Below, piece by piece: positions 1 to 64,000 of a stretch of 64,000 nt of DNA. The stretch is from Paludibacteraceae bacterium (GTDB taxonomy: Bacteria; Bacteroidota; Bacteroidia; Bacteroidales; Paludibacteraceae), in the NCBI GenBank assembly GCA_017477325.1, contig JAFUWV010000008.1:29718-93717 (forward strand), given 5' to 3'. The position numbers and the translations under genes are program-made. A model generated the notes under the pieces. The model saw only the letters and a program-made list of their open reading frames with translations, ran no database searches and was not told where the DNA came from. How positions within the stretch are numbered: the stretch's first letter is position 1; each line of letters begins with the position of its first letter.

Positions 1-385
1 TCAAGAGAGTGCCTGTCCAGTTGCCGTGACCGGGATGAACGACCAGCCCCGCCTGTTTGTTGACAACCATCAGGTCATCATCTTCATACACTATGTCAAG
101 CGGAATATCTTCAGGCAGGATAGTGTAGTCGCGTGGCTCATGGTCAAGCAAGACTTGCAGTACATCGCCGGGTTTGGCTTTGTAGTTGCTGCTGACGGGT
201 TTGCCGTTGGCCCATACATTACCAGCCTCGGCAGCCAGTTGAATGCGGTTGCGCGATGTGCCTGCCATGTGCTCAGTCAGATATTTGTCCACACGAAGCG
301 GAGTCTGACCTTTGTCCACGACACAACGGAATCGCTCGAACACGAACTCCGAGTCTAATACATCATATTGCTCGTCACTGCTCAA
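1..385 (-). CDS. rluD: RluD-like 23S rRNA pseudouridine synthase, N-terminal part (runs off the window)
   Basis: This is the N-terminal part of an RluA/RluD-family pseudouridine synthase, which modifies uridines in 23S rRNA. The translation has an S4-like RNA-binding region (VDKGQTPLRVDKYL, then SRNRIQ, then GNVWANGKPV) followed by the start of the catalytic domain (IVYEDDDLMVVNK, then GLVVHPGHGN). The catalytic Asp motif lies beyond the left edge. No ATG is available in frame near the 5' end. The TTG at 385 gives a sensible N-terminus, but the start is uncertain and could lie upstream, overlapping the PASTA gene. The gene follows the PASTA gene by about 30 bp in the same direction, an arrangement common in Bacteroidales, so it is probably co-transcribed from the promoter at 1267-1298. 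Confidence 0.85.
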   Translation of the reverse strand, partial: MSSDEQYDVLDSEFVFERFRCVVDKGQTPLRVDKYLTEHMAGTSRNRIQLAAEAGNVWANGKPVSSNYKAKPGDVLQVLLDHEPRDYTILPEDIPLDIVYEDDDLMVVNKQAGLVVHPGHGNWTGTLL

Positions 386-416
386 GGGGCGATGATTGTT
401 TTTAAGGTGTCTACTA

Positions 417-1235
417 TCAGAAGAACTCTTCTTCCTCGGATACGGTGTTGTCCGGTTTCTTTTCGGGGTCGGTAGAGAGATATAGGTCGATATGTGAGCC
501 CTCCATCAGCCATTGTCCGCCTTTGGGTTTCTGGTCATAGACGTAGAATGTCTGTGTTTCCTCTTCCTCGGCGTTGGGTTGTTCGTCATAGTTGACGGCA
601 CCGACTATAAGTTTCTGTGCGAGCAGAGTGGCACGTGCTCCTGCAAGAGTTTTGCCTTGCAGGTCCGGCACGAAGGTCTCAGCGGAGCCTCTGCCTTGTC
701 CTACTACCAGAGTGACTCCCGTACCTTCCTGCAATCTGGTTCCTGCCTCGACGGACTCGCCGGCAGCTCTGACATCAAGCACAAGGTCGCGATATTCAGA
801 CGGCTCATAGCGAATATTTTCCACCTTGAGGCCCATAGCGTTGAGGGTGGCTTCAGCCTGACGATAGCTGACATCGTGCAGTTCGGGCAGGGGTACCATA
901 CGGTGCGAGCGCGCATTCATAATCACGTACACTGTTCTGCCCGGTTTGACATTGGCCTCTGCAGGCGGGTTCTGCTCGACGATGGTTCCCAGAGGCACTT
1001 TCTTTGAGTATGTGGAGTCGATAATTTCCATTTTCAGACCTTGCTGAGAGAGTGTCAGCTGGGCTTCTTCCACATACATGCCGCAGATTTGCGGTACACG
1101 GGTCTCCACTCCGTGACGTGTGTAACTCTTGAGCCAGAAGAAGACTACTGCAAAGATGATGAGTCCTGCAATAACAGCTGCAAGCAGTGTGTAAAGGACA
1201 AAGGCTGTATTCGAGTTCTTGAGAAAATTCTTCAT
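417..1235 (-). CDS. Membrane-anchored PASTA-domain protein
   Basis: A 272-residue protein with one N-terminal membrane helix and three consecutive PASTA modules, ending in an acidic tail (SEEEEFF). PASTA modules bind peptidoglycan or muropeptides in other proteins, such as Ser/Thr kinases and penicillin-binding proteins. Here no kinase or transpeptidase domain is attached, so the function is unknown; a role as a cell-envelope sensor or adaptor is inference. An ORF extends to 1289, but the consensus promoter at 1267-1298 lies inside that extension, so the start must be ATG 1241 (MNMKNF) or ATG 1235 (MKNFLK). Apparently the first gene of a PASTA-rluD operon. Confidence 0.8.
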   Translation of the reverse strand: MKNFLKNSNTAFVLYTLLAAVIAGLIIFAVVFFWLKSYTRHGVETRVPQICGMYVEEAQLTLSQQGLKMEIIDSTYSKKVPLGTIVEQNPPAEANVKPGRTVYVIMNARSHRMVPLPELHDVSYRQAEATLNAMGLKVENIRYEPSEYRDLVLDVRAAGESVEAGTRLQEGTGVTLVVGQGRGSAETFVPDLQGKTLAGARATLLAQKLIVGAVNYDEQPNAEEEETQTFYVYDQKPKGGQWLMEGSHIDLYLSTDPEKKPDNTVSEEEEFF

Positions 1236-1266
1236 GTTCATAGCATACAATATATAAATATGCTTG

Positions 1267-1298
1267 CAAATATAGTGCAAGTTTTTCAAATGAGCAAA
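1267..1298 (-). promoter_or_regulatory. Bacteroides-type promoter for PASTA-rluD
   Basis: On the minus strand, TTTG (1298-1295), a 20-bp spacer, then TATATTTG (1274-1267). This matches the -33 TTTG and -7 TAnnTTTG boxes of the Bacteroidota primary sigma factor. Transcription should start near 1263, which sets the start of the PASTA gene. Confidence 0.75.
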
Positions 1299-1307
1299 TC
1301 TAATTGT

Positions 1308-1466
1308 TCAATCCTGACTCTTTTTCTCACACTTGTCGATGAGCGGACAGTCTTTGCAGCCCTCTGCACTGCGGCAATCCTGCGGCCTTGTCAGCCGGCG
1401 ATAAGTCAGCCAGGCACTCACCAGCACTGCCGCTGCCACTATGATATAAACAATAACGGTTTGCAT
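1308..1466 (-). CDS. FeoB-associated Cys-rich membrane protein (52 aa)
   Basis: A small ORF of 52 residues starting MQTVIVYIIV. It has a single hydrophobic helix (about residues 4-20), a short basic stretch (TYRRLTR), and then four cysteines spaced C-x5-C-x2-C-x5-C (C31, C37, C40, C46). This is the layout of the short Cys-rich membrane proteins found next to feoB in many bacteria, thought to help ferrous iron uptake or bind the metal at the membrane. It starts 37 bp after the feoB stop on the same strand, so it is very probably the last gene of the feo operon. Confidence 0.85.
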   Translation of the reverse strand: MQTVIVYIIVAAAVLVSAWLTYRRLTRPQDCRSAEGCKDCPLIDKCEKKSQD

Positions 1467-1502
1467 GTTACGCTGAGGGCTAAAGTGATAACTGTGAAGG
1501 GG

Positions 1503-3893
1503 TCAGAACAGACTTGCTATCTGATAGAAAGCGAAACTGACGAGCCATGCCAGCATAGTGTTGTAGATTGCACTGAACCACATCCAGCCTTTGCCTATCT
1601 CCTGACGAATGGTTGCCAAGGTGGAGATACAAGGGAAATAAAGCAGGATAAACAGCATCATAGCATAGGCGGCTATAGGTGAATATACCTGTCTGCCGTC
1701 GGCATCTCTTACACTTTGCAGTTTGACAGCCATTGACTGCTCCTGGTTGTCGTCGGTATCTTCTACTCCGTACAGCACTGCCATCGATGATGCTATCACC
1801 TCCTTGGCGCTGGCTCCCGCTATCAGACTGACACCTGCGCGCCACTCCATACCAAGCGGGCGGAATGCGGGCTCTATGGCATGACCTATCTTGCCAAGAT
1901 ACGACTGCTCCAGTTGTTCTTTCTTCATACCGCTGTCGCTATTGGATGTTAGACGCGGGAAATAGCCTAATGCCCATATTATGACAGAAGCCAGCAGTAC
2001 TACTGTGCTTACGCGTTTAAGCCACTCGCTGGTCTTGTCCCAAGTGTGTATAGCAGCGTTTCTGAGTGTAGGCACACGGTACGGTGGCAACTCCATGACG
2101 AAAGGGTTGGCTTGCTGCTTGAAGTGCACTTTGCTCAGGAGCAGAGATGTGAGTATGGCAAACACAAGTCCTATCAAATAGATGCTGAGCAGTATCAGTG
2201 CCTGGTGATGAGGGAAGAAGGCCGCCACAAGCAGCATATACACCGGCAGTCGGGCCGAGCAGGAGATAAATGGCACAGTAAGGATGGTGAGAATGCGGTC
2301 GCGCGGATTCTCAAGTGTACGCGCTGCAAGCACAGCGGGAACAGAGCAGCCGAAACCTATTATATATGGTATAAACGACTTGCCGTGCAGCCCCATGCGG
2401 TGCATTAGTTTGTCCATAATGAATGCCGCCCGAGCCATATAACCGGTGTCTTCCAATATGGAGATAAAGAGGAAGAGAATGAGTATCTGCGGCAGAAAGA
2501 CGAGCACCGCTCCTGCTCCTGCCAGCACTCCGTCAACCAGCAAGTCGGCAAATATACCTGCAGGCAAAACCGAGCGGCACCACTCGCCAAGCCAACCGAT
2601 GCCTGTCTCCAGCCAGTCTTGAGGATAAGCGCCGAGCACAAAGGTCACTTCGAACATGATGAAGAGGAAGCAGAACAAGATGGGGAATCCCATCCAGCGG
2701 TTGGTCAGCACTTTGTCGAGTGCATAGCCGAGTTGCTGTTTCTCTTTCTTCTGTGCAGGCACGAGTGTCTCTGACAGTGCTCCACGTATGAATCCGAAGC
2801 GAAGGTCGGAGATGACGGAGGTGATGTCTTCGTCATACTCTTTCTCGAAGTTCTTTCTGTATTGCTCAGCCGCTTTGCGTATCTCGTCGGCATTGCTCAG
2901 ATGTGCCACCTGTTGCCATACAGTCTGGTCTCCGGCAATGAGTTTGAGTGCCAGATAGCGCGGATGGTAGTGGTTTCTCAGACCCTCGGTTTCGTTGAGT
3001 AGAATCTTCAGCTGCTCTATGGCAGACTCCATCTCAGAGCCGTAGTTGATGTGAATATGCTTGGTCTCTTTCGCTTTGCCCTCATACACTTGCACTATAG
3101 CCTCCAGCACATTCTCTATGCCCCAACCTGTACGTGCAATGACAGGTACGACAGGAAAACCGAGCAGTTGTCCGAGTGCCTGATGGTCGAGTCTGTCACC
3201 CGACTTCTCCAGTTCGTCGTACATATTGAGTGCCATCACCATAGGGTGGTTGCGGTCTATGAGCTGGGTGGTGAGAAGCATGTTGCGCTCAAGGTTGCCG
3301 GCATTGACAATGTTGAGCACAAGGTCGAGGTCGTGGTTGTCGAGAAAGTCGCGCACATAAAGTTCGTCGGGCGAGAACTCTGTGAGCGAGTATGTGCCCG
3401 GCAGGTCAACAAGATTGATGGTGAAACCCCGATGGTGGAAAGTGCCTACTTTGGAGTCCACGGTGACGCCTGAGTAATTACCCACTTTCTCGCGCATACC
3501 TGTGGCATAATTGAAGAAACTGGTCTTTCCGCAGTTAGGATTACCCACCAAGGCAACGGTTATCTCCTTGCCCAGCTGCTCCACCTCCTGTCTGACGTGC
3601 TCCTCAAGAGTGCCGTGAAAGTCCTGCGTGAGGTCGGGGTGAGCATCTTTGGAGAGCGACACCACATCGATACGTGCCGCCTCGGAGTGCCGCAGGCTGA
3701 CATGTGTGCCCATTATCTCATATTCCACGGGGTCGCGCAGAGGGGCATTCTTGAGCACACTGACTATCTCGCCGCGCACAAAACCGAGTTCCAATATGCG
3801 ATGGCGGAAACCGCCGTGGCCGTGCACTTTCACTATCATACACCGCTCGCCGGTCGGAATTTCTGACAATGTGAGTTGTTTTGTTTCTTCCAT
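1503..3893 (-). CDS. feoB: Ferrous iron transporter, FeoA-FeoB fusion
   Basis: A 796-residue inner-membrane Fe(II) transporter. Residues about 5-80 are an SH3-like FeoA domain (LGFVRGEIVSVLKNAPLRDP). A FeoB GTPase domain follows, with the G1 motif GNPNCGKT at 117-124, the switch GNYSGVTVD, the G3 motif DLPGTYSL, and NMYD in the G4 position. The C-terminal half carries the gate and core membrane segments, including the GFGCSVPAV region. In most bacteria FeoA and FeoB are separate; the fusion is normal in Bacteroidales. The start is ATG 3893; the -7 promoter box lies only 4 bp upstream, so the mRNA may be leaderless. The Cys-rich partner gene follows directly. Confidence 0.95.
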   Translation of the reverse strand: MEETKQLTLSEIPTGERCMIVKVHGHGGFRHRILELGFVRGEIVSVLKNAPLRDPVEYEIMGTHVSLRHSEAARIDVVSLSKDAHPDLTQDFHGTLEEHVRQEVEQLGKEITVALVGNPNCGKTSFFNYATGMREKVGNYSGVTVDSKVGTFHHRGFTINLVDLPGTYSLTEFSPDELYVRDFLDNHDLDLVLNIVNAGNLERNMLLTTQLIDRNHPMVMALNMYDELEKSGDRLDHQALGQLLGFPVVPVIARTGWGIENVLEAIVQVYEGKAKETKHIHINYGSEMESAIEQLKILLNETEGLRNHYHPRYLALKLIAGDQTVWQQVAHLSNADEIRKAAEQYRKNFEKEYDEDITSVISDLRFGFIRGALSETLVPAQKKEKQQLGYALDKVLTNRWMGFPILFCFLFIMFEVTFVLGAYPQDWLETGIGWLGEWCRSVLPAGIFADLLVDGVLAGAGAVLVFLPQILILFLFISILEDTGYMARAAFIMDKLMHRMGLHGKSFIPYIIGFGCSVPAVLAARTLENPRDRILTILTVPFISCSARLPVYMLLVAAFFPHHQALILLSIYLIGLVFAILTSLLLSKVHFKQQANPFVMELPPYRVPTLRNAAIHTWDKTSEWLKRVSTVVLLASVIIWALGYFPRLTSNSDSGMKKEQLEQSYLGKIGHAIEPAFRPLGMEWRAGVSLIAGASAKEVIASSMAVLYGVEDTDDNQEQSMAVKLQSVRDADGRQVYSPIAAYAMMLFILLYFPCISTLATIRQEIGKGWMWFSAIYNTMLAWLVSFAFYQIASLF

Positions 3894-3897
3894 GCTG

Positions 3898-3929
3898 CAA
3901 AGTTAGTGTGTTTTTTCGGACGGTGCAAT
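3898..3929 (-). promoter_or_regulatory. feoB promoter, abutting the start codon
   Basis: Minus strand: ATTG (3929-3926), a 20-bp spacer, TAACTTTG (3905-3898), then only CAGC before the ATG. The -7 box matches TAnnTTTG; the -33 box is one base off. The predicted transcription start falls at or next to the start codon. Confidence 0.6.
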
Positions 3930-3952
3930 AACAAGTTGTGGTGATTTTCTGA

Positions 3953-4477
3953 TCAGGAGTAAATCACCATTCCTGCTACCCCGCATAGTAGTATCAGAAA
4001 GATGGGGTTCATGCGGAAAGCGGCTGTGCACACGAACACAGCGGCAAACAGGGCGTAGCTCCAAGCGTCGATGAAGTTCTCTTTGGTCATCAGCGAGAGT
4101 GCTGCTGCGGCAATCAGTCCGATGACGATATATCTGAGTCCTTGCAGCACGGCCGCCACATAGCGGTTGTCTTTCAAGCGGAAATATATTCTACAGAGTG
4201 TGAGCATGATGATGAGCGAAGGCAGAATGATGGCGAAGGTTGCAACCACTGCTCCGAGCACCGAGCCTCTGCTGGTATAGCCTACGTAGGTGGCGGCATT
4301 GATGCCAATCGGACCCGGAGTCATCTGCGAAATGGCCACCATGTCGGTGAACTCCTGCGCACTCATCCAGCCGTAGCTGTAAATCTCTGACTGTATAAGC
4401 GAGAGTATGGCGTAGCCGCCGCCGAAGCCGAACAGACCTATCTTGAAGAACGAAAGAAAGAGTTGCAGATAAATCAT
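3953..4477 (-). CDS. chrA: Chromate transporter half-protein (ChrA, second gene)
   Basis: A 174-residue membrane protein made of one CHR domain. It has the family motifs GGGYAILSLIQSE near the N-terminus and the segment AISQMTPGPIGINAA. Its start overlaps the stop of the other half-gene by 4 bp (ATGA), so the two are translationally coupled. Short-chain ChrA proteins work as pairs, probably forming a heteromer with opposite membrane topology. The family is known for chromate efflux; the physiological substrate here is not visible. It ends about 25 bp upstream of the feoB promoter. Confidence 0.85.
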   Translation of the reverse strand: MIYLQLFLSFFKIGLFGFGGGYAILSLIQSEIYSYGWMSAQEFTDMVAISQMTPGPIGINAATYVGYTSRGSVLGAVVATFAIILPSLIIMLTLCRIYFRLKDNRYVAAVLQGLRYIVIGLIAAAALSLMTKENFIDAWSYALFAAVFVCTAAFRMNPIFLILLCGVAGMVIYS

Positions 4478-5091
4478 CGTCCGGCCCTCCTTTCTCTCAG
4501 GTCACGCAGCAGCACCACCGACAATGCTGCCACTATGGTAATGCAGATGATGAGTATAGGAGACACATCCAGCAGCCATATCAGCAGAGCTGCTGTTATA
4601 GGCACCAAAAGCAATACCCATGATAACAGAATGTGGTAGCGGTCTTTGCTCTTTTGTCTTTCTGTCTCCATCATCCCTGCCGACTTCGCCATCTTCAGCA
4701 GTGGAGCGGCTATCAATGCCACCACTGCAGGCCGTATCCCCTTGAAGGCAGCTTCCACGAGAGGGTAGTCTTTGAACCGGATGAAGACGGTGGCAATTAG
4801 CAGTATGATGACGAACGAAGGCAGAATACTGCCCAGAGTGGTACACACAACACCTTTCCAACCGCGCATCTTGTAGCCGATGAAGATAGCAGTGTTCACT
4901 GCCATCACACCCGGTGCGGACTGGGCCAGAGCAAGCATATTCAGAAACTCCTCTTCCTCAATCCACTTTTTCTTGTCAACCACCTCATCTTTGACAAGCG
5001 GTATCATTGCATAACCGCCGCCGAGAGTGAATGCTCCTATCTTCAGAAAAGACGCGAACATCTCCCAATATATCTTTGCTGACTGTGCCAT
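4474..5091 (-). CDS. chrA: Chromate transporter half-protein (ChrA, first gene)
   Basis: A 205-residue CHR-domain membrane protein with SFLKIGAFTLGGGYAMIPL at the N-terminus and ALAQSAPGVMAVNTA, the two hallmarks of the family. An ORF runs up to 5130, but that extension overlaps the promoter at 5100-5131, so the start is ATG 5091 (MAQSAKIYWEM). The leader between the -7 box and ATG is only 8 bp. It is slightly longer than its partner because of an extra loop (METERQKSKDR) and a basic C-terminus. The pair forms a two-gene operon. Confidence 0.85.
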   Translation of the reverse strand: MAQSAKIYWEMFASFLKIGAFTLGGGYAMIPLVKDEVVDKKKWIEEEEFLNMLALAQSAPGVMAVNTAIFIGYKMRGWKGVVCTTLGSILPSFVIILLIATVFIRFKDYPLVEAAFKGIRPAVVALIAAPLLKMAKSAGMMETERQKSKDRYHILLSWVLLLVPITAALLIWLLDVSPILIICITIVAALSVVLLRDLRERRAGR

Positions 5092-5099
5092 ACTGACTG

Positions 5100-5131
5100 C
5101 AAAGGTACTGCTAATATTCGGATTGCACAAA
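5100..5131 (-). promoter_or_regulatory. chrA pair promoter
   Basis: Minus strand: TTTG (5131-5128), 20-bp spacer, TACCTTTG (5107-5100). This is a full match to the Bacteroidota consensus and lies back to back with the riboswitch promoter at 5149-5180. Confidence 0.75.
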
Positions 5132-5148
5132 AATATACGCGACTTTCG

Positions 5149-5180
5149 TTTGTGTAATTGAAAAAGTTGCCGTACCTTTG
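5149..5180 (+). promoter_or_regulatory. Promoter of the cobalamin-riboswitch transcript
   Basis: TTTG (5149-5152), 20-bp spacer, TACCTTTG (5173-5180), a full consensus match. Transcription should start near 5184, just before the riboswitch. Confidence 0.8.
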
Positions 5181-5204
5181 CAGCGCAATTCGGAGTGAAT
5201 TGTG

Positions 5205-5386
5205 CTGTTATGGTTTCTCATGTGTCGCTGATGCATGAGAAGTAAAAGGGAAGAATGTGCAAATCATTCGCTGTCCCGCAGCCGTAAGTCTCATGAACTG
5301 AGTCTTGGAAATCTTAGATTGTCACTGTCGGTTTCAGTCCGATGGGAAGGCACAAGACAAGGGAGACGAGCCGGAAGACCTGCCGT
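5205..5386 (+). ncRNA. Cobalamin (adenosylcobalamin-type) riboswitch
   Basis: The conserved blocks of the B12 riboswitch appear in order: AAAAGGGAA with GTGCAAATC (about 5245-5268), GCTGTCCCGCAGCCGTAA (about 5270-5287), a CACTG segment, GGGAAGGC (about 5344-5351), and the B12 box AGCCGGAAGACCTGCC at 5369-5384. It sits in the untranslated leader between a consensus promoter and the gene at 5454. In Bacteroidota such riboswitches normally turn off B12 uptake genes when cobalamin is plentiful. The expression platform would lie in 5386-5453, where a heptanucleotide repeat is found. Confidence 0.93.
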
Positions 5387-5427
5387 AATGGTTATTGGTT
5401 AATGGTGACCGATTAGTGGTGACCGAT
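5386..5427 (+). repeat. Heptanucleotide tandem repeat, 6 units, in the riboswitch leader
   Basis: Six 7-bp units: TAATGGT, TATTGGT, TAATGGT, GACCGAT, TAGTGGT, GACCGAT. It begins directly after the B12 box and ends 26 bp before the ATG at 5454. It belongs to the heptamer repeat family seen elsewhere in the window. Confidence 0.75.
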
Positions 5428-5453
5428 GCGTCCTCGTGGATTGGGACAAGACA

Positions 5454-6563
5454 ATGAAGCATAGATTATTCAGCAACATGGCAGTAAAGTTGTGTCGGTG
5501 CTCTGTGTACAGAGTGTCGGCGTTGTGTGTATGTATGTCGTTGTGGCTAAGTCTGGCTGCCCGGTCGGCATACATAAGCAAGGTGTATGAGTACAAGCCT
5601 GCTCCGGGTCAGTTTGTTAACCTGATGCCAGCCTGCGCAGACGGAGACGCAGAGGAGAGTATGCGGCTGAAAGCTGAGGCGCTGCTCAGCTCTCCTGACA
5701 GTGGCACTATCACCCTCGGAGGTTGGGGAGGCTATGTGATATTCGGTTTTGACCATCCGGTGGTGAACATACAGGGTGAGTATGACCTCCGCATACTTGG
5801 CAATGCTTTCTATGCCGACAAGAACGACCCCTCGAAAGGTGGCAGCAGCGAGCCGGGAGTTGTGTGGGTCAGTCGCGATGACAACCTCAACGGCAAACCT
5901 GACGACACGTGGTATGAGTTGGCCGGCTCGGAATATGAGCGCTCTGTGCACGGCTATCAACTGACATATTTCCGCACTCCTTCCGACCACAAACGTACTC
6001 CCAAGCCCGCAGAAGACCTCGTGGACACCACATATATTCTTTGGCGCGACCAAAACGGCAAACGCGGGTATATCACACAAAACCGCTATCATCTGCAAGA
6101 CTACTACCCTAAGTGGCTCACCGACGACAGACTCGTCTTCGCCGGCACACTCTTGCCCGACAATGCAGTGCCATACGCAGAGGAAGGCAAGACCAAGTAT
6201 ATGATGGGCATATACGCATTCGGTTATGCCGACAATCATCCTAACGACAACGAAGGCAGCAAGCTGAATCTGGATTGGGCCGTCACACAAAGAGGAGAGC
6301 CTGCAAGGCTTGACCGCATAGACTTTGTGAAGGTGCAGACAGGAGTCAACCAGCAATGCGGCTGGATAGGTGAAACAAGCACCGAAGTGTCGGGTGCAAT
6401 CGACTTGCATCCGCAGGCAACACCTTCAGATGCCGGGGAGTTTCAGGTTTCAGGTTTCAAGTCTCAAAAGAAGATACTGATTGACGGACACTTGTATATC
6501 ATGCATGGCGATGAGATATACGATATTCTCGGGAACAGAATAACTAATATATATATACAATGA
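5454..6563 (+). CDS. B12-regulated secreted surface protein
   Basis: A 369-residue exported protein with an N-terminal hydrophobic signal (about residues 15-38). The core has the pattern YVIFGFDHPVVN, LRILGNAF, SSEPGVVWVS and GKPDDTWYELAGSEY. I recognise this as a family usually annotated only as a Bacteroidales cell-surface protein, often found in B12-riboswitch loci. The reading frame can be extended to a GTG at 5436, but ATG 5454 gives a cleaner signal peptide. The C-terminus (ILIDGHLYIM, then YDILGNRI) resembles a short tail shared with two other exported proteins here and may be a T9SS sorting signal. Its stop overlaps the next start by 4 bp. A role in cobalamin capture is inferred from regulation only; no BtuB, BtuG or BtuFCD gene is present. 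Confidence 0.8.
   Translation: MKHRLFSNMAVKLCRCSVYRVSALCVCMSLWLSLAARSAYISKVYEYKPAPGQFVNLMPACADGDAEESMRLKAEALLSSPDSGTITLGGWGGYVIFGFDHPVVNIQGEYDLRILGNAFYADKNDPSKGGSSEPGVVWVSRDDNLNGKPDDTWYELAGSEYERSVHGYQLTYFRTPSDHKRTPKPAEDLVDTTYILWRDQNGKRGYITQNRYHLQDYYPKWLTDDRLVFAGTLLPDNAVPYAEEGKTKYMMGIYAFGYADNHPNDNEGSKLNLDWAVTQRGEPARLDRIDFVKVQTGVNQQCGWIGETSTEVSGAIDLHPQATPSDAGEFQVSGFKSQKKILIDGHLYIMHGDEIYDILGNRITNIYIQ
6441..6468 (+). repeat. In-frame heptamer repeat in the B12-regulated gene
   Basis: Units TTTCAGG, TTTCAGG, TTTCAAG, TCTCAAA in direct succession, coding for part of the linker before the C-terminal tail. A change by one unit would shift the frame; a change by three would keep it. Confidence 0.6.
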
Positions 6564-9500
6564 AAAAAATCTTTACATTCATTGCTTTGTCAGCGCTCGT
6601 GCTGCAGAGCAACTTGTGGGCAGAAGACTATCTGATGCCCAAATGGGGCTATGAAGAGAAGACCATAGCCACATCGGAAACTCTTACATTTTACGACTTC
6701 AATGGCGAGTCGGATATCCCTTCATCCTCTTCCAGCAATAGTTATAGCACAGTGGTTTTCAAGCCGCAAGAGACTGGCTATGGGGTGCAAATAGTGTTTG
6801 ACTATATAGAGGTTGAAGACGATGGGTCAGGTTGGGTCTCATACCTTGACGTGTTCGACGGGGTGTTTGACAAGACTCTTGTCAACGACGGCACCTACCC
6901 TGGTTCGATTAGTGGCAGCACTAAGCCATTCTCGCAACTGGCAACTCCGCTCAAGCACTATGAGAACGGCAGTTTCAGCAACGAGAGTTTCCTCTCGGCT
7001 GATGCCACAGGTGCTCTCTCTGTTTGTTTCCACTACCGTTATGCAGCAGCCTCGAAGGGTTGGAAAGCGACAGTCAGTTGCGTCAAAATGCAGGATATGC
7101 AGCTTAAGTCAGCTAATGCCGTTTATGACTTTGTAGATACCGAAGTGTGGGCAGGCAAGCAGAATGTTGCTTTGGCAGGGTTGAATATAGTAGCGGAAGG
7201 TTCGGGCAATCCAGATGCACTGCAGAAGATAAGTTTCACGATAGACGGCACTTCGGTGGTTGATGCTGCCTCTGTAGCAGTCTATTCAGGCAGGGCAGCC
7301 GATGTATCGGCACTCACAAAACAAGATGCAGAAGTCAGCTTTGCAGACGGGGTATATACGGCAACTCTGAGTAAGACACTTGGCAGCGGTGACAACTATT
7401 TCACTTTAGGCGGCAATATTCTCTCTACAGCAGCGTTCAATCAGACAGCCAAAGTCAATATCACAGGCATTCAAACAGCAGGCGGTTTCACCAGTTTCAC
7501 TACTGCCACACCTGCAGAACTAAAGGTAGCTGCCATGTATTTAATGGCAACAGATGCAACCTATACAATTTCTGATCTGACCAAATTTTATGATGATGGC
7601 GGCAAAGACGGCAAGGTGAGCAAAGGTTTTGACGGCAAAGTGGTCTTTGCACCAGCCACAGCGGGCAGCAAGATAAAACTCGACTTCAAAACAATCAACC
7701 TTTTTTATACACAGTATGCTGCAAGTTCGACAGGTTATGTTGACTATCTGAAGGTGTTCAACGGCAACTCTACCGATGACAAGGATCTGCTCTGGCAGGC
7801 TACTCAGTCGGACTACACCAATGTGGTAATAAAGAGTACCGCCGAAAACGGTATGCTGACTGTTACTCACAAGAATAATATCTCCTATGATAGCAACCTC
7901 AAAGACGGCTGGGAGGCAGAGGTAAGCCGGTTTGTGCCGCAACCGATGGTGGTGAGTGCTGTTGAGGTGACCAAACAAACGGGTACCACATCGGCAGGCA
8001 AGCAGGATGTCGCGATGGCGCAACTGAAAATCACTACCGCGGAGACAGAGCCTGCCTTGGTTGTGAAACAACTTGCGTTCAACACCAATTCCACTCACCC
8101 GCAACTGCAGAATGCTAAACTCTACTATACCAAAGATGACATTTTCTCAAGCAGCACTCTTCTGGGTGAGGCAACGGTGAGTGCCGACAAGGTGACAATA
8201 GTTGCTACCAACGAGGTGAAACTGCGTGAGGGTGACAACTATCTGTGGCTCACCTACGACATTCAGACTCTTGCTCAGAACGGGCAGAAGGTGGATGCAG
8301 TGTTCGAGAACCTCAGTTTCACGAATAACACTGAGTACACATCGTTCGCTGCGGCCGACGGCAACCTGAGCATCGACAATGTGGCAGTGCAGAGTTGCGG
8401 CGAGCAGCAGATTACCATCAGTGGCGAGTGGCAATACACGCACACTGCGGCATCGGAGTACAGCACCAAATACAAGGCGGAAGACTGTGAACAAACCATC
8501 ATCTTCCGACCTGCAACAGCAGGCAATGTGATTCAGATTGACTATGCCGACTTTGATGTCTATTATGCTTCTTCTTCGTATAGCACACGTGCCAAATACA
8601 CAGTATATGCAGGCGAAGGCACAACAGGTGAGAAACTGTGGGAGCTGGATGCAAACGGTAAGAAACCCGTGCAGATTCGCTCTACAGCTGCCAATGGCGC
8701 TCTCACGGTGGTCTTCAACCCGAACACCACTTCTTCCTACTATACGGGCAACGGCTGGCATGCTACTGTGAAAGAATATACTCCGCAGCAGATGAAAGTG
8801 GATACAGTCTTGGTAGTGCAAGCATCAACCAAGATAGTGAAACTCGGTGAGCAGAAGGCGGCTATACTCAGCCTTGATATTAAGACATTGGGCACACTCA
8901 CTCCGCTTGCGCTCTCTGCTGTAAGTCTTAATCTCAAAGGCTCGGAGCAGAATGTCAGCAATGTTTACCTTCTCAGAGATGATATTGTCTTGGCAGAAGC
9001 TACTGCTGCTGCCGGTGTGACTCTTACGCTCACCGAAGCACAACAACTGTCGGAATACAGCAATGTCTTCACCATAGCCTTCGACCTGAAAGATGATGCA
9101 GCCGTTGACCAGACCGTAGATGCAGCTATCACTGCGCTGCAACTCGGTGAGGCTACTCTGGCAGTAGTCAGCGGTGATCCCGATGGTTCCCGGTTGATAA
9201 AGAATGTGCTGATGCTTCAGTCCGGCAACAACGGCGTGGTAACCATAGGTGAGACAAGTCTGATGTTCTACGACGACGGAGGAGCCGACGAGCAATATAC
9301 CTCAGGTTTCGAGGGGTATGTAACTTTCATGCCCGCAACCGAAGGCTATGCAGTAGAACTCGTGTTCAAGGATTTCGACATAGCCTATCTCTCGGGTGAC
9401 CCATTCCGCATCTATTACAGTAATGCTTATGATGCAGAGGCTACGGCTGACAAGAAGTTCGGCATGTACAGTAAGCCGGCGGAGAACGAGAGTGTCATCT

Positions 9501-12500
9501 CGCGTGCTGCAGACGGCTCACTCACTGTTTACGTCAAGATGCCGAGTAGCCGTATGCGCGGCTTCGAGGTAGAGGTGCGTCAGCACTTGCTTACCAACCT
9601 TGCGGTAGATTCATTGGTAGTAACCTCACTCGCGCCTGCCGAGGCCACCAAGGGTAGCAGCGACCTTCGTATGCTACAGGCTGCTGTGTATGTATCCGGC
9701 GACCGCACACCTATCACCATCACCGGTTTCGAACAGACGGCTTCCGCACTCCTAACTAACCGCCATATATACTGCACAGAACATTCCACCACTTTCTCCA
9801 CCACCAACGAGCTGACCGGCAGTTATCAGATCAGTGAGAACGGTGTTTACTACTTCTGGTTTGTAGGTAGTATTGACTCCAATGCAGAGGTAGGGGATAA
9901 AGTGACCTTGCAAATTAATAATCTTCTGTGCGGTGAAAGCAAGACTGCTCCCATGAGTGAAGTAGTTGCAGACATCAATGTGGTAAGCGGAGCACACGGC
10001 TACTACCAGATAGGTTCAAGCAATGAAGCCGACTATTTGACTCTGACAGCCGCTCTTGCCGCTATACAGAATATAGGTATGGATGGTCCTGTGGTTCTTG
10101 CTGTCGAGAGTGGCACTTATACCGAGCAGGTGATAGTGCCTGAGATAAGCGGGGCAGGTGCAGAAAACACTCTCACCATACGCTCTCTCACGGGCAACTG
10201 CAACGATGTAGTTTATCAGTATAACAACGCACTTACAAACACTCAGGGTGTGTTCACCATCAACGGTGCAGACTATGTGATTCTGAAGAGTATGTCGTTC
10301 ACCAGCACATACACCAGCAATCAGACTCCGACGGTGGTTATTGTCAACAATGCTTCTAACCATGTGACTATTGACAGTTGCCGCATCTTTGCCGAGCGCT
10401 ATACCGAGTACACCTCTCGTCTGGACCTGCTCCGAGTAGATGCAGGTGAGAACCTTTATAACAACTACTTCACACTCACCAATACTTCTCTCGAAGGCGG
10501 ATATATGGGTATGAATGTTGTTGGTCATAAAGCAGCTGCCGACCCGCTACAGCAGAATATGCTTATCAGCGGCAACAGTTTCTTCAATCAAGGCAAGCAG
10601 ATGCTTTATGGTGACGCAGTAAGCAACTTGCAGATTGTAGGCAACTCATTCCGCGGAGAAGCCAAGTCGGGCAATGCCAATGCTATCGACTGGCTTCTTG
10701 TGGGCGACACTGCCACCATCATGGGCAACGATATTCTTTTTACAGGTGCCGCATCCGACAACCAGAGTATAAAAGCCATATATCTCCGTCCAAACTCTTA
10801 TCAGGATAAGGAAAAAGCAGTAATCAGAATAATCAACAACGTGGTTAATGTGCAGAATGCTTCCGAGTATGCATCCTATTGCATCAACTTCAGCAGCAAC
10901 ATGCCCAAACTATTGGTTGCTAACAACACGATGGTGGTAAATTCCGAAGGCACTGCTTCCTCACCGTTCTATATTGAGGCTGCTCCTGTCGAGGGGTCGC
11001 GCTTTGTGAACAATATATTCCAGACTGTGAGCAAGGGTTATGCTGTGCGCTATCGCAACGCAGGTTCTATCAACAGCAATATAACCTACGAACACAACAT
11101 TGTCTTCACACCTGAGGGCAACACTTTCGGTGCCGTATCTGCAGTGGATTCGTTCGACAAGTGGAAGACGGCAGTAGGCATCACCGATGCTCAAGGCAAC
11201 CTCAATGAGGCAGTTGTCTTCGCTTCAAGTCATCTGCTTCTGCCCAAACAGACCAACGAGGGTCATCTGCTTACAGCAGCAGTGCTCGACTTCGTAACGA
11301 CAGATATCACAGGCAAGCAGCGTTCTGCCACTCCTACCATCGGTGCCTACGAATACGACCCTGATATGTTTGTTGTGCCGCAGATGGCAGCCGGTTATCC
11401 TACGGTGCAGAATATAAAGGACGTGAAAGCCGATATAGTGATAAAGACCAACAATCTGGGGTCTGCCAAAGTGCTGGTTCTTGCGGCAGATGCCGAAGTG
11501 CCGCAGTTGAGCGATGTTCTCGACAATGGCTCAGAAATAACACTTCGCAAAGATGCGGAGAGTGTGTTCACAGCCGAAGGCCTGACCGAAGAAACTTCAT
11601 ACAAAGCATATATGGTAACGCTGTCGCCTCTTGGAGAAACAGACTCAGCTGTGGTTGCAACCGATGTGTTTACCACGGCCTGGACTCTGCGCCCTGTAGT
11701 GCTCAAACCGCTTGCTTCACAGTCCGTCAGCGAGAATGCATCAGTGAGCCTTGTTGCCGAACTTGAGCAAGAATACGAACAGGCAAAACCATATTCGTTC
11801 TTGTGGTATAGCGTGTTTGGCGATACACTCGCAGCAGTGGATACACTCTCTTTCTCAGCCGAGAGGACCACTGAATGTGTAGTGGTGGTAACCGACAGAT
11901 TCGGGCAGTCTGCCACTGTCTCCACTACGGTATATGTCAACAAAGAAGCTCAGATGGCAGGCTTTGAGGAATACGAACTGTCGGACAATCAGAACAGATA
12001 TGTGGAGAATGCCTGGGCAGACAACACTCCGGCGTGGCTCTATAGTGGCACTTATGCCTTTGCCAACACTCCTAACAAGAACTATAAGGCGTTCAACGGC
12101 TATGCCGTCTGCTCCGACACCTCGTCTCTGTTTACAGGCAACTATATGATTGACCAATTCCGCTCGGCAGCCTCTGGTGCATACGAGGGGGACAACTTTG
12201 CTATAGCATATTACTCAGCACCTTCTACCTGGGGTTTTGCAGGCTACAAAGACACTATCCGTCTGACCAACACACAGGAGGCGCAAACGATAAGCGGCTT
12301 CTACGTAACCAACACTGCTTACACGCTTGGCAACATACTCAACGGCGACTATGCCAATCCGCGCTTCGGGGTGAAAGACTCGACGCTTGCTGCGCAGAAA
12401 GACTATCTGAAACTGACTGTCTATGGTTACAACGGCAGCACGCGTGTAGGCACAATAGATTTCTATCTTGCCGACTATGGCGACGATGACGCCGACGAAC

Positions 12501-13156
12501 ATTATGCTCTCGACACATGGCAGTGGCTCGACCTGCGAGGACTCGGAGCAGTGACAGAGTTGCAGTTCGAGATGTTCACCACCAAGTCCGACGACTGGGG
12601 CTTCACCACGCCTACCTACTTCGCTCTCGACAACTTCGGTGGCAAACCTGAGGTAGATACACTTGAGGCAATAACGTTTACAGGCGACATGGTAAACATT
12701 AATCTTGATAACTACTTTACTCATGAAGAAAAGGGTAATGTAAGTTATACTGCGTTAGAAGAAAGTCTTACTGATGCAACTTATGTCATCTCCGGCAACC
12801 TGCTGCAAGTGAAAGCCACAGAGACAGGTGCCAAGGCAGTTCTCACTCTTTGCCAAACACAGCGCGGCAAGCAGCAGTTCAAGCAGCTGACCGTGGAGCA
12901 GGCGACAGGTACAGGTGTTGAGATCGAATGCGGGAGTGTGGCGGTATATCCTACTCTCGTTAGTGACTACGTGAATGTAAGCACTGCAGAAGAGAGCTGC
13001 CGCATCGAAGTGTTCTCAGCCGATGGCAGACTTGTAACCATGCAGAATGGTTCTCAAACTTGTCGTCTCTCAGCCGCAGGCTGGCAGCAAGGGCAGTATC
13101 TCTTGCGGGTCACTACAGAGAAGAGCGTCTCTGTTAAGCAGATAATCAAGCAGTAA
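6560..13156 (+). CDS. Giant multi-domain T9SS cargo protein under B12 control (2198 aa)
   Basis: A signal peptide (residues 1-21) is followed by four alternations of a CUB-like module (near residues 40, 333, 616 and 892; motif FYDDGG then GFxGxVxFxPAT) and a beta-sandwich resembling the BNR-associated N-terminal domain. Next come a right-handed beta-helix (about 1140-1590), Ig-like domains (about 1600-1795), a DUF4465-like domain (about 1800-2030) and a T9SS type A tail (about 2118-2198, ending VKQIIKQ). DUF4465-type proteins occur in B12 loci of Bacteroides, which supports a cobalamin-related surface role, but this is inferred. The gene overlaps the previous one by 4 bp and shares its riboswitch. 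I see no catalytic motif, so adhesion or ligand binding is more likely than enzymatic activity. Domain names are from memory, not from a search. Confidence 0.85.
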   Translation: MKKIFTFIALSALVLQSNLWAEDYLMPKWGYEEKTIATSETLTFYDFNGESDIPSSSSSNSYSTVVFKPQETGYGVQIVFDYIEVEDDGSGWVSYLDVFDGVFDKTLVNDGTYPGSISGSTKPFSQLATPLKHYENGSFSNESFLSADATGALSVCFHYRYAAASKGWKATVSCVKMQDMQLKSANAVYDFVDTEVWAGKQNVALAGLNIVAEGSGNPDALQKISFTIDGTSVVDAASVAVYSGRAADVSALTKQDAEVSFADGVYTATLSKTLGSGDNYFTLGGNILSTAAFNQTAKVNITGIQTAGGFTSFTTATPAELKVAAMYLMATDATYTISDLTKFYDDGGKDGKVSKGFDGKVVFAPATAGSKIKLDFKTINLFYTQYAASSTGYVDYLKVFNGNSTDDKDLLWQATQSDYTNVVIKSTAENGMLTVTHKNNISYDSNLKDGWEAEVSRFVPQPMVVSAVEVTKQTGTTSAGKQDVAMAQLKITTAETEPALVVKQLAFNTNSTHPQLQNAKLYYTKDDIFSSSTLLGEATVSADKVTIVATNEVKLREGDNYLWLTYDIQTLAQNGQKVDAVFENLSFTNNTEYTSFAAADGNLSIDNVAVQSCGEQQITISGEWQYTHTAASEYSTKYKAEDCEQTIIFRPATAGNVIQIDYADFDVYYASSSYSTRAKYTVYAGEGTTGEKLWELDANGKKPVQIRSTAANGALTVVFNPNTTSSYYTGNGWHATVKEYTPQQMKVDTVLVVQASTKIVKLGEQKAAILSLDIKTLGTLTPLALSAVSLNLKGSEQNVSNVYLLRDDIVLAEATAAAGVTLTLTEAQQLSEYSNVFTIAFDLKDDAAVDQTVDAAITALQLGEATLAVVSGDPDGSRLIKNVLMLQSGNNGVVTIGETSLMFYDDGGADEQYTSGFEGYVTFMPATEGYAVELVFKDFDIAYLSGDPFRIYYSNAYDAEATADKKFGMYSKPAENESVISRAADGSLTVYVKMPSSRMRGFEVEVRQHLLTNLAVDSLVVTSLAPAEATKGSSDLRMLQAAVYVSGDRTPITITGFEQTASALLTNRHIYCTEHSTTFSTTNELTGSYQISENGVYYFWFVGSIDSNAEVGDKVTLQINNLLCGESKTAPMSEVVADINVVSGAHGYYQIGSSNEADYLTLTAALAAIQNIGMDGPVVLAVESGTYTEQVIVPEISGAGAENTLTIRSLTGNCNDVVYQYNNALTNTQGVFTINGADYVILKSMSFTSTYTSNQTPTVVIVNNASNHVTIDSCRIFAERYTEYTSRLDLLRVDAGENLYNNYFTLTNTSLEGGYMGMNVVGHKAAADPLQQNMLISGNSFFNQGKQMLYGDAVSNLQIVGNSFRGEAKSGNANAIDWLLVGDTATIMGNDILFTGAASDNQSIKAIYLRPNSYQDKEKAVIRIINNVVNVQNASEYASYCINFSSNMPKLLVANNTMVVNSEGTASSPFYIEAAPVEGSRFVNNIFQTVSKGYAVRYRNAGSINSNITYEHNIVFTPEGNTFGAVSAVDSFDKWKTAVGITDAQGNLNEAVVFASSHLLLPKQTNEGHLLTAAVLDFVTTDITGKQRSATPTIGAYEYDPDMFVVPQMAAGYPTVQNIKDVKADIVIKTNNLGSAKVLVLAADAEVPQLSDVLDNGSEITLRKDAESVFTAEGLTEETSYKAYMVTLSPLGETDSAVVATDVFTTAWTLRPVVLKPLASQSVSENASVSLVAELEQEYEQAKPYSFLWYSVFGDTLAAVDTLSFSAERTTECVVVVTDRFGQSATVSTTVYVNKEAQMAGFEEYELSDNQNRYVENAWADNTPAWLYSGTYAFANTPNKNYKAFNGYAVCSDTSSLFTGNYMIDQFRSAASGAYEGDNFAIAYYSAPSTWGFAGYKDTIRLTNTQEAQTISGFYVTNTAYTLGNILNGDYANPRFGVKDSTLAAQKDYLKLTVYGYNGSTRVGTIDFYLADYGDDDADEHYALDTWQWLDLRGLGAVTELQFEMFTTKSDDWGFTTPTYFALDNFGGKPEVDTLEAITFTGDMVNINLDNYFTHEEKGNVSYTALEESLTDATYVISGNLLQVKATETGAKAVLTLCQTQRGKQQFKQLTVEQATGTGVEIECGSVAVYPTLVSDYVNVSTAEESCRIEVFSADGRLVTMQNGSQTCRLSAAGWQQGQYLLRVTTEKSVSVKQIIKQ

Positions 13157-13249
13157 GCAAGATTAACTCCAAGACATATCATACCGTAAATTAAATACTA
13201 TATTAATAACGCACATGTTTTCTGCCAATATAAGTTGTGCGTTAGAAGA

Positions 13250-13275
13250 AAGAGGCTGTCGCGAGACAGCCTCTT
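13250..13275 (+). terminator. Strong hairpin after the giant gene
   Basis: An 11-bp perfect stem (AAGAGGCTGTC with GACAGCCTCTT) closed by a GCGA tetraloop, about 95 bp after the stop codon. No run of T follows, so it may be a 3' end stabiliser rather than a simple intrinsic terminator. The 157 bp between stop and promoter otherwise show nothing. Confidence 0.6.
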
Positions 13276-13312
13276 CTTGGATGATAAGAAAAGGCATTGT
13301 GTTATCTTTCAT

Positions 13313-13343
13313 TTTGATAGTCCGTTTTTTTTTACTACCTTTG
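13313..13343 (+). promoter_or_regulatory. glgP promoter
   Basis: TTTG (13313-13316), a 19-bp spacer that includes a T-run, TACCTTTG (13336-13343). The start codon follows 50 bp later. Confidence 0.75.
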
Positions 13344-13393
13344 CAGCCGCTTTTGAGAAACTGAATTGAATAATACAACAATACAATAAATAT

Positions 13394-15958
13394 ATGAAAA
13401 TCAAGGTAAGTAATGTTAACCAGGCAGTGTGGAAAGAGATAAATGTACACCAGAATCTGCCTGAGAATCTTAAGAAACTGGAAGAAATCGCATACAATCT
13501 GTGGTGGGTGTGGAACTCGGATGCCAAGAATATCTTCCGCTATATCGACAACGAAGCTTGGCACAAAGCACAGAGCAACCCCATCGTACTCTTGAATATT
13601 ATCAGTTACGACAAACTTGTTGAACTCGGTAAGGATGAGCAGTTTATGAAACAACTGAACAGCACCTATGCCGAATTTCGTGCATATATGGACGAGCCTA
13701 AAGACAAGTCCAAACCAAGCATCGCATACTTCTCTATGGAGTATGGTCTGAGCCACATCCTGAAGATATACAGCGGCGGCCTCGGAATACTTGCAGGTGA
13801 CTACCTGAAAGAAGCATCTGACTGCAATGTGGACATGACCGCCGTAGGTTTTCTGTATCGCTACGGCTATTTCACTCAGACTCTGTCGCCTGAAGGCCAG
13901 CAGATAGCCAACTACGAGGCGCAGAACTTCTCTAACCTGCCTCTCACGCAGGTGAAGAACGAAGACGGCACTCCGATGGTCATTGACGTGCCTTACCCGG
14001 GCAGAGAAGTGCATGCTTATCTGTGGAAAGTGGCAGTAGGACGAATCAACCTCTACTTGCTTGATACCGACAACGACCTGAACTCCGAGTGGGACCGCTC
14101 AATCACTCACCAACTCTATGGCGGTGACTGGGAGAACCGTATCAAGCAGGAGATTATGCTTGGTATAGGCGGTATGCTGGCTCTGAATAAACTCGGTATA
14201 AAGAAAGATGTATATCACTGCAACGAGGGTCATGCCGCCTTCATCAATATCCAGCGGCTGGTTGACCTTGTTCAGGGAGAACACCTGAGTTTCAACGAGG
14301 CTCTTGAGGTGGTTCGCTCTTCCTCGCTCTACACTTGCCATACTCCTGTGCCTGCAGGTCACGATGCTTTCGAGGAAGGACTCTTCTATAAGTATATGAA
14401 CGAGTATCCTCAGAAACTTGGTCTGGAATGGGGCGATTTCATAGATATGGGGCGTGAGCACCCCGGCACTCAGGAGAAGTTCTCCATGTCGGTGTTCGCA
14501 TGCAACTGCTCGCAAGAGGTGAATGGTGTAAGTTGGCTTCACGGTGAGGTGTCAAAGAAGATGTTCTCTCCCATCTGGCCGGGCTATTTCCCTGAAGAAC
14601 TGCATGTAAGTTATGTGACCAATGGCGTACACATGCCTACATGGGCTGCCTCTGAGTGGAAAAAAGTTTATTTCGAGACCTTCCCCAAGGAGTGGTACAA
14701 AGACCAGTCTAATCTTAAGATGTGGGCTCCGTTCAACGACCTCTCGGAAGAAAAGATCTGGGAGACACGTATGGCTCTAAAGCGCAAACTGATAGATTAT
14801 ATTAGGGAGCAATTCCGCGAGACATGGATGAAGTCGCAAGGTGACCCTGCTCGTATCGTCCGCGCCGTCAACGAGATGAGTCCTGAGACGCTGATTATCG
14901 GTTTCGGTCGCCGCTTTGCAACATACAAACGTGCACACTTGCTGTTCACCGACCTTGAGCGCTTGGACAAGCTGGTTAACAACCCCGACCGTCCTGTTCA
15001 GTTCCTCTTCACCGGCAAGGCTCACCCTGCCGATGGTGGCGGACAGGCTCTCATCAAACGTATCATTGAGATTAGCCGTATGCCGCAGTTCCTCGGTAAG
15101 ATTATCTTCCTTGAGAACTACGATATGCGTCTTGCCAAACGCCTGATTTCAGGTGTCGACATCTGGCTCAATACCCCTACCCGTCCTCTTGAGGCTTCCG
15201 GTACTTCGGGTGAGAAAGCTCAGATGAACGGCGTGCTCAATTTCTCTGTGCTTGACGGATGGTGGCTTGAAGGTTATGTTCCTGGTGCAGGCTGGGCTCT
15301 GACGGAGAAGCGTACCTACGAGAACCAGGCTCACCAGGACCAACTGGATGCTGCTACCATCTACATGCTGCTGGAGAAGGAGATAATACCGATGTACTAT
15401 GCACGCAATTCAAAAGGCTATTCGCCTGATTGGATTCAGACCATAAAGAACTCTGTGACCAAAATCACTCCGCGCTTCACCACAAAGCGCATGATGGACG
15501 ACTATTTCCGGAAGTTCTACAACAAGCAGGCTAAGCGTCATGAGTATCTTGTGGCAGACAACTACAAGAAAGCCCGTGAGATAGCTGCATGGAAAGAGAA
15601 CGTGGCTAAGCACTGGGACGAGATAGAAGTGCTGTCGGTAGAGATGCCCGACGCAATGCTTCAGAACCCGAATGTGGGTGACAAATACAAATTGGCTGTC
15701 GAGATTGACACCAAGGGTTTGAACGACAACGGTATCGGAGTGGAGCTTGTGGCAGTGCGCACTTCCACTCACAACAACGACAAGTTGTATGAGGTTGAGG
15801 AGCTTAAACTGGTGAAGGCCGAGGGTAGCCGTATGCGCTTTGAGACAGAGTATCTGCTCGACTATGCCGGCGGTCTGAAGTTCGGTTTCCGCATGTTCCC
15901 CAAGAACGTGGATCTGCCTCACCGCATGGACTTCTGCTATGTTCGCTGGATAGGGTAA
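13394..15958 (+). CDS. glgP: Alpha-glucan (glycogen) phosphorylase, GT35
   Basis: An 854-residue phosphorylase that releases glucose-1-phosphate from glycogen. The pyridoxal-phosphate motif [14 protein letters not shown] is present with the cofactor lysine at K608, and YFSMEYGLS and NEGHAAF are other recognisable blocks. The sequence belongs to the shorter alpha-glucan phosphorylase branch common in Bacteroidota rather than the E. coli GlgP/MalP branch. It is a single-gene transcript with its own promoter and faces the glycogen synthase gene tail to tail, sharing a terminator. Cytoplasmic, with no signal peptide. Confidence 0.93.
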
Positions 15959-15976
15959 GAAGAGTGACTCCTGTAT

Positions 15977-16014
15977 AATTAAGGCGATGAACTTGCGGGT
16001 TCATTGCCTTAATT
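15977..16014. terminator. Bidirectional terminator between glgP and glycogen synthase
   Basis: A 16-bp stem with a single G:U pair (AATTAAGGCGATGAAC with GTTCATTGCCTTAATT) and a 6-nt loop, T-rich on the right. It sits 18 bp after the glgP stop and 31 bp from the stop of the opposing gene. Confidence 0.75.
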
Positions 16015-16045
16015 TGTTTATATGTTTGTATGTAGGTGGGTAGTT

Positions 16046-17680
16046 TTAGTTTTTGTTTCTGAGTGCGAAACTGTAAGCTAACCTGTAGTACTCAAAGAAG
16101 TGGCTCCACTCGGCTTTCTCTGCCAGTTGTGCGGCGGCGCGGCGTGCCTCGGCACGTTCGGCTTCGTCCAGACTTGCATAGTCGGCAATGATATGGGCGA
16201 TATTGTTGATTACCTGGTCGCGGTTGCTGTCTGTGCGTTCCACCACTGCCACTCCGCTTTCTATCTCTGTCTTCTCCCGGCTGAGACCGAACAGCAGCGG
16301 GTCTGTCTCACGTCGGTTCATGCTCCGGTTCTCTCTTGCCCATTGCCCGAATCCTGCCAGTGAGGTGGTGACGGTTGGCACGTGGAAGGCGATACTCTCC
16401 AGCGGAGTATAGCCCCAAGGCTCGTAATAGGAAGGGAAGACGGTAAGGTCGAGACCTGTCAGCAGGTCGTAGTATGTCATGTTGAGCACACCGTCATCGC
16501 CTTTGAGATACGAAGGTATGAAGACAACCTTCACCCTGTCTTCTTCCTTGTTTTGCATGCCCAGCCAAAGCATGGTGTTGAGTACAGGGTCGTTCTGCGG
16601 CTCGCGCAACTGATGGGTGGTGACGTTGGAGGGTGATTCTTGCTGCGAATTGTTCTCGCTAATCCATGCCGGCACCATGATGAATGCCACCACTTGCTTG
16701 CTCACACCGTCTTGCTGCAGCTTCTTGAGCGACTCGATGAAGATGTCGATGCCCTTGTTTTTCCACTCGTATCTGCCGCTGATAGCCACAAACAGTGCAT
16801 TGTTGTCGAGTTGGTATCCCAGCACTTGCTCGGCGGCATGTCTCAGACATTGTCTTGCCTGAGCGCGTTTAGCCCTGAGCGAGGTCTCCGTCTTGGGTAC
16901 GAACTCACTCTCGAAGCCGTTGGGAGTGACCACGTCTGCAGGTTTCCGGAGCAGTTGTCTGCACTCTTTGTTGGTAATCTCACTGACGGTAGTGAAGCAG
17001 TCTGCGTTGATGGCTGCCTGCTTCTCTGTGGAGTGTTTCGACACCATGTTCAGTTCCTGAGCCATCTGGTCTCCGTCGTAGCCTGAGAAGTAGTCATACA
17101 GCGGTTTGCCGTTGCCTGCAATGCTGCGGCCTATACTGGTGGCGTGAGTTGTAAAGAGTGTGCCAACCTTTGGCATGTGCTCTTTTACGTAGAAGAGTCC
17201 GAAGCTGGTCATCCACTCGTTGAAGTGTGCCACCACAGCGGTGTTCTCCATGTGGTAGAAGCGGTAGATACTCTCCATCACCACACCTGTGGCGTAGCCG
17301 AAGACAGACGACTCGTCGTAGTCGCCGTAGGCGGCAATAGAGTTGACAGAGAAGCGCTCCCAGTTGTGGAAATAGATGCGGTTTTTGTCTTTGTAGAAGT
17401 TGTTGAAATCAACCAGTATGGCTATAGGCTTACCCGGTACCAGCCAGCGGCCTACTCTTACTTTCAAGCCTTCTTGCGCAGCTTGCTTCTGCCAGTCGGC
17501 AAGCAGCGAGTGTGTCTCTTTGAAATACCGGTTGTCTTTGTTCAGGTCCGGGCCTATGAAGAATACCTTGTCTTTATGTTCTTTTTGCATTATGGCGGCA
17601 CGTGTGGAGAGAACTGCGTATATGCCGCCTATCTTTTGGCAGACCTCCCAGCTGGTTTCAAATATATATTCGGGTTGCAT
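16046..17680 (-). CDS. Glycogen synthase, GT3 (eukaryote-like) type
   Basis: A 544-residue glycosyltransferase with the GT3 N-terminal pattern ETSWEVCQKIGGIYAVLSTR. The C-terminal domain has FPSYYEPWGYTPLESIAF, where the Glu residues contact the sugar nucleotide. This is the GYS-type synthase used by Bacteroidota instead of bacterial GlgA (GT5). It elongates glycogen from an NDP-glucose; the donor cannot be told from the sequence. It lies 73 bp downstream of the PKD lipoprotein gene on the same strand with no consensus promoter in between, so it may be the last gene of the 20937-16046 transcript. Confidence 0.88.
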   Translation of the reverse strand: MQPEYIFETSWEVCQKIGGIYAVLSTRAAIMQKEHKDKVFFIGPDLNKDNRYFKETHSLLADWQKQAAQEGLKVRVGRWLVPGKPIAILVDFNNFYKDKNRIYFHNWERFSVNSIAAYGDYDESSVFGYATGVVMESIYRFYHMENTAVVAHFNEWMTSFGLFYVKEHMPKVGTLFTTHATSIGRSIAGNGKPLYDYFSGYDGDQMAQELNMVSKHSTEKQAAINADCFTTVSEITNKECRQLLRKPADVVTPNGFESEFVPKTETSLRAKRAQARQCLRHAAEQVLGYQLDNNALFVAISGRYEWKNKGIDIFIESLKKLQQDGVSKQVVAFIMVPAWISENNSQQESPSNVTTHQLREPQNDPVLNTMLWLGMQNKEEDRVKVVFIPSYLKGDDGVLNMTYYDLLTGLDLTVFPSYYEPWGYTPLESIAFHVPTVTTSLAGFGQWARENRSMNRRETDPLLFGLSREKTEIESGVAVVERTDSNRDQVINNIAHIIADYASLDEAERAEARRAAAQLAEKAEWSHFFEYYRLAYSFALRNKN

Positions 17681-17723
17681 TTATTTCTTTTATTGATAGA
17701 TATTAGATGTCAGACCGCTTGCG

Positions 17724-17758
17724 CTGTTGTCACTATTCGCTATTAACGATCAACTACT
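17724..17758. repeat. Degenerate heptamer repeat, about 5 units
   Basis: Units CTGTTGT, CACTATT, CGCTATT, AACGATC, AACTACT lie between the glycogen synthase start and the lipoprotein stop, overlapping the last codons of the latter. The CGCTATT-type unit recurs in miaA and in the NamZ gene. Confidence 0.5.
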
Positions 17759-19160
17759 CTCTCTCCTTCTCGTCTATAGCCAGTGCTACGGCATCTTGTT
17801 TGCTCAATATCTGCTGGGTGGAGGTGTATGTGTTGTTGCGGGTTTGAATGAGATAAAGTGCCAGTATCAGGTCCTTCTGGTTGAAGATAACGTAGTTCAG
17901 ACTGTTGTTTATGTTGAGGCTGTATGCCGACTTGATATGTTTGTCTATTTCTACGGGGAAACTGCCGTCTATGTTTCTTACCGTCAGTTTGTCTTCCTCA
18001 ACCGAATATATTTTTCCCGTCATCCGGTCAATTCTCAGGTTCTGTATCTTTCCTCCGTCTATCAGTTCTGTCTGCGGAGTGCTGCCGCTATTGATGTCGG
18101 TCTCGGCAAAACGGTAGATGCCGTTTTCCGCACCTATATATATCAGTTGCCCGTATATGTCTATTCCTCCGCAGTCTCCGCTCCTGAAGTCTTTCAGTTC
18201 GCTCTCTGCGGCGAACAGCTGGTCTTTGCCGTCGGTGAATTGTGCGCCTCGGGTAGTGGCAGGAACGCGGTAGATAGCCTTGTTGCCCTTCAGGGTGAAG
18301 TAGATGAAGCCGTTGTTGAGAGTTCCGGTGGCATAGAGGCTGTCCGTCTGGCTGCCTGCGGTCTTTATCACTGCCTCAACCGTGTTTGTCTCCAGATTCA
18401 TCACGTATATAGCTCCGTCGGCTGCGTCAGACATATTATAAATATATAGGTTGTCTCCGTCAACAATCAGCCGGCTTATTTTGCCCAGTTGAATCACTTT
18501 GGGTGTGATGGTGTCGGGGTTAGACAGTGCCCGCTCGTAGATTTTCTGCCGTAGTATGTGCCCGTCGTGAGTGGAGAGCAGCAGCGAGGGTGCAGGTGTG
18601 GAATATACGTTGAATGTCTTCTTGGTGACTGTGGTGTCGTTGCCGAGAACAGTCTTCAGTTCGATTTCTTTCTCGCCGTCCTCCTTGAAAAATATGGTGA
18701 TGCCTTTTGAGATGCTGTCCACTACCACTGCATCCTTGGGCAAAGTCCATTCGTACACCAGATTCAGGTTGTAGGGGTTGTATGTAAGCGGAGTGAGAGT
18801 CACATCTTTGTATGTGCCGATTTTCTCGGAGCTGATGGCGAATGTGGGTATGGAGTCGAATACGCTTATCTCTTTTGCGGCACGCTGGTGTTTCTTGCCG
18901 TCAAGGGTGAGTGTGACCATATATATACCCGCCTTTCGGTATATCTTGCTCGGGTTTTTCAGAGTAGATGTGGCACCGTCGCCAAACACCCACTCCCACT
19001 TGCTGTCGGTGTCGCCTTTGGTACTGCTGTTGGAGAAACTGACGGTCTGCCCGCATCTCGGGTTTTCGGGTGAATAGGTGAAGTCTATCTCGCCTTTGTT
19101 GCAACTGCTCACTAATGCTGCAAGCAGAACAATAGTTGTTATATAAAGATGTCTGTTCAT
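17754..19160 (-). CDS. PKD-domain lipoprotein with a C-terminal propeller
   Basis: A 468-residue lipoprotein: signal peptide with lipobox LVSSC (lipidated Cys20), then a PKD domain at about 22-100 containing WEWVFGDGATST. A second Ig-like segment follows, then a repetitive part (about 200-460) with blocks such as LIVDGDNLYIYN, GAIYVMNLETNTV and GIYRFAETD that look like propeller blades. The likely location is the outer membrane or periplasm. Function is unknown. Its start overlaps the miaA stop by 4 bp (ATGA), so the genes are coupled, though no functional link to tRNA modification or glycogen is evident. Confidence 0.75.
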   Translation of the reverse strand: MNRHLYITTIVLLAALVSSCNKGEIDFTYSPENPRCGQTVSFSNSSTKGDTDSKWEWVFGDGATSTLKNPSKIYRKAGIYMVTLTLDGKKHQRAAKEISVFDSIPTFAISSEKIGTYKDVTLTPLTYNPYNLNLVYEWTLPKDAVVVDSISKGITIFFKEDGEKEIELKTVLGNDTTVTKKTFNVYSTPAPSLLLSTHDGHILRQKIYERALSNPDTITPKVIQLGKISRLIVDGDNLYIYNMSDAADGAIYVMNLETNTVEAVIKTAGSQTDSLYATGTLNNGFIYFTLKGNKAIYRVPATTRGAQFTDGKDQLFAAESELKDFRSGDCGGIDIYGQLIYIGAENGIYRFAETDINSGSTPQTELIDGGKIQNLRIDRMTGKIYSVEEDKLTVRNIDGSFPVEIDKHIKSAYSLNINNSLNYVIFNQKDLILALYLIQTRNNTYTSTQQILSKQDAVALAIDEKERE

Positions 19161-20080
19161 ATCAAGTTTAGTATGTCTTCTGTTTTTACCGTTGTGGCAT
19201 CAAACCAGTGTATATCACTGTCCGCTGTTAACTGTTCGCTATTCCCTCCCCTCGGTGTCTTCCACCATGTCATCTGGCGCTTTGCATAGTTGCGCGAGTG
19301 CTGTTGTATGAGTGCTATTGCCTCTTCGAGTGTGGTGTTGCCGTCGAAATAGTCGAACATCTCTTTGTATCCGACGGTGTTGAGGCTGTTTATTCCTCTG
19401 AGAGGGTACACCAGTCTTGCTTCCTCTTCAAGCCCTTGACGCATCATGTCAAGCACGCGTTGGTCTATTCGTCTGTATAGTTCTTCTCGTTGCCGATAAA
19501 GTCCCACTTGTACTATTCTGAAGTCTCTCTGTGCCTTCTTTCCGCTTCTCAGTGCGGAGTAGGGCACTCCTGCCTGACGGGTTATTTCTATTGCGTGAAT
19601 CAGCCGCTGCGGATTCTGCCTGTCCACTATTGCATAATATTCGGGGTCCGACTTCTGCACCTCCTGTTGCAGCCACTCTATTCCTCCTTCCCTGTACTGC
19701 TGTTGCACCTTCGCCCTTGTGGCCTCGCTGACAGCGGGCAGTTCGTCCAGACCTTTGCATACGGCGTCTATGTACATCATGCTGCCTCCGGTGAGGACTA
19801 CCGTGTCGTGCTGTTTGTGCAGCTCGCTGATGACGCTCAGTGCTTCTCTTTCGTACATGCCGGCATTGTAGTCTTCTGTTATTGAGCGGTTGCCGACGAA
19901 CCGGTGTTTGACCAGTTTCTGCTCTTCCTCGGTGGGTGCGGCGGTGCCTATGGGCAGTTCTCTGTATATCTGGCGTGAGTCGGCATTCACTATCTCTGTC
20001 TGCAGGCGCTTGGCCACATCAATCGCGAGAGCAGTCTTGCCCACTCCCGTAGGACCGAATATCACCAGCAGAGTTTTCAT
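19157..20080 (-). CDS. miaA: tRNA dimethylallyltransferase
   Basis: A 307-residue enzyme that adds a dimethylallyl group to A37 of tRNAs reading UNN codons. The P-loop GPTGVGKT is at residues 9-16, and NADSRQIYRELPIGTAAPT and VLTGGSMMYIDAVCKG match the family. An ORF extends to 20101 only because the upstream heptamer repeat supplies extra ATG codons; ATG 20080 (MKTLLVIFG) fits homologues. Near the C-terminus the coding sequence runs through a heptamer repeat (19214-19248), giving a lineage-specific tail (NSEQLTADSDIHWF). Cytoplasmic. Confidence 0.93.
   Translation of the reverse strand: MKTLLVIFGPTGVGKTALAIDVAKRLQTEIVNADSRQIYRELPIGTAAPTEEEQKLVKHRFVGNRSITEDYNAGMYEREALSVISELHKQHDTVVLTGGSMMYIDAVCKGLDELPAVSEATRAKVQQQYREGGIEWLQQEVQKSDPEYYAIVDRQNPQRLIHAIEITRQAGVPYSALRSGKKAQRDFRIVQVGLYRQREELYRRIDQRVLDMMRQGLEEEARLVYPLRGINSLNTVGYKEMFDYFDGNTTLEEAIALIQQHSRNYAKRQMTWWKTPRGGNSEQLTADSDIHWFDATTVKTEDILNLI
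19214..19248. repeat. Heptamer repeat inside the miaA 3' end
   Basis: Plus-strand units ATCACTG, TCCGCTG, TTAACTG, TTCGCTA, TTCCCTC, in the last 30 or so codons of miaA. The unit resembles those at 17724 and 60136. Confidence 0.5.
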
Positions 20081-20162
20081 AATGCATAATGCATAATGCA
20101 TAATTCATAATGCTTTCGACTTCGACTTTTAATTATGCATTATGAATTATGAATTATGAATT
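20081..20162. repeat. Heptamer repeat pair forming a long imperfect inverted repeat
   Basis: Between miaA and the upstream gene, four to five units of ATAATGC/ATAATTC (20081-20113) are followed by a short spacer and then ATGCATT plus ATGAATT x3 (about 20137-20160). The arms are nearly complementary (about 32 bp), so the transcript could form a long hairpin. The repeat places an ATG every 7 bp, that is in all three frames, just before the miaA start. Confidence 0.8.
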
Positions 20163-20700
20163 AGAACAGGCTTGAGTCGTCGAAGTTCATGTCGCCGAAT
20201 CCTTCGGGGTCGAGCTCGTCGGCGTCATACTGGTCCGAGCCGTAGAAGTCTTCGTCAATGTCAAGGTCGCTCGTCTTCTGGTTGAGTATGTCTTCGGTCT
20301 CGAGTTGCTTTGGTGCTTTGCCTTTCTGTTCTGTACATGCCACACCCTCTTTTGTTCCGGGCAGTATAGCAGCCAGTTCGCCGAACATATAGCGGTCGAA
20401 CATGGGGTCGAACACGTACACCAGTTTCTGCTTGGGCTCTGTCAGGAGGTCGCTCAGACGGGTGTTCTCCATCACCATGTTGTCATATTCAAACGAACTC
20501 TCCATCTCCACCAGTGTCACCTCCTGCTCTCTCTCCCAGCGGTCGTTGCACATGAAGAAAGAGGTCATCTGGTCGTCAGGATACTTGCATGAGGCAAGAA
20601 TAGCCTTGTGCAGTTCGAGAAACGTGGCATCTGCGTCGCACTCAAACACACGCTTGAAGCCGTCCACTTCGTCGTTGAGTAATGTTATTTTGTAAATCAT
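20161..20700 (-). CDS. Plasmid pRiA4b ORF-3-like protein
   Basis: A 179-residue protein of the PRiA4_ORF3 family, also annotated as IS1096 passenger TnpR family protein. The match is visible in ITLLNDEVDGFKRVFECDADATFLELHKAIL and KQKLVYVFDPMFDRYMF. The last 40 or so residues are very acidic (DIDEDFYGSDQYDADELDPEG). Despite the mobile-element name, stand-alone copies are conserved in Bacteroidales and their biochemical function is unknown. It is first in a minus-strand series with miaA; a consensus promoter lies 207 bp upstream (20907-20937), giving a long leader that contains another heptamer repeat. Confidence 0.75.
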   Translation of the reverse strand: MIYKITLLNDEVDGFKRVFECDADATFLELHKAILASCKYPDDQMTSFFMCNDRWEREQEVTLVEMESSFEYDNMVMENTRLSDLLTEPKQKLVYVFDPMFDRYMFGELAAILPGTKEGVACTEQKGKAPKQLETEDILNQKTSDLDIDEDFYGSDQYDADELDPEGFGDMNFDDSSLF

Positions 20701-20862
20701 GATTTTATGTTTTTATAGTACAAATCTTTAGTGTCCACTAAAATTAGCGGTTCTTTTTTGTAGACTATTGTTATATAGGGTTTTATAGTTTTTTGGTCCT
20801 TTTTTAGTGGATAGTAATGAGTACAATTAGTCTTTTTCTTTCATCTTGGCGCTCCCCCAATA

Positions 20863-20890
20863 CCCGTAACCCGTAACCCGTAACCCGTAA
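20863..20890. repeat. Heptamer repeat CCCGTAA x4
   Basis: Four perfect copies of CCCGTAA, with partial units on either side, in the presumed leader of the 20161-20700 gene. The same leader holds an inverted repeat, TCCACTAAAA at 20734-20743 and TTTTAGTGGA at 20802-20811. Confidence 0.8.
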
Positions 20891-20906
20891 CCATTCTTTT
20901 AGCATG

Positions 20907-20937
20907 CAAAGATAATAATAATTCGGCATTATGCAAA
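20907..20937 (-). promoter_or_regulatory. Promoter for the pRiA4b-like gene and miaA series
   Basis: Minus strand: TTTG (20937-20934), 19-bp spacer, TATCTTTG (20914-20907). It is the nearest consensus match upstream of the minus-strand genes ending at 16046. Confidence 0.6.
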
Positions 20938-21318
20938 ATTATTGCAATTTTTAGACCGGTACATTTGTTTTGTCTCTACTTCCGGTGATGTATTTGCATA
21001 TTTCGTTTCTTTCGTCCTTTTGTAAAATATGTTCTCATAAGAAGGGTGGAAAAGCCTGTTTTTGTTGTCATATCGGAAGGAAATGACTACAGGCACCCGG
21101 CAAAAAGCAGGCCGTGGCACCTGATTAATCGCAAGGCACTGAGATTAAGTGCTTTCTATATATAATTATTAGGAATAATAATGAAGAAAACTGTAAATCT
21201 GACAACAACTGTGACAACAAAGCACTACGCACAAACATTTTACCCCGCGTTGCTTCTTATGGATTATTGAATGAATGTCATGGAATATAACACTAATTTA
21301 ACTTTTCTTCTTATTTTA
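20938..21318. other. AT-rich intergenic stretch, no clear gene
   Basis: About 380 bp with no convincing coding sequence. A 29-codon ORF at 21181-21270 begins MKKTVNLTTT but lacks any recognisable feature and may be the remnant of a gene 5' end. A G+C-richer patch at 21050-21125 with GCCTG and CAGGC repeats can fold locally, but I could not match it to a known RNA. Confidence 0.4.
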
Positions 21319-21350
21319 TTTGCTTTATTGAAATATATTGCATACCTTTG
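21319..21350 (+). promoter_or_regulatory. Consensus promoter abutting the protease fragment
   Basis: TTTG (21319-21322), 20-bp spacer, TACCTTTG (21343-21350), a full consensus. The protease-like reading frame opens at the very end of the -7 box. Confidence 0.65.
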
Positions 21351-21740
21351 CCCCGAAATCTTAATGATTTTACATTAGTAAACTCTTCATGTCAATATGT
21401 TGGAACTCTTACAGATGCTCGAGGTGATTTATATGATCCTGATCCTACGAATATAATGGCATATACATACTACAGGTCGTGCCGGAATCATTTTACAGAT
21501 GAACAATATGCGAGAATAAGGGAGGCAGCATATCATTCAAGTAGATATCCGATGGCACATCAGCAAAACATTCGTGATTTAACTATAATAGGAAATGCAA
21601 CAATATCCGAAGGCTCAATATATTTAAGAAATATTCAATTGCAAAATGCAAATCTTACTCTTGAGTATTGCAATGAAGTGATTATCGAATCTAACTTTAA
21701 TATGGATAATAATTCTACCCTCTTAATTCAAAATGAATAA
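21348..21740 (+). pseudogene. 3' fragment of a metzincin-type (M43-like) metalloprotease gene
   Basis: An open frame of about 130 codons without an ATG at its 5' end (TTG at 21348). The motif DPDPTNIMAY, followed by CRNHFTDEQYARI, resembles the Met-turn and following helix of M43 (pappalysin-like) secreted proteases. The zinc-binding HExxHxxGxxH motif that should precede it is missing, so the catalytic part has been lost. The rest (ISEGSIYLRNIQLQNANLTLEYC) looks like a beta-helical or Ig-like C-terminal region. Because a consensus promoter ends exactly where the frame begins, an internal deletion that joined a promoter to a gene tail is likely. Base composition is clearly AT-richer than the flanks. 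Confidence 0.5.
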
Positions 21741-21808
21741 TAAATATTTGAAGATAATTAATAAATGATAATTGTTAAAATTTACACCAACTTAAAAATA
21801 ATATAAAT

Positions 21809-22534
21809 ATGAAAAAGTTAAGATTTTATTTTTATATAATATTAGTTATAGTTTGTTGTAGTTCGGGGATGGCCACTGAAGATTCGATTAAATACAAATA
21901 TCTGACCAATGATATAAGATGGAAAGTATATATTCACTATGCAGAATGCACCAAACCTTGTAAATATTTAGTAGAAATGTGCGTGACTGGGGACACTCTT
22001 ATTGACGATGTGAAATATCGAATTGTAGATAATGTACCTATTCGTGAAGATGGCGATAAGATATATTGCTATACATGGGACCCGTTGGAACAAAAAGTTC
22101 ACGAAGTGTTGATATATGACTATAGTGTAAAGAAGGGAGATAAAGTTCGATTATTAATAGATGGCCGTCAAGGTTCGGAGCAGACATATTATGCTATGGT
22201 TACAGACGTAGAAGTAGTAACTCTTCTTGATGGAAGAAAAGCAAGGAGGATATCATATGATCGTCGAGGTACAGATTTGGAATATGTAGGAAATATTACC
22301 TGTGGTTTTTCACGCCCATTTATTGTTGAGATGATGGCAGATTATACATATGTATGTTGCTCAGAGGGGGATGTCCTTCTTCATGAAGCAAAAGAAGGAA
22401 TCTGCGCAGAGACATCAGATGTTAATGATATACAAAATTCCACTTCCAAGGACAAACAAATGTTGAACGATGGCACTCTCTACATCCACCACAATGGCAA
22501 ACGCTACAATCTGCTCGGGGCGGAGGTGAAATAA
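21809..22534 (+). CDS. Exported protein of unknown function
   Basis: A 241-residue protein with an N-terminal hydrophobic signal (MKKLRFYFYIILVIVCCSS). I do not recognise a family. It is AT-rich like the preceding fragment, as if both came in together or belong to a fast-evolving cargo class. The C-terminus (QMLNDGTLYIHHNGKRYNLLGAEV) matches the short tail of the proteins ending at 6563 and 45335, which suggests T9SS-type export. It has no promoter match directly upstream and a strong terminator at 22589-22618 downstream. Confidence 0.65.
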   Translation: MKKLRFYFYIILVIVCCSSGMATEDSIKYKYLTNDIRWKVYIHYAECTKPCKYLVEMCVTGDTLIDDVKYRIVDNVPIREDGDKIYCYTWDPLEQKVHEVLIYDYSVKKGDKVRLLIDGRQGSEQTYYAMVTDVEVVTLLDGRKARRISYDRRGTDLEYVGNITCGFSRPFIVEMMADYTYVCCSEGDVLLHEAKEGICAETSDVNDIQNSTSKDKQMLNDGTLYIHHNGKRYNLLGAEVK

Positions 22535-22588
22535 TACTATTCTGTAGTTCGCACACTCAAATCAGAACTTTTGTTTCTTCCTTCATAC

Positions 22589-22618
22589 GCAGAGACGGCA
22601 GCAGCCCCCCGTCTCTGC
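22589..22618 (+). terminator. Intrinsic terminator after the orphan exported gene
   Basis: A perfect 10-bp stem (GCAGAGACGG with CCGTCTCTGC), 10-nt loop, followed by TTGTTAT. The following 220 bp up to the ribosomal promoter contain no recognisable gene. Confidence 0.75.
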
Positions 22619-22842
22619 TTGTTATATTGCGAGTGTACATTCGCACTGATTATGGTCTGTAGATCCATTAGCCGTACTGTCTCGGCACGTATTTTTCTAC
22701 CTTATGCTGCTAATTCCTCCACATCTCTCCGTATGGCAAATACTGCAACTTTTCAGCTCGTTCCGAGCATAGCGAGGATAAGAAATCACCAATTCGCACT
22801 CCCCCCTAAAATTCCGAAATGTCAAGATTATTTCAAAAGATA

Positions 22843-22874
22843 TTTGCGTAATCAAAATAATTGTTGTACCTTTG
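22843..22874 (+). promoter_or_regulatory. Promoter of the rpsF-rpsR-rplI-rpmE2 operon
   Basis: TTTG (22843-22846), 20-bp spacer, TACCTTTG (22867-22874). Full consensus; the leader to rpsF is about 100 nt. Confidence 0.85.
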
Positions 22875-22899
22875 CAGCCCATTTCGCGCAGTGCGTCAA

Positions 22900-22952
22900 G
22901 AGCACTTGCCGTATGGAATGTTGCGGCGGCATGTCCGAGGCAGCATACGTAT
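22900..22952 (+). promoter_or_regulatory. Candidate S6:S18 autoregulatory leader RNA
   Basis: The rpsF leader can form a stem between CCGTATG (22909-22915) and CATACG (22944-22949), with an internal CCGAGGCAG strand opposite a GC-rich loop. This arrangement and the position upstream of rpsF-rpsR resemble the known S6:S18-binding leader motif, through which the S6-S18 complex represses its own operon. The assignment is from pattern only. Confidence 0.5.
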
Positions 22953-22977
22953 TAACTAAAACAAAACAAACAAACTT

Positions 22978-23322
22978 ATGTTAAACCATTACGAGACCGC
23001 TTTCATCTTGACTCCCGTTTTGTCTGAACCACAGATGAAGGAAGCGGTAGACAAGTTTGAGGATCTGCTCAAGGAGAACGGAGCAACGATTCTCAACCGT
23101 GAGGAGTGGGGCTTGAAGAAGCTTGCATATCCTATCAAGGGCAAAACAACGGGATTCTATGCCCTGCTGCAATTCGATGTTGAACCTGAAGTAGTTGCTA
23201 CTCTGGAGACTGCTTACCGCCGCGACGAGCGCGTTATCCGTTTCCTGACTTTCCGTCTCGACAAGTACGCTTTCGAGTATGCTGAACGCCGTCGCAACGC
23301 TCATCAAAAAAAGGAGGTTTAA
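22978..23322 (+). CDS. rpsF: 30S ribosomal protein bS6
   Basis: A 114-residue S6 ([22 protein letters not shown]). It binds the central domain of 16S rRNA as a dimer with bS18 on the platform. It is first in the operon; its start has an A-rich, SD-free upstream region (AAACAAACAAACTT), in contrast to the genes that follow. In Bacteroidota bS6, bS18 and bS21 form the pocket that hides the anti-Shine-Dalgarno tail. Confidence 0.97.
23310..23318 (+). promoter_or_regulatory. Very strong Shine-Dalgarno sequence of rpsR
   Basis: AAAGGAGGT, nine bases complementary to the 3' end of 16S rRNA, ends 7 bases before the rpsR ATG. Strong SD sequences are rare in Bacteroidota, so this one is likely to be functional and regulatory. 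Confidence 0.8.
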
Positions 23323-23325
23323 GCC

Positions 23326-23586
23326 ATGGCAGAAGAACTTCGTTATCTGACTCCTCAGCAGAAGGATGTTAAGAAGAAAAAGTATTGCCGTTTCAAGAAG
23401 AGCGGTATACGTTACATCGACTACAAAGATCCTGAGTTCCTCAAGAAGTTCCTCAACGAGCAGGGTAAGATTCTTCCCCGCCGTCTGACCGGTACTTCGC
23501 TCAAGTATCAGCGCAAAGTCGCTCAGGCAGTTAAGCGTGCACGTCACTTGGCATTGCTGCCCTACGTAACCGATATGATGAAATAA
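23326..23586 (+). CDS. rpsR: 30S ribosomal protein bS18
   Basis: An 86-residue S18 with the family core [29 protein letters not shown], written here as separate blocks: the YIDYKD strand, the LKKFL helix and the [10 protein letters not shown] loop. It lies 3 bp after rpsF and is preceded by the strong SD sequence at 23310-23318. bS18 is one wall of the pocket that sequesters the anti-SD in Bacteroidota ribosomes, so an SD-dependent start would make its translation sensitive to incomplete ribosomes. Confidence 0.97.
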
Positions 23587-23605
23587 AAAGTAGGAGGACA
23601 AGACA

Positions 23606-24049
23606 ATGTATGTAATTCTTATTCAAGACGTCGATAACCTCGGCTACAAGAACGATATCGTAAAGGTACGTGACGGATTCGGTCGCAACTACCTTATCCC
23701 CAACCGCCTCGCAGTGATTGCCAACGACAGCAATCGCAAGCAGCTGTCAGAAAACCTGAAGCAGCAGGCTCGCAAACTCGCTCAGCAGAAAGCTGACGCT
23801 GAGGCTCTGGCCCAGAAGCTGGAGACCATCATGCTCAAAATCGAGCAGAAGGCTAACGAGAACGGCAAGATTTTCGGTGCTGTCACCTCGCTGCAACTGG
23901 CTGACGCACTCAAGGCTCTCGAACTTGATGTTGACCGCAAGCTCATCACAGTTCCGGAGGTTAAGGAACTTGGCGAATATGCCGCTGTTGTCAAACTGCA
24001 CAAAGAAGTTAAGGCTGAACTGAAATTCACAGTTGTTGCTGCTGAATAA
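23606..24049 (+). CDS. rplI: 50S ribosomal protein bL9
   Basis: A 147-residue L9 with the N-terminal rRNA-binding domain (VILIQDVDNLGYKNDIVKV, then GRNYLIPNRLA), a long connecting helix (about 45-80) and the C-terminal domain. AGGAGG at 23592-23597, 8 bases before the ATG, is another strong SD. Third gene of the operon; the rpsF-rpsR-rplI order is widely conserved. Confidence 0.97.
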   Translation: MYVILIQDVDNLGYKNDIVKVRDGFGRNYLIPNRLAVIANDSNRKQLSENLKQQARKLAQQKADAEALAQKLETIMLKIEQKANENGKIFGAVTSLQLADALKALELDVDRKLITVPEVKELGEYAAVVKLHKEVKAELKFTVVAAE

Positions 24050-24070
24050 TTAAAAAGAAAGGAAACTGTT

Positions 24071-24325
24071 ATGAAAAAAGGAATTCATCCGGAAAGCTAC
24101 CGTGTTGTAGTATTCAAAGATATGTCTAACGGCGACCAGTTCTTCAGCCGTTCAACTGCCAACACGAAGGATACAATCGAGATCGACGGTGTTACCTATC
24201 CGCTTATCAAGCTGGAAATCTCCAACACCTCTCACCCCTTCTACACCGGCAAGTCCAAACTTGTGGATACCGCAGGCCGCGTTGACAAGTTCATGTCGCG
24301 CTACGGCAACCGCAACCGCAAGTAA
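24071..24325 (+). CDS. rpmE2: 50S ribosomal protein bL31, type B (zinc-independent)
   Basis: An 84-residue L31 starting [19 protein letters not shown]. It has no cysteines, so it is the C-minus type B paralogue that does not bind zinc; such forms often replace zinc-binding L31 under zinc limitation. An SD (AAAGGA) lies 8 bases before the ATG. It is 21 bp after rplI and is followed by a terminator, so it is probably the last gene of the ribosomal operon. Confidence 0.95.
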
Positions 24326-24376
24326 TCTTCCGGGAATCTTGTTGCGCCTTCGTGGCGTACGCGGGTTTTTCCCAAA

Positions 24377-24412
24377 GACAACAAAAGCAGGGTCTCCGAC
24401 TCTGCTTTTGTC
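24377..24412 (+). terminator. Terminator of the ribosomal operon
   Basis: A 10-bp stem (ACAAAAGCAG with CTGCTTTTGT, 24381-24411) that can be extended by the flanking GAC/GTC, followed by CATTTTCC. It lies about 55 bp after rpmE2. Confidence 0.75.
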
Positions 24413-24452
24413 ATTTTCCGACTCTCAGTGCTCAGGGGTACCCCCCGGCGGG

Positions 24453-24552
24453 AAATTTAACAAAAAGTCGCATTTCGGACATGTGCGCCAAGCATGCGTC
24501 AAGCATACTCTAAGCAAAGTGTGAGCAATGTCTGGTTTTAACGATTTGTCGG
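24453..24552. repeat. 100-bp intergenic element, copy A, with four 11-bp repeats
   Basis: It aligns without gaps over 100 bp to 63456-63555 (76 of 100 identical by hand count). It starts with TTTAAC-N5-GTCG and ends with TTTTAAC-N5-GTCG. Between them lie four 11-bp units with core AAGCA: CAAGCATGCGT, CAAGCATACTC, TAAGCAAAGTG, TGAGCAATGTC (about 24489-24532). It sits about 45 bp upstream of the promoter for the GH53 gene. No ORF is present. Confidence 0.75.
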
Positions 24553-24597
24553 ATTTTGTGTTTGTCGGTTATGTATGTTATGTTTGTTGTGTTGTGT

Positions 24598-24629
24598 GTT
24601 GCCGGATTCAGTTTTTTTTCTTACCTTTG
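24598..24629 (+). promoter_or_regulatory. GH53 gene promoter
   Basis: GTTG (24598-24601), 20-bp spacer with a T-run, TACCTTTG (24622-24629). The roughly 95-nt leader contains complementary blocks TTTGGGGAA and TTCCCC, plus GTTTC and GAAAC, that could fold. Confidence 0.6.
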
Positions 24630-24726
24630 CGGTCTGTTTGGGGAATGTTTCGTCATGCGTAGGTTCCCCGTATGTGAAACAAACATATTAACCTTTTTTG
24701 TAGCAACCCTCTGCAACTAATCCGTT

Positions 24727-25959
24727 ATGGCACGCAAATCGATTCTCTCAGTTCTGCTTGTTGTCTCTCTTGTTGTTTCCGGTCAGGAGCGATATGTCGG
24801 CGGCGACATCTCTATGGTTCCTTCTTACGAGAAGGCCAACGTTCAGTATCTTGACCGCAGCGGCAATCGTATCTCGAACCTTATCGAGTATTTCCGCGAC
24901 GAGGCGGGTTTCAATATCGCCCGTGTGCGTCTGTTTGTTAATCCGACCAAGGAGACGGGTGTGGTGCAGGACTTGGATTATGTCGCAGGTCTGTCGAAGC
25001 GCATCAAGGATGCGGGTCTGAGTCTGATGCTCGATTTCCATTATTCAGACACATGGGCGGACCCCAAGGCTCAGTGGATACCTGCAGTCTGGACTTCTGT
25101 TGCCGATGCTGCTCTGCCTGACACGTTGTACGCCTATACGAAGCGTGTGCTTGAGCGTATGACGTCGGCGGGTGCCACTCCCGACTTTATCCAGACGGGC
25201 AACGAGATATCTTACGGTATGCTGTGGGGCCCTAACGGCACGCGGACTTACTATTGCCACTACGACAAAGACGCGAACTGGGACCGCCTGAAGAAGCTTC
25301 TCAGTGAGGCGGGCAAGGCATGCCGTGAGATATGCCCTGAGGCAAAGATAATCATCCACACCGAGCGCACGAACAATCTGGAGGGCACGAAGAAGATCTA
25401 CAACCGCCTCTCCTCTCTTGACTACGACATCATCGGTCTGAGCTACTACCCTGAGTGGCACGACAACATCAGCAAGCTGACATCTACGCTGGGCAACCTT
25501 CATTCGCTGTTCCCCTTCAAGGATATCATGCTTGTAGAGACGGGCTACTATAACAACTGGTATCCTGAGAGTGCGACGTATGACTTCACCGATAAATGGC
25601 CTGCTTCGCCCGAAGGCCAGAAGAAGTTTCTGGATGACCTTGTGACAGCCACCGAGAAGATGGAGTATATGAAGGGAATCCTGTACTGGTTTCCTGAGGA
25701 GAACCCGTACAAGAACAGCGTGTATGAGCCGTGGTACAATCATGGTCTGTTCAACCCCAACACGGGTAAGGTGTCGGAAGCGCTGTTCTCACTTCAGGCG
25801 CTTCGCGGCATCACTACGGGTGTGGAGCAGCTGCCTGGCGGGGAGTCTCCGTTGCAGACCGGCTCTCCGATATACACCATAGACGGCCGCCTTGTCACAA
25901 GCACAGACAACCTGCCGTGCGGCATATACATTCAGAACGGGAAGAAAATAGTGAGATAA
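24727..25959 (+). CDS. Arabinogalactan endo-beta-1,4-galactanase, GH53
   Basis: A 410-residue secreted glycosidase that hydrolyses beta-1,4-galactan side chains of pectin. It has a signal peptide (residues 1-19), a TIM-barrel start (GGDISMVPSYEKA), the acid/base Glu160 in GNEISYG and the nucleophile Glu271 in LVETGYY. The last 30 residues (PIYTIDGRLV, then CGIYIQNGKKIVR) look like a compact T9SS sorting tail. It is a single gene with its own promoter and is preceded by repeat element A. No SusCD pair or galactosidase is adjacent. Confidence 0.9.
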   Translation: MARKSILSVLLVVSLVVSGQERYVGGDISMVPSYEKANVQYLDRSGNRISNLIEYFRDEAGFNIARVRLFVNPTKETGVVQDLDYVAGLSKRIKDAGLSLMLDFHYSDTWADPKAQWIPAVWTSVADAALPDTLYAYTKRVLERMTSAGATPDFIQTGNEISYGMLWGPNGTRTYYCHYDKDANWDRLKKLLSEAGKACREICPEAKIIIHTERTNNLEGTKKIYNRLSSLDYDIIGLSYYPEWHDNISKLTSTLGNLHSLFPFKDIMLVETGYYNNWYPESATYDFTDKWPASPEGQKKFLDDLVTATEKMEYMKGILYWFPEENPYKNSVYEPWYNHGLFNPNTGKVSEALFSLQALRGITTGVEQLPGGESPLQTGSPIYTIDGRLVTSTDNLPCGIYIQNGKKIVR

Positions 25960-25961
25960 TG

Positions 25962-25993
25962 TTTGTGTATTTGACTATTTTCCCCTATCTTTG
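25962..25993 (+). promoter_or_regulatory. potABC promoter
   Basis: TTTG (25962-25965), 20-bp spacer, TATCTTTG (25986-25993), starting 3 bp after the GH53 stop codon. Confidence 0.8.
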
Positions 25994-26070
25994 CACCCTG
26001 AAACCAACAACATAATTTATGCGGTTCAAGTTTACAGTTCCATAGAAATACATAAAATCACTTATCAGTA

Positions 26071-27543
26071 ATGCAAAATACGAATTACATTATTGAGGTG
26101 AACAATGTCTCGAAGCAGTTTGAAGACGGCAAGTTCGCCCTTGACAATGTAAGTCTTTCGGTAGAGAAAGGCGAGTTTGTAACCATCTTAGGTCCTTCCG
26201 GATGTGGCAAGACAACCCTGCTGCGCTGTATAGCAGGCTTTCAGGTCGCCACTTCGGGGGATATTCTTTTGAAAGGGGAGGACATCACGCAGACACCTCC
26301 TCACAAGCGTCCGGTGAACACGGTGTTTCAGAAATACGCCTTATTTCCTCATCTGAACGTGTTTGACAATGTAGCATTCGGCCTGAAGCTGAAGAAGCTG
26401 AACAAAGACACGATAGTCAAGAAGGTAAAGCAGGCCTTGAAGACAGTGGGCATGACGGACTACGAATACCGTGATGTGGACTCGCTCTCGGGTGGTCAGC
26501 AGCAGCGTGTCGCCATAGCCCGTGCAATAGTCAACCAGCCTGAGGTGCTGCTTCTTGATGAACCTCTTGCAGCCCTCGACCTGAAGATGCGCAAAGACAT
26601 GCAGCTTGAGCTGAAGGAGATGCACAAGAAACTGGGTATAACGTTCATCTACGTCACTCACGACCAGGAAGAGGCTCTGACCCTCTCGGACCGTATAGTG
26701 GTGATGAACGAAGGCAGGATACAGCAGATAGGCACTCCTACCGACATCTACAACGAGCCGGTCAACTGTTTTGTCGCCGACTTTATAGGAGAGAGCAACA
26801 TACTGAGTGCGACCATGATACGCGACCGCCGTGTAGCTTTCTGCGACAAGGAGTTTGACTGTATCGACGAGGGTTTCGGCGAGAATGCGCCTGTAGATGT
26901 AGTCGTCCGTCCGGAAGACATCTATATCTGGGAGTCGAAGTCGAGCCGTGATTCGATAGCTTCTATCGAGGCTCAGCAGGAGGATTATGACCCTGACGAC
27001 CGTATTCCGAAGGGCAACTTCACCAAGTGGTACGGCATAGTTCAGAGCAGCATCTTCAAAGGTGTGCACTATGAGATGACTGTTCTGACAGACGACGGTT
27101 ACGAGTTTATGGTACAGGACTACCACGAGTTCCGCCCGGGTACGAGAGTGGGTATGCTGGTCAAGCCGGAAGACATACAGGTGATGAAGAAAGAGCGCTA
27201 TATCTTCAACTATTTCGATGGTGAAGTGCTGAAGAACGGCAAGGTGCGCTTTATCGATGCGGAGTGGGACGTCAGCGAGGACCAGCTGTCACCCTTTCAG
27301 GCGGGCGACAAGGTACAAGTGCGCGTGCCATTCAAAGAGGTGGATCTGCAAGACCACGAAGAAGAGGGCACCCTCTCGGGCGAAGTTCATTTTATCCTCT
27401 ACAAGGGCAACCACTATAATCTCACCATCCGCACAGACGAGGGCAATGACATATATGTCTATACCAAAGACGTGTGGGACAAAGGCGACCGCGTAGGTAT
27501 AGTTATCAATCCGGAGTCAATCCTTCTGGACAAAAAAGAATAG
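26071..27543 (+). CDS. potA: Spermidine/putrescine ABC transporter ATP-binding protein
   Basis: A 490-residue ABC ATPase. Walker [10 protein letters not shown] is at 41-49, the signature LSGGQQQR and the Walker B block [11 protein letters not shown] are present, and the ATPase domain ends near residue 240. The C-terminal half is long and holds two TOBE-like segments (including [10 protein letters not shown] and [10 protein letters not shown]), typical of Bacteroidota PotA. It energises polyamine import with PotB and PotC. It is first in an operon; the next gene starts 12 bp later. Confidence 0.92.
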
Positions 27544-27555
27544 CGAAATACGATC

Positions 27556-28356
27556 ATGAATAAACTGGCTACATTAATCAATAGCAGGCGCACGTGGGCA
27601 TGGCCTTATGTGCTGTTTCTGGTACTTTTCGTGGTACTGCCTCTGGTTCTGATTGTGGTCTATGCTTTTACTGACCCTCAAGGACATTTCACTCTGAAGA
27701 ACTTCATACAGTTTTTCAATACTACAGAAGCGGTAAACACATTCATCTACTCTCTTGCCATAGCCCTGCTGACCACTATCATCTGTCTGTTGCTCGGCTA
27801 CCCTGCCGCGTACATAATGGCAGCAGCCGAACTGAAGACACCTGCAGTGATGGCGATGCTCTTCATTCTGCCGATGTGGATCAACTTTCTGCTGCGCACC
27901 ATAGCCACGGTGGAACTGTTCAACATGTTCGGCATACCTCTTGGCGAAGGCGCACTGCTCTACGGTATGTGCTACGACTTTCTGCCCTTTATGATTTATC
28001 CTATCTACAACACTCTTCAGAAGATGGACAAGTCGCTCATAGAGGCAGCGCACGACCTCGGAGCCAACGGGCGTGAGGTGTTCACCAAGGTTATTCTGCC
28101 TCTGTCGATGCCGGGCATCTATAGCGGCATCATCATGGTGTTCATGCCCACTGTCAGCACTTTCGCAATAGCGGAGCTTCTCACCCGGAACAAGATTACC
28201 CTGTTCGGTTCTCTGATTCAGCGCGCCTTCGGTGAGGGCGGACTGCAGATGTGGAACTACGGTGCTGCCCTTTCGCTCATCATGCTTATCATCATAGGTC
28301 TAACCAGCTTCTTCGGCAACAATGAGGAAGCAGATTCGAGAGGAGGCATATTATGA
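27556..28356 (+). CDS. potB: Spermidine/putrescine ABC transporter permease
   Basis: A 266-residue inner-membrane permease with six predicted helices and the ABC-interaction loop EAAHDLGANGREVFTKVILPL. It precedes potC with a 4-bp ATGA overlap. It pairs with PotC to form the polyamine channel. Confidence 0.9.
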   Translation: MNKLATLINSRRTWAWPYVLFLVLFVVLPLVLIVVYAFTDPQGHFTLKNFIQFFNTTEAVNTFIYSLAIALLTTIICLLLGYPAAYIMAAAELKTPAVMAMLFILPMWINFLLRTIATVELFNMFGIPLGEGALLYGMCYDFLPFMIYPIYNTLQKMDKSLIEAAHDLGANGREVFTKVILPLSMPGIYSGIIMVFMPTVSTFAIAELLTRNKITLFGSLIQRAFGEGGLQMWNYGAALSLIMLIIIGLTSFFGNNEEADSRGGIL

Positions 28357-29237
28357 AACAGACACCCACTTCTGCACAACTTGAAGCCCGTCGCCGTGAG
28401 CGCAGCCTCACTGTCAAGCGTGTACTGGCCCAGTCGTATCTCTGGTTCCTGCTTCTGCTTCTGTATGCACCAATAGTGCTTATCATAGTCTTCAGTTTTA
28501 CGAAGAGCAAAGTGTTCGGCAACTGGACAGGATTCACCGTGCAACTCTACGAGAACCTCTTCACCGGCTACGACCGTGTGGCACAAGTGCATGTCGACCC
28601 TAACCTCTACCACTCGCTCTTCTACACTCTGCTCATCGCTGTCGTGGCTGCCACGTTTGCCACTCTGTTGGGTACACTTGCAGCAATAGGAATATACAAC
28701 ATGCGTCAGAAGCAGCGTAAGGCTATTCAGTTTCTCAACTCTATTCCGATGATCAACCCTGACATACTCACAGGTATCTCACTCTTCCTTCTGTTCGTGT
28801 TTCTCGGAATAAGTCGGGGACTTACAACGGTGATTATTGCGCATGTGGTGTTCTGCACTCCGTACGTTGTACTATCTGTCATGCCGCGACTGACGAAGAT
28901 GAATCCGAATATCTACGAGGCTGCTCTCGACCTGGGGGCCACTCCGTTTCAGGCACTTCGCAAGGTCATGATGCCTGAACTCTGGCCGGGTATGCTCAGC
29001 GGATTCATTCTCAGCATCACTCTCAGTATCGACGACTTCGGTGTGACATTCTTTACCAAAGGTAGCGGCGGACTCGACACTCTCTCCACTTTCATCTATG
29101 CCGATGCCCGCAAAGGCGGACTTACTCCCGAGCTGCGTCCTTTGTTCTCGCTAATCTTCCTGACCATGCTGGTTCTCTTGATCATAATAAACTGGCGTGC
29201 AGCACGTCAGGCAAAGCAAGGTGCAGCAAAGAAATAA
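28353..29237 (+). CDS. potC: Spermidine/putrescine ABC transporter permease
   Basis: A 294-residue permease with about six membrane helices and the coupling loop EAALDLGATPFQALRKVMMPE. N-terminal residues 1-25 are basic and cytoplasmic. In related Bacteroidales potC is usually followed by potD for the periplasmic binding protein; here rdgB follows after 29 bp, so the transporter has no substrate-binding protein in the operon. Confidence 0.9.
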   Translation: MKQTPTSAQLEARRRERSLTVKRVLAQSYLWFLLLLLYAPIVLIIVFSFTKSKVFGNWTGFTVQLYENLFTGYDRVAQVHVDPNLYHSLFYTLLIAVVAATFATLLGTLAAIGIYNMRQKQRKAIQFLNSIPMINPDILTGISLFLLFVFLGISRGLTTVIIAHVVFCTPYVVLSVMPRLTKMNPNIYEAALDLGATPFQALRKVMMPELWPGMLSGFILSITLSIDDFGVTFFTKGSGGLDTLSTFIYADARKGGLTPELRPLFSLIFLTMLVLLIIINWRAARQAKQGAAKK

Positions 29238-29266
29238 CCGTATAGTTAAAGTAATCAGTCTGTATT

Positions 29267-29848
29267 ATGAAACTCGTATTTGCAACCAACAATCAGCATA
29301 AACTCTCTGAGGCACAAGAAATACTCGGGCGCAAGGTTGAGGTAGTCAGTCTTGACCGGCTCGGTTGCCACGAAGAAATACCCGAGACGGCGGACACTCT
29401 CAGCGGCAACTCTCTGCAGAAGGCCAGGTATATCTTCGACAAGTATCATGTCAACTGCTTTGCCGACGATACCGGTCTTGAAGTGTCGGCTCTTGACGGT
29501 GCCCCCGGAGTATATAGCGCCCGCTATGCCGGTCATGACGGTCTGCATCCCACTCCTGCCGATAACCGCAAGAAACTGCTTCAGGAGATGCGAGGTGTCA
29601 CCGACCGCTCGGCACGCTTCCGCACCGTAGTCACCTTGATTATCGACGGTGAGGTTCAGCAAGTTGATGGTATCGTCAACGGCTCTATCGCAACCGAAGA
29701 ACACGGTACGCAAGGCTTTGGTTATGACTCCCTCTTCATTCCTGAGGGCTACACGGAGACATTCGCAGAACTCGGAGAAGAAGTAAAAAACAAGATCAGT
29801 CATCGTGCCCGTGCAATGCAGGCATTGGCAAGATTGTTGCAGTTGTGA
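29267..29848 (+). CDS. rdgB: XTP/dITP diphosphatase (Ham1/RdgB)
   Basis: A 193-residue house-cleaning pyrophosphatase that removes dITP and XTP from the nucleotide pool. The signature FATNNQHKLSEAQEIL is at the N-terminus, FADDTGLEVSALDGAPGVYSAR is the metal/substrate segment (blocks FADDTGLEV and PGVYSAR), and GFGYDSLFIP is near the C-terminus. It continues the pot transcript and is followed closely by porZ. Confidence 0.95.
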   Translation: MKLVFATNNQHKLSEAQEILGRKVEVVSLDRLGCHEEIPETADTLSGNSLQKARYIFDKYHVNCFADDTGLEVSALDGAPGVYSARYAGHDGLHPTPADNRKKLLQEMRGVTDRSARFRTVVTLIIDGEVQQVDGIVNGSIATEEHGTQGFGYDSLFIPEGYTETFAELGEEVKNKISHRARAMQALARLLQL

Positions 29849-29910
29849 GACCATATAGTCTCAGCGAAAAAACAAGTAGGACTTCTCAAACTAACGCCAT
29901 CCTTATCGGT

Positions 29911-32220
29911 ATGAAACACAAACTTCTTATTATACTGTCATTTCTTTCAGTTTCTCTGTTTGCCCAACTGCCTATGGGCGGATGGCAGATGCATAGTGCT
30001 TACGGATATGTGAGTAATGTGGAAACCGGAAACAGCAAGGTGTATGCCCTAAGTTACGGTTCGCTCATGTCGGTCGACAAAGAGGATGGTACTATCGAGT
30101 ATTACAACAAACTTACGGGTCTGACGTCCTCCAATATCACAAAGATATGTTTCGACCGTTTAACCTCCAGACTGCTTATTGCCTATTCAGACGGCAACCT
30201 CGATCTGCTTGACGAAGCCACTTCCGAAGTGTATAATATCAGCGACCTGTACCACTCCCGTACGGGAGAAAACAAGACGGTGCAAGATATCGTCATTGAT
30301 GGCAAGACAGCCTATCTTGCTATGACTTTTGGCATACTTGAACTGGATCTCTCGCACCGCGAACTCAAAGAGACATTCTATATAGGCAAGGATGCGTCCT
30401 CTGTCAATGTAAAGCGTCTTGCTCTCTCTTCCGACACTCTCTATGCAGTCTCCGACGATATGCTCTACAGTGCTGCACTGGGTAAAAACAAAATCGATTA
30501 TCACTATTGGCAGTCAGTCCCCCTGCCTGTATCGGGCAAGACAATGGCTGCACAAAACCTCGGCAACAGTCTCTATCTGTTGCTTGACAGCACTATCTAC
30601 CGATATGATGCTCCGCAGTGGAAAGTCTATGCTGACAAAGAGAAGTATTATGCTCTCCGCACCTCGTCCGGCAGTCTGCTTGCTATCAATTCCTCGGGCA
30701 TGGACATTTTCACCTCTGACACTGTTGAGCAGCATATAAACCACTTCACCGGGTCGCAAGATGTAGCCTATGACTCGTATTCCGGCACTTACTGGTTCGC
30801 TTTCCGTGCCAGTGGAGTGGGGCGGTTGAATGTCCGCAACTGGACTTATAATCAGTACAAACCCAACGGCCCTGCAGTCAACACTCCATATCGTATGCAC
30901 ATGATTGCCGACAGGCTCTTTGTCGTCCCCGGCGGATATTGGACAGGTAAGTATTATAATCCGTTTGCCGTCATGATATATGAAAACGGTGAGTGGAAAA
31001 ACTACAACTCAGAGTATATCATGCAGACTCTGGGACGCAACGTTACCGACTGCGTTGATATTGTTGCCGACCCGAACGATGTGACTCACTTCTTCGTGGC
31101 AGTGCTCGGAGCCGGAGTGCTTGAGTTCCGCAACGACGAGTTTGCAACATGGTACAACAACGAGAACAGCCCTTTCAAAGGGGGCAAGACGGTGCCCGAC
31201 GTAGTCTCCACTTTCGTTGATGCTCTCATGTACGATAAAGATGGCAACCTGTGGATGATCAATGAAGACAGAAACGGTAGTGTCATGTGTGTGCTCACAC
31301 CCGACAAGCGATGGGTCCAACTGAAACACTCCGACATTATTGCCATGTACCGCGCCAAGCATCTGCTGACAGCCAAAGAGAACAAGAATATCAAGATATT
31401 TGCCAACTATTTCCACGACAGACTCGGTGTAGGAGTGCTCGATGATAATGGTACATTAGAGCGTACGACCGATGATAAGACTGCTTTCTTTCGTGAGTTT
31501 GTTGACCAAAACAATAAGACCGTTGCCTATGAAGCCATCTATGACATGGTTCAGGATAACAACAACGAACTGTGGGTTGCAACCGACAAAGGCCTTTTCA
31601 TTATTCCCAACGTGGAGGACATGTTCAAGTCGAATGCATGCCGGCGTGTCATAATAGAGCGCACCGATGGTAGCGGTCTTGCCGACTACCTGCTCGGAGA
31701 AGAGCGAATCAATGCTATTGCAGTTGACGGAGCCAATCGCAAATGGATTGGTACTCAGAACTCAGGTCTGTATCTGATGTCGGCTGATGGTACAGAGACT
31801 ATCGAACATTTCACCACCGACAACTCTCCTCTGCCTGACAATGCTGTTGTCTCTCTTGCTATAAACAAGAAGAACGGCGAAGTGTTTGTGGGCACCGGTG
31901 TCGGACTCGTCTCTTATCAGAGCAACGCAGCCGAAGGCGAAGACGAAATACCCAATGACCAATTGTATGCATACCCCAATCCGGTGCGTGAGAATTTCGA
32001 AGGTATGATCACCATCACCGGTCTCATCGACGGAACCAAGGTGAAAATCACCGACCCCGCAGGTCTTCTCGTTGCAGAGGCTACCTCACTCGGAGCTTTT
32101 GCCACATGGGATGGCAAAGATGGCAATGGCAACCGTGTGCGTTCAGGTGTATATACTGCCCAGTGTGTCTCGCCTGAAGGCAATCAATATGCCCTCGTCA
32201 AAATCCTTATCATCAAATAG
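29911..32220 (+). CDS. porZ: Type IX secretion system protein PorZ
   Basis: A 769-residue protein with a signal peptide (MKHKLLIILSFLSVSLFAQ), two seven-bladed-type propellers (first from about residue 25, with YVSNVETGNSKVYAL; second with GNLWMINEDR, NELWVATDKGL and RKWIGTQNSGLYL) and a C-terminal CTD-like domain (PNPVREN, then VYTAQCVSPEG). This is the architecture of PorZ, the surface component of the T9SS attachment complex that supplies anionic lipopolysaccharide to sortase PorU. The frame extends back to 29845 inside rdgB, but ATG 29911 begins a proper signal peptide. It shows that the host has T9SS, consistent with the many CTD cargo proteins here. Confidence 0.82.
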   Translation: MKHKLLIILSFLSVSLFAQLPMGGWQMHSAYGYVSNVETGNSKVYALSYGSLMSVDKEDGTIEYYNKLTGLTSSNITKICFDRLTSRLLIAYSDGNLDLLDEATSEVYNISDLYHSRTGENKTVQDIVIDGKTAYLAMTFGILELDLSHRELKETFYIGKDASSVNVKRLALSSDTLYAVSDDMLYSAALGKNKIDYHYWQSVPLPVSGKTMAAQNLGNSLYLLLDSTIYRYDAPQWKVYADKEKYYALRTSSGSLLAINSSGMDIFTSDTVEQHINHFTGSQDVAYDSYSGTYWFAFRASGVGRLNVRNWTYNQYKPNGPAVNTPYRMHMIADRLFVVPGGYWTGKYYNPFAVMIYENGEWKNYNSEYIMQTLGRNVTDCVDIVADPNDVTHFFVAVLGAGVLEFRNDEFATWYNNENSPFKGGKTVPDVVSTFVDALMYDKDGNLWMINEDRNGSVMCVLTPDKRWVQLKHSDIIAMYRAKHLLTAKENKNIKIFANYFHDRLGVGVLDDNGTLERTTDDKTAFFREFVDQNNKTVAYEAIYDMVQDNNNELWVATDKGLFIIPNVEDMFKSNACRRVIIERTDGSGLADYLLGEERINAIAVDGANRKWIGTQNSGLYLMSADGTETIEHFTTDNSPLPDNAVVSLAINKKNGEVFVGTGVGLVSYQSNAAEGEDEIPNDQLYAYPNPVRENFEGMITITGLIDGTKVKITDPAGLLVAEATSLGAFATWDGKDGNGNRVRSGVYTAQCVSPEGNQYALVKILIIK

Positions 32221-32227
32221 CCTGTAG

Positions 32228-33742
32228 ATGAAGCAAACCTTCCGATATATTCTGTTTGTGCTCGTTGCCTCCCTGTGGGCAACGCTTTGCTTCATTCTGC
32301 CTGAGTTTCTTGAAGACCCTGTCAATGGTTTTCGTGGGGTGCTTACTATTGGTCTCTATGTCGCTATTCTTGGAGGGGTGCAGTTCCTGCTGCTTTATGT
32401 CTTTCTTCTAAACAAATATGTTGCGGCCGTTGTTCTGCCGATATACTCACTTTTAGGTGCTGCCACGGCTTTCTACAGATATGCCTATCATGCTACTATC
32501 ACTCCCCTGATGGTTGACGTCATGTTTCACACTACCAAAGGTTCGGTTGCCAGTGTCATGTCGTGGCAACTGTTTGTCTTTGTAGGGCTTAATCTGCTTG
32601 TAGCAGTTCTTTTTGTGCTGTACAGATGGAAACGGCTCACTCTCAATGCTCAGTGGATTCATCTGTTGGTCTCGGTTGCAGCTTTTCTGCTGTACTACTC
32701 TTTCAATAGTTATCTCCAGAAACGTATCAACCAGAGTTATCCCATGAATGTAGTGGTGAGTATGAAGGAATATCTGTCAATGAACAGAGAGGCTGTTCAG
32801 CGTACAGATGTAAAGATAGACGAAGTGTCGGCAGTAGATGACTTAGATATCGTGGTAGTACTTGGTGAGTCTGCTCGTGCCGACCATGTATCACTGAACG
32901 GCTACCCTGTAAATACCTGTCCGCGTCTCGGGGAAAGACATAATCTGTATTCTCTTCCTGATATCTATAGTCAGTATGCCAACACTCTCTCCAGTGTGCC
33001 GCATCTGCTCACTATGGCTGACAGCATCAACCCTTCGCTCTCGGCTTCCACACGCTCTTTTATCTCGGTATTCTCCGACCTTGGTTATGCCACCTCGTGG
33101 ATTTCAAATCAGGACTATGGTCACACCTATACCGACTTCATACATGAGGCAGACACTGCCATCTTTCCCAATGCTGACAAGTCGGTTTATGTCTATCATC
33201 CTTGGTACGATGAAGATCTTCTGCCTCCTGTTGATTCACTGATGGCAAACACGGACAAACGGAAGAACTTGTATGTGCTCCACACTATCGGCTCCCACTG
33301 GTACTACAACTATCATGTTACACCTTCTCTGCAGCAGTTTACTCCTATGACCGATAGTCGTATTGTCACACAGAACACTGAGCAGCAGATGCTCAATTCG
33401 TACGACAACACTATTCTCTATCTCGACTATTTCCTCGATACTCTCATCAGTAGGTTTGAGGACAGAACAGCTGTTGTTATCTATCTCTCCGATCATGGCG
33501 AGTCGTTGGGAGAAAACGGCAAATGGCTCCATGCAGGTGATGGCGAGGCGATGCATCGCCCGGCGGCGTTGGTTTGGTATTCTGACAGTTATGCAGCTTT
33601 GTTTCCTGAGAAAGCTGAGGCATTGAAACAAAATAGTCGGAAACGTTATCGCACCGACTATCTGTTCTATTCTGTTCTTTCTGCCGCCGGAATCTATGCT
33701 GACGGCAACAATCCCCAGGTTGATATCTTCAGTCACCGGTAA
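32228..33742 (+). CDS. Phosphoethanolamine transferase-like membrane sulfatase-fold enzyme
   Basis: A 504-residue protein with about five N-terminal membrane helices (residues 1-165) and a periplasmic alkaline-phosphatase/sulfatase-fold domain. The metal site starts with VVLGESARADHVSLNGY, the predicted nucleophile Thr lies in the SQYANTLSSVPHL segment, and the C-terminal metal ligands are in LSDHGESLGE and KWLHAGDGE. This matches the EptA/CptA family that adds phosphoethanolamine to lipid A or surface glycans; the acceptor here is unknown. It begins 8 bp after porZ, so a role in modifying the T9SS-linked anionic LPS is conceivable but unproven. Confidence 0.8.
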   Translation: MKQTFRYILFVLVASLWATLCFILPEFLEDPVNGFRGVLTIGLYVAILGGVQFLLLYVFLLNKYVAAVVLPIYSLLGAATAFYRYAYHATITPLMVDVMFHTTKGSVASVMSWQLFVFVGLNLLVAVLFVLYRWKRLTLNAQWIHLLVSVAAFLLYYSFNSYLQKRINQSYPMNVVVSMKEYLSMNREAVQRTDVKIDEVSAVDDLDIVVVLGESARADHVSLNGYPVNTCPRLGERHNLYSLPDIYSQYANTLSSVPHLLTMADSINPSLSASTRSFISVFSDLGYATSWISNQDYGHTYTDFIHEADTAIFPNADKSVYVYHPWYDEDLLPPVDSLMANTDKRKNLYVLHTIGSHWYYNYHVTPSLQQFTPMTDSRIVTQNTEQQMLNSYDNTILYLDYFLDTLISRFEDRTAVVIYLSDHGESLGENGKWLHAGDGEAMHRPAALVWYSDSYAALFPEKAEALKQNSRKRYRTDYLFYSVLSAAGIYADGNNPQVDIFSHR

Positions 33743-33745
33743 CCA

Positions 33746-34330
33746 TTAGCTAATCACCAATTTCATAAATTCCTCTCTTGTCTTGGCTTGATTGAATGCG
33801 CCTGTAAAGTCGCTTGTGACGGTCATTGCATGCTGTTTCTGCACACCTCGCATCTGCATGCAAAGGTGTTCCGCCTCAATTACAACCATCACTCCCAGCG
33901 GTTCCAGAGTTTCTTGAATACACTCTTTTATCTGTGTCGTAAGGCGCTCTTGTACTTGCAGCCGGCGTGCAAATACGTCCACTACGCGTGCTATCTTGCT
34001 CAGCCCTGTAATCCTGCCGTTGGGGATATATGCAATATGCACTTTGCCAAAGAAGGGCAGCATGTGATGTTCGCAAAGTGAGTAGAAATCAATATCTTTG
34101 ACTATAACCATCTGCCTGTAGTCCTCTTCGAAAAGTGCGCTGCTTAATATGGCTTTTGGGTCTTCCTCGTAGCCTTTGGTCAAGAACTGCAGACTCTTGC
34201 CTATTCTTCGTGGAGTTTTTTTGAGTCCTTCACGCTCGGGGTCTTCTCCCAAAATGCAGAGCTGCTCTTTTACTAACGTGGCTATCTGCTGAGTAATATC
34301 TTCCTTTGGCTCAAATGCTTGTAAATCCAT
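33746..34330 (-). CDS. folE: GTP cyclohydrolase I
   Basis: A 194-residue enzyme making dihydroneopterin triphosphate from GTP, the first step of folate synthesis. Zinc ligands are in [12 protein letters not shown] (Cys and His) and EHLCMQMRG (Cys). [14 protein letters not shown] and the C-terminal TSDFTGAF are family motifs. It converges on the previous gene with only 3 bp between stop codons. Upstream on the same strand is the SPOR gene, 65 bp away. Confidence 0.95.
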
Positions 34331-34395
34331 GTTGTTACTGACAATTGGTTTGATTGACTATTGGCATTAGTTATAGCACCAATAGTAAATATGAC

Positions 34396-34839
34396 TTATT
34401 CCATTACCGTTATTTTGTCGCGCACGGGGTAGGTGTCGCCTTGCAATTCTGGCAATGTGCGCACCACTTCCTCCTTGAACAGCTGTGCTTCTTCCAGCGT
34501 GCGGAAATTGCCTAGTCTCACTTTCCAAAACGGTGGGTTGTACTGCACATATATTTCTGTTTCCAGGTTGCTGTTTTCTATCAGTTTCTGTATTCTGAAA
34601 GCTTCAGTCTTGGCATTCTGCTGATTGTTGCTTGAGAACACTTGCACGCGGAAACCCTGCACCTCCACTTGCTTTCTCTCAACACCGTTCTGCTTGTCAA
34701 GCATAAGACGGGTGATGGCAGAATCCTGCACTATGGTCACGCGCTCTTGCATGTGCTCTATGATACGGGGAATGCTGTCCCCGGCAAACACTGCAGTTGC
34801 CGCGCAGATTAGTGATATTGCTGTAAAAAACTTTTTCAT
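34396..34839 (-). CDS. SPOR-domain exported protein
   Basis: A 147-residue protein with a signal peptide (MKKFFTAISLICAATAVFA) and a C-terminal SPOR domain at about residues 60-140 (GFRVQVFSSNNQQNAK, then PPFWKVRLGNFRTLEEAQ). SPOR domains bind peptidoglycan strands that lack stem peptides and target proteins to division sites. In several Bacteroidales the same gene lies between tpiA and folE. Transcribed from the promoter at 34921-34952. Confidence 0.85.
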   Translation of the reverse strand: MKKFFTAISLICAATAVFAGDSIPRIIEHMQERVTIVQDSAITRLMLDKQNGVERKQVEVQGFRVQVFSSNNQQNAKTEAFRIQKLIENSNLETEIYVQYNPPFWKVRLGNFRTLEEAQLFKEEVVRTLPELQGDTYPVRDKITVME

Positions 34840-34920
34840 ATTATCTCATTGCCAAAAAGTGTGCCATACGGCAGGTTTGAGAGAAACAATCTGGCCGACT
34901 CCCTGCCAGCTATTTCGCTG

Positions 34921-34952
34921 CAAAAGTACTGAAAGTTTTGCAAATATACAAA
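34921..34952 (-). promoter_or_regulatory. SPOR-folE promoter
   Basis: Minus strand: TTTG (34952-34949), 20-bp spacer, TACTTTTG (34928-34921). The leader to the SPOR gene is about 80 nt and includes a GGCAGG/CCTGCC pair that can form a hairpin. Confidence 0.75.
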
Positions 34953-34980
34953 TCATTTGTGGCAAAAGTAAACTTTCACA

Positions 34981-36963
34981 CTACCGGTTGTCTGTTCGGA
35001 ATGGATTGACAGGCAACCCGTCTACCGACCGGAGGTTGCATATAGGGTTGTCCGCCCACGCATAGCGCACGGCAACAGGCACAAGGACATCGTCGCACCA
35101 GACTTCCACTTGGTCGGAAGCAATGACGCGCGCTTTAGCCACGTGCCAACTGCCATCGGTCGATGCCACGATAAAGCCCTTCACATTGTCGAGTGGTAGA
35201 AGCGACGAGCCGTCTTCCGAAACAGAAAACTTGATGTACATACGGCCATCAATCACTGTGTATGAATCGTATTCAGGCGCAGAACATACAACATCCATTC
35301 CGTAAGTTCTTCTGAGAGCGAGATTGGCTAATCGTGCAGCGACCGCTTTTTTGTCCTTGGGATGGATATCGTTGGCTTCACCCAAATCGATATTCCCTGC
35401 CATACCAACATTGGGAAGATGCAGGACAGAGGTCTGTGCCTCACGAAGTAGTGCCCATTCAGACTCGGGCTGCAGCTCAGACTCGGCAAGATAATTGGCC
35501 AACTGAACAAAATAGAATGGCATATCAGGATGACGGAACTGCATGCGCCAGTCTGTGACAAGTGTCTGGAAGAGGGATTCATATTGCCGGGCGCGGCCTA
35601 CATTATTGCACCCCTGATACCAGATAACGCCTGCCATAGGGAAATCTATCAGTGGATTAATCATCGCATTGTATAGCATGGTAGGGTAGCAAGGGCTTGT
35701 CGGTGAAAGAGGTTGGGCGGGCAGTTTGTCGAGTTTGCATCCGACTCTGTATTTCCATAATCCGGAAAGGCTTATGGAACCCTTCTTCGGGTGGTCAATG
35801 CGCACATCGTCCACGTTGCCGTAGATGCCACCTCCTCCGCCTGTGTCAAGAACGCGCACTACCAGAGTGTGCAAGCCTGGCGTTGCCATTGCTGCAGGAA
35901 TAGTGTACTGACGATGAACATTATATCCCGAACCATGAGCAATCATGTTGCCATCCAGATAAACGTCATCGTAATCATCGATGTATCCCAAGTGTAAAGT
36001 GAGATCGCCTTTCCATGATTCCTGAATGACGAATTGCTTGCGAAACCATACGACTCCATCGAAGCCCGGAAGGATTGTGGCATCAAACATTTGCGGTATC
36101 TGCATCTCACTCCAGGAGTTGTCGTTGTAAGCAGGTTCGGTCCATTGCTGACCATCTGCACTGGCATCGCGGTCAACAAGACTTGCATTCCGATGCCAGG
36201 CATCGTACTGCTTTTCATAGTTCTGAAATATACGTGCGGAATCAAGTCCTACTGCCAGCATATCGGAAACCGTTTGCTGGAATCCCATGATGTCTGCCAT
36301 ACGCTCAACTCGTATCCACGACTCGGCAGGCGTGCCGCCCCAACTGGAGTTTATAACACCGATGGGGATATTGAGTTGAGTGCTTAGACGGCGAGCGAAG
36401 AAGTAGCACAAAGCCGAGAATTCGGGAATGACATCGGGTGAACACCGTTGCCAGCCGGTAGCCACTGTACCGTCGGTATGCGGAAGCTCTGAAACGAGAT
36501 TGTCAATTTTGTTGAGCGACTTGTTCTTTTTAACTTGAAAAATGCGTATGTTAGGATAGTCGGCATCCTGAATCTCCTGTTCGTAGTTATTCACCTTTCC
36601 CCAACCGGCAATGGGCATTTCCATATTGCTCTGTCCTGATCCGAGCCACACTTCTCCAACCATCACATCTTCAAGCACAAGTTTTTTGCCGTCAGAGAAT
36701 GAGAGACGATAAGGTCCTCCGGCAGAAGGTGTGCTGAATACGATGGTGAAATGTCCGTCGGCATCAGCTTTGACGGTTACATCCTGACCGGGCAGACCTG
36801 AGAATGAGACTTTGGAATTGGGTTTGGCATTGCCTTTAAGAGTGATAGTAGTGTTCTGCTGCAGCACCATGTGCGAAGTGTAGACAGAAGGAAGTGTAAC
36901 CTTGGCTTGCAAAGCAAAACAGCATAGTGTGGCAAAAATGAGCAATGAGATTCTGTTGTTCAT
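34981..36963 (-). CDS. Sialate O-acetylesterase-family protein
   Basis: A 660-residue exported esterase. After the signal peptide (residues 1-20) comes an Ig-like domain, then the SGNH/SASA catalytic domain with the nucleophile in GSGQSNMEMP and the oxyanion/His region GVIWYQGCNN. It is split by a galactose-binding/jelly-roll insert (about 240-400, WFRKQFVIQESWKGDL). The family removes O-acetyl groups from sialic acids or other glycans, which lets downstream glycosidases act. It is transcribed alone. Its closeness to the GH20 and peptidoglycan locus leaves open an acetylated amino-sugar substrate, but this is speculation. Confidence 0.85.
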   Translation of the reverse strand: MNNRISLLIFATLCCFALQAKVTLPSVYTSHMVLQQNTTITLKGNAKPNSKVSFSGLPGQDVTVKADADGHFTIVFSTPSAGGPYRLSFSDGKKLVLEDVMVGEVWLGSGQSNMEMPIAGWGKVNNYEQEIQDADYPNIRIFQVKKNKSLNKIDNLVSELPHTDGTVATGWQRCSPDVIPEFSALCYFFARRLSTQLNIPIGVINSSWGGTPAESWIRVERMADIMGFQQTVSDMLAVGLDSARIFQNYEKQYDAWHRNASLVDRDASADGQQWTEPAYNDNSWSEMQIPQMFDATILPGFDGVVWFRKQFVIQESWKGDLTLHLGYIDDYDDVYLDGNMIAHGSGYNVHRQYTIPAAMATPGLHTLVVRVLDTGGGGGIYGNVDDVRIDHPKKGSISLSGLWKYRVGCKLDKLPAQPLSPTSPCYPTMLYNAMINPLIDFPMAGVIWYQGCNNVGRARQYESLFQTLVTDWRMQFRHPDMPFYFVQLANYLAESELQPESEWALLREAQTSVLHLPNVGMAGNIDLGEANDIHPKDKKAVAARLANLALRRTYGMDVVCSAPEYDSYTVIDGRMYIKFSVSEDGSSLLPLDNVKGFIVASTDGSWHVAKARVIASDQVEVWCDDVLVPVAVRYAWADNPICNLRSVDGLPVNPFRTDNR

Positions 36964-37071
36964 AATTAGACGTAAAAAGGTTATTGATGAGTATTATCTT
37001 CATTTTGCAGCAATACCGGGTACCAATTTTCTTTATTTGGATAATCGGGTTCTATCTGCATCTTTTGCCTG

Positions 37072-37103
37072 CAAAAATAATGAAAGTTTTTATAATACAC
37101 AAT
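37072..37103 (-). promoter_or_regulatory. Promoter of the sialate O-acetylesterase gene
   Basis: Minus strand: ATTG (37103-37100), 20-bp spacer, TATTTTTG (37079-37072). The -7 box fits TAnnTTTG; the -33 box has one mismatch. Confidence 0.55.
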
Positions 37104-37221
37104 GCTTTTGTAGTTTTTCAGTCAAACGCATAATGCTTTGACTTATTTTAAGAGTATTTTAACTACAAATAATAGTATAATCCTTATAGTTAGAAAAATA
37201 CTATGATTCTGACCTGTAAAA

Positions 37222-37253
37222 TTTGCAGATGCTAAAAGTTATTTGTACCTTTG
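37222..37253 (+). promoter_or_regulatory. CotH-like gene promoter
   Basis: TTTG (37222-37225), 20-bp spacer, TACCTTTG (37246-37253). Confidence 0.75.
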
Positions 37254-37266
37254 AACCCAAACAAAT

Positions 37267-37332
37267 ATGGTTTCTATAATTATCACTAATCCTGCCTTCA
37301 TAGCTCTTTCCCGGAGTTTCATTGGTTTGTGA
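37267..37332 (+). CDS. Possible 21-residue leader ORF (uORF) before the CotH-like gene
   Basis: The first ATG after the promoter opens a 21-codon frame beginning MVSIIITNPAFIA. Its TGA stop (37330-37332) overlaps the GTG start of the CotH-like gene (37329-37331), as in translational coupling. No similarity is recognised and the peptide may simply be a translation-passage device. Confidence 0.35.
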   Translation: MVSIIITNPAFIALSRSFIGL

Positions 37333-38852
37333 GAAAAAGGTTGTACATACTGTCTTTGTTGGCTGTTGTGTTGCTGGCAGGTTGTTCTGTTAGAGAGCAG
37401 CCTGAGGCGGTTTATGCCGATACTGAGCAGAGACTGATGCATCAATTCTGCATTGCGGCAGCACATAACCCGCAACTAAAAGAAGATATTCAGTTCGAAT
37501 ATGACTCTGTGAATCGCACTTTTACCTGTCAGACGCAGCAGTGGATTGAGGGCATCGATACCCTGCGTCCCGCATTCTATGCCGATGGAGAGGTTTATGT
37601 AAACGGCAAGGAACAACTTACTGGTATCACTCCATGCAATTTCTCCGGGCGCGTAGTGGAGTATACTGTGCGTAATACGAGTCAGATGACACAGGGCAAG
37701 TACTCCGTGAGCATCATCTCTCCGCAGACAACGGGGCTGCCGGTATTGAAAATAGATATAGCTGGCGGCAGAATAGTGAAGGACAAAGAGAAATACCTGC
37801 CTGCTACATACATGCTCAATGTTTCCGGCACTACAATCAAAGGTGCGCTGGAGATACGAGGTCGAGGCAACAGCACTTGGTGGGAAAAGAAGAAACCGTA
37901 CAAGATAAAATTGTCGGAGTCTGCTCCTTTGTTTGGAATGCATAAGGCCCGCACATGGGTTTTGCTTGCCAATGCACTCGATGTGACCCTTCTGACAAAC
38001 AACGTGGCATTCTCCCTCGCCAGAAAGATGCAAATGCCTTTTACCAATCATGGGCAGCATGTCGAACTCTACCTCAATGACAAATATGAAGGTAACTATT
38101 TCCTTACCGAGCAAATCGATGTTCACAAAGGCAGAGTGGAAGTAGATACATTAAAAGGTGGATTCCTGGCGGAGATAGACCTGAATTTTGATAAAGAGTA
38201 CAAGTGGACGTCATCAATATACAAATTGCCCGTAATGCTGAGCAAACCGGAGAATAGCATTGCTATGGATGAGTTGAAGTCTGTGTTTTTCAAGGTGGAG
38301 AGGTTGCTTGCAAGGCCTAATCCCAGTTTTGAAAAGTTGTCCGCATTGATTGATATGCCGTCTCTTGTAAGGTACATGATATTGAATGAGTTGGTATTTA
38401 ACATTGAATTGGGTCACCCTAAAAGTGTATTCTTTTACCGCAAAAGCAGTGAAGCTCCTTTGGAGTGGGGGCCTGTGTGGGATTTCGATTGGGCATTCGG
38501 ATATGCCGGCTCAAATTTTGTCTATTTCCAGAATCCCGACCAATTGATGTTTGATATTACTCATCAGTCTGGGCAGATGTGGGGGGCAGGAGGGACATTC
38601 TTCTCGCGCTTTCTTCTCATGCCTGAGTTTTGCGAGTTGTATAGGCAAGAGTGGGAAAGGGTCTTGCCGGAAGTGTCTGATATAGGGGGGTATATATGGT
38701 CTCAGGGGAAACAGTTGGACTATTCTTGGCATGAAAACCGGAAGCGTTGGGGGGCACCTGATGTTGCGAAGCAAGATTCATATATGGTGATGGCGGGCTT
38801 TATCAACCGGAGAGTCAACTTGATATCAAAAACAACGCGCCGGCAAAACTAA
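37329..38852 (+). CDS. CotH-like kinase-fold lipoprotein
   Basis: A 507-residue lipoprotein with lipobox LLAGC (Cys19). Residues about 125-480 match the CotH family: LEIRGRGNSTWWEKKKPYKIKL, given here as the blocks RGRGNSTW and KKPYKIKL, then LLANALDV, VELYLNDKYEGNYFLTEQI and PVWDFDWAFGY. CotH folds like a protein kinase and can phosphorylate secreted proteins in Bacillus; the substrate in Bacteroidota is not known. The N-terminal 110 residues form an Ig-like domain. The start is GTG, since no ATG is in frame, and the stop codon lies within the loop of the terminator. Confidence 0.8.
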   Translation: MRKRLYILSLLAVVLLAGCSVREQPEAVYADTEQRLMHQFCIAAAHNPQLKEDIQFEYDSVNRTFTCQTQQWIEGIDTLRPAFYADGEVYVNGKEQLTGITPCNFSGRVVEYTVRNTSQMTQGKYSVSIISPQTTGLPVLKIDIAGGRIVKDKEKYLPATYMLNVSGTTIKGALEIRGRGNSTWWEKKKPYKIKLSESAPLFGMHKARTWVLLANALDVTLLTNNVAFSLARKMQMPFTNHGQHVELYLNDKYEGNYFLTEQIDVHKGRVEVDTLKGGFLAEIDLNFDKEYKWTSSIYKLPVMLSKPENSIAMDELKSVFFKVERLLARPNPSFEKLSALIDMPSLVRYMILNELVFNIELGHPKSVFFYRKSSEAPLEWGPVWDFDWAFGYAGSNFVYFQNPDQLMFDITHQSGQMWGAGGTFFSRFLLMPEFCELYRQEWERVLPEVSDIGGYIWSQGKQLDYSWHENRKRWGAPDVAKQDSYMVMAGFINRRVNLISKTTRRQN

Positions 38853-38862
38853 ACCGGCGCGT
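38835..38862. terminator. Terminator between convergent genes
   Basis: ACGCGCCGG pairs with CCGGCGCGT around a 10-nt loop; ATTTGATTTTT follows on the plus strand. It overlaps the stop codon of the CotH-like gene and faces the convergent kinase gene. Confidence 0.8.
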
Positions 38863-38909
38863 ATTTGATTTTTATGCTCTCCTCTTGAGCTATTGTCAGT
38901 GGATATTTG

Positions 38910-40598
38910 TCAGTACCTGAATGAACTGCCGCCGACAAACTCACGAAGCAATGAAGTAGGCGGTATCTCGCGCTCAGGTATGCTGACAAAGTATTGCAGA
39001 AATTTCAACAACCTGTGAGCCTCAGTATATTCATCGCAATACTTGGGCACTTCGGCAAGTATTAGTTCGGCATGACGTTTCAGCACTGCCAGTTCGAAGA
39101 GCAATGCCGAGTTGAACATCACGTCGGCATTCTCTTGATACGGATATATCCATTTCTCCTCACCTCTACGCACACTGGCAGCGCGGGCTATAGTCTCCTT
39201 TGCCGAGTAGTTGCGGTAGCGGTAGTCACGGACTATGCGGCGTATAAGGCGTGTGTCGGTGGTTGGAATCCAGTTGTGGTTGTCCAGATTGATAGTGGTA
39301 AGAGCCGATACGTAGATGCGGAAAGTGGCTTCGCGCGGGATATTTGGTATAAGCTGGGGATTCAATGCGTGAATACCTTCCAGTATTATGATGTTGTCTT
39401 CCTCTATTTTGAGTTTGTTGCCCATATAGTATCGCTTGCCATCTTCGAAGTTGAAAGTTGGCAGGTTTATCTCTTTGCCTTCCAGCAGGTCGCTCAGTTG
39501 TTGACGGAAGAGTGGCAAATCTATTGCATTCAGGTCTTCAAAATCGTATTCCCCGTTCTCGTCTTTAGGAGTGTCCTCGCGATTGACAAAGTAGTTGTCC
39601 ATAGAGATGACTACAGGCATAATGCCATTCACGCGCAGTTGTATAGTCAGTCGCTTGGAGAAAGTGGTCTTACCCGATGATGAAGGACCGGAAATAAGTA
39701 CGAATTTAGGCCTGCCTCCCTCTCGGTGAGCTATCATGTCGGCAATTTGGCTTATCTTCTTTTCTTGTAGTGCCTCACTTAGTTTGATGATGTCAAAAGT
39801 CTTGTTCTTGCGGCATGCTATATTCAAGTCCGCCACATTGTCAATCTTCATCAGGTGATTCCAGGATATATACTCGTTGAATATTCCGAACATTTTCTCC
39901 TGTTGAATGGTGTCCTCCAGTCTGCTGGGGTCTTTTCTGCAAGGAATACGCATCAGCATTCCGTCGAAATACGGCTCTACATCGAAAATGTTTAGATAGC
40001 CTGTCGAAGGCATCAATACTCCGGTGTAGTAGTCGATGTAGTCTCCCATGCGGAAGTAACGGCTGTAGGGCATACCCAGCGTCTCAAACAGGTTGACCTC
40101 AGTCTCATTGCGTTCTTTGAACAGGCGCATCACCTCCTTTGTCTGTTTTTCCTCGCAGACTATGGTGCGGTCCTCCTTTATTATCTGTTGCATGCGCTCT
40201 TTTATTGCATTTATCACTTGAGGTGTCACCTCCATAAGGCCTGTCTTCCCGTTCTCGTCTTTCTGAAGAATACGGCAATAGTAACCTTTTGAGATAGGGT
40301 GCTCAATTCGAAGGTCTGCCTGAGGATATAGTTCTCTAATAGCGCAACTCATCACCATCGACAGAGTCCTTACATAGCATCGCATGCCCGCAGAACAGGA
40401 AATATCCACAAACTCAATGTCCTTGGGCATGTAGATGAAGAAATTGAGGTCTTCAAGTTTATAGTTTACCCGAGCGGCAACTACGGGGAAACTGAGGCTA
40501 ATGTTTAGCGACTGGTAGATTTCAAGCAGAGACGAACCGCGGGGCACTTCATGATACGTGCCTGTGTTCTTGCAGAAAATGGTGACTGTGGATTGCAT
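38910..40598 (-). CDS. TGS-domain uridine kinase-like protein
   Basis: A 562-residue cytoplasmic protein. The N-terminal TGS-like domain (MQSTVTIFCKNTGTYHEVP) is followed by a region resembling the threonyl-tRNA synthetase second additional domain (HPISKGYYCRIL), then a phosphoribulokinase/uridine kinase domain with P-loop ISGPSSSGKTTFSKRL (near residue 300). This fusion is widespread in Bacteroidales and is annotated as a nucleoside kinase; the physiological substrate is not established. The frame extends to 40658, but the promoter at 40628-40659 excludes that start, so ATG 40598 is used. Confidence 0.85.
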   Translation of the reverse strand: MQSTVTIFCKNTGTYHEVPRGSSLLEIYQSLNISLSFPVVAARVNYKLEDLNFFIYMPKDIEFVDISCSAGMRCYVRTLSMVMSCAIRELYPQADLRIEHPISKGYYCRILQKDENGKTGLMEVTPQVINAIKERMQQIIKEDRTIVCEEKQTKEVMRLFKERNETEVNLFETLGMPYSRYFRMGDYIDYYTGVLMPSTGYLNIFDVEPYFDGMLMRIPCRKDPSRLEDTIQQEKMFGIFNEYISWNHLMKIDNVADLNIACRKNKTFDIIKLSEALQEKKISQIADMIAHREGGRPKFVLISGPSSSGKTTFSKRLTIQLRVNGIMPVVISMDNYFVNREDTPKDENGEYDFEDLNAIDLPLFRQQLSDLLEGKEINLPTFNFEDGKRYYMGNKLKIEEDNIIILEGIHALNPQLIPNIPREATFRIYVSALTTINLDNHNWIPTTDTRLIRRIVRDYRYRNYSAKETIARAASVRRGEEKWIYPYQENADVMFNSALLFELAVLKRHAELILAEVPKYCDEYTEAHRLLKFLQYFVSIPEREIPPTSLLREFVGGSSFRY

Positions 40599-40627
40599 AA
40601 AGCGAGGGGTTAATTCATTTATGCTTG

Positions 40628-40659
40628 CAAAGATACTTGTTTTTTCTTGATTGCACAAG
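40628..40659 (-). promoter_or_regulatory. Promoter of the TGS-kinase gene
   Basis: Minus strand: CTTG (40659-40656), 20-bp spacer, TATCTTTG (40635-40628). One mismatch in the -33 box; leader about 25 nt. Confidence 0.65.
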
Positions 40660-40685
40660 TGTGTATAGTTGTATTTATATTTTTT

Positions 40686-43178
40686 TTAAAAGGTAGATGG
40701 TTCTGGTGGCTCATTACCTGTTTCCGACTCAACCGTTTGTACCGTACTATGTGTGACGTTGCTCTTCTCTCCCAGGTAAAAGCAGCAGGCATTAATGAGT
40801 TGGGCATCTGTTTCAAAAGGCCCTATATATAATAAGGAGTGCTCAGTCGGTTCTGTGCCGTCAAGTGTGTAACGGATTTCTGCCCCTTCGACAGCTTTGT
40901 TCATATACACTCTCGAACTCTTCATACTTTCCCTATGTATGCCTGGCTGTGAAAGGTGAAATGCATAGCCTTGCTGGTTCAGGTATGGCAATTCGTATTT
41001 GCTTAGTTGCAGATTGTAGTTGTTCAGTGCCTCTTCGTATTTTCCTTGCCAGCGTTTGTTCCAACTGCGTTCTGCTGTACCAAGCAGTTTGGGTAGGAGG
41101 TAGCGCTCCAGTTGTTCAGGATTGCGTATGGTTTCGCTCCATAGTTGTGCTTGCACGCCTCGCAGATTTTTGCTCGAATCGGCAATCAAAATAGTTTTGT
41201 CGCTATTCATGTATTTCCCTAAATCTCTGTTTTCGCCCCTCAAAGTTCTTCTAACTGACAGATACAGTGAGTCGGGACGAAGATCAAAACTGCAATATTC
41301 GTCCACGTAACCTCCCCAGTTCAGACCTGTCTCTTGCTCATGGTTCAGATAGCACATATCCATGTACAAGTTGCATACGCTGCATATCATCACAGGGTAG
41401 CCCGCATTGGCAAGACGGTATGGTTTCTCGTCGCCACGCCATTCCGGCACACTGTTCCATGCGTATGTCAGTATGTTTTTTCCTGCAAAGCGTGGATTGG
41501 GGGTACCCTGGCGGTATGCCACCTCTTCCCAACCTGCTGTCTGTACTCCATATTCACTCAGTATTGTTGCTATTGTCTCAAGAAAACTATCCTTCAGATT
41601 GGCAACATCTGTACTCGTGACTGTAGCGCAGAGCTCTTCTCCGTTCTTCATAAAAGGCAGATTATATTCGGCTCCCGGCTCTGCTGCCATACGCTGTGCG
41701 AACACATACTGTCCTGTCTTTGGTGAACCCAGCCAGGCACCGCGTGGCACTTCGTCACCACCGACATGGAAAATACTAATCGGTGCATCTGCTTCTTTGT
41801 ACATCTGCATAATCTCGTCTATTACTTTCTTGGCAAAGGTGTAGCACGAAGGCAATGCTATGCAGATTACGTTGTCTGTGTAATGTTGTGCACTCACGTA
41901 TCTGCTTGTGTCTTGAAAGTCGCTGAGCAGATACTCCTCTGCTTTCTCCTTGTCTGTGTCAATATATTTCCAATATCTCGCTTCCATTGCTTTTATAGCA
42001 GCGCGTGAGTGCCCGGGCATGTCTATCTCGGGGACAATGTTTACAAATCTCTGTTTGGCGTATCTGAGTATCTCAATGAAATCTTGTTTTGTTAGGTATC
42101 CGTTGGCTGATGCCTCTTTGTCGTCAGGATTCCAGCCGCCTGAGTACATAGGGTAGAGGCAGTCTCTCTCGTCTTTGGTGTATCCTCTTCGTGCTCCCAC
42201 TTCAGTGAGTTCCGGCAGCCCCGGAATCTCTATGCGCCATCCTTCGTCATCGGTCAGGTGCAGATGCAGCACATTCATCTTGTACATGCTCAGCAGGTCA
42301 ATGATGCGCATAATCTCCTGCTTGCTTGTGAAGTTGCGCGCTATGTCAAGCATGAGTCCTCTGTGCGGAGTGTCAGGCCAGTCGGTGATGCGGCAGTATG
42401 GTAGCTTCTCTCCGTACTGCTGGCGGAGTCGCTCAAGAGTAAGTTCGGCATAAAACTTTCCTGCTGCATCAGCAGATGTTATGTGTGTCCCCTCTTTGTC
42501 AATCTGCAAACTGTATCCCTCTGCGGGTAGTGCGTCGTCATCATTGGTCATTGACTGGTCTTCGGCAGAGGCAAGCACCACTTTCTTAGGCTGCGGCAAC
42601 AGGTGAAGAGTGGTTTGCTCAGTTAACTTGTCAAACTCCTCAAACTTTTCAAACCTCATATTCTGCTTGTACACTTCTTCTCCGTCTGCATAAGGAAACC
42701 CGGCAATCTTGCGTCTGAACTCATGCCCGTCTGCTGAATAGACATACTCCATGGGAACAGTTATGGGCTGTTTTGCTTTCGGTTCCAGGCCTTTGACTAC
42801 GAATGCACCTTGTGGCGCACCCGTGCGGCGCATGATGTTTCCTCTGTAGCGCAGCCTTATCTCACGGCTGCTGTCTGGTGGTAGCGGTTGCCATAGTGTC
42901 GTTGGGGTAAGGCTGTGATACGATGCTTGTATTTGTGTTACGTGAACTTGTTCGCCTTCTGTCTCAAGCGGTGCTACCGACATCTGATTCCAGTACACTG
43001 CCCAATCGGCAAACAATGTGTCAGTAGAAATGTTGTGTATGGTCAGTTTGCTTTCTGCAATCCCTGACTCAATGTCATTTTCTATGTGTTGCCAACTCAG
43101 AGTGATAGGAGCTTTTTTGTTCGTACAACTTGTTGCTATAACTGCAAAGATGACCAATATGCGTAATTTTTGTTTCAT
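40686..43178 (-). CDS. Beta-N-acetylhexosaminidase lipoprotein, GH20
   Basis: An 830-residue enzyme that releases terminal GlcNAc or GalNAc. It is a lipoprotein (IATSC, Cys18). Order: an N-terminal beta domain, a GH20b domain (about 180-250, LLPQPKKVVL), the GH20 barrel (HRGLMLDIARNF, LHLHLTDDEGW and the catalytic Asp-Glu pair in HVGGDEVPRG near residue 470), then a C-terminal CHB_HEX_C-type domain (IRYTLDGTEPT). An ORF reaches 43199 but ATG 43178 begins the signal peptide and follows the -7 box at 43197-43204. It diverges from the GHL10-NamZ operon and could supply GlcNAc release for it. Confidence 0.92.
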   Translation of the reverse strand: MKQKLRILVIFAVIATSCTNKKAPITLSWQHIENDIESGIAESKLTIHNISTDTLFADWAVYWNQMSVAPLETEGEQVHVTQIQASYHSLTPTTLWQPLPPDSSREIRLRYRGNIMRRTGAPQGAFVVKGLEPKAKQPITVPMEYVYSADGHEFRRKIAGFPYADGEEVYKQNMRFEKFEEFDKLTEQTTLHLLPQPKKVVLASAEDQSMTNDDDALPAEGYSLQIDKEGTHITSADAAGKFYAELTLERLRQQYGEKLPYCRITDWPDTPHRGLMLDIARNFTSKQEIMRIIDLLSMYKMNVLHLHLTDDEGWRIEIPGLPELTEVGARRGYTKDERDCLYPMYSGGWNPDDKEASANGYLTKQDFIEILRYAKQRFVNIVPEIDMPGHSRAAIKAMEARYWKYIDTDKEKAEEYLLSDFQDTSRYVSAQHYTDNVICIALPSCYTFAKKVIDEIMQMYKEADAPISIFHVGGDEVPRGAWLGSPKTGQYVFAQRMAAEPGAEYNLPFMKNGEELCATVTSTDVANLKDSFLETIATILSEYGVQTAGWEEVAYRQGTPNPRFAGKNILTYAWNSVPEWRGDEKPYRLANAGYPVMICSVCNLYMDMCYLNHEQETGLNWGGYVDEYCSFDLRPDSLYLSVRRTLRGENRDLGKYMNSDKTILIADSSKNLRGVQAQLWSETIRNPEQLERYLLPKLLGTAERSWNKRWQGKYEEALNNYNLQLSKYELPYLNQQGYAFHLSQPGIHRESMKSSRVYMNKAVEGAEIRYTLDGTEPTEHSLLYIGPFETDAQLINACCFYLGEKSNVTHSTVQTVESETGNEPPEPSTF

Positions 43179-43196
43179 AATGTAGATATTTTCGCG

Positions 43197-43284
43197 CAAA
43201 GATACAATATTTTATCCACATAAAAAATATGTTGAAGAACATAAAAATTGCTATTTATGCATTGCATAAAAAGAGTTACCTTTG
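43197..43284. promoter_or_regulatory. Divergent promoter region of GH20 and the GHL10 operon
   Basis: Minus strand -7 box TATCTTTG at 43204-43197 for GH20 and plus strand -7 box TACCTTTG at 43277-43284 for GHL10. The -33 boxes are poor matches in both directions (TTTT, ATTT), which suggests activator-dependent promoters. A single 9-bp DnaA-type box (TTATCCACA, 43212-43220) lies between them. The GHL10 leader is about 80 nt. Confidence 0.55.
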
Positions 43285-43364
43285 TCGTCAGAATTCTTGC
43301 GTGTGTACGTATGCGGGCGTAAGAGGTTCGAAATATTTCGTAAATATCTAATTGATAGGCATAA

Positions 43365-45335
43365 ATGAAAAAGATTTCATATGAAATAGTAATGTCTCTT
43401 AGTAAGAAATTATTTTTGTTATACACGATATTGTGTTTTGTGCTTCCTGCCTTTGCCTTGAATCCCAAGCGTGAGTTTCGTGCTACGTGGCTAACAACAG
43501 TTAGGAATGTGGATTGGCCGTCGTACCAAGGTATGAGCGCAAAGTCCATGCAGGCTGAGATGACCAAACTGCTTGATAGCATCCAGACGCTCAATCTCAA
43601 TACCGTGTGTTTCCAAGTGCGTTGCAATGCCGATGCTTTCTACAAGTCGAAATACGAACCCTGGTCGGCGCTTATGACCGGTACTCGAGGCAAGGACCCG
43701 GGTTTCGACCCTCTGCAGATGTGGCTTGACGAATGTCACAAGCGAGGCCTGCAACTGCATGCGTGGATTAATCCGTATCGCTATAACAACAAGAAATCTA
43801 TGTGGGACGATGGCTGCTCGATGGGGTATGAATATACTCATCCCGAGTGGCTTTTCATTGCGCCCAAAGATAATTGTGTGGTTATGGACCCGGGTCTCCC
43901 CGAAGTAAGGCAGCGTGTCAAAGAAGTGGTAGGCGATATCCTGCACAACTATGATATTGACGGTATCATTTTCGATGACTATTTCTATCCCTATGGTGGC
44001 ACCACTGTGCAAGACTCTGCTTCTCAGCGTCTATACAAGCCTGCAGGTATGGTGGTGCAGGATTGGCGTCGGGAGAACATACAACAGATGGTGCAAGATG
44101 TGTATGACACCATTATGGCAGTCAATCCGCATGTGACATTCGGCATCTCGCCGTTTGGCATCTGGACCAACGACACTTACGTTGCGCGTCAGCACGGATT
44201 GACCTTACCAAAGGGGATCGGCAGTTCGGCAAATATGTATGCTGAAATCTATTGTGACCCTATCACTTGGCTTGAAGATGGCACTGTGGACTATATCTCA
44301 CCTCAGCTTTATTGGCCTACTTCTTCCAGACAGCCTTATGCTACTCTGTGTTCTTGGTGGGCCGGTATTGCCAACCGTTTCGGCAGACATTTCTACTCTT
44401 CTATGTCAACCGACAGTTATTCTCGCGGAGTCAGCGGGTTTACTATGCTTGAGATGCGTACTGAGACCGACTTGAACCGTTCCAGCTCTACCGATGGTGC
44501 CTTCGGCTCTATCTTCTTCCATACCAAAGGCTGGGTTTACGACTCTAAGTTCCGCTACCAGTATTCTCTTACGCGATTCTCTTCTCCTGCTCTGCCACCT
44601 GCCGTCAATTGGAAGAAGACCGACATCCTTCCTCTTGTAGAGAACCTGCAGTTGCAAGGTCAGAAACTGACGTGGAAAGCAGTCAGTGGCAACAATATCC
44701 GCTATGCTGTCTATGCTGTTCCTGCTTCTTATGCTGACTCCGTGCGGGTATTCTCCCGTTCCGATGTGCTTCTCGCTGTCAGTTTCACCAATTCTTACAC
44801 TTTGCCCGCAGGCATCAGTGCTGCTGACTATAGAATAGCAGTGTCTGTTATCGACGGATATTGGAATGAGTTCTCGCTCAAAGTGCTCGGTGAGCCGCTT
44901 ATGCCGGAAGAAAAGGCTGTGCTGCAATATCCTCTCGGTAGTGAGTCAGAGTTGAGTTGGAGTTGGCTCATTTTCCGCTGGAATGAGGTTAAAGATGCTT
45001 ACGCTTATGAGATTCAGATTGCAACCGATGAGGACTTCAATCACATTCTGGCAGCTCAGGAGGTTGAGACCAATAGCTTCAATGCGGAGAATCGTCTCAA
45101 CCTTGCCTTGGCAGGCTTAGGCGATTACTATTGGCGTGTGCGCACCAAAAAAGCCAACATGACGGATACATGGTCTGAGCCGGTGCATTTCACGGTTAAC
45201 TCCACTGCTGTACATTCGGCTCTTGAATTGTTACCGGCCAATGCTGTTCATGCACAGAAGATTGTTGAAGACGGAGTTATATATATCTTGCGTAATGGCG
45301 GGAAATACAATGTCTTGGGGCATAAAATTCAATAA
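43365..45335 (+). CDS. GHL10 (DUF187) glycosyl hydrolase-like protein, DigH family
   Basis: A 656-residue exported protein. A signal peptide is followed by the GHL10 barrel (about 35-370) with REFRATWLTTVRNVDWP, LHAWINPYR, DYDIDGIIFDDYFYP-like blocks (DGIIFDDYFYPYG) and FGISPFGIW. Two fibronectin-like domains follow (about 415-620). E. coli DigH of this family cleaves peptidoglycan glycan strands that lack stem peptides. The C-terminus (KIVEDGVIYI, then YNVLGHKIQ) matches the short T9SS-like tails of two other proteins here. It is first in the long operon and sits upstream of an amidase that would create denuded strands. Confidence 0.85.
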   Translation: MKKISYEIVMSLSKKLFLLYTILCFVLPAFALNPKREFRATWLTTVRNVDWPSYQGMSAKSMQAEMTKLLDSIQTLNLNTVCFQVRCNADAFYKSKYEPWSALMTGTRGKDPGFDPLQMWLDECHKRGLQLHAWINPYRYNNKKSMWDDGCSMGYEYTHPEWLFIAPKDNCVVMDPGLPEVRQRVKEVVGDILHNYDIDGIIFDDYFYPYGGTTVQDSASQRLYKPAGMVVQDWRRENIQQMVQDVYDTIMAVNPHVTFGISPFGIWTNDTYVARQHGLTLPKGIGSSANMYAEIYCDPITWLEDGTVDYISPQLYWPTSSRQPYATLCSWWAGIANRFGRHFYSSMSTDSYSRGVSGFTMLEMRTETDLNRSSSTDGAFGSIFFHTKGWVYDSKFRYQYSLTRFSSPALPPAVNWKKTDILPLVENLQLQGQKLTWKAVSGNNIRYAVYAVPASYADSVRVFSRSDVLLAVSFTNSYTLPAGISAADYRIAVSVIDGYWNEFSLKVLGEPLMPEEKAVLQYPLGSESELSWSWLIFRWNEVKDAYAYEIQIATDEDFNHILAAQEVETNSFNAENRLNLALAGLGDYYWRVRTKKANMTDTWSEPVHFTVNSTAVHSALELLPANAVHAQKIVEDGVIYILRNGGKYNVLGHKIQ

Positions 45336-45364
45336 ACAATAATACTAACCATAAAAACACGACA

Positions 45365-46210
45365 ATGAAGAAAATTCTTACTTTGTTAGTTGTCTGCATG
45401 GCACTCTTGTCAATGCAGGCTCAGCAAATCAGTGTCGGCGAGGCTCGTATGCTCCCTGGCACAGAAGGAGGAGGCTATTATCACTCTGTTTTCAGTCCTT
45501 CAGGTGATTATCTGCTCTCCTCAAGTGAAGACTACACAGGTCTTACCAGACACCAACTTGACAATGGCAGGCAGACTCATCTGAGCACTGCAGCCGGTGC
45601 AGGCTATGGAGTGCGTATCTCTCCTGATGGCAACACCATTGTAGCCAATCGCTTCGAGTATCAGAAGCACATTCGCATGGCTGCTATCGAGAGTATCGAT
45701 GCTCAGAGCGGACTCTCAGTGACCAAACGTCGCATGGCACGTTCACAAGCTGCCCCTGTTGACATCATGGGTGAGAAAGTGTACGTTACAACCAACGGCT
45801 TCGAGATGACTGTTCATAACGGCTCTACAGAATACACTCTCCGCCCCAATGGTGAGGAGAGCTATTTCTGGTGCTCGGTTTCGCCTGATGGCAAGCATAT
45901 AATGTATGTCACTGCTCATCATGGTGCTCAGGTTTGCAATATTGATGGCTCAAATCCTGTGTTCATGGGTATAATGAACGCCCCGCAGTGGATTGACAAT
46001 GAGAACGTAATTGCTATGCGTGATGTTGACGATGGTGATTTCATCGTAGAGTCGCGCCTCGTAGTTCGCAATATCAACAATCCCCGTGAGGTGCAGATTC
46101 TTCACATTGGACAGAAGGTAGCCATGTATCCCGCAGTTTCTGCTGACGGAAGATATATTGCTTTCAACAACAACCAAGGTCAAATCTTTATAATGGAGGT
46201 GCAGAAATGA
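45365..46210 (+). CDS. Secreted TolB/WD40-like propeller protein
   Basis: A 281-residue protein with signal peptide (cleavage near MQAQQ) and repeated blade motifs HSVFSPSGDYLLSSS, RISPDGNTIVAN, SVSPDGKHIMYVT and AVSADGRYIAFNNN. These are TolB-like (PD40) beta-propeller repeats. No catalytic residues are seen; it may bind ligand or another protein of the locus. It begins 29 bp after the GHL10 gene and overlaps the amidase gene by 4 bp. Confidence 0.75.
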   Translation: MKKILTLLVVCMALLSMQAQQISVGEARMLPGTEGGGYYHSVFSPSGDYLLSSSEDYTGLTRHQLDNGRQTHLSTAAGAGYGVRISPDGNTIVANRFEYQKHIRMAAIESIDAQSGLSVTKRRMARSQAAPVDIMGEKVYVTTNGFEMTVHNGSTEYTLRPNGEESYFWCSVSPDGKHIMYVTAHHGAQVCNIDGSNPVFMGIMNAPQWIDNENVIAMRDVDDGDFIVESRLVVRNINNPREVQILHIGQKVAMYPAVSADGRYIAFNNNQGQIFIMEVQK

Positions 46211-49200
46211 AACGCTTTATGACTACACTCATGGTGGCACTCGTTGTAGTGTGCGCTATGGCAGCAGATATGACTGGTTTGAAGATTTATATCAACCCGG
46301 GTCATGGAGGTTTCGACAGCAACGACCGTAGTATCTGGACTATTCCCGTACCTGCCGTATGGACTGACTCGGCAGGCTATTGGGAGTCGAAATCCAACTT
46401 TGTTAAAGGACTATATCTCCGCAAGATGCTCCAGGATGCCGGTGCTACCGTCATCTTCTCCCGCGAGAGGAACGACAGTGGCTCGCGCGACATTGATGAG
46501 TTCAAGAAGAAACATCCTAATGCAACCCAGCATGAGATTGACTCCGTAATGGTGGGTGGCGACCGTGAGTTGTCGGCTATCGCAGAAGAGGCCAATGCTT
46601 ACAAGGTTGACCATTTCCTCTCTATTCACTCCAATGCCCTTAATGGTAAGACCAACTATCTGCTCATGCTCTTCCGTGGTGAGAATGACAAACCTCAGAC
46701 TGCACCCAGCAACGAGATGGCTGCCATGGCAGGAGAAATCCAGATACAGAATAAACTCACCACTTGGACCAGTGCCAGGCCTATCATTCGCGGTGACCTC
46801 ACTTTCTATGGCGATGGTTGGGGACTTGGCGTACTCCGTCCTCTCACTGTCCCCGGACACCTCTCCGAAGGCTCGTTCCACGACTATGCTCCTGAAACAC
46901 ACCGACTGATGAACAAAGACTATTGCCATCTGGAGGCTCTGCGTATGTTCCAGTATTTCCACAAGTGGTTCAAACGCGACCTGCCTCAAACGGCTACTAT
47001 CTCAGGATACGTAAAGTCGAAAAACGAGAAGGCTGATGTGCTCGGCGAAAGCAAGTTCTACTATCTGCCTAACTCTGATGACCAGTGGAAACCGCTCAAT
47101 GGCGCACTTGTCAAACTGCTTAACAGCACGGGTGAAGTAGTGCTTCAGACTCTTAAAACCGACGACTGGTATAATGGTATCTTCGCCTTCTACGACCTTG
47201 CTCCCGGCACATACAAAGTGGCTGCCGAGTGTATAGACTATAAAACCGACACAATGGAAATAACCGTTGCAGCCGAAGAGATAGGTACAGTGAAGATGCA
47301 TCTGCAGAATATTCACCTTGAAGTGCCCAACTATCCTGAACCCGAGCAGGCAGGTGTGGTCGCACTTGACACCTATGAGTTCGAGGCTGGAGCAGACGTC
47401 GTAAGTGCTCTGCCGGAGAACATCCTTCGTGCCGCTTATCGCAAGGGTAACATCTATATCCTTACTTCCGACAACAAGATTCAGGTTTACGAGCCTGCTA
47501 CTCTCACTCTCAAGCAATCACTTACTCTGCCGGCAGCAACTATCACCGATATCGCTTTCTCGGCTGATGACTATCTTGTGGGCTTGGCAGATAAAGCAGT
47601 ATATGCATGGGACGAGGATGACCTGAATCCTCAGAAACTCTACGAGACTTCTGCTGCATGGGGCAAGCAGTTCGCAGTTGACGGACCGCTTTGGAAAGCA
47701 CGTTTCTATGTGGTCAATTCGGCAGGCAACGGATTCGTTGGTGTGCAGTATAGCGATGGAAAGAATAGTGCCAACATTCAGATTGCTGAAAAGCAGTTTG
47801 CTTTCTCAGGTGGTGACCTCAGTAGTTCTGCTCCGATTATCATGCCGGACAACAATGTTTATGCTTTTGTTGCAGGCAAGGGTGTTGCACTTACTTTCAA
47901 CTGGACCGGTGCTGCACTTACAGGCATCGAAATGTCGCAACCTGCTGTTCCCGGTGCTACTTTCATGCGTTATGCAGGCAAAACCTACATGACTATGCCC
48001 GTGCTTACAGAGGGTGCTAAGGCAAGTTTCATCGTATACGATATCTCCAATGGAATCAACAATGCTGTACCTGCATCCGAGCAGTATCCTGCCGAGGGAC
48101 TTGGTACTGCCGCTGTTACCTATCAGACGGCTATGTCATACGTTGATGGCTATCAGATGAATATATATCTGCTTGCTGAAGGCGAAGGCTACCAATATTG
48201 GAAATCACTCTCCAACCCTGTGGCTAACATATATGCCGGTGAACTCAACTGGGGTGAGGACCAGATTAGTTTCCGCCTGAACGATGACGCCCTCTCCGTT
48301 GAGCTTGCAATCGAGCAGGAGGGAGCCACTGTTGACAGTTACGAACTCGGTGCTCTCAAACGCGGCTTCCACACTGTAGACAACCCCTTCAAAGGAAAAG
48401 AGTTCGATGCCTATAGCGTTACCGCTACCGGTCGCCCCGTATCGTTCCCGCAACTTGTTACTACCGATGCTCCTGAGTTTAAGTTCTATAGCATCTATGG
48501 TGTAGCTGTTGACCGCACTCCTGCTTCGCCCTACTTTGGACGTATCTACGTAACTGACCGCTCAGGTGGCTTGACTTCTGAGGGCAATGGTCCGCACCGT
48601 ACTACCCAAAGAGGTATCTATATTCTTGGTAATGACTTCTCTGATGTAACCTCACAAGGCGAGACTCCTTACAACGGAGGCATCGACTGGGGAACCAACA
48701 GCGTGACAGGATATCAGACAGGTCCTCGCAAACCATCTGTCGCTCCTAATGGCGAAGTGTTTATCAGTTCCAGTGTATATACTTCTTCCAATGTATATAT
48801 CATGAATCCGGCAGCACCTGCAGAGGACTTTGTGCCTGTGTTCAAGGGCAGCCGCAAGGATGGAGGACAACTCAAGAAGGGTATGAACGTAGTGATGAAC
48901 CCGCCGATGGACTGCTATATCGAGGGCAATGATGAGGACCGCGTGCTCTACACTATGGACCGCAACAACTCGCTCGGTACGGTTTACACTAACATCATGC
49001 GTTATGACATAGGCAAGGTCGAACTGCCATGGTACGATACGCCTACTGCTACTGTCTTCGATGACCAGCTTACCGGCTCGCACATGGAGAATGGTAATGG
49101 TCAGATCTACCCTGATGCACGTGGCGGATGGTGGATGAGCCAGTATCGCTACGACGGAACAGCCGCCAAGCCTTCGTTCATACATATCAATACCAAGGGT

Positions 49201-49782
49201 GAAATCGACTTCAACAACTTCACTTACTCGCCCACTGCAGGTGCCAACCGTTGGGGTGCTATGGCAGTTACAACCGATGGCAACCGTCTGGCTGTGATGA
49301 CTCTTGCAGGTGTCACTAAAGTTTATGATATCACCTACGAATCTGACGGCCCTGTACCCGAACTCGCTTATACCATAGAGTGGGGCGCTACCGACGACAT
49401 AGCCTACACTATGGACTTCGATGCTGCAGGCAACCTGTACATTGGTGCCAACCTGCGTGAGCGTCTCCTGGTTTATTCACTGCCCAACCTGCTGAACACC
49501 TATACTACTCGTATCTCGCTCAAACACGAAGATCCTGCTGGTGTGGAGGACGTAAAGAGCAGCAATTTCCTCACCATCTACCCCAATCCTGTTCAGGACA
49601 TGCTCTTCATCAGGTCTGACGGCAAGGTTCAGGCAGCTTCGGTTTACTCGCTCGCAGGGCAACTTCAAATGTCAACTCAGAACACCTCGTCTGTTGATGT
49701 AAGCGGCTTGCAGACTGGTATGTATATGCTTCAGGTAAAGACTGACAAGGGTACTGAGGTGAAGAACTTTATCAAACATTAA
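46207..49782 (+). CDS. N-acetylmuramoyl-L-alanine amidase fused to a propeller and T9SS tail (1191 aa)
   Basis: After the signal peptide comes an Amidase_3 domain (about 24-258) that cuts the bond between MurNAc and the stem peptide. Zinc and catalytic residues are in place: His33 (NPGHGGFD), Glu60 (GYWES), His141 (SIHSNA) and Glu221 (LSEGSFHD). A carboxypeptidase-regulatory-like domain (about 265-375) and a long propeller region (about 390-1090) follow, then a T9SS type A tail (TIYPNPVQDMLF, ending VKNFIKH). The blade motif GVAVDRTPASPYFGRIYVTD near residue 760 recurs twice in the next gene. Secretion of an amidase by T9SS implies action on external peptidoglycan. Confidence 0.88.
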   Translation: MKRFMTTLMVALVVVCAMAADMTGLKIYINPGHGGFDSNDRSIWTIPVPAVWTDSAGYWESKSNFVKGLYLRKMLQDAGATVIFSRERNDSGSRDIDEFKKKHPNATQHEIDSVMVGGDRELSAIAEEANAYKVDHFLSIHSNALNGKTNYLLMLFRGENDKPQTAPSNEMAAMAGEIQIQNKLTTWTSARPIIRGDLTFYGDGWGLGVLRPLTVPGHLSEGSFHDYAPETHRLMNKDYCHLEALRMFQYFHKWFKRDLPQTATISGYVKSKNEKADVLGESKFYYLPNSDDQWKPLNGALVKLLNSTGEVVLQTLKTDDWYNGIFAFYDLAPGTYKVAAECIDYKTDTMEITVAAEEIGTVKMHLQNIHLEVPNYPEPEQAGVVALDTYEFEAGADVVSALPENILRAAYRKGNIYILTSDNKIQVYEPATLTLKQSLTLPAATITDIAFSADDYLVGLADKAVYAWDEDDLNPQKLYETSAAWGKQFAVDGPLWKARFYVVNSAGNGFVGVQYSDGKNSANIQIAEKQFAFSGGDLSSSAPIIMPDNNVYAFVAGKGVALTFNWTGAALTGIEMSQPAVPGATFMRYAGKTYMTMPVLTEGAKASFIVYDISNGINNAVPASEQYPAEGLGTAAVTYQTAMSYVDGYQMNIYLLAEGEGYQYWKSLSNPVANIYAGELNWGEDQISFRLNDDALSVELAIEQEGATVDSYELGALKRGFHTVDNPFKGKEFDAYSVTATGRPVSFPQLVTTDAPEFKFYSIYGVAVDRTPASPYFGRIYVTDRSGGLTSEGNGPHRTTQRGIYILGNDFSDVTSQGETPYNGGIDWGTNSVTGYQTGPRKPSVAPNGEVFISSSVYTSSNVYIMNPAAPAEDFVPVFKGSRKDGGQLKKGMNVVMNPPMDCYIEGNDEDRVLYTMDRNNSLGTVYTNIMRYDIGKVELPWYDTPTATVFDDQLTGSHMENGNGQIYPDARGGWWMSQYRYDGTAAKPSFIHINTKGEIDFNNFTYSPTAGANRWGAMAVTTDGNRLAVMTLAGVTKVYDITYESDGPVPELAYTIEWGATDDIAYTMDFDAAGNLYIGANLRERLLVYSLPNLLNTYTTRISLKHEDPAGVEDVKSSNFLTIYPNPVQDMLFIRSDGKVQAASVYSLAGQLQMSTQNTSSVDVSGLQTGMYMLQVKTDKGTEVKNFIKH

Positions 49783-49789
49783 AACAAAT

Positions 49790-49827
49790 TGTATAGACAG
49801 ATGCCGTCGACGGCATCTGTCTATACA
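49790..49827. repeat. Perfect 38-bp palindrome within the operon
   Basis: A perfectly self-complementary sequence centred on TCGA (49807-49810), with arms TGTATAGACAGATGCCG and CGGCATCTGTCTATACA. It starts 8 bp after the amidase stop codon and ends 33 bp before the next ATG. It forms a 17-bp RNA stem but has no T-run after it, so it may act as an mRNA processing or stability element or a partial terminator. Confidence 0.85.
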
Positions 49828-49859
49828 TCATTATACTAATCCCTAAAAAACACAACATT

Positions 49860-52800
49860 ATGAAACGAATTCTACTCTTTTGTGTAAGTTGCATTATTGC
49901 AATGACTACATTCGCAGCCGAACTCAACATCTATGCTTCCGGTCTTAAAGCAGGCGGTATGTCGGCTGATAAGAAAGTGCAGGTGGACTACCTGCTTAAT
50001 GCTCCCGCTACAGAACTCGAGATTCATGTGCTCAATGCTGACAACTCGGTGGCTATCAATCTCCCGGTTACTGATGCTGCGTTGCTCACCAAAGGAGCTC
50101 ACTCCCTTTCTATCGACGTTTCTTCTCTTGCTGTCGGTGAATATCGCTGGGAGGTGAAAGCAAAGGCTCCCGCAGTAACAGAATATGCTAAGGTTACCGG
50201 TAATGAGAATCGCTTTAATTTCTACACTCCGGAAGGCATTGCAGTAGACAATAGTTTTGAAAGTCCATATTTCGGCCGCGTATATGTAACCGAAAGTCGT
50301 GATGGACTAAAAACCGGTGATGGCAGGACAACTCACCAAGGTGTGTATATCTATGATGCTATGCTGGAAGACGTTACCAACCAAGGCGACAACTCCTATG
50401 CCGGAGGTGTTGCTTGGACTGAATCTACTGCAGCTATCGGCGGGCTTGTAGCTGCTATGTCTTCTCCTGCCAGAATTAGTGTTGATGCTGACGGCTACGT
50501 CTATATTTGTGATAATGCACGTATCTCAGCAGAGGAAAACTATTCTGCACTATGGAGAATGGACCCTGCCAATCCTTCTGCTGCATTCAAAGATGTTTTG
50601 GATGTAACCAAAAGGGGAACATTATTCAATCGTATCAATGATGTTGTCATCACTGGCAGTGGCGCTGATCGTGTTCTTTGGGTTAATGACTGGACAGACG
50701 CTATAATACGTTTCCCCATAGGTAACGCTGAGGCATATGATGTGCAACCTGCATCTGCCGATTCTGTAATTATTCTTGCTACTCACAATATTCTTAATGG
50801 TTATAACTCTTTGGCTTCTGATGGCCGTGGAGGTTTCTGGATTTTCCAGTATCGCGGTCAGTTGGATGCTTATCCTATAGTAAGTCACTTTAATTCTAAG
50901 TTTGAGCGTGACTACTATATAGCCTCAGGCAATAACGATACACACATCACCGGAGGTAATAAGCGTGGCGGTGGTGCTGTCAGTCCTGACGGATCACTCA
51001 TAGTTCTGAATACAGAAGTAAGTTCTGTCAAAACTATTGTTGTTCTTTCTGTCGTATATGATGAGAATGGCAAACCTGCAGTAACCAAATTTGTAGATAT
51101 CCCAGGCTACACTAATGTTGAAGGCTTTGGCTTCGATGTAGCAGGCAATCTCTATGCGGCTTCTGCTTCATCAGAGTATTTCGAGGCATTTGCTCTACCT
51201 AAAGCTGACAATTCTTTCACTACCCCTGCACCTTCTGCTCAACCTATCAAGGTTGAATCTACTGTTGTGGCGGTGACAGGTGTCACTCTTGACAAGGCGT
51301 CTGCTGACGTTAAGGTAGGCGAGCAACTCACACTCGTTGCTACTGTCATCCCCGACGATGCTACCAACAAATCCGTAACATGGCTCTCGTCCGATGCAAC
51401 TGTTGCAGCCGTTACCTCTGAAGGTGTTGTGTCAGGTCTCAAAGCCGGTACCGCCACCATCACTGTCAAGACGGCTGACGGTGAGTTCACTGCGGAATGT
51501 GTTATCACTGTTACTAATGTTGATGTCGAAACTATAGAACTTGATAAGACTGCTGCTACCATTTACACCGGCGAGACTCTGCAACTCAATGCAACTGTTA
51601 CCCCTGCCAACGCAACTAACAAAAACATCACTTGGACCACCTCTGATGAGGCTGTGGCTACAGTTGATGCCGAAGGTCTCGTAACTGCCGTCGGTGTCGG
51701 TACTGCCACCATTACCGCTACTACAGAAGATGGTGCCAAGACCGCTACTTGCCTTGTCACCATACCTGAGGGTGCTTACCCCAACATCTATGCATATGGC
51801 CTCAAACTCGAGTCAACCAACGATGGCGTAACAGTAGGCTTCAACCTCAATGCTCCTGCAACCGAAGTTAAAGTTCTTGCTTACGATGCAGAAGGCAATG
51901 AGTATGTTGTCGCTACCGTCAGTGGCGCAGCAGCTGAGTATCAGACTGTGGCACTCAATACCGCTGACCTCCCTGCCGGAACCTACACTTGGGCTGTCTA
52001 TGCAGCTGCTGACCTCGTTACCGAAGACGACCCCGTACTTGTTCGCCAATACTCATCTATGAGTTTTGCTTCTCCTCGCGGTGTCACTATTGACAACAAT
52101 ACCAACAGCCCGTATTTCGGACAGATATATGTATCCGATGGTGGAACTGCTGTCGAAAACTCAGGTCTCTACGTCTTCAGTCCGAAACTTGAGAGCGATG
52201 AACAACTCTACACTACAGGATGGTCCGGCTCAAAGGCAAGTCCTATGCGTGCTATGGTAGGCGAAGACGGTCTCGTGTATATCACCGACTGGTCCGACAA
52301 CGAAGGTAATATCCATATCTTCAATCCTGCCAATCCTACCGAAGAGAAACTGGTATTTGGTGGTGTATTCTCAGGTGCTGCAGGTATATGGAATACTGAA
52401 GATAACAAATTCATCCATGGCTCTATCTCCGGCTGCTACGTAACAGGTACTGGCGCAGAACGTGTCCTCTATACTTTCGACGAAGACTATACACCTGCCG
52501 AAGGCAACGTCATGTGCATGCTCCGTTACGACATAGGTGCACTCGAGACGCCTTGGGCTGCCGAGCCTTCCGCAGTGGTTTACAACAATGCTGACAAGTT
52601 CGAGCAGAACGGCGACTCTAAGATCCTGCCTTCTGTAGCAGGTGGCTGGTGGATTAGTCAGGACCGTGCCAGCGATAGTCAAGTTATTCCGGCACTTATC
52701 CACCTCTCTAAAGATGGTGTGGTTGATTTCAACTCTGCCGGAGCTTTCGGTGGCAGAACACGTGGTGCCGTGGCTTTCAATGAGGACCAGACCTACTGTT

Positions 52801-53195
52801 TCTCCGCAGCCGACAATGCTATACGTGTAAACGAGGTTACTTGGACCGATGGCGTGCCTGCTATCAAAACTCTGCTTGGCATACCTACCACATTTGGCTC
52901 TCAAACAGGCTCTTCATGCTACGACATCGCTGTTGACCGTGCAGGCAACGTATATGCTTCGGGCGATGGCAAGTCGCTCTGTATCTGGGCTGTCTACAAG
53001 GACGAAAACTCTTGCGTCACTCCCGCAGCCGAAGGACTCACATTTGAAGTTGAGGCTACAGGCATCGAGTCGCTTGAGGCAGGAAAGTCTCTCAAGAAAG
53101 GTGTTTACAGCATCACCGGACAGTATCTCGGTGAAGATACCAAGAATCTGCAAAGCGGTGCTTATATCATTAACGGTAAAAAGGTTATTAGATGA
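49860..53195 (+). CDS. Exported double-propeller protein with two BIG2 domains (1111 aa)
   Basis: Signal peptide, then an Ig-like N-terminal domain (ELNIYASGLKAG) and a propeller (about 115-450). Two BIG2 (Ig-like group 2) domains follow at about 469-553 and 558-634 (VTLDKASADVKVGEQLTL, then IELDKTAATIYTGETLQL), after which the same Ig-plus-propeller unit appears again (IYAYGLKLES near 640; blade motif near 735). So the protein is an internal duplication around BIG2 spacers. The C-terminus (GVYSITGQYLGE, then SGAYIINGKKVIR) looks like a T9SS tail. Function unknown; a surface binding or scaffold role is inferred. It overlaps susC by 4 bp. Confidence 0.75.
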   Translation: MKRILLFCVSCIIAMTTFAAELNIYASGLKAGGMSADKKVQVDYLLNAPATELEIHVLNADNSVAINLPVTDAALLTKGAHSLSIDVSSLAVGEYRWEVKAKAPAVTEYAKVTGNENRFNFYTPEGIAVDNSFESPYFGRVYVTESRDGLKTGDGRTTHQGVYIYDAMLEDVTNQGDNSYAGGVAWTESTAAIGGLVAAMSSPARISVDADGYVYICDNARISAEENYSALWRMDPANPSAAFKDVLDVTKRGTLFNRINDVVITGSGADRVLWVNDWTDAIIRFPIGNAEAYDVQPASADSVIILATHNILNGYNSLASDGRGGFWIFQYRGQLDAYPIVSHFNSKFERDYYIASGNNDTHITGGNKRGGGAVSPDGSLIVLNTEVSSVKTIVVLSVVYDENGKPAVTKFVDIPGYTNVEGFGFDVAGNLYAASASSEYFEAFALPKADNSFTTPAPSAQPIKVESTVVAVTGVTLDKASADVKVGEQLTLVATVIPDDATNKSVTWLSSDATVAAVTSEGVVSGLKAGTATITVKTADGEFTAECVITVTNVDVETIELDKTAATIYTGETLQLNATVTPANATNKNITWTTSDEAVATVDAEGLVTAVGVGTATITATTEDGAKTATCLVTIPEGAYPNIYAYGLKLESTNDGVTVGFNLNAPATEVKVLAYDAEGNEYVVATVSGAAAEYQTVALNTADLPAGTYTWAVYAAADLVTEDDPVLVRQYSSMSFASPRGVTIDNNTNSPYFGQIYVSDGGTAVENSGLYVFSPKLESDEQLYTTGWSGSKASPMRAMVGEDGLVYITDWSDNEGNIHIFNPANPTEEKLVFGGVFSGAAGIWNTEDNKFIHGSISGCYVTGTGAERVLYTFDEDYTPAEGNVMCMLRYDIGALETPWAAEPSAVVYNNADKFEQNGDSKILPSVAGGWWISQDRASDSQVIPALIHLSKDGVVDFNSAGAFGGRTRGAVAFNEDQTYCFSAADNAIRVNEVTWTDGVPAIKTLLGIPTTFGSQTGSSCYDIAVDRAGNVYASGDGKSLCIWAVYKDENSCVTPAAEGLTFEVEATGIESLEAGKSLKKGVYSITGQYLGEDTKNLQSGAYIINGKKVIR

Positions 53196-56100
53196 AACGT
53201 TCGTTTTTAATATTTATCGTGCTTGCTATGGCTCTCACCTCTGTCTGGGGTGAGACCATAACAGGTCGTGTGGCCGACCCACAAGGTGAACCTCTTATCG
53301 GCGTTTCTGTCATGGTGGACGGAACCACGGTTGGCACTATTACCGATTTCGATGGCAACTATCAGATAGATGCGCCTAAGACTGGTGTGCTCGTCTTTAG
53401 CTATGTCGGTTACACTACCGAAAACGTGAAGATTCAGTCACGCAGTGTCATCAATGTCACCCTCAAGGAGGACAACAAACTGCTCGATGAGGTGGTTGTC
53501 GTAGGCTACGACACTCAGCGTAAGGCTAATCTGACAGGTGCTGTGGCTTCGGTCAGCGTGAGCGACCAACTTGAAGGCCGTCCTATCACCAATGTCGGTA
53601 CAGGTCTGCAGGGTGCCACTCCCGGTCTTACCATCACACAGTCCTCAGGACGTATCGGTCAGACTCCTACTTTCCGTATCCGTGGTGCTGTCGGTACGTT
53701 CCTCAATGAGAGCGGATCGCAGCCTCTTATCCTTGTTGACGGAGTGGAGATAAGCGACATTGCGCTCATCAATCCTGATGACATACAAGATATTTCAGTC
53801 CTGAAAGATGCGGCCTCGTCATCCATCTATGGTACTCGCGCCGCTTTTGGTGTTATACTCATTACCACCAAGAAAGGTGCACAGAACCAGAGCAAGTTCA
53901 ATGTTAAGTATTCCAACAACTTCTCTTGGGCTACTCCAACCGTGCTTCCCCAGGTGGCAAAGTCGTACGAAGGAGCCGCAATGGCTCTTGAGGCTCGCAA
54001 CCGCCGTACTCCGGGCACTACTATCTTCAAGAATTCTTGTGGTCTGGTATGGGATGCGGCTTCTATCGAGATGATGCGCCAGTGGGAGCAAGTGTATGGC
54101 AACCGCGAACTCGATGCAGAGATGAAAGAGGGACGTGACTTCGAGATTATTGGTGGTGACGCTTACTTCTATCGCTCCTGGAACCCTGCTGAAGAGTATG
54201 TCAAAGACTACTCTTTCTCGCAGCAGCACAATATCTCCGTTGCAGGTACTGCCAACAAAACCAACTACTATCTTGGTCTCGGCTATATGGGGCAGAATGG
54301 TGTTGTCAAAGTCAATCCCGATAAATATAGTCGCTACAGTGTTGACTTCTCCGTAGATACCGAAGTGTTCAAGTGGTTCCGTGTACGTTCTAAACTGCTC
54401 TATGCACACACCGACCTCAAGACTCCTTTCAACTTTGGTTCCACCAGTTACGATGCTCTCTACTACCTCTATCGTTGGCCTGCTATCATGCCTTATGGTA
54501 CCTACAAGGGTTCGCCTTTCCGCAACTCCGTCACCGAGACGGCTGCTGCCAACATGGACTCCAACCTCAAGGACTATATGCGTGCATCCATCGGTGCTAC
54601 CTTCCAGTTCTATAAAGACCTCTCTCTCGATATCGACTATACTTACAACCTCGACAACCAGTCTATCACGCAGCGTGGTGGCACCGTCGGTGGTTGGGAT
54701 TTCTGGAACGGAGGACTCACTCTCTCTGACAACTGGGCTTCTACCGCACGCAACAAAATTGACAAGTATGTGTACATGCGCCACTACCATGCCGGCAATG
54801 CCGTGCTCCGCTATAAGCATACGTGGAACGATGCACATAAGTTCTCTGCATTTGCCGGTATGAACATAGAGTATAAAGAGGTTGATTATGTAAATGCAGA
54901 AAAACGTGAGCTGCTGGATCAGACTAAACCTGAGATATCTCTTGCTATAGGCGATGACTTTGTCTATGGCTCGCATACCTCATGGGCTATCATGGGCTTC
55001 TTCGCACGTATCAACTATTCCTATAAAGACAGGTATCTGATTGAGCTCAATGGTCGTGTCGATGGCTCTTCGCGCTTCCCAATTGACAAGCAATGGGGCT
55101 TCTTCCCGTCAGGCTCACTTGGTTGGGTGGCTTCCGAAGAAGACTTCTTCGAAGTGCTCAAACCTTGGTGGAGTTTTGCTAAGTTGAGGGCTTCCTACGG
55201 CTCCGTGGGCAATCAGGATATTGGTGACTATCGCTTCCGTGCTATCATGACATCCTCTTCTTCCAACTGGATTATAGGAGATGTCAACCAGCGTACTTTC
55301 AGCCTGCCTACAGTTATTGCTGATGGCTTCACATGGGAGACTATCAAGACTATCGACGTAGGTGCTGACCTTCGTTTCTTCAACGATGACCTCGGACTCT
55401 CATTCGACTGGTATCGTCGTATCAACGACGGCATGGTGGTAGGTGGTTCCGAACTGCCTTCTACCTTTGGTGCTTCTGCTCCTTACCAGAATGCAGCGCA
55501 ACTGACTACCAATGGTTGGGAACTCTCGCTCGACTATCATCATAAGTTCTCCAACGGACTCCGTATCAATGCTACCTTCAACCTCGCAGATGCACGCACT
55601 ATCGTAACCAAACATCCGCGTAAGGAAACTTCTATCATCGATGGTAGCAACTATGAAGGCAAAGAGTATGGCGAGATATGGGGCTTCGAGACCGACCGTC
55701 TATTCCAGCAGTCCGATTTCCACACTGAGAATGTCGATGGCAAAGACGTGCTTGTTCTCAACGATGGTATCCCCACACAGACCTATTTCGAGAAATCCAA
55801 TGGATATGGCTATAAGTATGGTCCCGGTGATGTCAAGTACAAGGACCTTGACGGTGATGGCGATATCAACTGGGGAAGCAAGACCGTGGCTGACCATGGC
55901 GACCTCAAACGTATAGGAAACACCACTCCGCGTTTTGAGTACAATTTCCGTATCGGTCTCGACTGGTATGGTGTTGACCTCTCGCTCTTCTTCCAGGGTG
56001 TAGGTTCGCGCCAGTATTGGGCAACCGGTACAATGATGATCCCTGGTTGGAACTTCTCCGAAGGTGTTTACTATGCTCATCAGACCGACTATTGGACACC

Positions 56101-56455
56101 TGAAAATACAGATGCTTTCTATCCGCGTCTGACCGAAACCAACCAGCCCGGACAGTACTCGGCTGCTTCGTTCAACTTCCTTTGCCAGACTCGCTACCTG
56201 CTCGATATGTCATATCTGCGTCTTAAGAATATCACTGTCGGATATTCCCTCCCGCAGAATGTACTGAGGAAAATGCACTTCGAGAAGTTCCGTGTATATG
56301 CAAGTTTCGAGAATGTGGCTGAGATTGACCATCTCGGCAACTATCCTGTTGACCCGGAAACTGCAACATCTGCAGGCGATGGCGGTGCAATGGGTTGGGG
56401 ACGTATCTATCCTTTCACTCGCCAGATGTCGTTTGGACTTCAGATAGCTTTGTAA
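53192..56455 (+). CDS. susC: SusC-family TonB-dependent outer membrane transporter
   Basis: A 1087-residue receptor: signal peptide, CarboxypepD_reg-like domain (about 22-100, GRVADPQGEPLIGVSV), TonB-box region (LLDEVVVVGYD), plug domain (about 115-230, with the SusC signature ISVLKDAASSSIYGTRAAFGVI as blocks VLKDAASS and SIYGTRAA), and a C-terminal beta-barrel. It imports ligands delivered by its SusD partner across the outer membrane. Translationally coupled to the preceding gene, which ties the propeller protein to uptake. Confidence 0.95.
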   Translation: MKRSFLIFIVLAMALTSVWGETITGRVADPQGEPLIGVSVMVDGTTVGTITDFDGNYQIDAPKTGVLVFSYVGYTTENVKIQSRSVINVTLKEDNKLLDEVVVVGYDTQRKANLTGAVASVSVSDQLEGRPITNVGTGLQGATPGLTITQSSGRIGQTPTFRIRGAVGTFLNESGSQPLILVDGVEISDIALINPDDIQDISVLKDAASSSIYGTRAAFGVILITTKKGAQNQSKFNVKYSNNFSWATPTVLPQVAKSYEGAAMALEARNRRTPGTTIFKNSCGLVWDAASIEMMRQWEQVYGNRELDAEMKEGRDFEIIGGDAYFYRSWNPAEEYVKDYSFSQQHNISVAGTANKTNYYLGLGYMGQNGVVKVNPDKYSRYSVDFSVDTEVFKWFRVRSKLLYAHTDLKTPFNFGSTSYDALYYLYRWPAIMPYGTYKGSPFRNSVTETAAANMDSNLKDYMRASIGATFQFYKDLSLDIDYTYNLDNQSITQRGGTVGGWDFWNGGLTLSDNWASTARNKIDKYVYMRHYHAGNAVLRYKHTWNDAHKFSAFAGMNIEYKEVDYVNAEKRELLDQTKPEISLAIGDDFVYGSHTSWAIMGFFARINYSYKDRYLIELNGRVDGSSRFPIDKQWGFFPSGSLGWVASEEDFFEVLKPWWSFAKLRASYGSVGNQDIGDYRFRAIMTSSSSNWIIGDVNQRTFSLPTVIADGFTWETIKTIDVGADLRFFNDDLGLSFDWYRRINDGMVVGGSELPSTFGASAPYQNAAQLTTNGWELSLDYHHKFSNGLRINATFNLADARTIVTKHPRKETSIIDGSNYEGKEYGEIWGFETDRLFQQSDFHTENVDGKDVLVLNDGIPTQTYFEKSNGYGYKYGPGDVKYKDLDGDGDINWGSKTVADHGDLKRIGNTTPRFEYNFRIGLDWYGVDLSLFFQGVGSRQYWATGTMMIPGWNFSEGVYYAHQTDYWTPENTDAFYPRLTETNQPGQYSAASFNFLCQTRYLLDMSYLRLKNITVGYSLPQNVLRKMHFEKFRVYASFENVAEIDHLGNYPVDPETATSAGDGGAMGWGRIYPFTRQMSFGLQIAL

Positions 56456-56486
56456 TGGAAACTGTAACAGATAAAATTGTATGATT

Positions 56487-58262
56487 ATGAAAAAGATTAA
56501 ATATATCAGTCTTATTGCACTCATGGCAATGCTTGCAAGTTGCAATTTCCTCAATCAGGAACCCTTCGACCAGATTACCGACGAAGAATTCTGGAAGACG
56601 GAAGACCAGGTGCGCACATTCATGTATGGCTTCTATACCACCGTCTTCTCAGGCTATGGTACCGGCACTGCCCACGGACCGTTCCTCATGGGACAGACGC
56701 TCAACGACGACTTCTCTTCTGATGTCTCGCAAAACAATCTGCAGCCTGAGGTGGTGCCCGTAAGCGATGGGGCTTGGAGTTTCTCCAATGTGCGTCGTGC
56801 CAACTATGTTATCGAGAATATCGACCGACTTGATGCCAATGCTGCTACGCGCAACCACTGGCGTGGTGTGGCACGCTTCTATCGTGCTTGCTACTATTCC
56901 AATCTCACCTTCACTTTTGGTGATGTACCTTGGTACGACCATGTGGTATCCAGCACGAATAATGATGACCTCTACAAAGACCGTGACCCGCGTGTCTATG
57001 TTGACTCATGCATCATGGCGGACTTCCGCTATGCTATCGACAGTGTCCGTCAGACCGATGGCGATTTGCAAATCAATAAGTATGTAGTCGCTGGTATGGC
57101 ATCGCGCTTCATGCTCAGAGAAGGTACCTATCTCAAGTATCACTACTCTGCCGATGCCGCATCTCTTGATATGGCTGAGAAATGCCTCCTGTTCGCTAAG
57201 GAAGCCGCTCTCGAAGTAATGAACTCAGGTAAGTACGGCATTTCTCCTTCTTACAATGCTCTCTTCACGTCCGACAACCTCGCGGGCAACTCTGAGATTC
57301 TCATGTATCGCCACTATGTTGACGGTGTGCTCACTCACTCCACGCTCACGTACAGCTATACTGAGGCTCAGGCTGGTGCAAGCAAGTCACTTGCTATGGC
57401 ATTCCTCACTAAGGATGGTAAGCCTGTCGAAGTGGCAGATGCTGCCTATTGTCCTCGTACTTCCGACGAGTTCTTTGCTGACCGTGACCCGCGTCTCTCG
57501 CTCTGCATACGTCCTAAGTACTATGTCAAAGGTACTGATTGCCAACCCTTCTCATACGCTCTGTCCGGATACTCTTGGTGTAAGTTTATGAATGATGAGG
57601 AGGCTATGAAACTGAAAGCCGAAGGAAAACAGAATCCTCTCTTCAATCGTGAGAAAAACGTGACAGACGCTCCGTGTCTGCGCTATGCCGAGGTATTGCT
57701 CAACTATGTCGAGGCAGCTTACGAACTCCATTCTTTCAAAGCCTCATACCCCTTCACACAGGATGATATTGATAAGTCTGTCAACCTTATCCGTGCCCGT
57801 GCAGGCATAGAGATGCCGCGTCTTGAGATGGTGGGCGACCAGCCGGCAGTCTCAGGTATGGTTTACGATGACCCTGTACGCCAGCGTATTGAGGCGAATG
57901 CGGCTGGTGTTGAGACTCCTTCACTCCTTTGGGAGATACGACGCGAACGTCGTGTTGAACTCTGCTTCGAAGGATTCCGTCTCAATGACCTCAAGCGTTG
58001 GGGCAAACTCGACTATGTGTGGAACGGTTGCAACCCTGATATACGCTATGGCGCATATATCGTTGCCGCTGACTACCCGGGTAAAGCTGATGAGATAGTG
58101 TTCGAGGATAAAACTGCCACCGAAGGCTATATCCTTCGCAACACCGAGGTACAGCGTCAACGACCCGTTGAGCGCAACTACATCAGCCCCGTGCCTTCAG
58201 GTCAGATTCAACTCTATCAGGCTCATGGATACACGCTCACTCAAACTAAGGAGTGGCAGTAA
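56487..58262 (+). CDS. susD: SusD-family surface glycan-binding lipoprotein
   Basis: A 591-residue lipoprotein (MLASC, Cys19) with NFLNQEPFDQITDEEFWKTE at the mature N-terminus and the typical RagB/SusD blocks WSFSNVRRANYVIENID, RFYRACYYSNLTFTFGDVP and LLWEIRRERRVELCFEGFR (given in parts: RRANYVIENID, WEIRRERRVEL). The frame opens at 56481, but the second Met (56487) fits the signal peptide. It forms the lid over SusC and captures substrate. 31 bp after susC. Confidence 0.94.
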   Translation: MKKIKYISLIALMAMLASCNFLNQEPFDQITDEEFWKTEDQVRTFMYGFYTTVFSGYGTGTAHGPFLMGQTLNDDFSSDVSQNNLQPEVVPVSDGAWSFSNVRRANYVIENIDRLDANAATRNHWRGVARFYRACYYSNLTFTFGDVPWYDHVVSSTNNDDLYKDRDPRVYVDSCIMADFRYAIDSVRQTDGDLQINKYVVAGMASRFMLREGTYLKYHYSADAASLDMAEKCLLFAKEAALEVMNSGKYGISPSYNALFTSDNLAGNSEILMYRHYVDGVLTHSTLTYSYTEAQAGASKSLAMAFLTKDGKPVEVADAAYCPRTSDEFFADRDPRLSLCIRPKYYVKGTDCQPFSYALSGYSWCKFMNDEEAMKLKAEGKQNPLFNREKNVTDAPCLRYAEVLLNYVEAAYELHSFKASYPFTQDDIDKSVNLIRARAGIEMPRLEMVGDQPAVSGMVYDDPVRQRIEANAAGVETPSLLWEIRRERRVELCFEGFRLNDLKRWGKLDYVWNGCNPDIRYGAYIVAADYPGKADEIVFEDKTATEGYILRNTEVQRQRPVERNYISPVPSGQIQLYQAHGYTLTQTKEWQ

Positions 58263-58298
58263 CATATCAGATAATGTTTAACTTAAAATACATAACAA

Positions 58299-60053
58299 AT
58301 GAAACACATCTTTAAATCCGCAGCACTACTCTTTGCTGCAGCTGCATTCTTCATGACAGGATGCAACAATAACAACAACAAGGACACTGATGTGGCTCCC
58401 TACATCATCTCCCTTACTATCAACAACGGAGGCCTGACAGGTACAGAACGTTATACCGGCACTGTGGACACTGCAGCACATACTGTTGTCTTCAACAATG
58501 TGGCTGCCGAAACCAATCTTGCTGCTGTCAAGTTTGAGTCCAAACTTTCTATAGGTTCCACTCTTGATAAAACTGAGTACGACTTCCTTACAGGTGCTGA
58601 GGCCGATGCCAAGACAGTATCACAGACCATCTCTGTCGTTCCTGAGTTTGGCAACAACGTAACTTACACTGTTACCCTTAATCTCAAAGACCCGGAGACT
58701 GCTCCTGTCATCGAACGTCTTGTTATCAAAGACGCTGCAGGAGCTGAGCATACTGTTACCGCTGCCAATGTGGTAGATAATCTTCTCCTGCTTGGTGTTC
58801 CCGAGTCGGCTACGGCAGAGGTCGTTAGCATCTCTCTCTTGCCCGCACGTGCTACCTACGAGTTCACTGCTATCGCAGACAATGTTATCAGTGCTACCAA
58901 CCCCGGTATGCTCAAACTTAACTTCATGGGACTCACCACCGAGTATCAGCTGTCTTTCTCTTCAACACCTGCTGCAGGTGCTGACTTCAGCAAGGCTGTG
59001 GTTCATGCTTGGGATAACTCTACATCGGTCTATACAGACCTCGCTGACCAGAACACTCGTAGCGGTGATATCGATGAGAATTATATTCTCCTTGTTAACC
59101 GTGCAGGCGATGTTCCCAACCCCTATCTGCTCCGTATCGACGATGTGCTTGCAGGCAATGTAGGCAACAAGGTTCAACTCGATATCACAGGTGTTGAGGG
59201 TGGAACCTTCGCAGTAAGTTCAGGTCGTCTCACTCAAGGTCATATCTATATTTGCAACCTCCAGTCACCCGCTGTCGGAGAAGAAGCTCCACTCATCATC
59301 TATCATTGGGAGTCGGCTACTGCCAAACCCGTGAAAGTGCTCGAGTGGACAGGTGCTCTCGACAATGCAGAAGACCCATTCAACCTCCGTCTGGGCGACA
59401 ACCTTGCCATCAGTCTCGATGCTTCCGGCAACGGATATGCTTTCCTCGCTGGTCAGGAGACAGGTACTGAGCGCCTCATTCGCTTCACCGTTACAGGCTT
59501 CACTCAGTTCTCCGAGCCTACTGCTCTCCAACTCAAGGCTCCGGCTCAGTACTATGGTATCTATAATAAGGTGGGCGACAACGAGTATCTCTTCAAGTCA
59601 ACCTTCAATCCTACCCTCTGGCTCTACGACAAGGATGCCACTCTGCTCTACGAACTCGCATGGGAGGGTAGTGCCGATGGTGGACATGCTACCGACTTCC
59701 ATATCATTGAGTTCAATCGCGCACGCTACCTCATCTGTACCAACGCTCGTCGCTACAACTGGTGGAAACCCGAAGCATTGCTCGTTTACGATATCACCGA
59801 GGGTATGACCAATGCAGCTGCTCTCAAGGCTATGGATGAAAACCGTCCTATCGACCCCGAGAGTGAAGATCCCGAGTTCCCCGATTATCTGCCTTTCGAG
59901 CCTGTGTTCAAGTATGAATACTCCTCAGGTGATAACCCTGTTGCTGCATGCTCTGCTATTTGCAATGCTGTGGTTAAAGACGGTAAACTCGTCATTCTTT
60001 CGGCTGCTCCTACCGCCGGACTTGTGGTAGTAGAAGTGCCTATTGCTCTCTAA
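58299..60053 (+). CDS. Surface lipoprotein, SGBP-like (Ig-like domains plus propeller)
   Basis: A 584-residue lipoprotein (MTGC, Cys22) directly after susD, the place of surface glycan-binding proteins in polysaccharide utilization loci. Residues about 30-130 form an Ig-like domain (ISLTINNGGLTGTERY) of the DUF5018 kind, followed by a second beta-sandwich (about 130-220). The C-terminal 350 residues look like a propeller (FRLGDNLAISLDASG-like block, HIIEFNRARYLICTNARRY). I recall a similar C-terminal family as DUF4623, but have not verified it. Substrate unknown. Confidence 0.75.
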   Translation: MKHIFKSAALLFAAAAFFMTGCNNNNNKDTDVAPYIISLTINNGGLTGTERYTGTVDTAAHTVVFNNVAAETNLAAVKFESKLSIGSTLDKTEYDFLTGAEADAKTVSQTISVVPEFGNNVTYTVTLNLKDPETAPVIERLVIKDAAGAEHTVTAANVVDNLLLLGVPESATAEVVSISLLPARATYEFTAIADNVISATNPGMLKLNFMGLTTEYQLSFSSTPAAGADFSKAVVHAWDNSTSVYTDLADQNTRSGDIDENYILLVNRAGDVPNPYLLRIDDVLAGNVGNKVQLDITGVEGGTFAVSSGRLTQGHIYICNLQSPAVGEEAPLIIYHWESATAKPVKVLEWTGALDNAEDPFNLRLGDNLAISLDASGNGYAFLAGQETGTERLIRFTVTGFTQFSEPTALQLKAPAQYYGIYNKVGDNEYLFKSTFNPTLWLYDKDATLLYELAWEGSADGGHATDFHIIEFNRARYLICTNARRYNWWKPEALLVYDITEGMTNAAALKAMDENRPIDPESEDPEFPDYLPFEPVFKYEYSSGDNPVAACSAICNAVVKDGKLVILSAAPTAGLVVVEVPIAL

Positions 60054-60066
60054 TCTATAAATTTAG

Positions 60067-60092
60067 GCAGCGGAGTCTGATCGCTCCGCTGC
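60067..60092 (+). terminator. Hairpin between the SGBP-like gene and namZ
   Basis: GCAGCGGAG pairs with CTCCGCTGC around an 8-nt loop, followed by TTGCTATATTG. It lies 13 bp after one gene and 14 bp before the next, so it may weaken transcription into namZ and the symporter. Confidence 0.65.
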
Positions 60093-60106
60093 TTGCTATA
60101 TTGTTT

Positions 60107-61402
60107 ATGAAACGCCTCATCCTCTGTTTTTCAATATTCGCTATCACCTGTTCGCTGTTGCCTGCTTGCTCTGCCAGAGTGCAGGTCGGTGCTGAGCAGA
60201 CTGCCGACTATCTGCCCCTCCTTAAGGACAAACGTGTCGCACTCTTCTCCAATCATACCGGTATTGTTGGCGATAAACATACGCTTGACATCTTGGTCGG
60301 TAACAGTGTAAACGTCACTGCTATCTTCTCTCCCGAGCATGGATTCCGTGGCACTGCCGGTGCAGGCGACCATGTTGCCAGTTCTGTTGACGAGAAGACG
60401 GGCGTGCCTATCTTCTCGCTTTACGACAAAGGCTCCTATGCTCCTTCTGCCGAGTCTATGCAGCAGTTCGACATACTTGTCGTTGATATTCAGGATGTAG
60501 GTCTGCGTTTCTACACTTATTATATCTCCATGGTCAGACTTATGGCTGCCTGTGCAGATTGTTCTAAACCAGTCATCATTCTTGACCGCCCCAATCCTAA
60601 CGGGTTCTATGTTGATGGGCCTGTTCTTGATATGAAATTCAAGTCGGGAGTAGGGTGGTTGCCTATACCTGTCGTGCATGGCATGACACTCGGAGAATTG
60701 GCTCTTATGGTCAATGGAGAGCACTGGCTGCCCGATGGCAAACAGTGCGAACTGACTGTCATTCCCTGCCGTAACTACACCCACCTCACACGCTATCGTC
60801 TGCCTGTGCCGCCTTCGCCCAACCTTCGCAACATGCTTGCCGTCTATCTCTATCCTTCTATGTGCTATTTCGAGGCAACACCTGTCTCTCTCGGTCGTGG
60901 CACCGACCTCCCTTTCCTCTGTTATGGTCATCCGGATTATAAAATCTCTAATTCTTTAAACTTTAAACATTCAACTTTAAACTATTTTTCCTTCACTCCA
61001 CGCTCGATGACCTCTGCACCCAAACCTCCGTGTCAGGACCGACTGTGCTATGGCGTTGACCTCTCGCACATGTCCGAAGAGGAGGCTATGAACCTTGGTC
61101 TTGACCTCACCTTTCTCATCGATGCATACACCAATCTCATGGCTACCCACGATACTATTAACTCTCCACGGCTTGCCGATCGTGAGAGCGAAGCGAACAA
61201 AGAACTTTCAACTTCTTTCAACTCTCAACTCTCAACTCTCAACCCATTCTTCTCTCCCTTCTTCGAGAAACTCATAGGTGTTGACTATGTCCGTCCGATG
61301 ATTGAAGCTGGTAAGTCCGCCGAAGAGATACGTGCCTGCTGGCAGCAGGATGTCGAATCTTTCAAAATCCAACGCCGCCCCTACCTCCTTTACAAAGAAT
61401 AA
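60107..61402 (+). CDS. namZ: Exo-beta-N-acetylmuramidase NamZ-type lipoprotein (GH171, DUF1343)
   Basis: A 431-residue lipoprotein (LPAC, Cys21) of the DUF1343/NamZ family. Motifs: LFSNHTGIVGD, FSPEHGFRGTAGAGD (with the conserved acidic residue near 76), VVDIQDVGLRFYTYY, ILDRPNPNGFYVDGP, EATPVSLGRGTDLPF and FSFTPRSMTSAPKP. NamZ releases MurNAc from the non-reducing end of peptidoglycan fragments. Two stretches (about residues 281-296 and 367-380) are encoded by in-frame heptamer repeats and look like insertions. ATG 60107 is preferred to TTG 60101. A stretch of heptamer repeats separates it from the symporter gene. Confidence 0.9.
   Translation: MKRLILCFSIFAITCSLLPACSARVQVGAEQTADYLPLLKDKRVALFSNHTGIVGDKHTLDILVGNSVNVTAIFSPEHGFRGTAGAGDHVASSVDEKTGVPIFSLYDKGSYAPSAESMQQFDILVVDIQDVGLRFYTYYISMVRLMAACADCSKPVIILDRPNPNGFYVDGPVLDMKFKSGVGWLPIPVVHGMTLGELALMVNGEHWLPDGKQCELTVIPCRNYTHLTRYRLPVPPSPNLRNMLAVYLYPSMCYFEATPVSLGRGTDLPFLCYGHPDYKISNSLNFKHSTLNYFSFTPRSMTSAPKPPCQDRLCYGVDLSHMSEEEAMNLGLDLTFLIDAYTNLMATHDTINSPRLADRESEANKELSTSFNSQLSTLNPFFSPFFEKLIGVDYVRPMIEAGKSAEEIRACWQQDVESFKIQRRPYLLYKE
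60136..60170 (+). repeat. Heptamer-like repeat in the namZ signal sequence
   Basis: Units ATTCGCT, ATCACCT, GTTCGCT, GTTGCCT, GCTTGCT. They are close to the units at 17724 and 19214 but encode a normal hydrophobic signal core, so chance cannot be ruled out. Confidence 0.35.
60947..60995 (+). repeat. In-frame heptamer repeat in namZ
   Basis: Units TCTAATT, CTTTAAA, CTTTAAA, CATTCAA, CTTTAAA, CTATTTT. It codes for SNSLNFKHSTLNYF between the family blocks GHPDY and FSFTP, which are normally close together. Confidence 0.75.
61205..61249 (+). repeat. Second in-frame heptamer repeat in namZ
   Basis: AACTTTC, a 10-bp variant, then AACTCTC x3 and AACCCAT. It codes for the Ser/Thr/Leu/Asn-rich peptide STSFNSQLSTLNP. 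Confidence 0.75.
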
Positions 61403-61403
61403 T

Positions 61404-61567
61404 CTTTCAACTCTCCACTTTCAACTCTCAACTCTAATACTTCTCTCAACCTTAAACTCTCCACTTTCAACTTTAATACTTTAAAACTTCTCTCAACTTT
61501 AAACTCTCAACTCTCAACTTTAATACTTCAATACTTCTCTCAACTTTAAACTCTCAACTCTCAACTA
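61404..61567 (+). repeat. Large heptamer repeat array between namZ and the symporter gene
   Basis: About 160 bp made almost entirely of CTTTCAA, CTCTCAA, CTCTCCA, CTTTAAA and CTTTAAT units, interrupted by 8- and 11-bp variants. A higher-order block ending in ACTTCTCTCAA occurs three times. It fills the whole gap between namZ and the next gene, reaching 2 bp before the ATG, and is nearly free of G. It would give an unstructured leader. Confidence 0.85.
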
Positions 61568-61569
61568 AT

Positions 61570-63111
61570 ATGAGCCCTCTCGTCATCCTCATCACTATCG
61601 CAGCCTATTTCGCAGTCCTCTTCTTCGTCTCGTGGATTGCAGGTCGTAATGCCGACAATGCAGGTTTCTTCTCCGGCAATCGCCAGTCCAACTGGATTAT
61701 TGTTGCCATGTCCACCATCGGTGCTGCTATCTCAGGTGTCACCTTCGTCTCTGTTCCGGGTATGGTTCAGGGAGCTGGTTTCTCATATATGCAGATGGTG
61801 CTCGGATTCACTGTCGGACAGATTCTCGTGGCGTATGTCCTTATACCTATGTACTACAAGATGAATCTGACCAGCATCTACCAGTATCTCGAAAACCGCT
61901 TTGGTGTCACCACCTATAAGACAGGTGCATGGATATTCTTCCTCAGCAAGATGCTCGGAGCCAGCGTACGGCTCTTTGTTGTCGGGTCCGTACTGCAACT
62001 CCTCGTCTTCGACCCGCTTCATACTCCTTTCTGGGTCAATGCTATCTTCACCGTTGCCATCGTCTATCTCATCACTTTCAAGGGGGGCGTCAAGTCCGTC
62101 ATCTGGACCGACCTCTTGAAGACTACATGCCTCATACTCTCTGTCGTGCTCTGCATAGTCTTTGTTATGAAGAGTGGAGTCAGTTTCTCAGGCTTTGGTG
62201 AGTCCGAGATGTCTCGTACTTTCTTCTTCGACGACCCTAATGATGGCAAGTTCTTCTGGAAGCAGTTCCTTGCAGGTATCTTCCTTGTCATCGCCACCAC
62301 AGGCCTCGACCAGGACCTCATGCAGCGTACGCTCTCATGCCGTAACTATCGTGATGCACAGAAGAATATGATAACAGGGGCTGTTATGCAGATTTTTGTT
62401 ATCTTCCTCTTCCTTGTCCTCGGATGGCTTCTCTATACTTATGCTGCACAAACCGGTGTGCCTCTCGTTAGCACCACAGGTGAGCCGCTCAAGGGTGACG
62501 ATGTATTCCCCTTCCTCGCTACCGGCAACTTCTTCCCTGTCATTGTCGGCATACTCTTTATCGTAGGTTTCATCGCATCTGCCTATTCTGCTGCAGGCTC
62601 GGCACTCACTGCACTGACTACCTCTTTCACCATCGATATCCTTGGTAAGAATGAGAGTGAAAAGGAAGATAATATCAATCAGATCAAAGAAAAAAACAAC
62701 TCTCCACTCTCTTCTAAAAAACTTCTCTCAACTCTCAACTCTCAACTTTCAACTCAAGAGACCCGTAAGATTGTGCACGCACTCATGGCTGTACTCATGG
62801 CTGTATGCATCTATGTCATCTGGATTCTCAACGATGACTCAGTCATCCAGACTGTTTACAAAGTGGCGTCCTATACCTACGGACCTCTGCTCGGTATGTT
62901 CTGCTTTGGCATGTTCACTCGTCTTCAGGTGCGCGACCGCCTCTTGCCGCTGGCTGCTGTCCTTGCTCCTGTCATCACTTGGATTCTCGATGCCAACTCC
63001 GCCGCATGGTTCGGTGGTTATCAGTTCTCGCACGAGCGCCTCATCCTCAATGCACTCCTGACCTTCCTCTTCATGCTCATCCTCTCCAAACCCAAAACAA
63101 ACAAAGCATAA
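61570..63111 (+). CDS. Sodium/solute symporter (SSS family)
   Basis: A 513-residue inner-membrane symporter with about 13 helices. The N-terminus has AGRNADNAGFFSGNRQSNW and SAISGVTFVSVPG-type blocks (AAISGVTFVSVPGMV), as in sialic-acid and sugar SSS transporters; DQDLMQRTLSCRN and SAAGSALTALTTSFTIDIL are further family motifs. Its place after namZ suggests it carries MurNAc or a related amino sugar, but SSS substrates cannot be read from sequence. A cytoplasmic loop contains an in-frame heptamer-repeat insertion (LLSTLNSQLSTQ). Confidence 0.88.
   Translation: MSPLVILITIAAYFAVLFFVSWIAGRNADNAGFFSGNRQSNWIIVAMSTIGAAISGVTFVSVPGMVQGAGFSYMQMVLGFTVGQILVAYVLIPMYYKMNLTSIYQYLENRFGVTTYKTGAWIFFLSKMLGASVRLFVVGSVLQLLVFDPLHTPFWVNAIFTVAIVYLITFKGGVKSVIWTDLLKTTCLILSVVLCIVFVMKSGVSFSGFGESEMSRTFFFDDPNDGKFFWKQFLAGIFLVIATTGLDQDLMQRTLSCRNYRDAQKNMITGAVMQIFVIFLFLVLGWLLYTYAAQTGVPLVSTTGEPLKGDDVFPFLATGNFFPVIVGILFIVGFIASAYSAAGSALTALTTSFTIDILGKNESEKEDNINQIKEKNNSPLSSKKLLSTLNSQLSTQETRKIVHALMAVLMAVCIYVIWILNDDSVIQTVYKVASYTYGPLLGMFCFGMFTRLQVRDRLLPLAAVLAPVITWILDANSAAWFGGYQFSHERLILNALLTFLFMLILSKPKTNKA
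62696..62757 (+). repeat. In-frame heptamer repeat in the symporter gene
   Basis: CTCTCAA-type units (CAACTCTCC, then AACTTCTCTC, AACTCTC x2, AACTTTC, AACTCAA) encode NNSPLSSKKLLSTLNSQLST. The sequence nearly matches the array upstream of the gene, which points to copying between sites. Confidence 0.8.
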
Positions 63112-63159
63112 CATAACAAAACATAACTCCTCACTGTAAATCATCACTCTCTCCACTCG

Positions 63160-63234
63160 TAGAGACGTTGCATTGGAACGTCTCCTGCCATCAAACCCAC
63201 ATCCGCTTGTAGAGACATATGACCATATGTCTCT
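63160..63234. repeat. Two GTAGAGAC palindromic elements
   Basis: First: GAGACGTT (63162-63169), 7-nt loop, AACGTCTC (63177-63184). Second: AGAGACATATG (63211-63221), 2-nt loop, CATATGTCTCT (63224-63234). Both begin with GTAGAGAC. The elements lie about 50 bp apart just after the symporter gene and could form hairpins in RNA. Confidence 0.7.
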
Positions 63235-63263
63235 CAACAACAATCGTCTAAATCACTCTATGT

Positions 63264-63443
63264 CCTCTGTGTTCTCCGCGATAATAAGAAATGTAAGAAC
63301 AATCTGCGTTATCTGCGCGAAATACAAAAAAACTAATAAGAAAACAGATCTGCGCCATCTGCGCAAGCAAAATCTTCTCTGTGTGCTCTGTGAATCTCCC
63401 GTTGTGTTCTTTGTTAAAGCCCCCCATCTGCTTCATCTGCTTG
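63264..63443. repeat. Five paired nonamer repeats
   Basis: Five sites each made of two 9-bp direct repeats: CTCTGTGTT+CTCCGCGAT (63265), ATCTGCGTT+ATCTGCGCG (63302), ATCTGCGCC+ATCTGCGCA (63348), CTCTGTGTG+CTCTGTGAA (63377), ATCTGCTTC+ATCTGCTTG (63426). Spacing between sites is irregular (about 28-50 bp). Confidence 0.7.
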
Positions 63444-63455
63444 AGCGGAGTAGTC

Positions 63456-63555
63456 AAATTTAACAAAAAGTCGTTTTTTGCCCTATAGCCTTAAGCCGTC
63501 GTCAAGCATACTCCAAGCAAAGTGTAAGCAATCTCCTTTTTTAACAATATGTCGC
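63456..63555. repeat. 100-bp intergenic element, copy B, with four 11-bp repeats
   Basis: This is the partner of 24453-24552. TTTAAC-N5-GTCG at both ends encloses TAAGCCGTCGT, CAAGCATACTC, CAAGCAAAGTG, TAAGCAATCTC (about 63491-63534). The ends and the 11-bp units are better conserved than the region between. It lies about 360 bp upstream of the promoter at 63919. Confidence 0.75.
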
Positions 63556-63585
63556 ATTCCCGGTATTATTTCCTCTTTGTTTGCT

Positions 63586-63613
63586 TACACGCGCACGCGC
63601 GTACGCACGCATA
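63586..63613. other. Alternating purine-pyrimidine tract
   Basis: A 28-bp run of strict pyrimidine/purine alternation, mostly CG and CA steps, with Z-DNA-forming character. Confidence 0.6.
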
Positions 63614-63918
63614 AACAATAAATATATTGCCGCCCTCCATATAATATCCATCTGTCTTCTCTCTCTTAATCTCTCCCTCAATCCTCCCTGAAGCCCCCTC
63701 CTTTTTGAGTGTTTTCTCTCATTTGCGCACGGTTTTGCACTGTTTTCTCTCGCTTTTTGCCCGCTTTTAGCCTGCCTCCCCTTTGTTTCGTGCCCCCAAT
63801 TAGGGGTGTTTGAGCCCCGTGAGCCTGAAAACCTCCGAAAAATCTTCATTTTTCTTCTGTTGACTATCAACGAGTTAATAAAAATCTCTCAAAAAAATGC
63901 ATTTTTCTTTGTAAAACA
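63614..63918. other. Pyrimidine-rich intergenic region, no gene seen
   Basis: The plus strand is rich in C and T (63650-63800) with two copies of TGTTTTCTCTC. An open frame on the minus strand is low-complexity and lacks a start region or family match; I consider it non-coding. Confidence 0.5.
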
Positions 63919-63950
63919 TTTGGTCATATCAGAAATTTGCAGTACTTTTG
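63919..63950 (+). promoter_or_regulatory. Strong promoter for a gene beyond the right edge
   Basis: TTTG (63919-63922), 20-bp spacer, TACTTTTG (63943-63950). The 50 bp to the end of the window are leader sequence without an ATG. Confidence 0.75.
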
Positions 63951-64000
63951 CACCCGCTTTTGGGAAGCAAGTGTGCTTCACCTTTTCCCCCTTCTTGTCA

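Follow-up and report, generated by a model that had tools for sequence, protein, structure and literature searches.

The closest described system is the operon Tanf_08345-08385 of Tannerella forsythia (ampG-ybbC-murTKQ), which is known together with the MurNAc auxotrophy of this organism (excerpts of PMC5388701, PMC5790795, PMC7670621 and PMC10465942). As listed, and unlike the DNA studied here, this operon holds neither SusC/SusD nor GHL10, and the excerpts of PMC5388701 mention neither SusC nor TonB. The operon as listed leaves the passage of wall fragments across the outer membrane unexplained, and the SusCD pair of the present locus is a concrete candidate for that step. Like the Sus-type PULs of Bacteroidota, the locus unites in a single block a SusC/SusD pair, a lipoprotein of glycan-binding type, a symporter and glycoside hydrolases. 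It departs from the usual PULs of this kind in that its enzymes are aimed at peptidoglycan (amidase, NamZ, GHL10) and in that no regulator gene was seen in the block; a cognate regulator (HTCS, ECF) is common in such blocks, not obligatory. We take ybbC of the T. forsythia operon to be NamZ-type, and this organism reportedly has two enzymes of that type, NamZ1 and NamZ2. Many of the relatives examined here likewise carry two, and unlike NamZ1 and NamZ2 of T. forsythia, one NamZ is placed within the SusCD locus. GHL10 enzymes include DigH of E. coli, which is said to cleave denuded glycans. The GHL10 domain is also shared with Cwp19 of Clostridioides difficile, but that peptidoglycan lytic transglycosylase is an autolysin with CWB2 motifs from a Gram-positive organism (excerpts of PMC6016235). 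In the literature listings searched, titles and abstract openings revealed no SusCD peptidoglycan locus and no MurNAc auxotrophy in Bacteroidales beyond T. forsythia.

The window, a stretch of 64,000 nucleotides, ends where its contig ends (93717 bases), so that no sequence can be read to its right. An ORF check of this 64-kb stretch recovered every ORF of the initial annotation in its place, and Pfam matches to GH20, GHL10, PD40, Amidase_3, SusC, SusD, NamZ_N/NamZ_C and SSF were all above cut-off, which confirms the gene series from GH20 to the symporter in both domains and coordinates. The "several" 4-bp overlaps ascribed to the series number two (46207-46210 and 53192-53195). The susC and susD genes are adjacent (53192-58262), with those for GH20, GHL10 and NamZ nearby. 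Regulator families were found in none of the 12 ORFs scanned with Pfam at 37329-63111. A scan of positions 43100-43500 for promoters and terminators, which does not cover Bacteroidota promoters, also returned none.

The GH20 beta-N-acetylhexosaminidase (40686..43199, minus strand, divergent from the operon; Pfam Glyco_hydro_20, 276 bits) has an N terminus that looks lipoprotein-like by eye, and the Asp-Glu pair in its HVGGDE motif aligns with that of 9joq, its best PDB match (401 bits). The remaining genes are on the plus strand. The GHL10 glycan-strand cleaving enzyme of lytic transglycosylase type (43365..45335; Pfam GHL10, 214 bits) carries a signal sequence, judged by eye, and the sole PDB sequence that it matches at E<=0.01 is Cwp19 (260 bits). 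A PD40/TolB-like beta-propeller (45365..46210; Pfam PD40) follows, which matches residues 53-202 of a propeller-amidase fusion on contig C10 with 78 bits. The N-acetylmuramoyl-L-alanine amidase (46207..49782) combines Amidase_3 (41.1 bits, cut-off 27) with a type IX secretion tail (Por_Secre_tail; TIGR04183), so it probably works outside the cell; a PorZ-type component of the type IX secretion system is encoded within the window. The presumed zinc/catalytic residues of the amidase, H33, E60, H141 and E221, do not vary across the 11 rows of its alignment, of which 10 are distinct (L098 repeats L076), and all four are kept in the window's protein. The Big_2/NHL protein downstream (49860..53195; Pfam Big_2, NHL) is possibly an accessory that binds wall or glycan. 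Farther along, the exo-beta-N-acetylmuramidase NamZ (60101..61402; NamZ_N 242.8 bits, NamZ_C 105.7 bits) belongs to the 4jja-like subfamily (549 bits to PDB 4jja vs 155 bits to 4k05). Its ORF opens with TTG at 60101, the likely start being the ATG at 60107. NamZ enzymes release MurNAc from the non-reducing end, and GH20 enzymes remove GlcNAc.

Capture and import would fall to four proteins. The SusC TonB-dependent outer-membrane transporter (53192..56455; Pfam CarbopepD_reg_2, Plug, TonB_dep_Rec_b-barrel) is followed by a SusD-type surface binding lipoprotein (56481..58262; Pfam SusD_RagB, SusD-like_3), which is 59-76% identical to 18 aligned orthologs and shows a weak likeness to NanU, a binder of sialic acid (33 bits, cut-off 425). 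The lipoprotein that had been described as SGBP-like (58299..60053) is DUF4623 by Pfam (165.9 bits; 138.5 bits to PDB 4ftd), was found in 18/18 distinct ortholog loci, and is likely a surface glycan-binding protein. Beyond namZ lie an array of heptamer (TCAACTC) repeats (61404..61566, plus strand; Tandem Repeats Finder) and a sodium:solute symporter gene (61570..63111; Pfam SSF, 90 bits; TIGR00813, 160 bits, below the cut-off of 184). We propose the symporter as a candidate MurNAc importer from its position beside namZ, which SSF also follows in loci L050, L100, L101 and L105. This step is weakened by the excerpts of PMC5790795, in which T. forsythia MurT is a sodium symporter in the introduction and a major-facilitator protein in the discussion.

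The initial annotation held that a genome without MurNAc catabolism genes would speak against its reading; here both MurQ and a MurK-like kinase are present. They lie in a second SusCD locus of the same genome, together with GHL10 and an Amidase_3-propeller fusion, the amidase of which is joined to the PD40 propeller type that adjoins the amidase in the window. MurQ scores 317 bits (cut-off 302), and the kinase beside it matches 8ow9, the MurK of T. forsythia, with 312 bits (excerpts of PMC10465942). The locus resembles the T. forsythia system, as far as that is described in the excerpts, in having a NamZ-type gene beside a MurNAc importer gene (a candidate here), in MurK and MurQ in the genome and in lacking murA and murB; it differs in that MurK and MurQ belong to the second SusCD locus, whereas in T. 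forsythia they are within ampG-ybbC-murTKQ.

The SusCD-amidase block recurs in the same order in relatives. Neighbourhoods were compared for 18 ortholog loci, comprising 16 named loci together with L076 and L050; L098 and L107 were dropped as duplicates of these two, respectively. Amidase_3 (>500 bits) was upstream of SusC in 12/14 judgeable loci; L102 has no Amidase_3, and in L113 it reached only 24 bits. NamZ/SSF adjoined in 4/18. The control set consisted of 19 non-orthologous SusD neighbourhoods (L077-L095), hand-picked from the match list and not random. Amidase_3, MurK and MurQ occurred in none of these, and 14 of the 19 had none of the query genes tested. The rest included single occurrences of GHL10 (L077), NamZ (L082), SSF (L081) and GH20 (L088), and a relative of the second locus's esterase (L080). 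Generic-like SusD loci can therefore neighbour NamZ, GHL10 or SSF. The gene order kept in relatives is more than chance.

The distribution of murA and murB links the locus to MurNAc supply. In a sample of 178 genomes, one per species, from this gut/rumen Bacteroidales genus, NamZ was present in 42, murA in 123 and murB in 122, and no genome combined NamZ with a murA or murB match. The cross-table of NamZ against murA/murB gave a Fisher p of 1.2e-29. Shared ancestry inflates this statistic, which overstates independence because the auxotrophs may go back to a small number of events. A close ortholog of the window SusD was found in 23/178 genomes, all within the 42 NamZ genomes (9/9 for the high-quality ones), and within the genus only in genomes without murA/murB; 19 of the 42 had no SusD match at E<=1e-100. 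The window's own genome, which is 71% complete, has no murA or murB match. Three high-quality genomes (G070, G222, G296) had neither murA, murB nor NamZ. Nothing points to a simple exchange of murB-murA for NamZ at the same site: the genes surrounding murB/murA in 12 stretches from murA-positive genomes (L123-L134, with murB only in L132) and those of four NamZ stretches (L058-L061) have no gene cluster in common except for one two-member match of 91/124 aa.

We consider it probable that the locus is a PUL-type system directed at foreign peptidoglycan, through which bacteria without murA and murB, having lost both genes, are supplied with MurNAc. The original reading as a PUL for bacterial cell walls draws support from MurQ and the MurK-like kinase, from the recurring SusCD-amidase block and from the murA/murB-less SusD genomes; the auxotrophy is an addition to it, which had not been foreseen. 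A peptidoglycan PUL of purely nutritional use (carbon, nitrogen), where the genus would have lost murA/murB by coincidence through shared ancestry, is in our judgement unlikely. MurK, MurQ and a NagB fusion do supply a catabolic route, NamZ is present in 39/88 of the high-quality genomes with murA in the family sample, and the GHL10-to-SSF run also occurs in G102, a murA-positive genome of another genus, so the run does not require auxotrophy. However, NamZ occurs in 0/123 murA-positive genus genomes vs 42 murA/murB-less ones, and in the family sample it is carried by 8/9 high-quality genomes without murA, from four genera.

The idea that the cell recycles or remodels its own peptidoglycan has in its favour that NamZ, GHL10 and Amidase_3 families also have roles in cell-wall turnover and that Cwp19 is an autolysin. 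We hold it very improbable, given the type IX secretion tail of the amidase, the shared direction of its gene with those for SusC, SusD and DUF4623, and the little sense that outer-membrane import would make for periplasmic turnover, unless shed wall pieces are retaken. Least probable of all is a PUL that targets some other glycan rich in N-acetylhexosamine (chitin, mucin, host glycans), with the peptidoglycan-type genes as passengers. GH20 is generic and the weak NanU likeness of SusD would fit such a substrate, but the amidase recurs beside SusC, NamZ/SSF adjoins some of the ortholog loci, the same theme returns in the second locus, there with MurK/MurQ, and the conserved order disfavours passenger genes.

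As for foreign peptidoglycan as a MurNAc supply, we lean modestly towards the wider view that 42-55 of the 178 genus genomes, together with representatives of three other genera in the family, have lost MurNAc synthesis and draw on bacterial walls not their own, at least the 23 with this locus by way of a SusCD importer dedicated to murein glycan.

A possible route can be assembled from these parts. The exported amidase would strip stem peptides outside the cell, its domain, tail and presumed residues being observed and its activity predicted from them, and GHL10 would cut the denuded glycan strands to pieces, by the family activity of Cwp19. The pieces would be captured by DUF4623 and SusD and imported by SusC, judging from family and position. 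GH20 and NamZ may then take GlcNAc and MurNAc off the ends in turn, probably in the periplasm, and MurNAc would enter the cytoplasm through the SSF symporter, as its place beside namZ suggests. There, the second locus would contribute MurK and MurQ, which turn MurNAc into GlcNAc-6P and D-lactate, while another share would have to be activated to UDP-MurNAc for MurC. This last step is based on murK and murQ in this genome and on murC in most relatives, not all.

The locus is best read as a supply line for MurNAc auxotrophs of the T. forsythia kind, with the addition of a SusCD outer-membrane importer, which is absent from the T. forsythia operon as listed. If the proposal is true, many uncultured rumen and gut Bacteroidales require the peptidoglycan of other bacteria for growth, and obligate cell-wall scavenging is a lineage trait instead of the oddity of one oral pathogen. 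This could help explain their resistance to culture, with MurNAc or a murein digest as the isolation supplement, and MurA inhibition is predicted to have no effect on them.

The fate of MurNAc in the cytoplasm can be followed somewhat further. MurC was over the cut-off of 335 bits in 34/55 murA/murB-less genomes (15/23 high-quality ones), and three more high-quality genomes scored 299-332 bits; the best match in the window's genome, at 71% completeness, was 208 bits. Five high-quality genomes (G177, G191, G239, G244, G303) had no murC over cut-off, with weaker Mur-ligase matches only, and two of them (G177, G239) carry the SusD ortholog. Downstream of murC, the seven loci that were clustered share their ftsA- and ftsZ-type families, as identified on representatives; a 244-aa gene between murC and ftsA had no matches. 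In four genomes of the genus, NamZ of the other subfamily is accompanied by a neighbour from a single large protein family, and the only member of this family that was scanned (L061) is a flavin/iron-sulfur oxidase, presumably of the D-lactate-dehydrogenase kind, which would allow use of the D-lactate freed by MurQ. Among five APH matches of the window's genome examined as AmgK candidates (L114-L118), two (L114, L116) are paralogs within TIGR02172, L117 gave only a weak match to a KDO-kinase model, and L118 resembles Ser/Thr kinases. The fifth, L115, is a NahK-like kinase (229 bits to 4wh1).

The gene list that the initial annotation gave for this candidate peptidoglycan-utilization block (around window positions 40686..63111) was borne out by open reading frames and Pfam matches, and its interpretation as a locus for bacterial cell walls is supported. 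The locus is best read, with good probability, as the supply line of MurNAc auxotrophs; we infer its SusC/SusD ligand, its symporter substrate and its route to UDP-MurNAc. GH20 lies on the minus strand, and the plus strand carries, in order, GHL10, a PD40 propeller, an Amidase_3 protein with a type IX sorting tail, a Big_2/NHL protein, SusC, SusD, DUF4623, NamZ and an SSF symporter, with 4-bp overlaps in two gene pairs. The window spans positions 29718-93717 of contig C8. The assembly comprises 1.89 Mb in 12 contigs (71% complete), and the right edge of the window is the contig end, leaving the neighbourhood readable on the left side only.

No murA was found in this 71% complete genome or in that of a locus-bearing relative (G101, 98% complete). 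Across 178 genomes of the genus, that of the window included, murA was matched in 123, murB in 122 and NamZ in 42, and no genome combined NamZ with murA: 42 had NamZ without murA, 123 murA without NamZ, and 13 neither (Fisher p 1.2e-29, a figure that ignores shared ancestry). The murA matches exceeded the curated cut-off in 107 of 123 cases and include some fragments besides the 46-aa match of G237, the only genome with murA and without murB. Close relatives of the window's SusD (E<=1e-100) occur in 23 of the 178 genomes, all inside the group of 42 with NamZ, the remaining 19 of which gave no match at this threshold; among 68 high-quality genomes nine carry this SusD, and all nine are without murA and murB. 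Three of the 13 genomes with neither gene are of high quality (G070, G222 and G296); they have murC over the cut-off and no matches to murA, murB or NamZ, and the auxotroph reading does not account for their source of MurNAc.

Further along the pathway, murC exceeded the cut-off in 34 of the 55 genus genomes without murA and murB and reached 299-332 bits in 4 more; the 23 of high quality divide into 15 over the cut-off, 3 near it and 5 with weaker Mur-ligase matches only. Where murC is present without murA and murB, UDP-MurNAc would have to derive from salvage. Five high-quality genomes that have NamZ but neither murA nor murB (G177, G191, G239, G244 and G303) fall below the murC cut-off, which is not accounted for, and the best match in the window's genome, at 208 bits, is below it too. 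Downstream of murC, seven genomes (G101, G118, G138, G111, G212, G224 and G070) share two gene families, identified on representatives as FtsA and FtsZ. The window's genome has one NahK-like anomeric kinase. The second NamZ subfamily adjoins one family of ~930-950 aa proteins in G101, G118, G138 and G111; the member in G111 proved to be a flavin/iron-sulfur oxidase resembling D-lactate dehydrogenases, and an oxidase beside NamZ would fit use of the D-lactate that MurQ frees.

The wider family sets a limit on this pattern. In a sample of 150 genomes (97 of high quality) compared for murA and NamZ, murA is missing from nine high-quality genomes in four genera (G070, G101, G111, G118 and G138; G011; G028; G044 and G083). 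NamZ is present in eight of these nine and also in 39 of the 88 high-quality murA-positive genomes, so that a family member with NamZ need not be an auxotroph. In genus g15 both NamZ genomes are without murA, all six murA-positive genomes are without NamZ, and a third murA-less genome (G132, 85% complete) is also without NamZ, while the murA-positive G055 and G075 of genus g28 carry NamZ. The locus itself can coexist with murA, as G102 shows.

The block is retained in relatives. G101, from the same genus, has GHL10-PD40-Amidase_3-Big2-SusC-SusD-DUF4623 with GH20 divergent, and G102, from another genus, keeps the window's order from GHL10 to DUF4623, followed by NamZ and SSF. DUF4623 is present in all 18 distinct SusD-ortholog loci. 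The suggested neighbourhood of SusC/SusD beside Amidase_3 and NamZ held for the amidase, found upstream at >500 bits in 12 of the 14 loci long enough to judge (it is absent from L102 and scores just 24 bits in L113; the other 4 of the 18, cut at contig ends, were left out), and for NamZ with SSF in only 4 of 18 (L050, L100, L101 and L105). Of the 23 genus genomes with the SusD ortholog, eight (the window's own G000, G212, G215, G228, G230, G235, G293 and G301) have NamZ no more than about 5 kb from it, and in G101 the distance is about 23 kb; the rest have no NamZ among the listed matches near SusD on the same contig. Amidase_3, MurK and MurQ were absent from all 19 non-orthologous SusD neighbourhoods that we picked for comparison, in which GHL10 (L077), NamZ (L082), SSF (L081), GH20 (L088) and an esterase relative (L080) occurred once each. 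The 18 ortholog loci belong to metagenome-assembled Bacteroidales or Paludibacteraceae; those with a stated source came from goat, sheep, roe deer, water deer or water buffalo, sampled in the rumen, reticulum, cecum or rectum. Related clusters occur in the murA-positive G033 of another genus (L065, L047), where ~37 kb hold MurQ, both NamZ subfamilies, GHL10, SSF, GH20 and two SusCD pairs, one of them window-like, and in G114, where NamZ, GH20, SSF and two SusCD pairs lie together (L040, L081) and the other NamZ sits on a separate contig with MurK/MurQ (L062).

The peptidoglycan interpretation depended on MurNAc catabolism genes in the genome, and these are present on contig C10: murQ (317 bits, cut-off 302) adjoins a MurK-like kinase with 312 bits to 8ow9 and 230 bits to 8ow7, described in the portion of PMC10465942 consulted as T. 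forsythia MurK and kinase K1058, each with MurNAc. They belong to a second locus (about 102.6-128 kb; L073, L006) comprising a SusC/SusD pair, GHL10, the MurK-type kinase, MurQ, an NAGPA (phosphodiester-glycosidase domain) protein and a second Amidase_3 protein, both with type IX tails, an esterase-like protein and a divergent NagB fusion. Its amidase (38% identity to the window's over 355 positions) is fused to a propeller with 78 bits to the PD40 protein that the window encodes separately; the two SusCD loci of this genome thus share amidase, propeller and GHL10.

Individual enzymes were compared with known structures. The window's NamZ falls in one of two subfamilies, given 549 bits to 4jja versus 155 bits to 4k05. 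The single PDB relative of GHL10 at E<=0.01 is Cwp19, a peptidoglycan lytic transglycosylase according to the excerpt seen of PMC6016235. Amidase_3 scored 41.1 bits in Pfam (cut-off 27), and its domain had no significant PDB match (best Cwp6, 13.4 bits); the residues presumed to bind zinc or act in catalysis, H33, E60, H141 and E221, do not vary across 11 aligned rows (10 distinct). Its C-terminal tail would mark it for type IX export, and positions 29845-32217 encode a PorZ-type component of the same secretion system. GH20 has its Asp-Glu pair intact, but the family is a generic one.

T. forsythia is a MurNAc auxotroph because it is without MurA and MurB (PMC7670621, in part). Its operon Tanf_08345-08385 holds a 'xanthane lyase', two glycosyltransferases, lytB, ampG, ybbC, murT, murK and murQ, and SusCD is not named for it in the sections consulted of PMC5388701; passages of PMC5790795 place MurT in both the sodium symporter and the major facilitator superfamily. 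Compared with that operon, the present locus adds, as predicted from its genes, a SusCD step at the outer membrane and an amidase at the cell surface. With the genus result, MurNAc auxotrophy would reach beyond a single oral species to many uncultured species of the gut; in open-licence literature, judged mostly from titles and the starts of abstracts, we found no prior account of such a locus or of wider auxotrophy.

Between namZ and the symporter gene, positions 61404-61566 hold an array of the 7-bp unit TCAACTC, which also recurs in short arrays within both coding regions (61218-61243 and 62725-62755). The window's NamZ has 433 aa versus about 387-417 aa in most relatives, and its SSF 513 versus about 482-492 aa; the extra residues take in the repeat, by alignment to 4jja for NamZ and as judged by eye for SSF. 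Phase variation of namZ and SSF is conceivable, since slippage by a 7-mer would shift the reading frame. Heptamer arrays with other units lie at 20078-20163 and 20862-20892, and the protein encoded at 6560-13156 (2198 aa) has BNR_assoc_N and DUF4465 domains.
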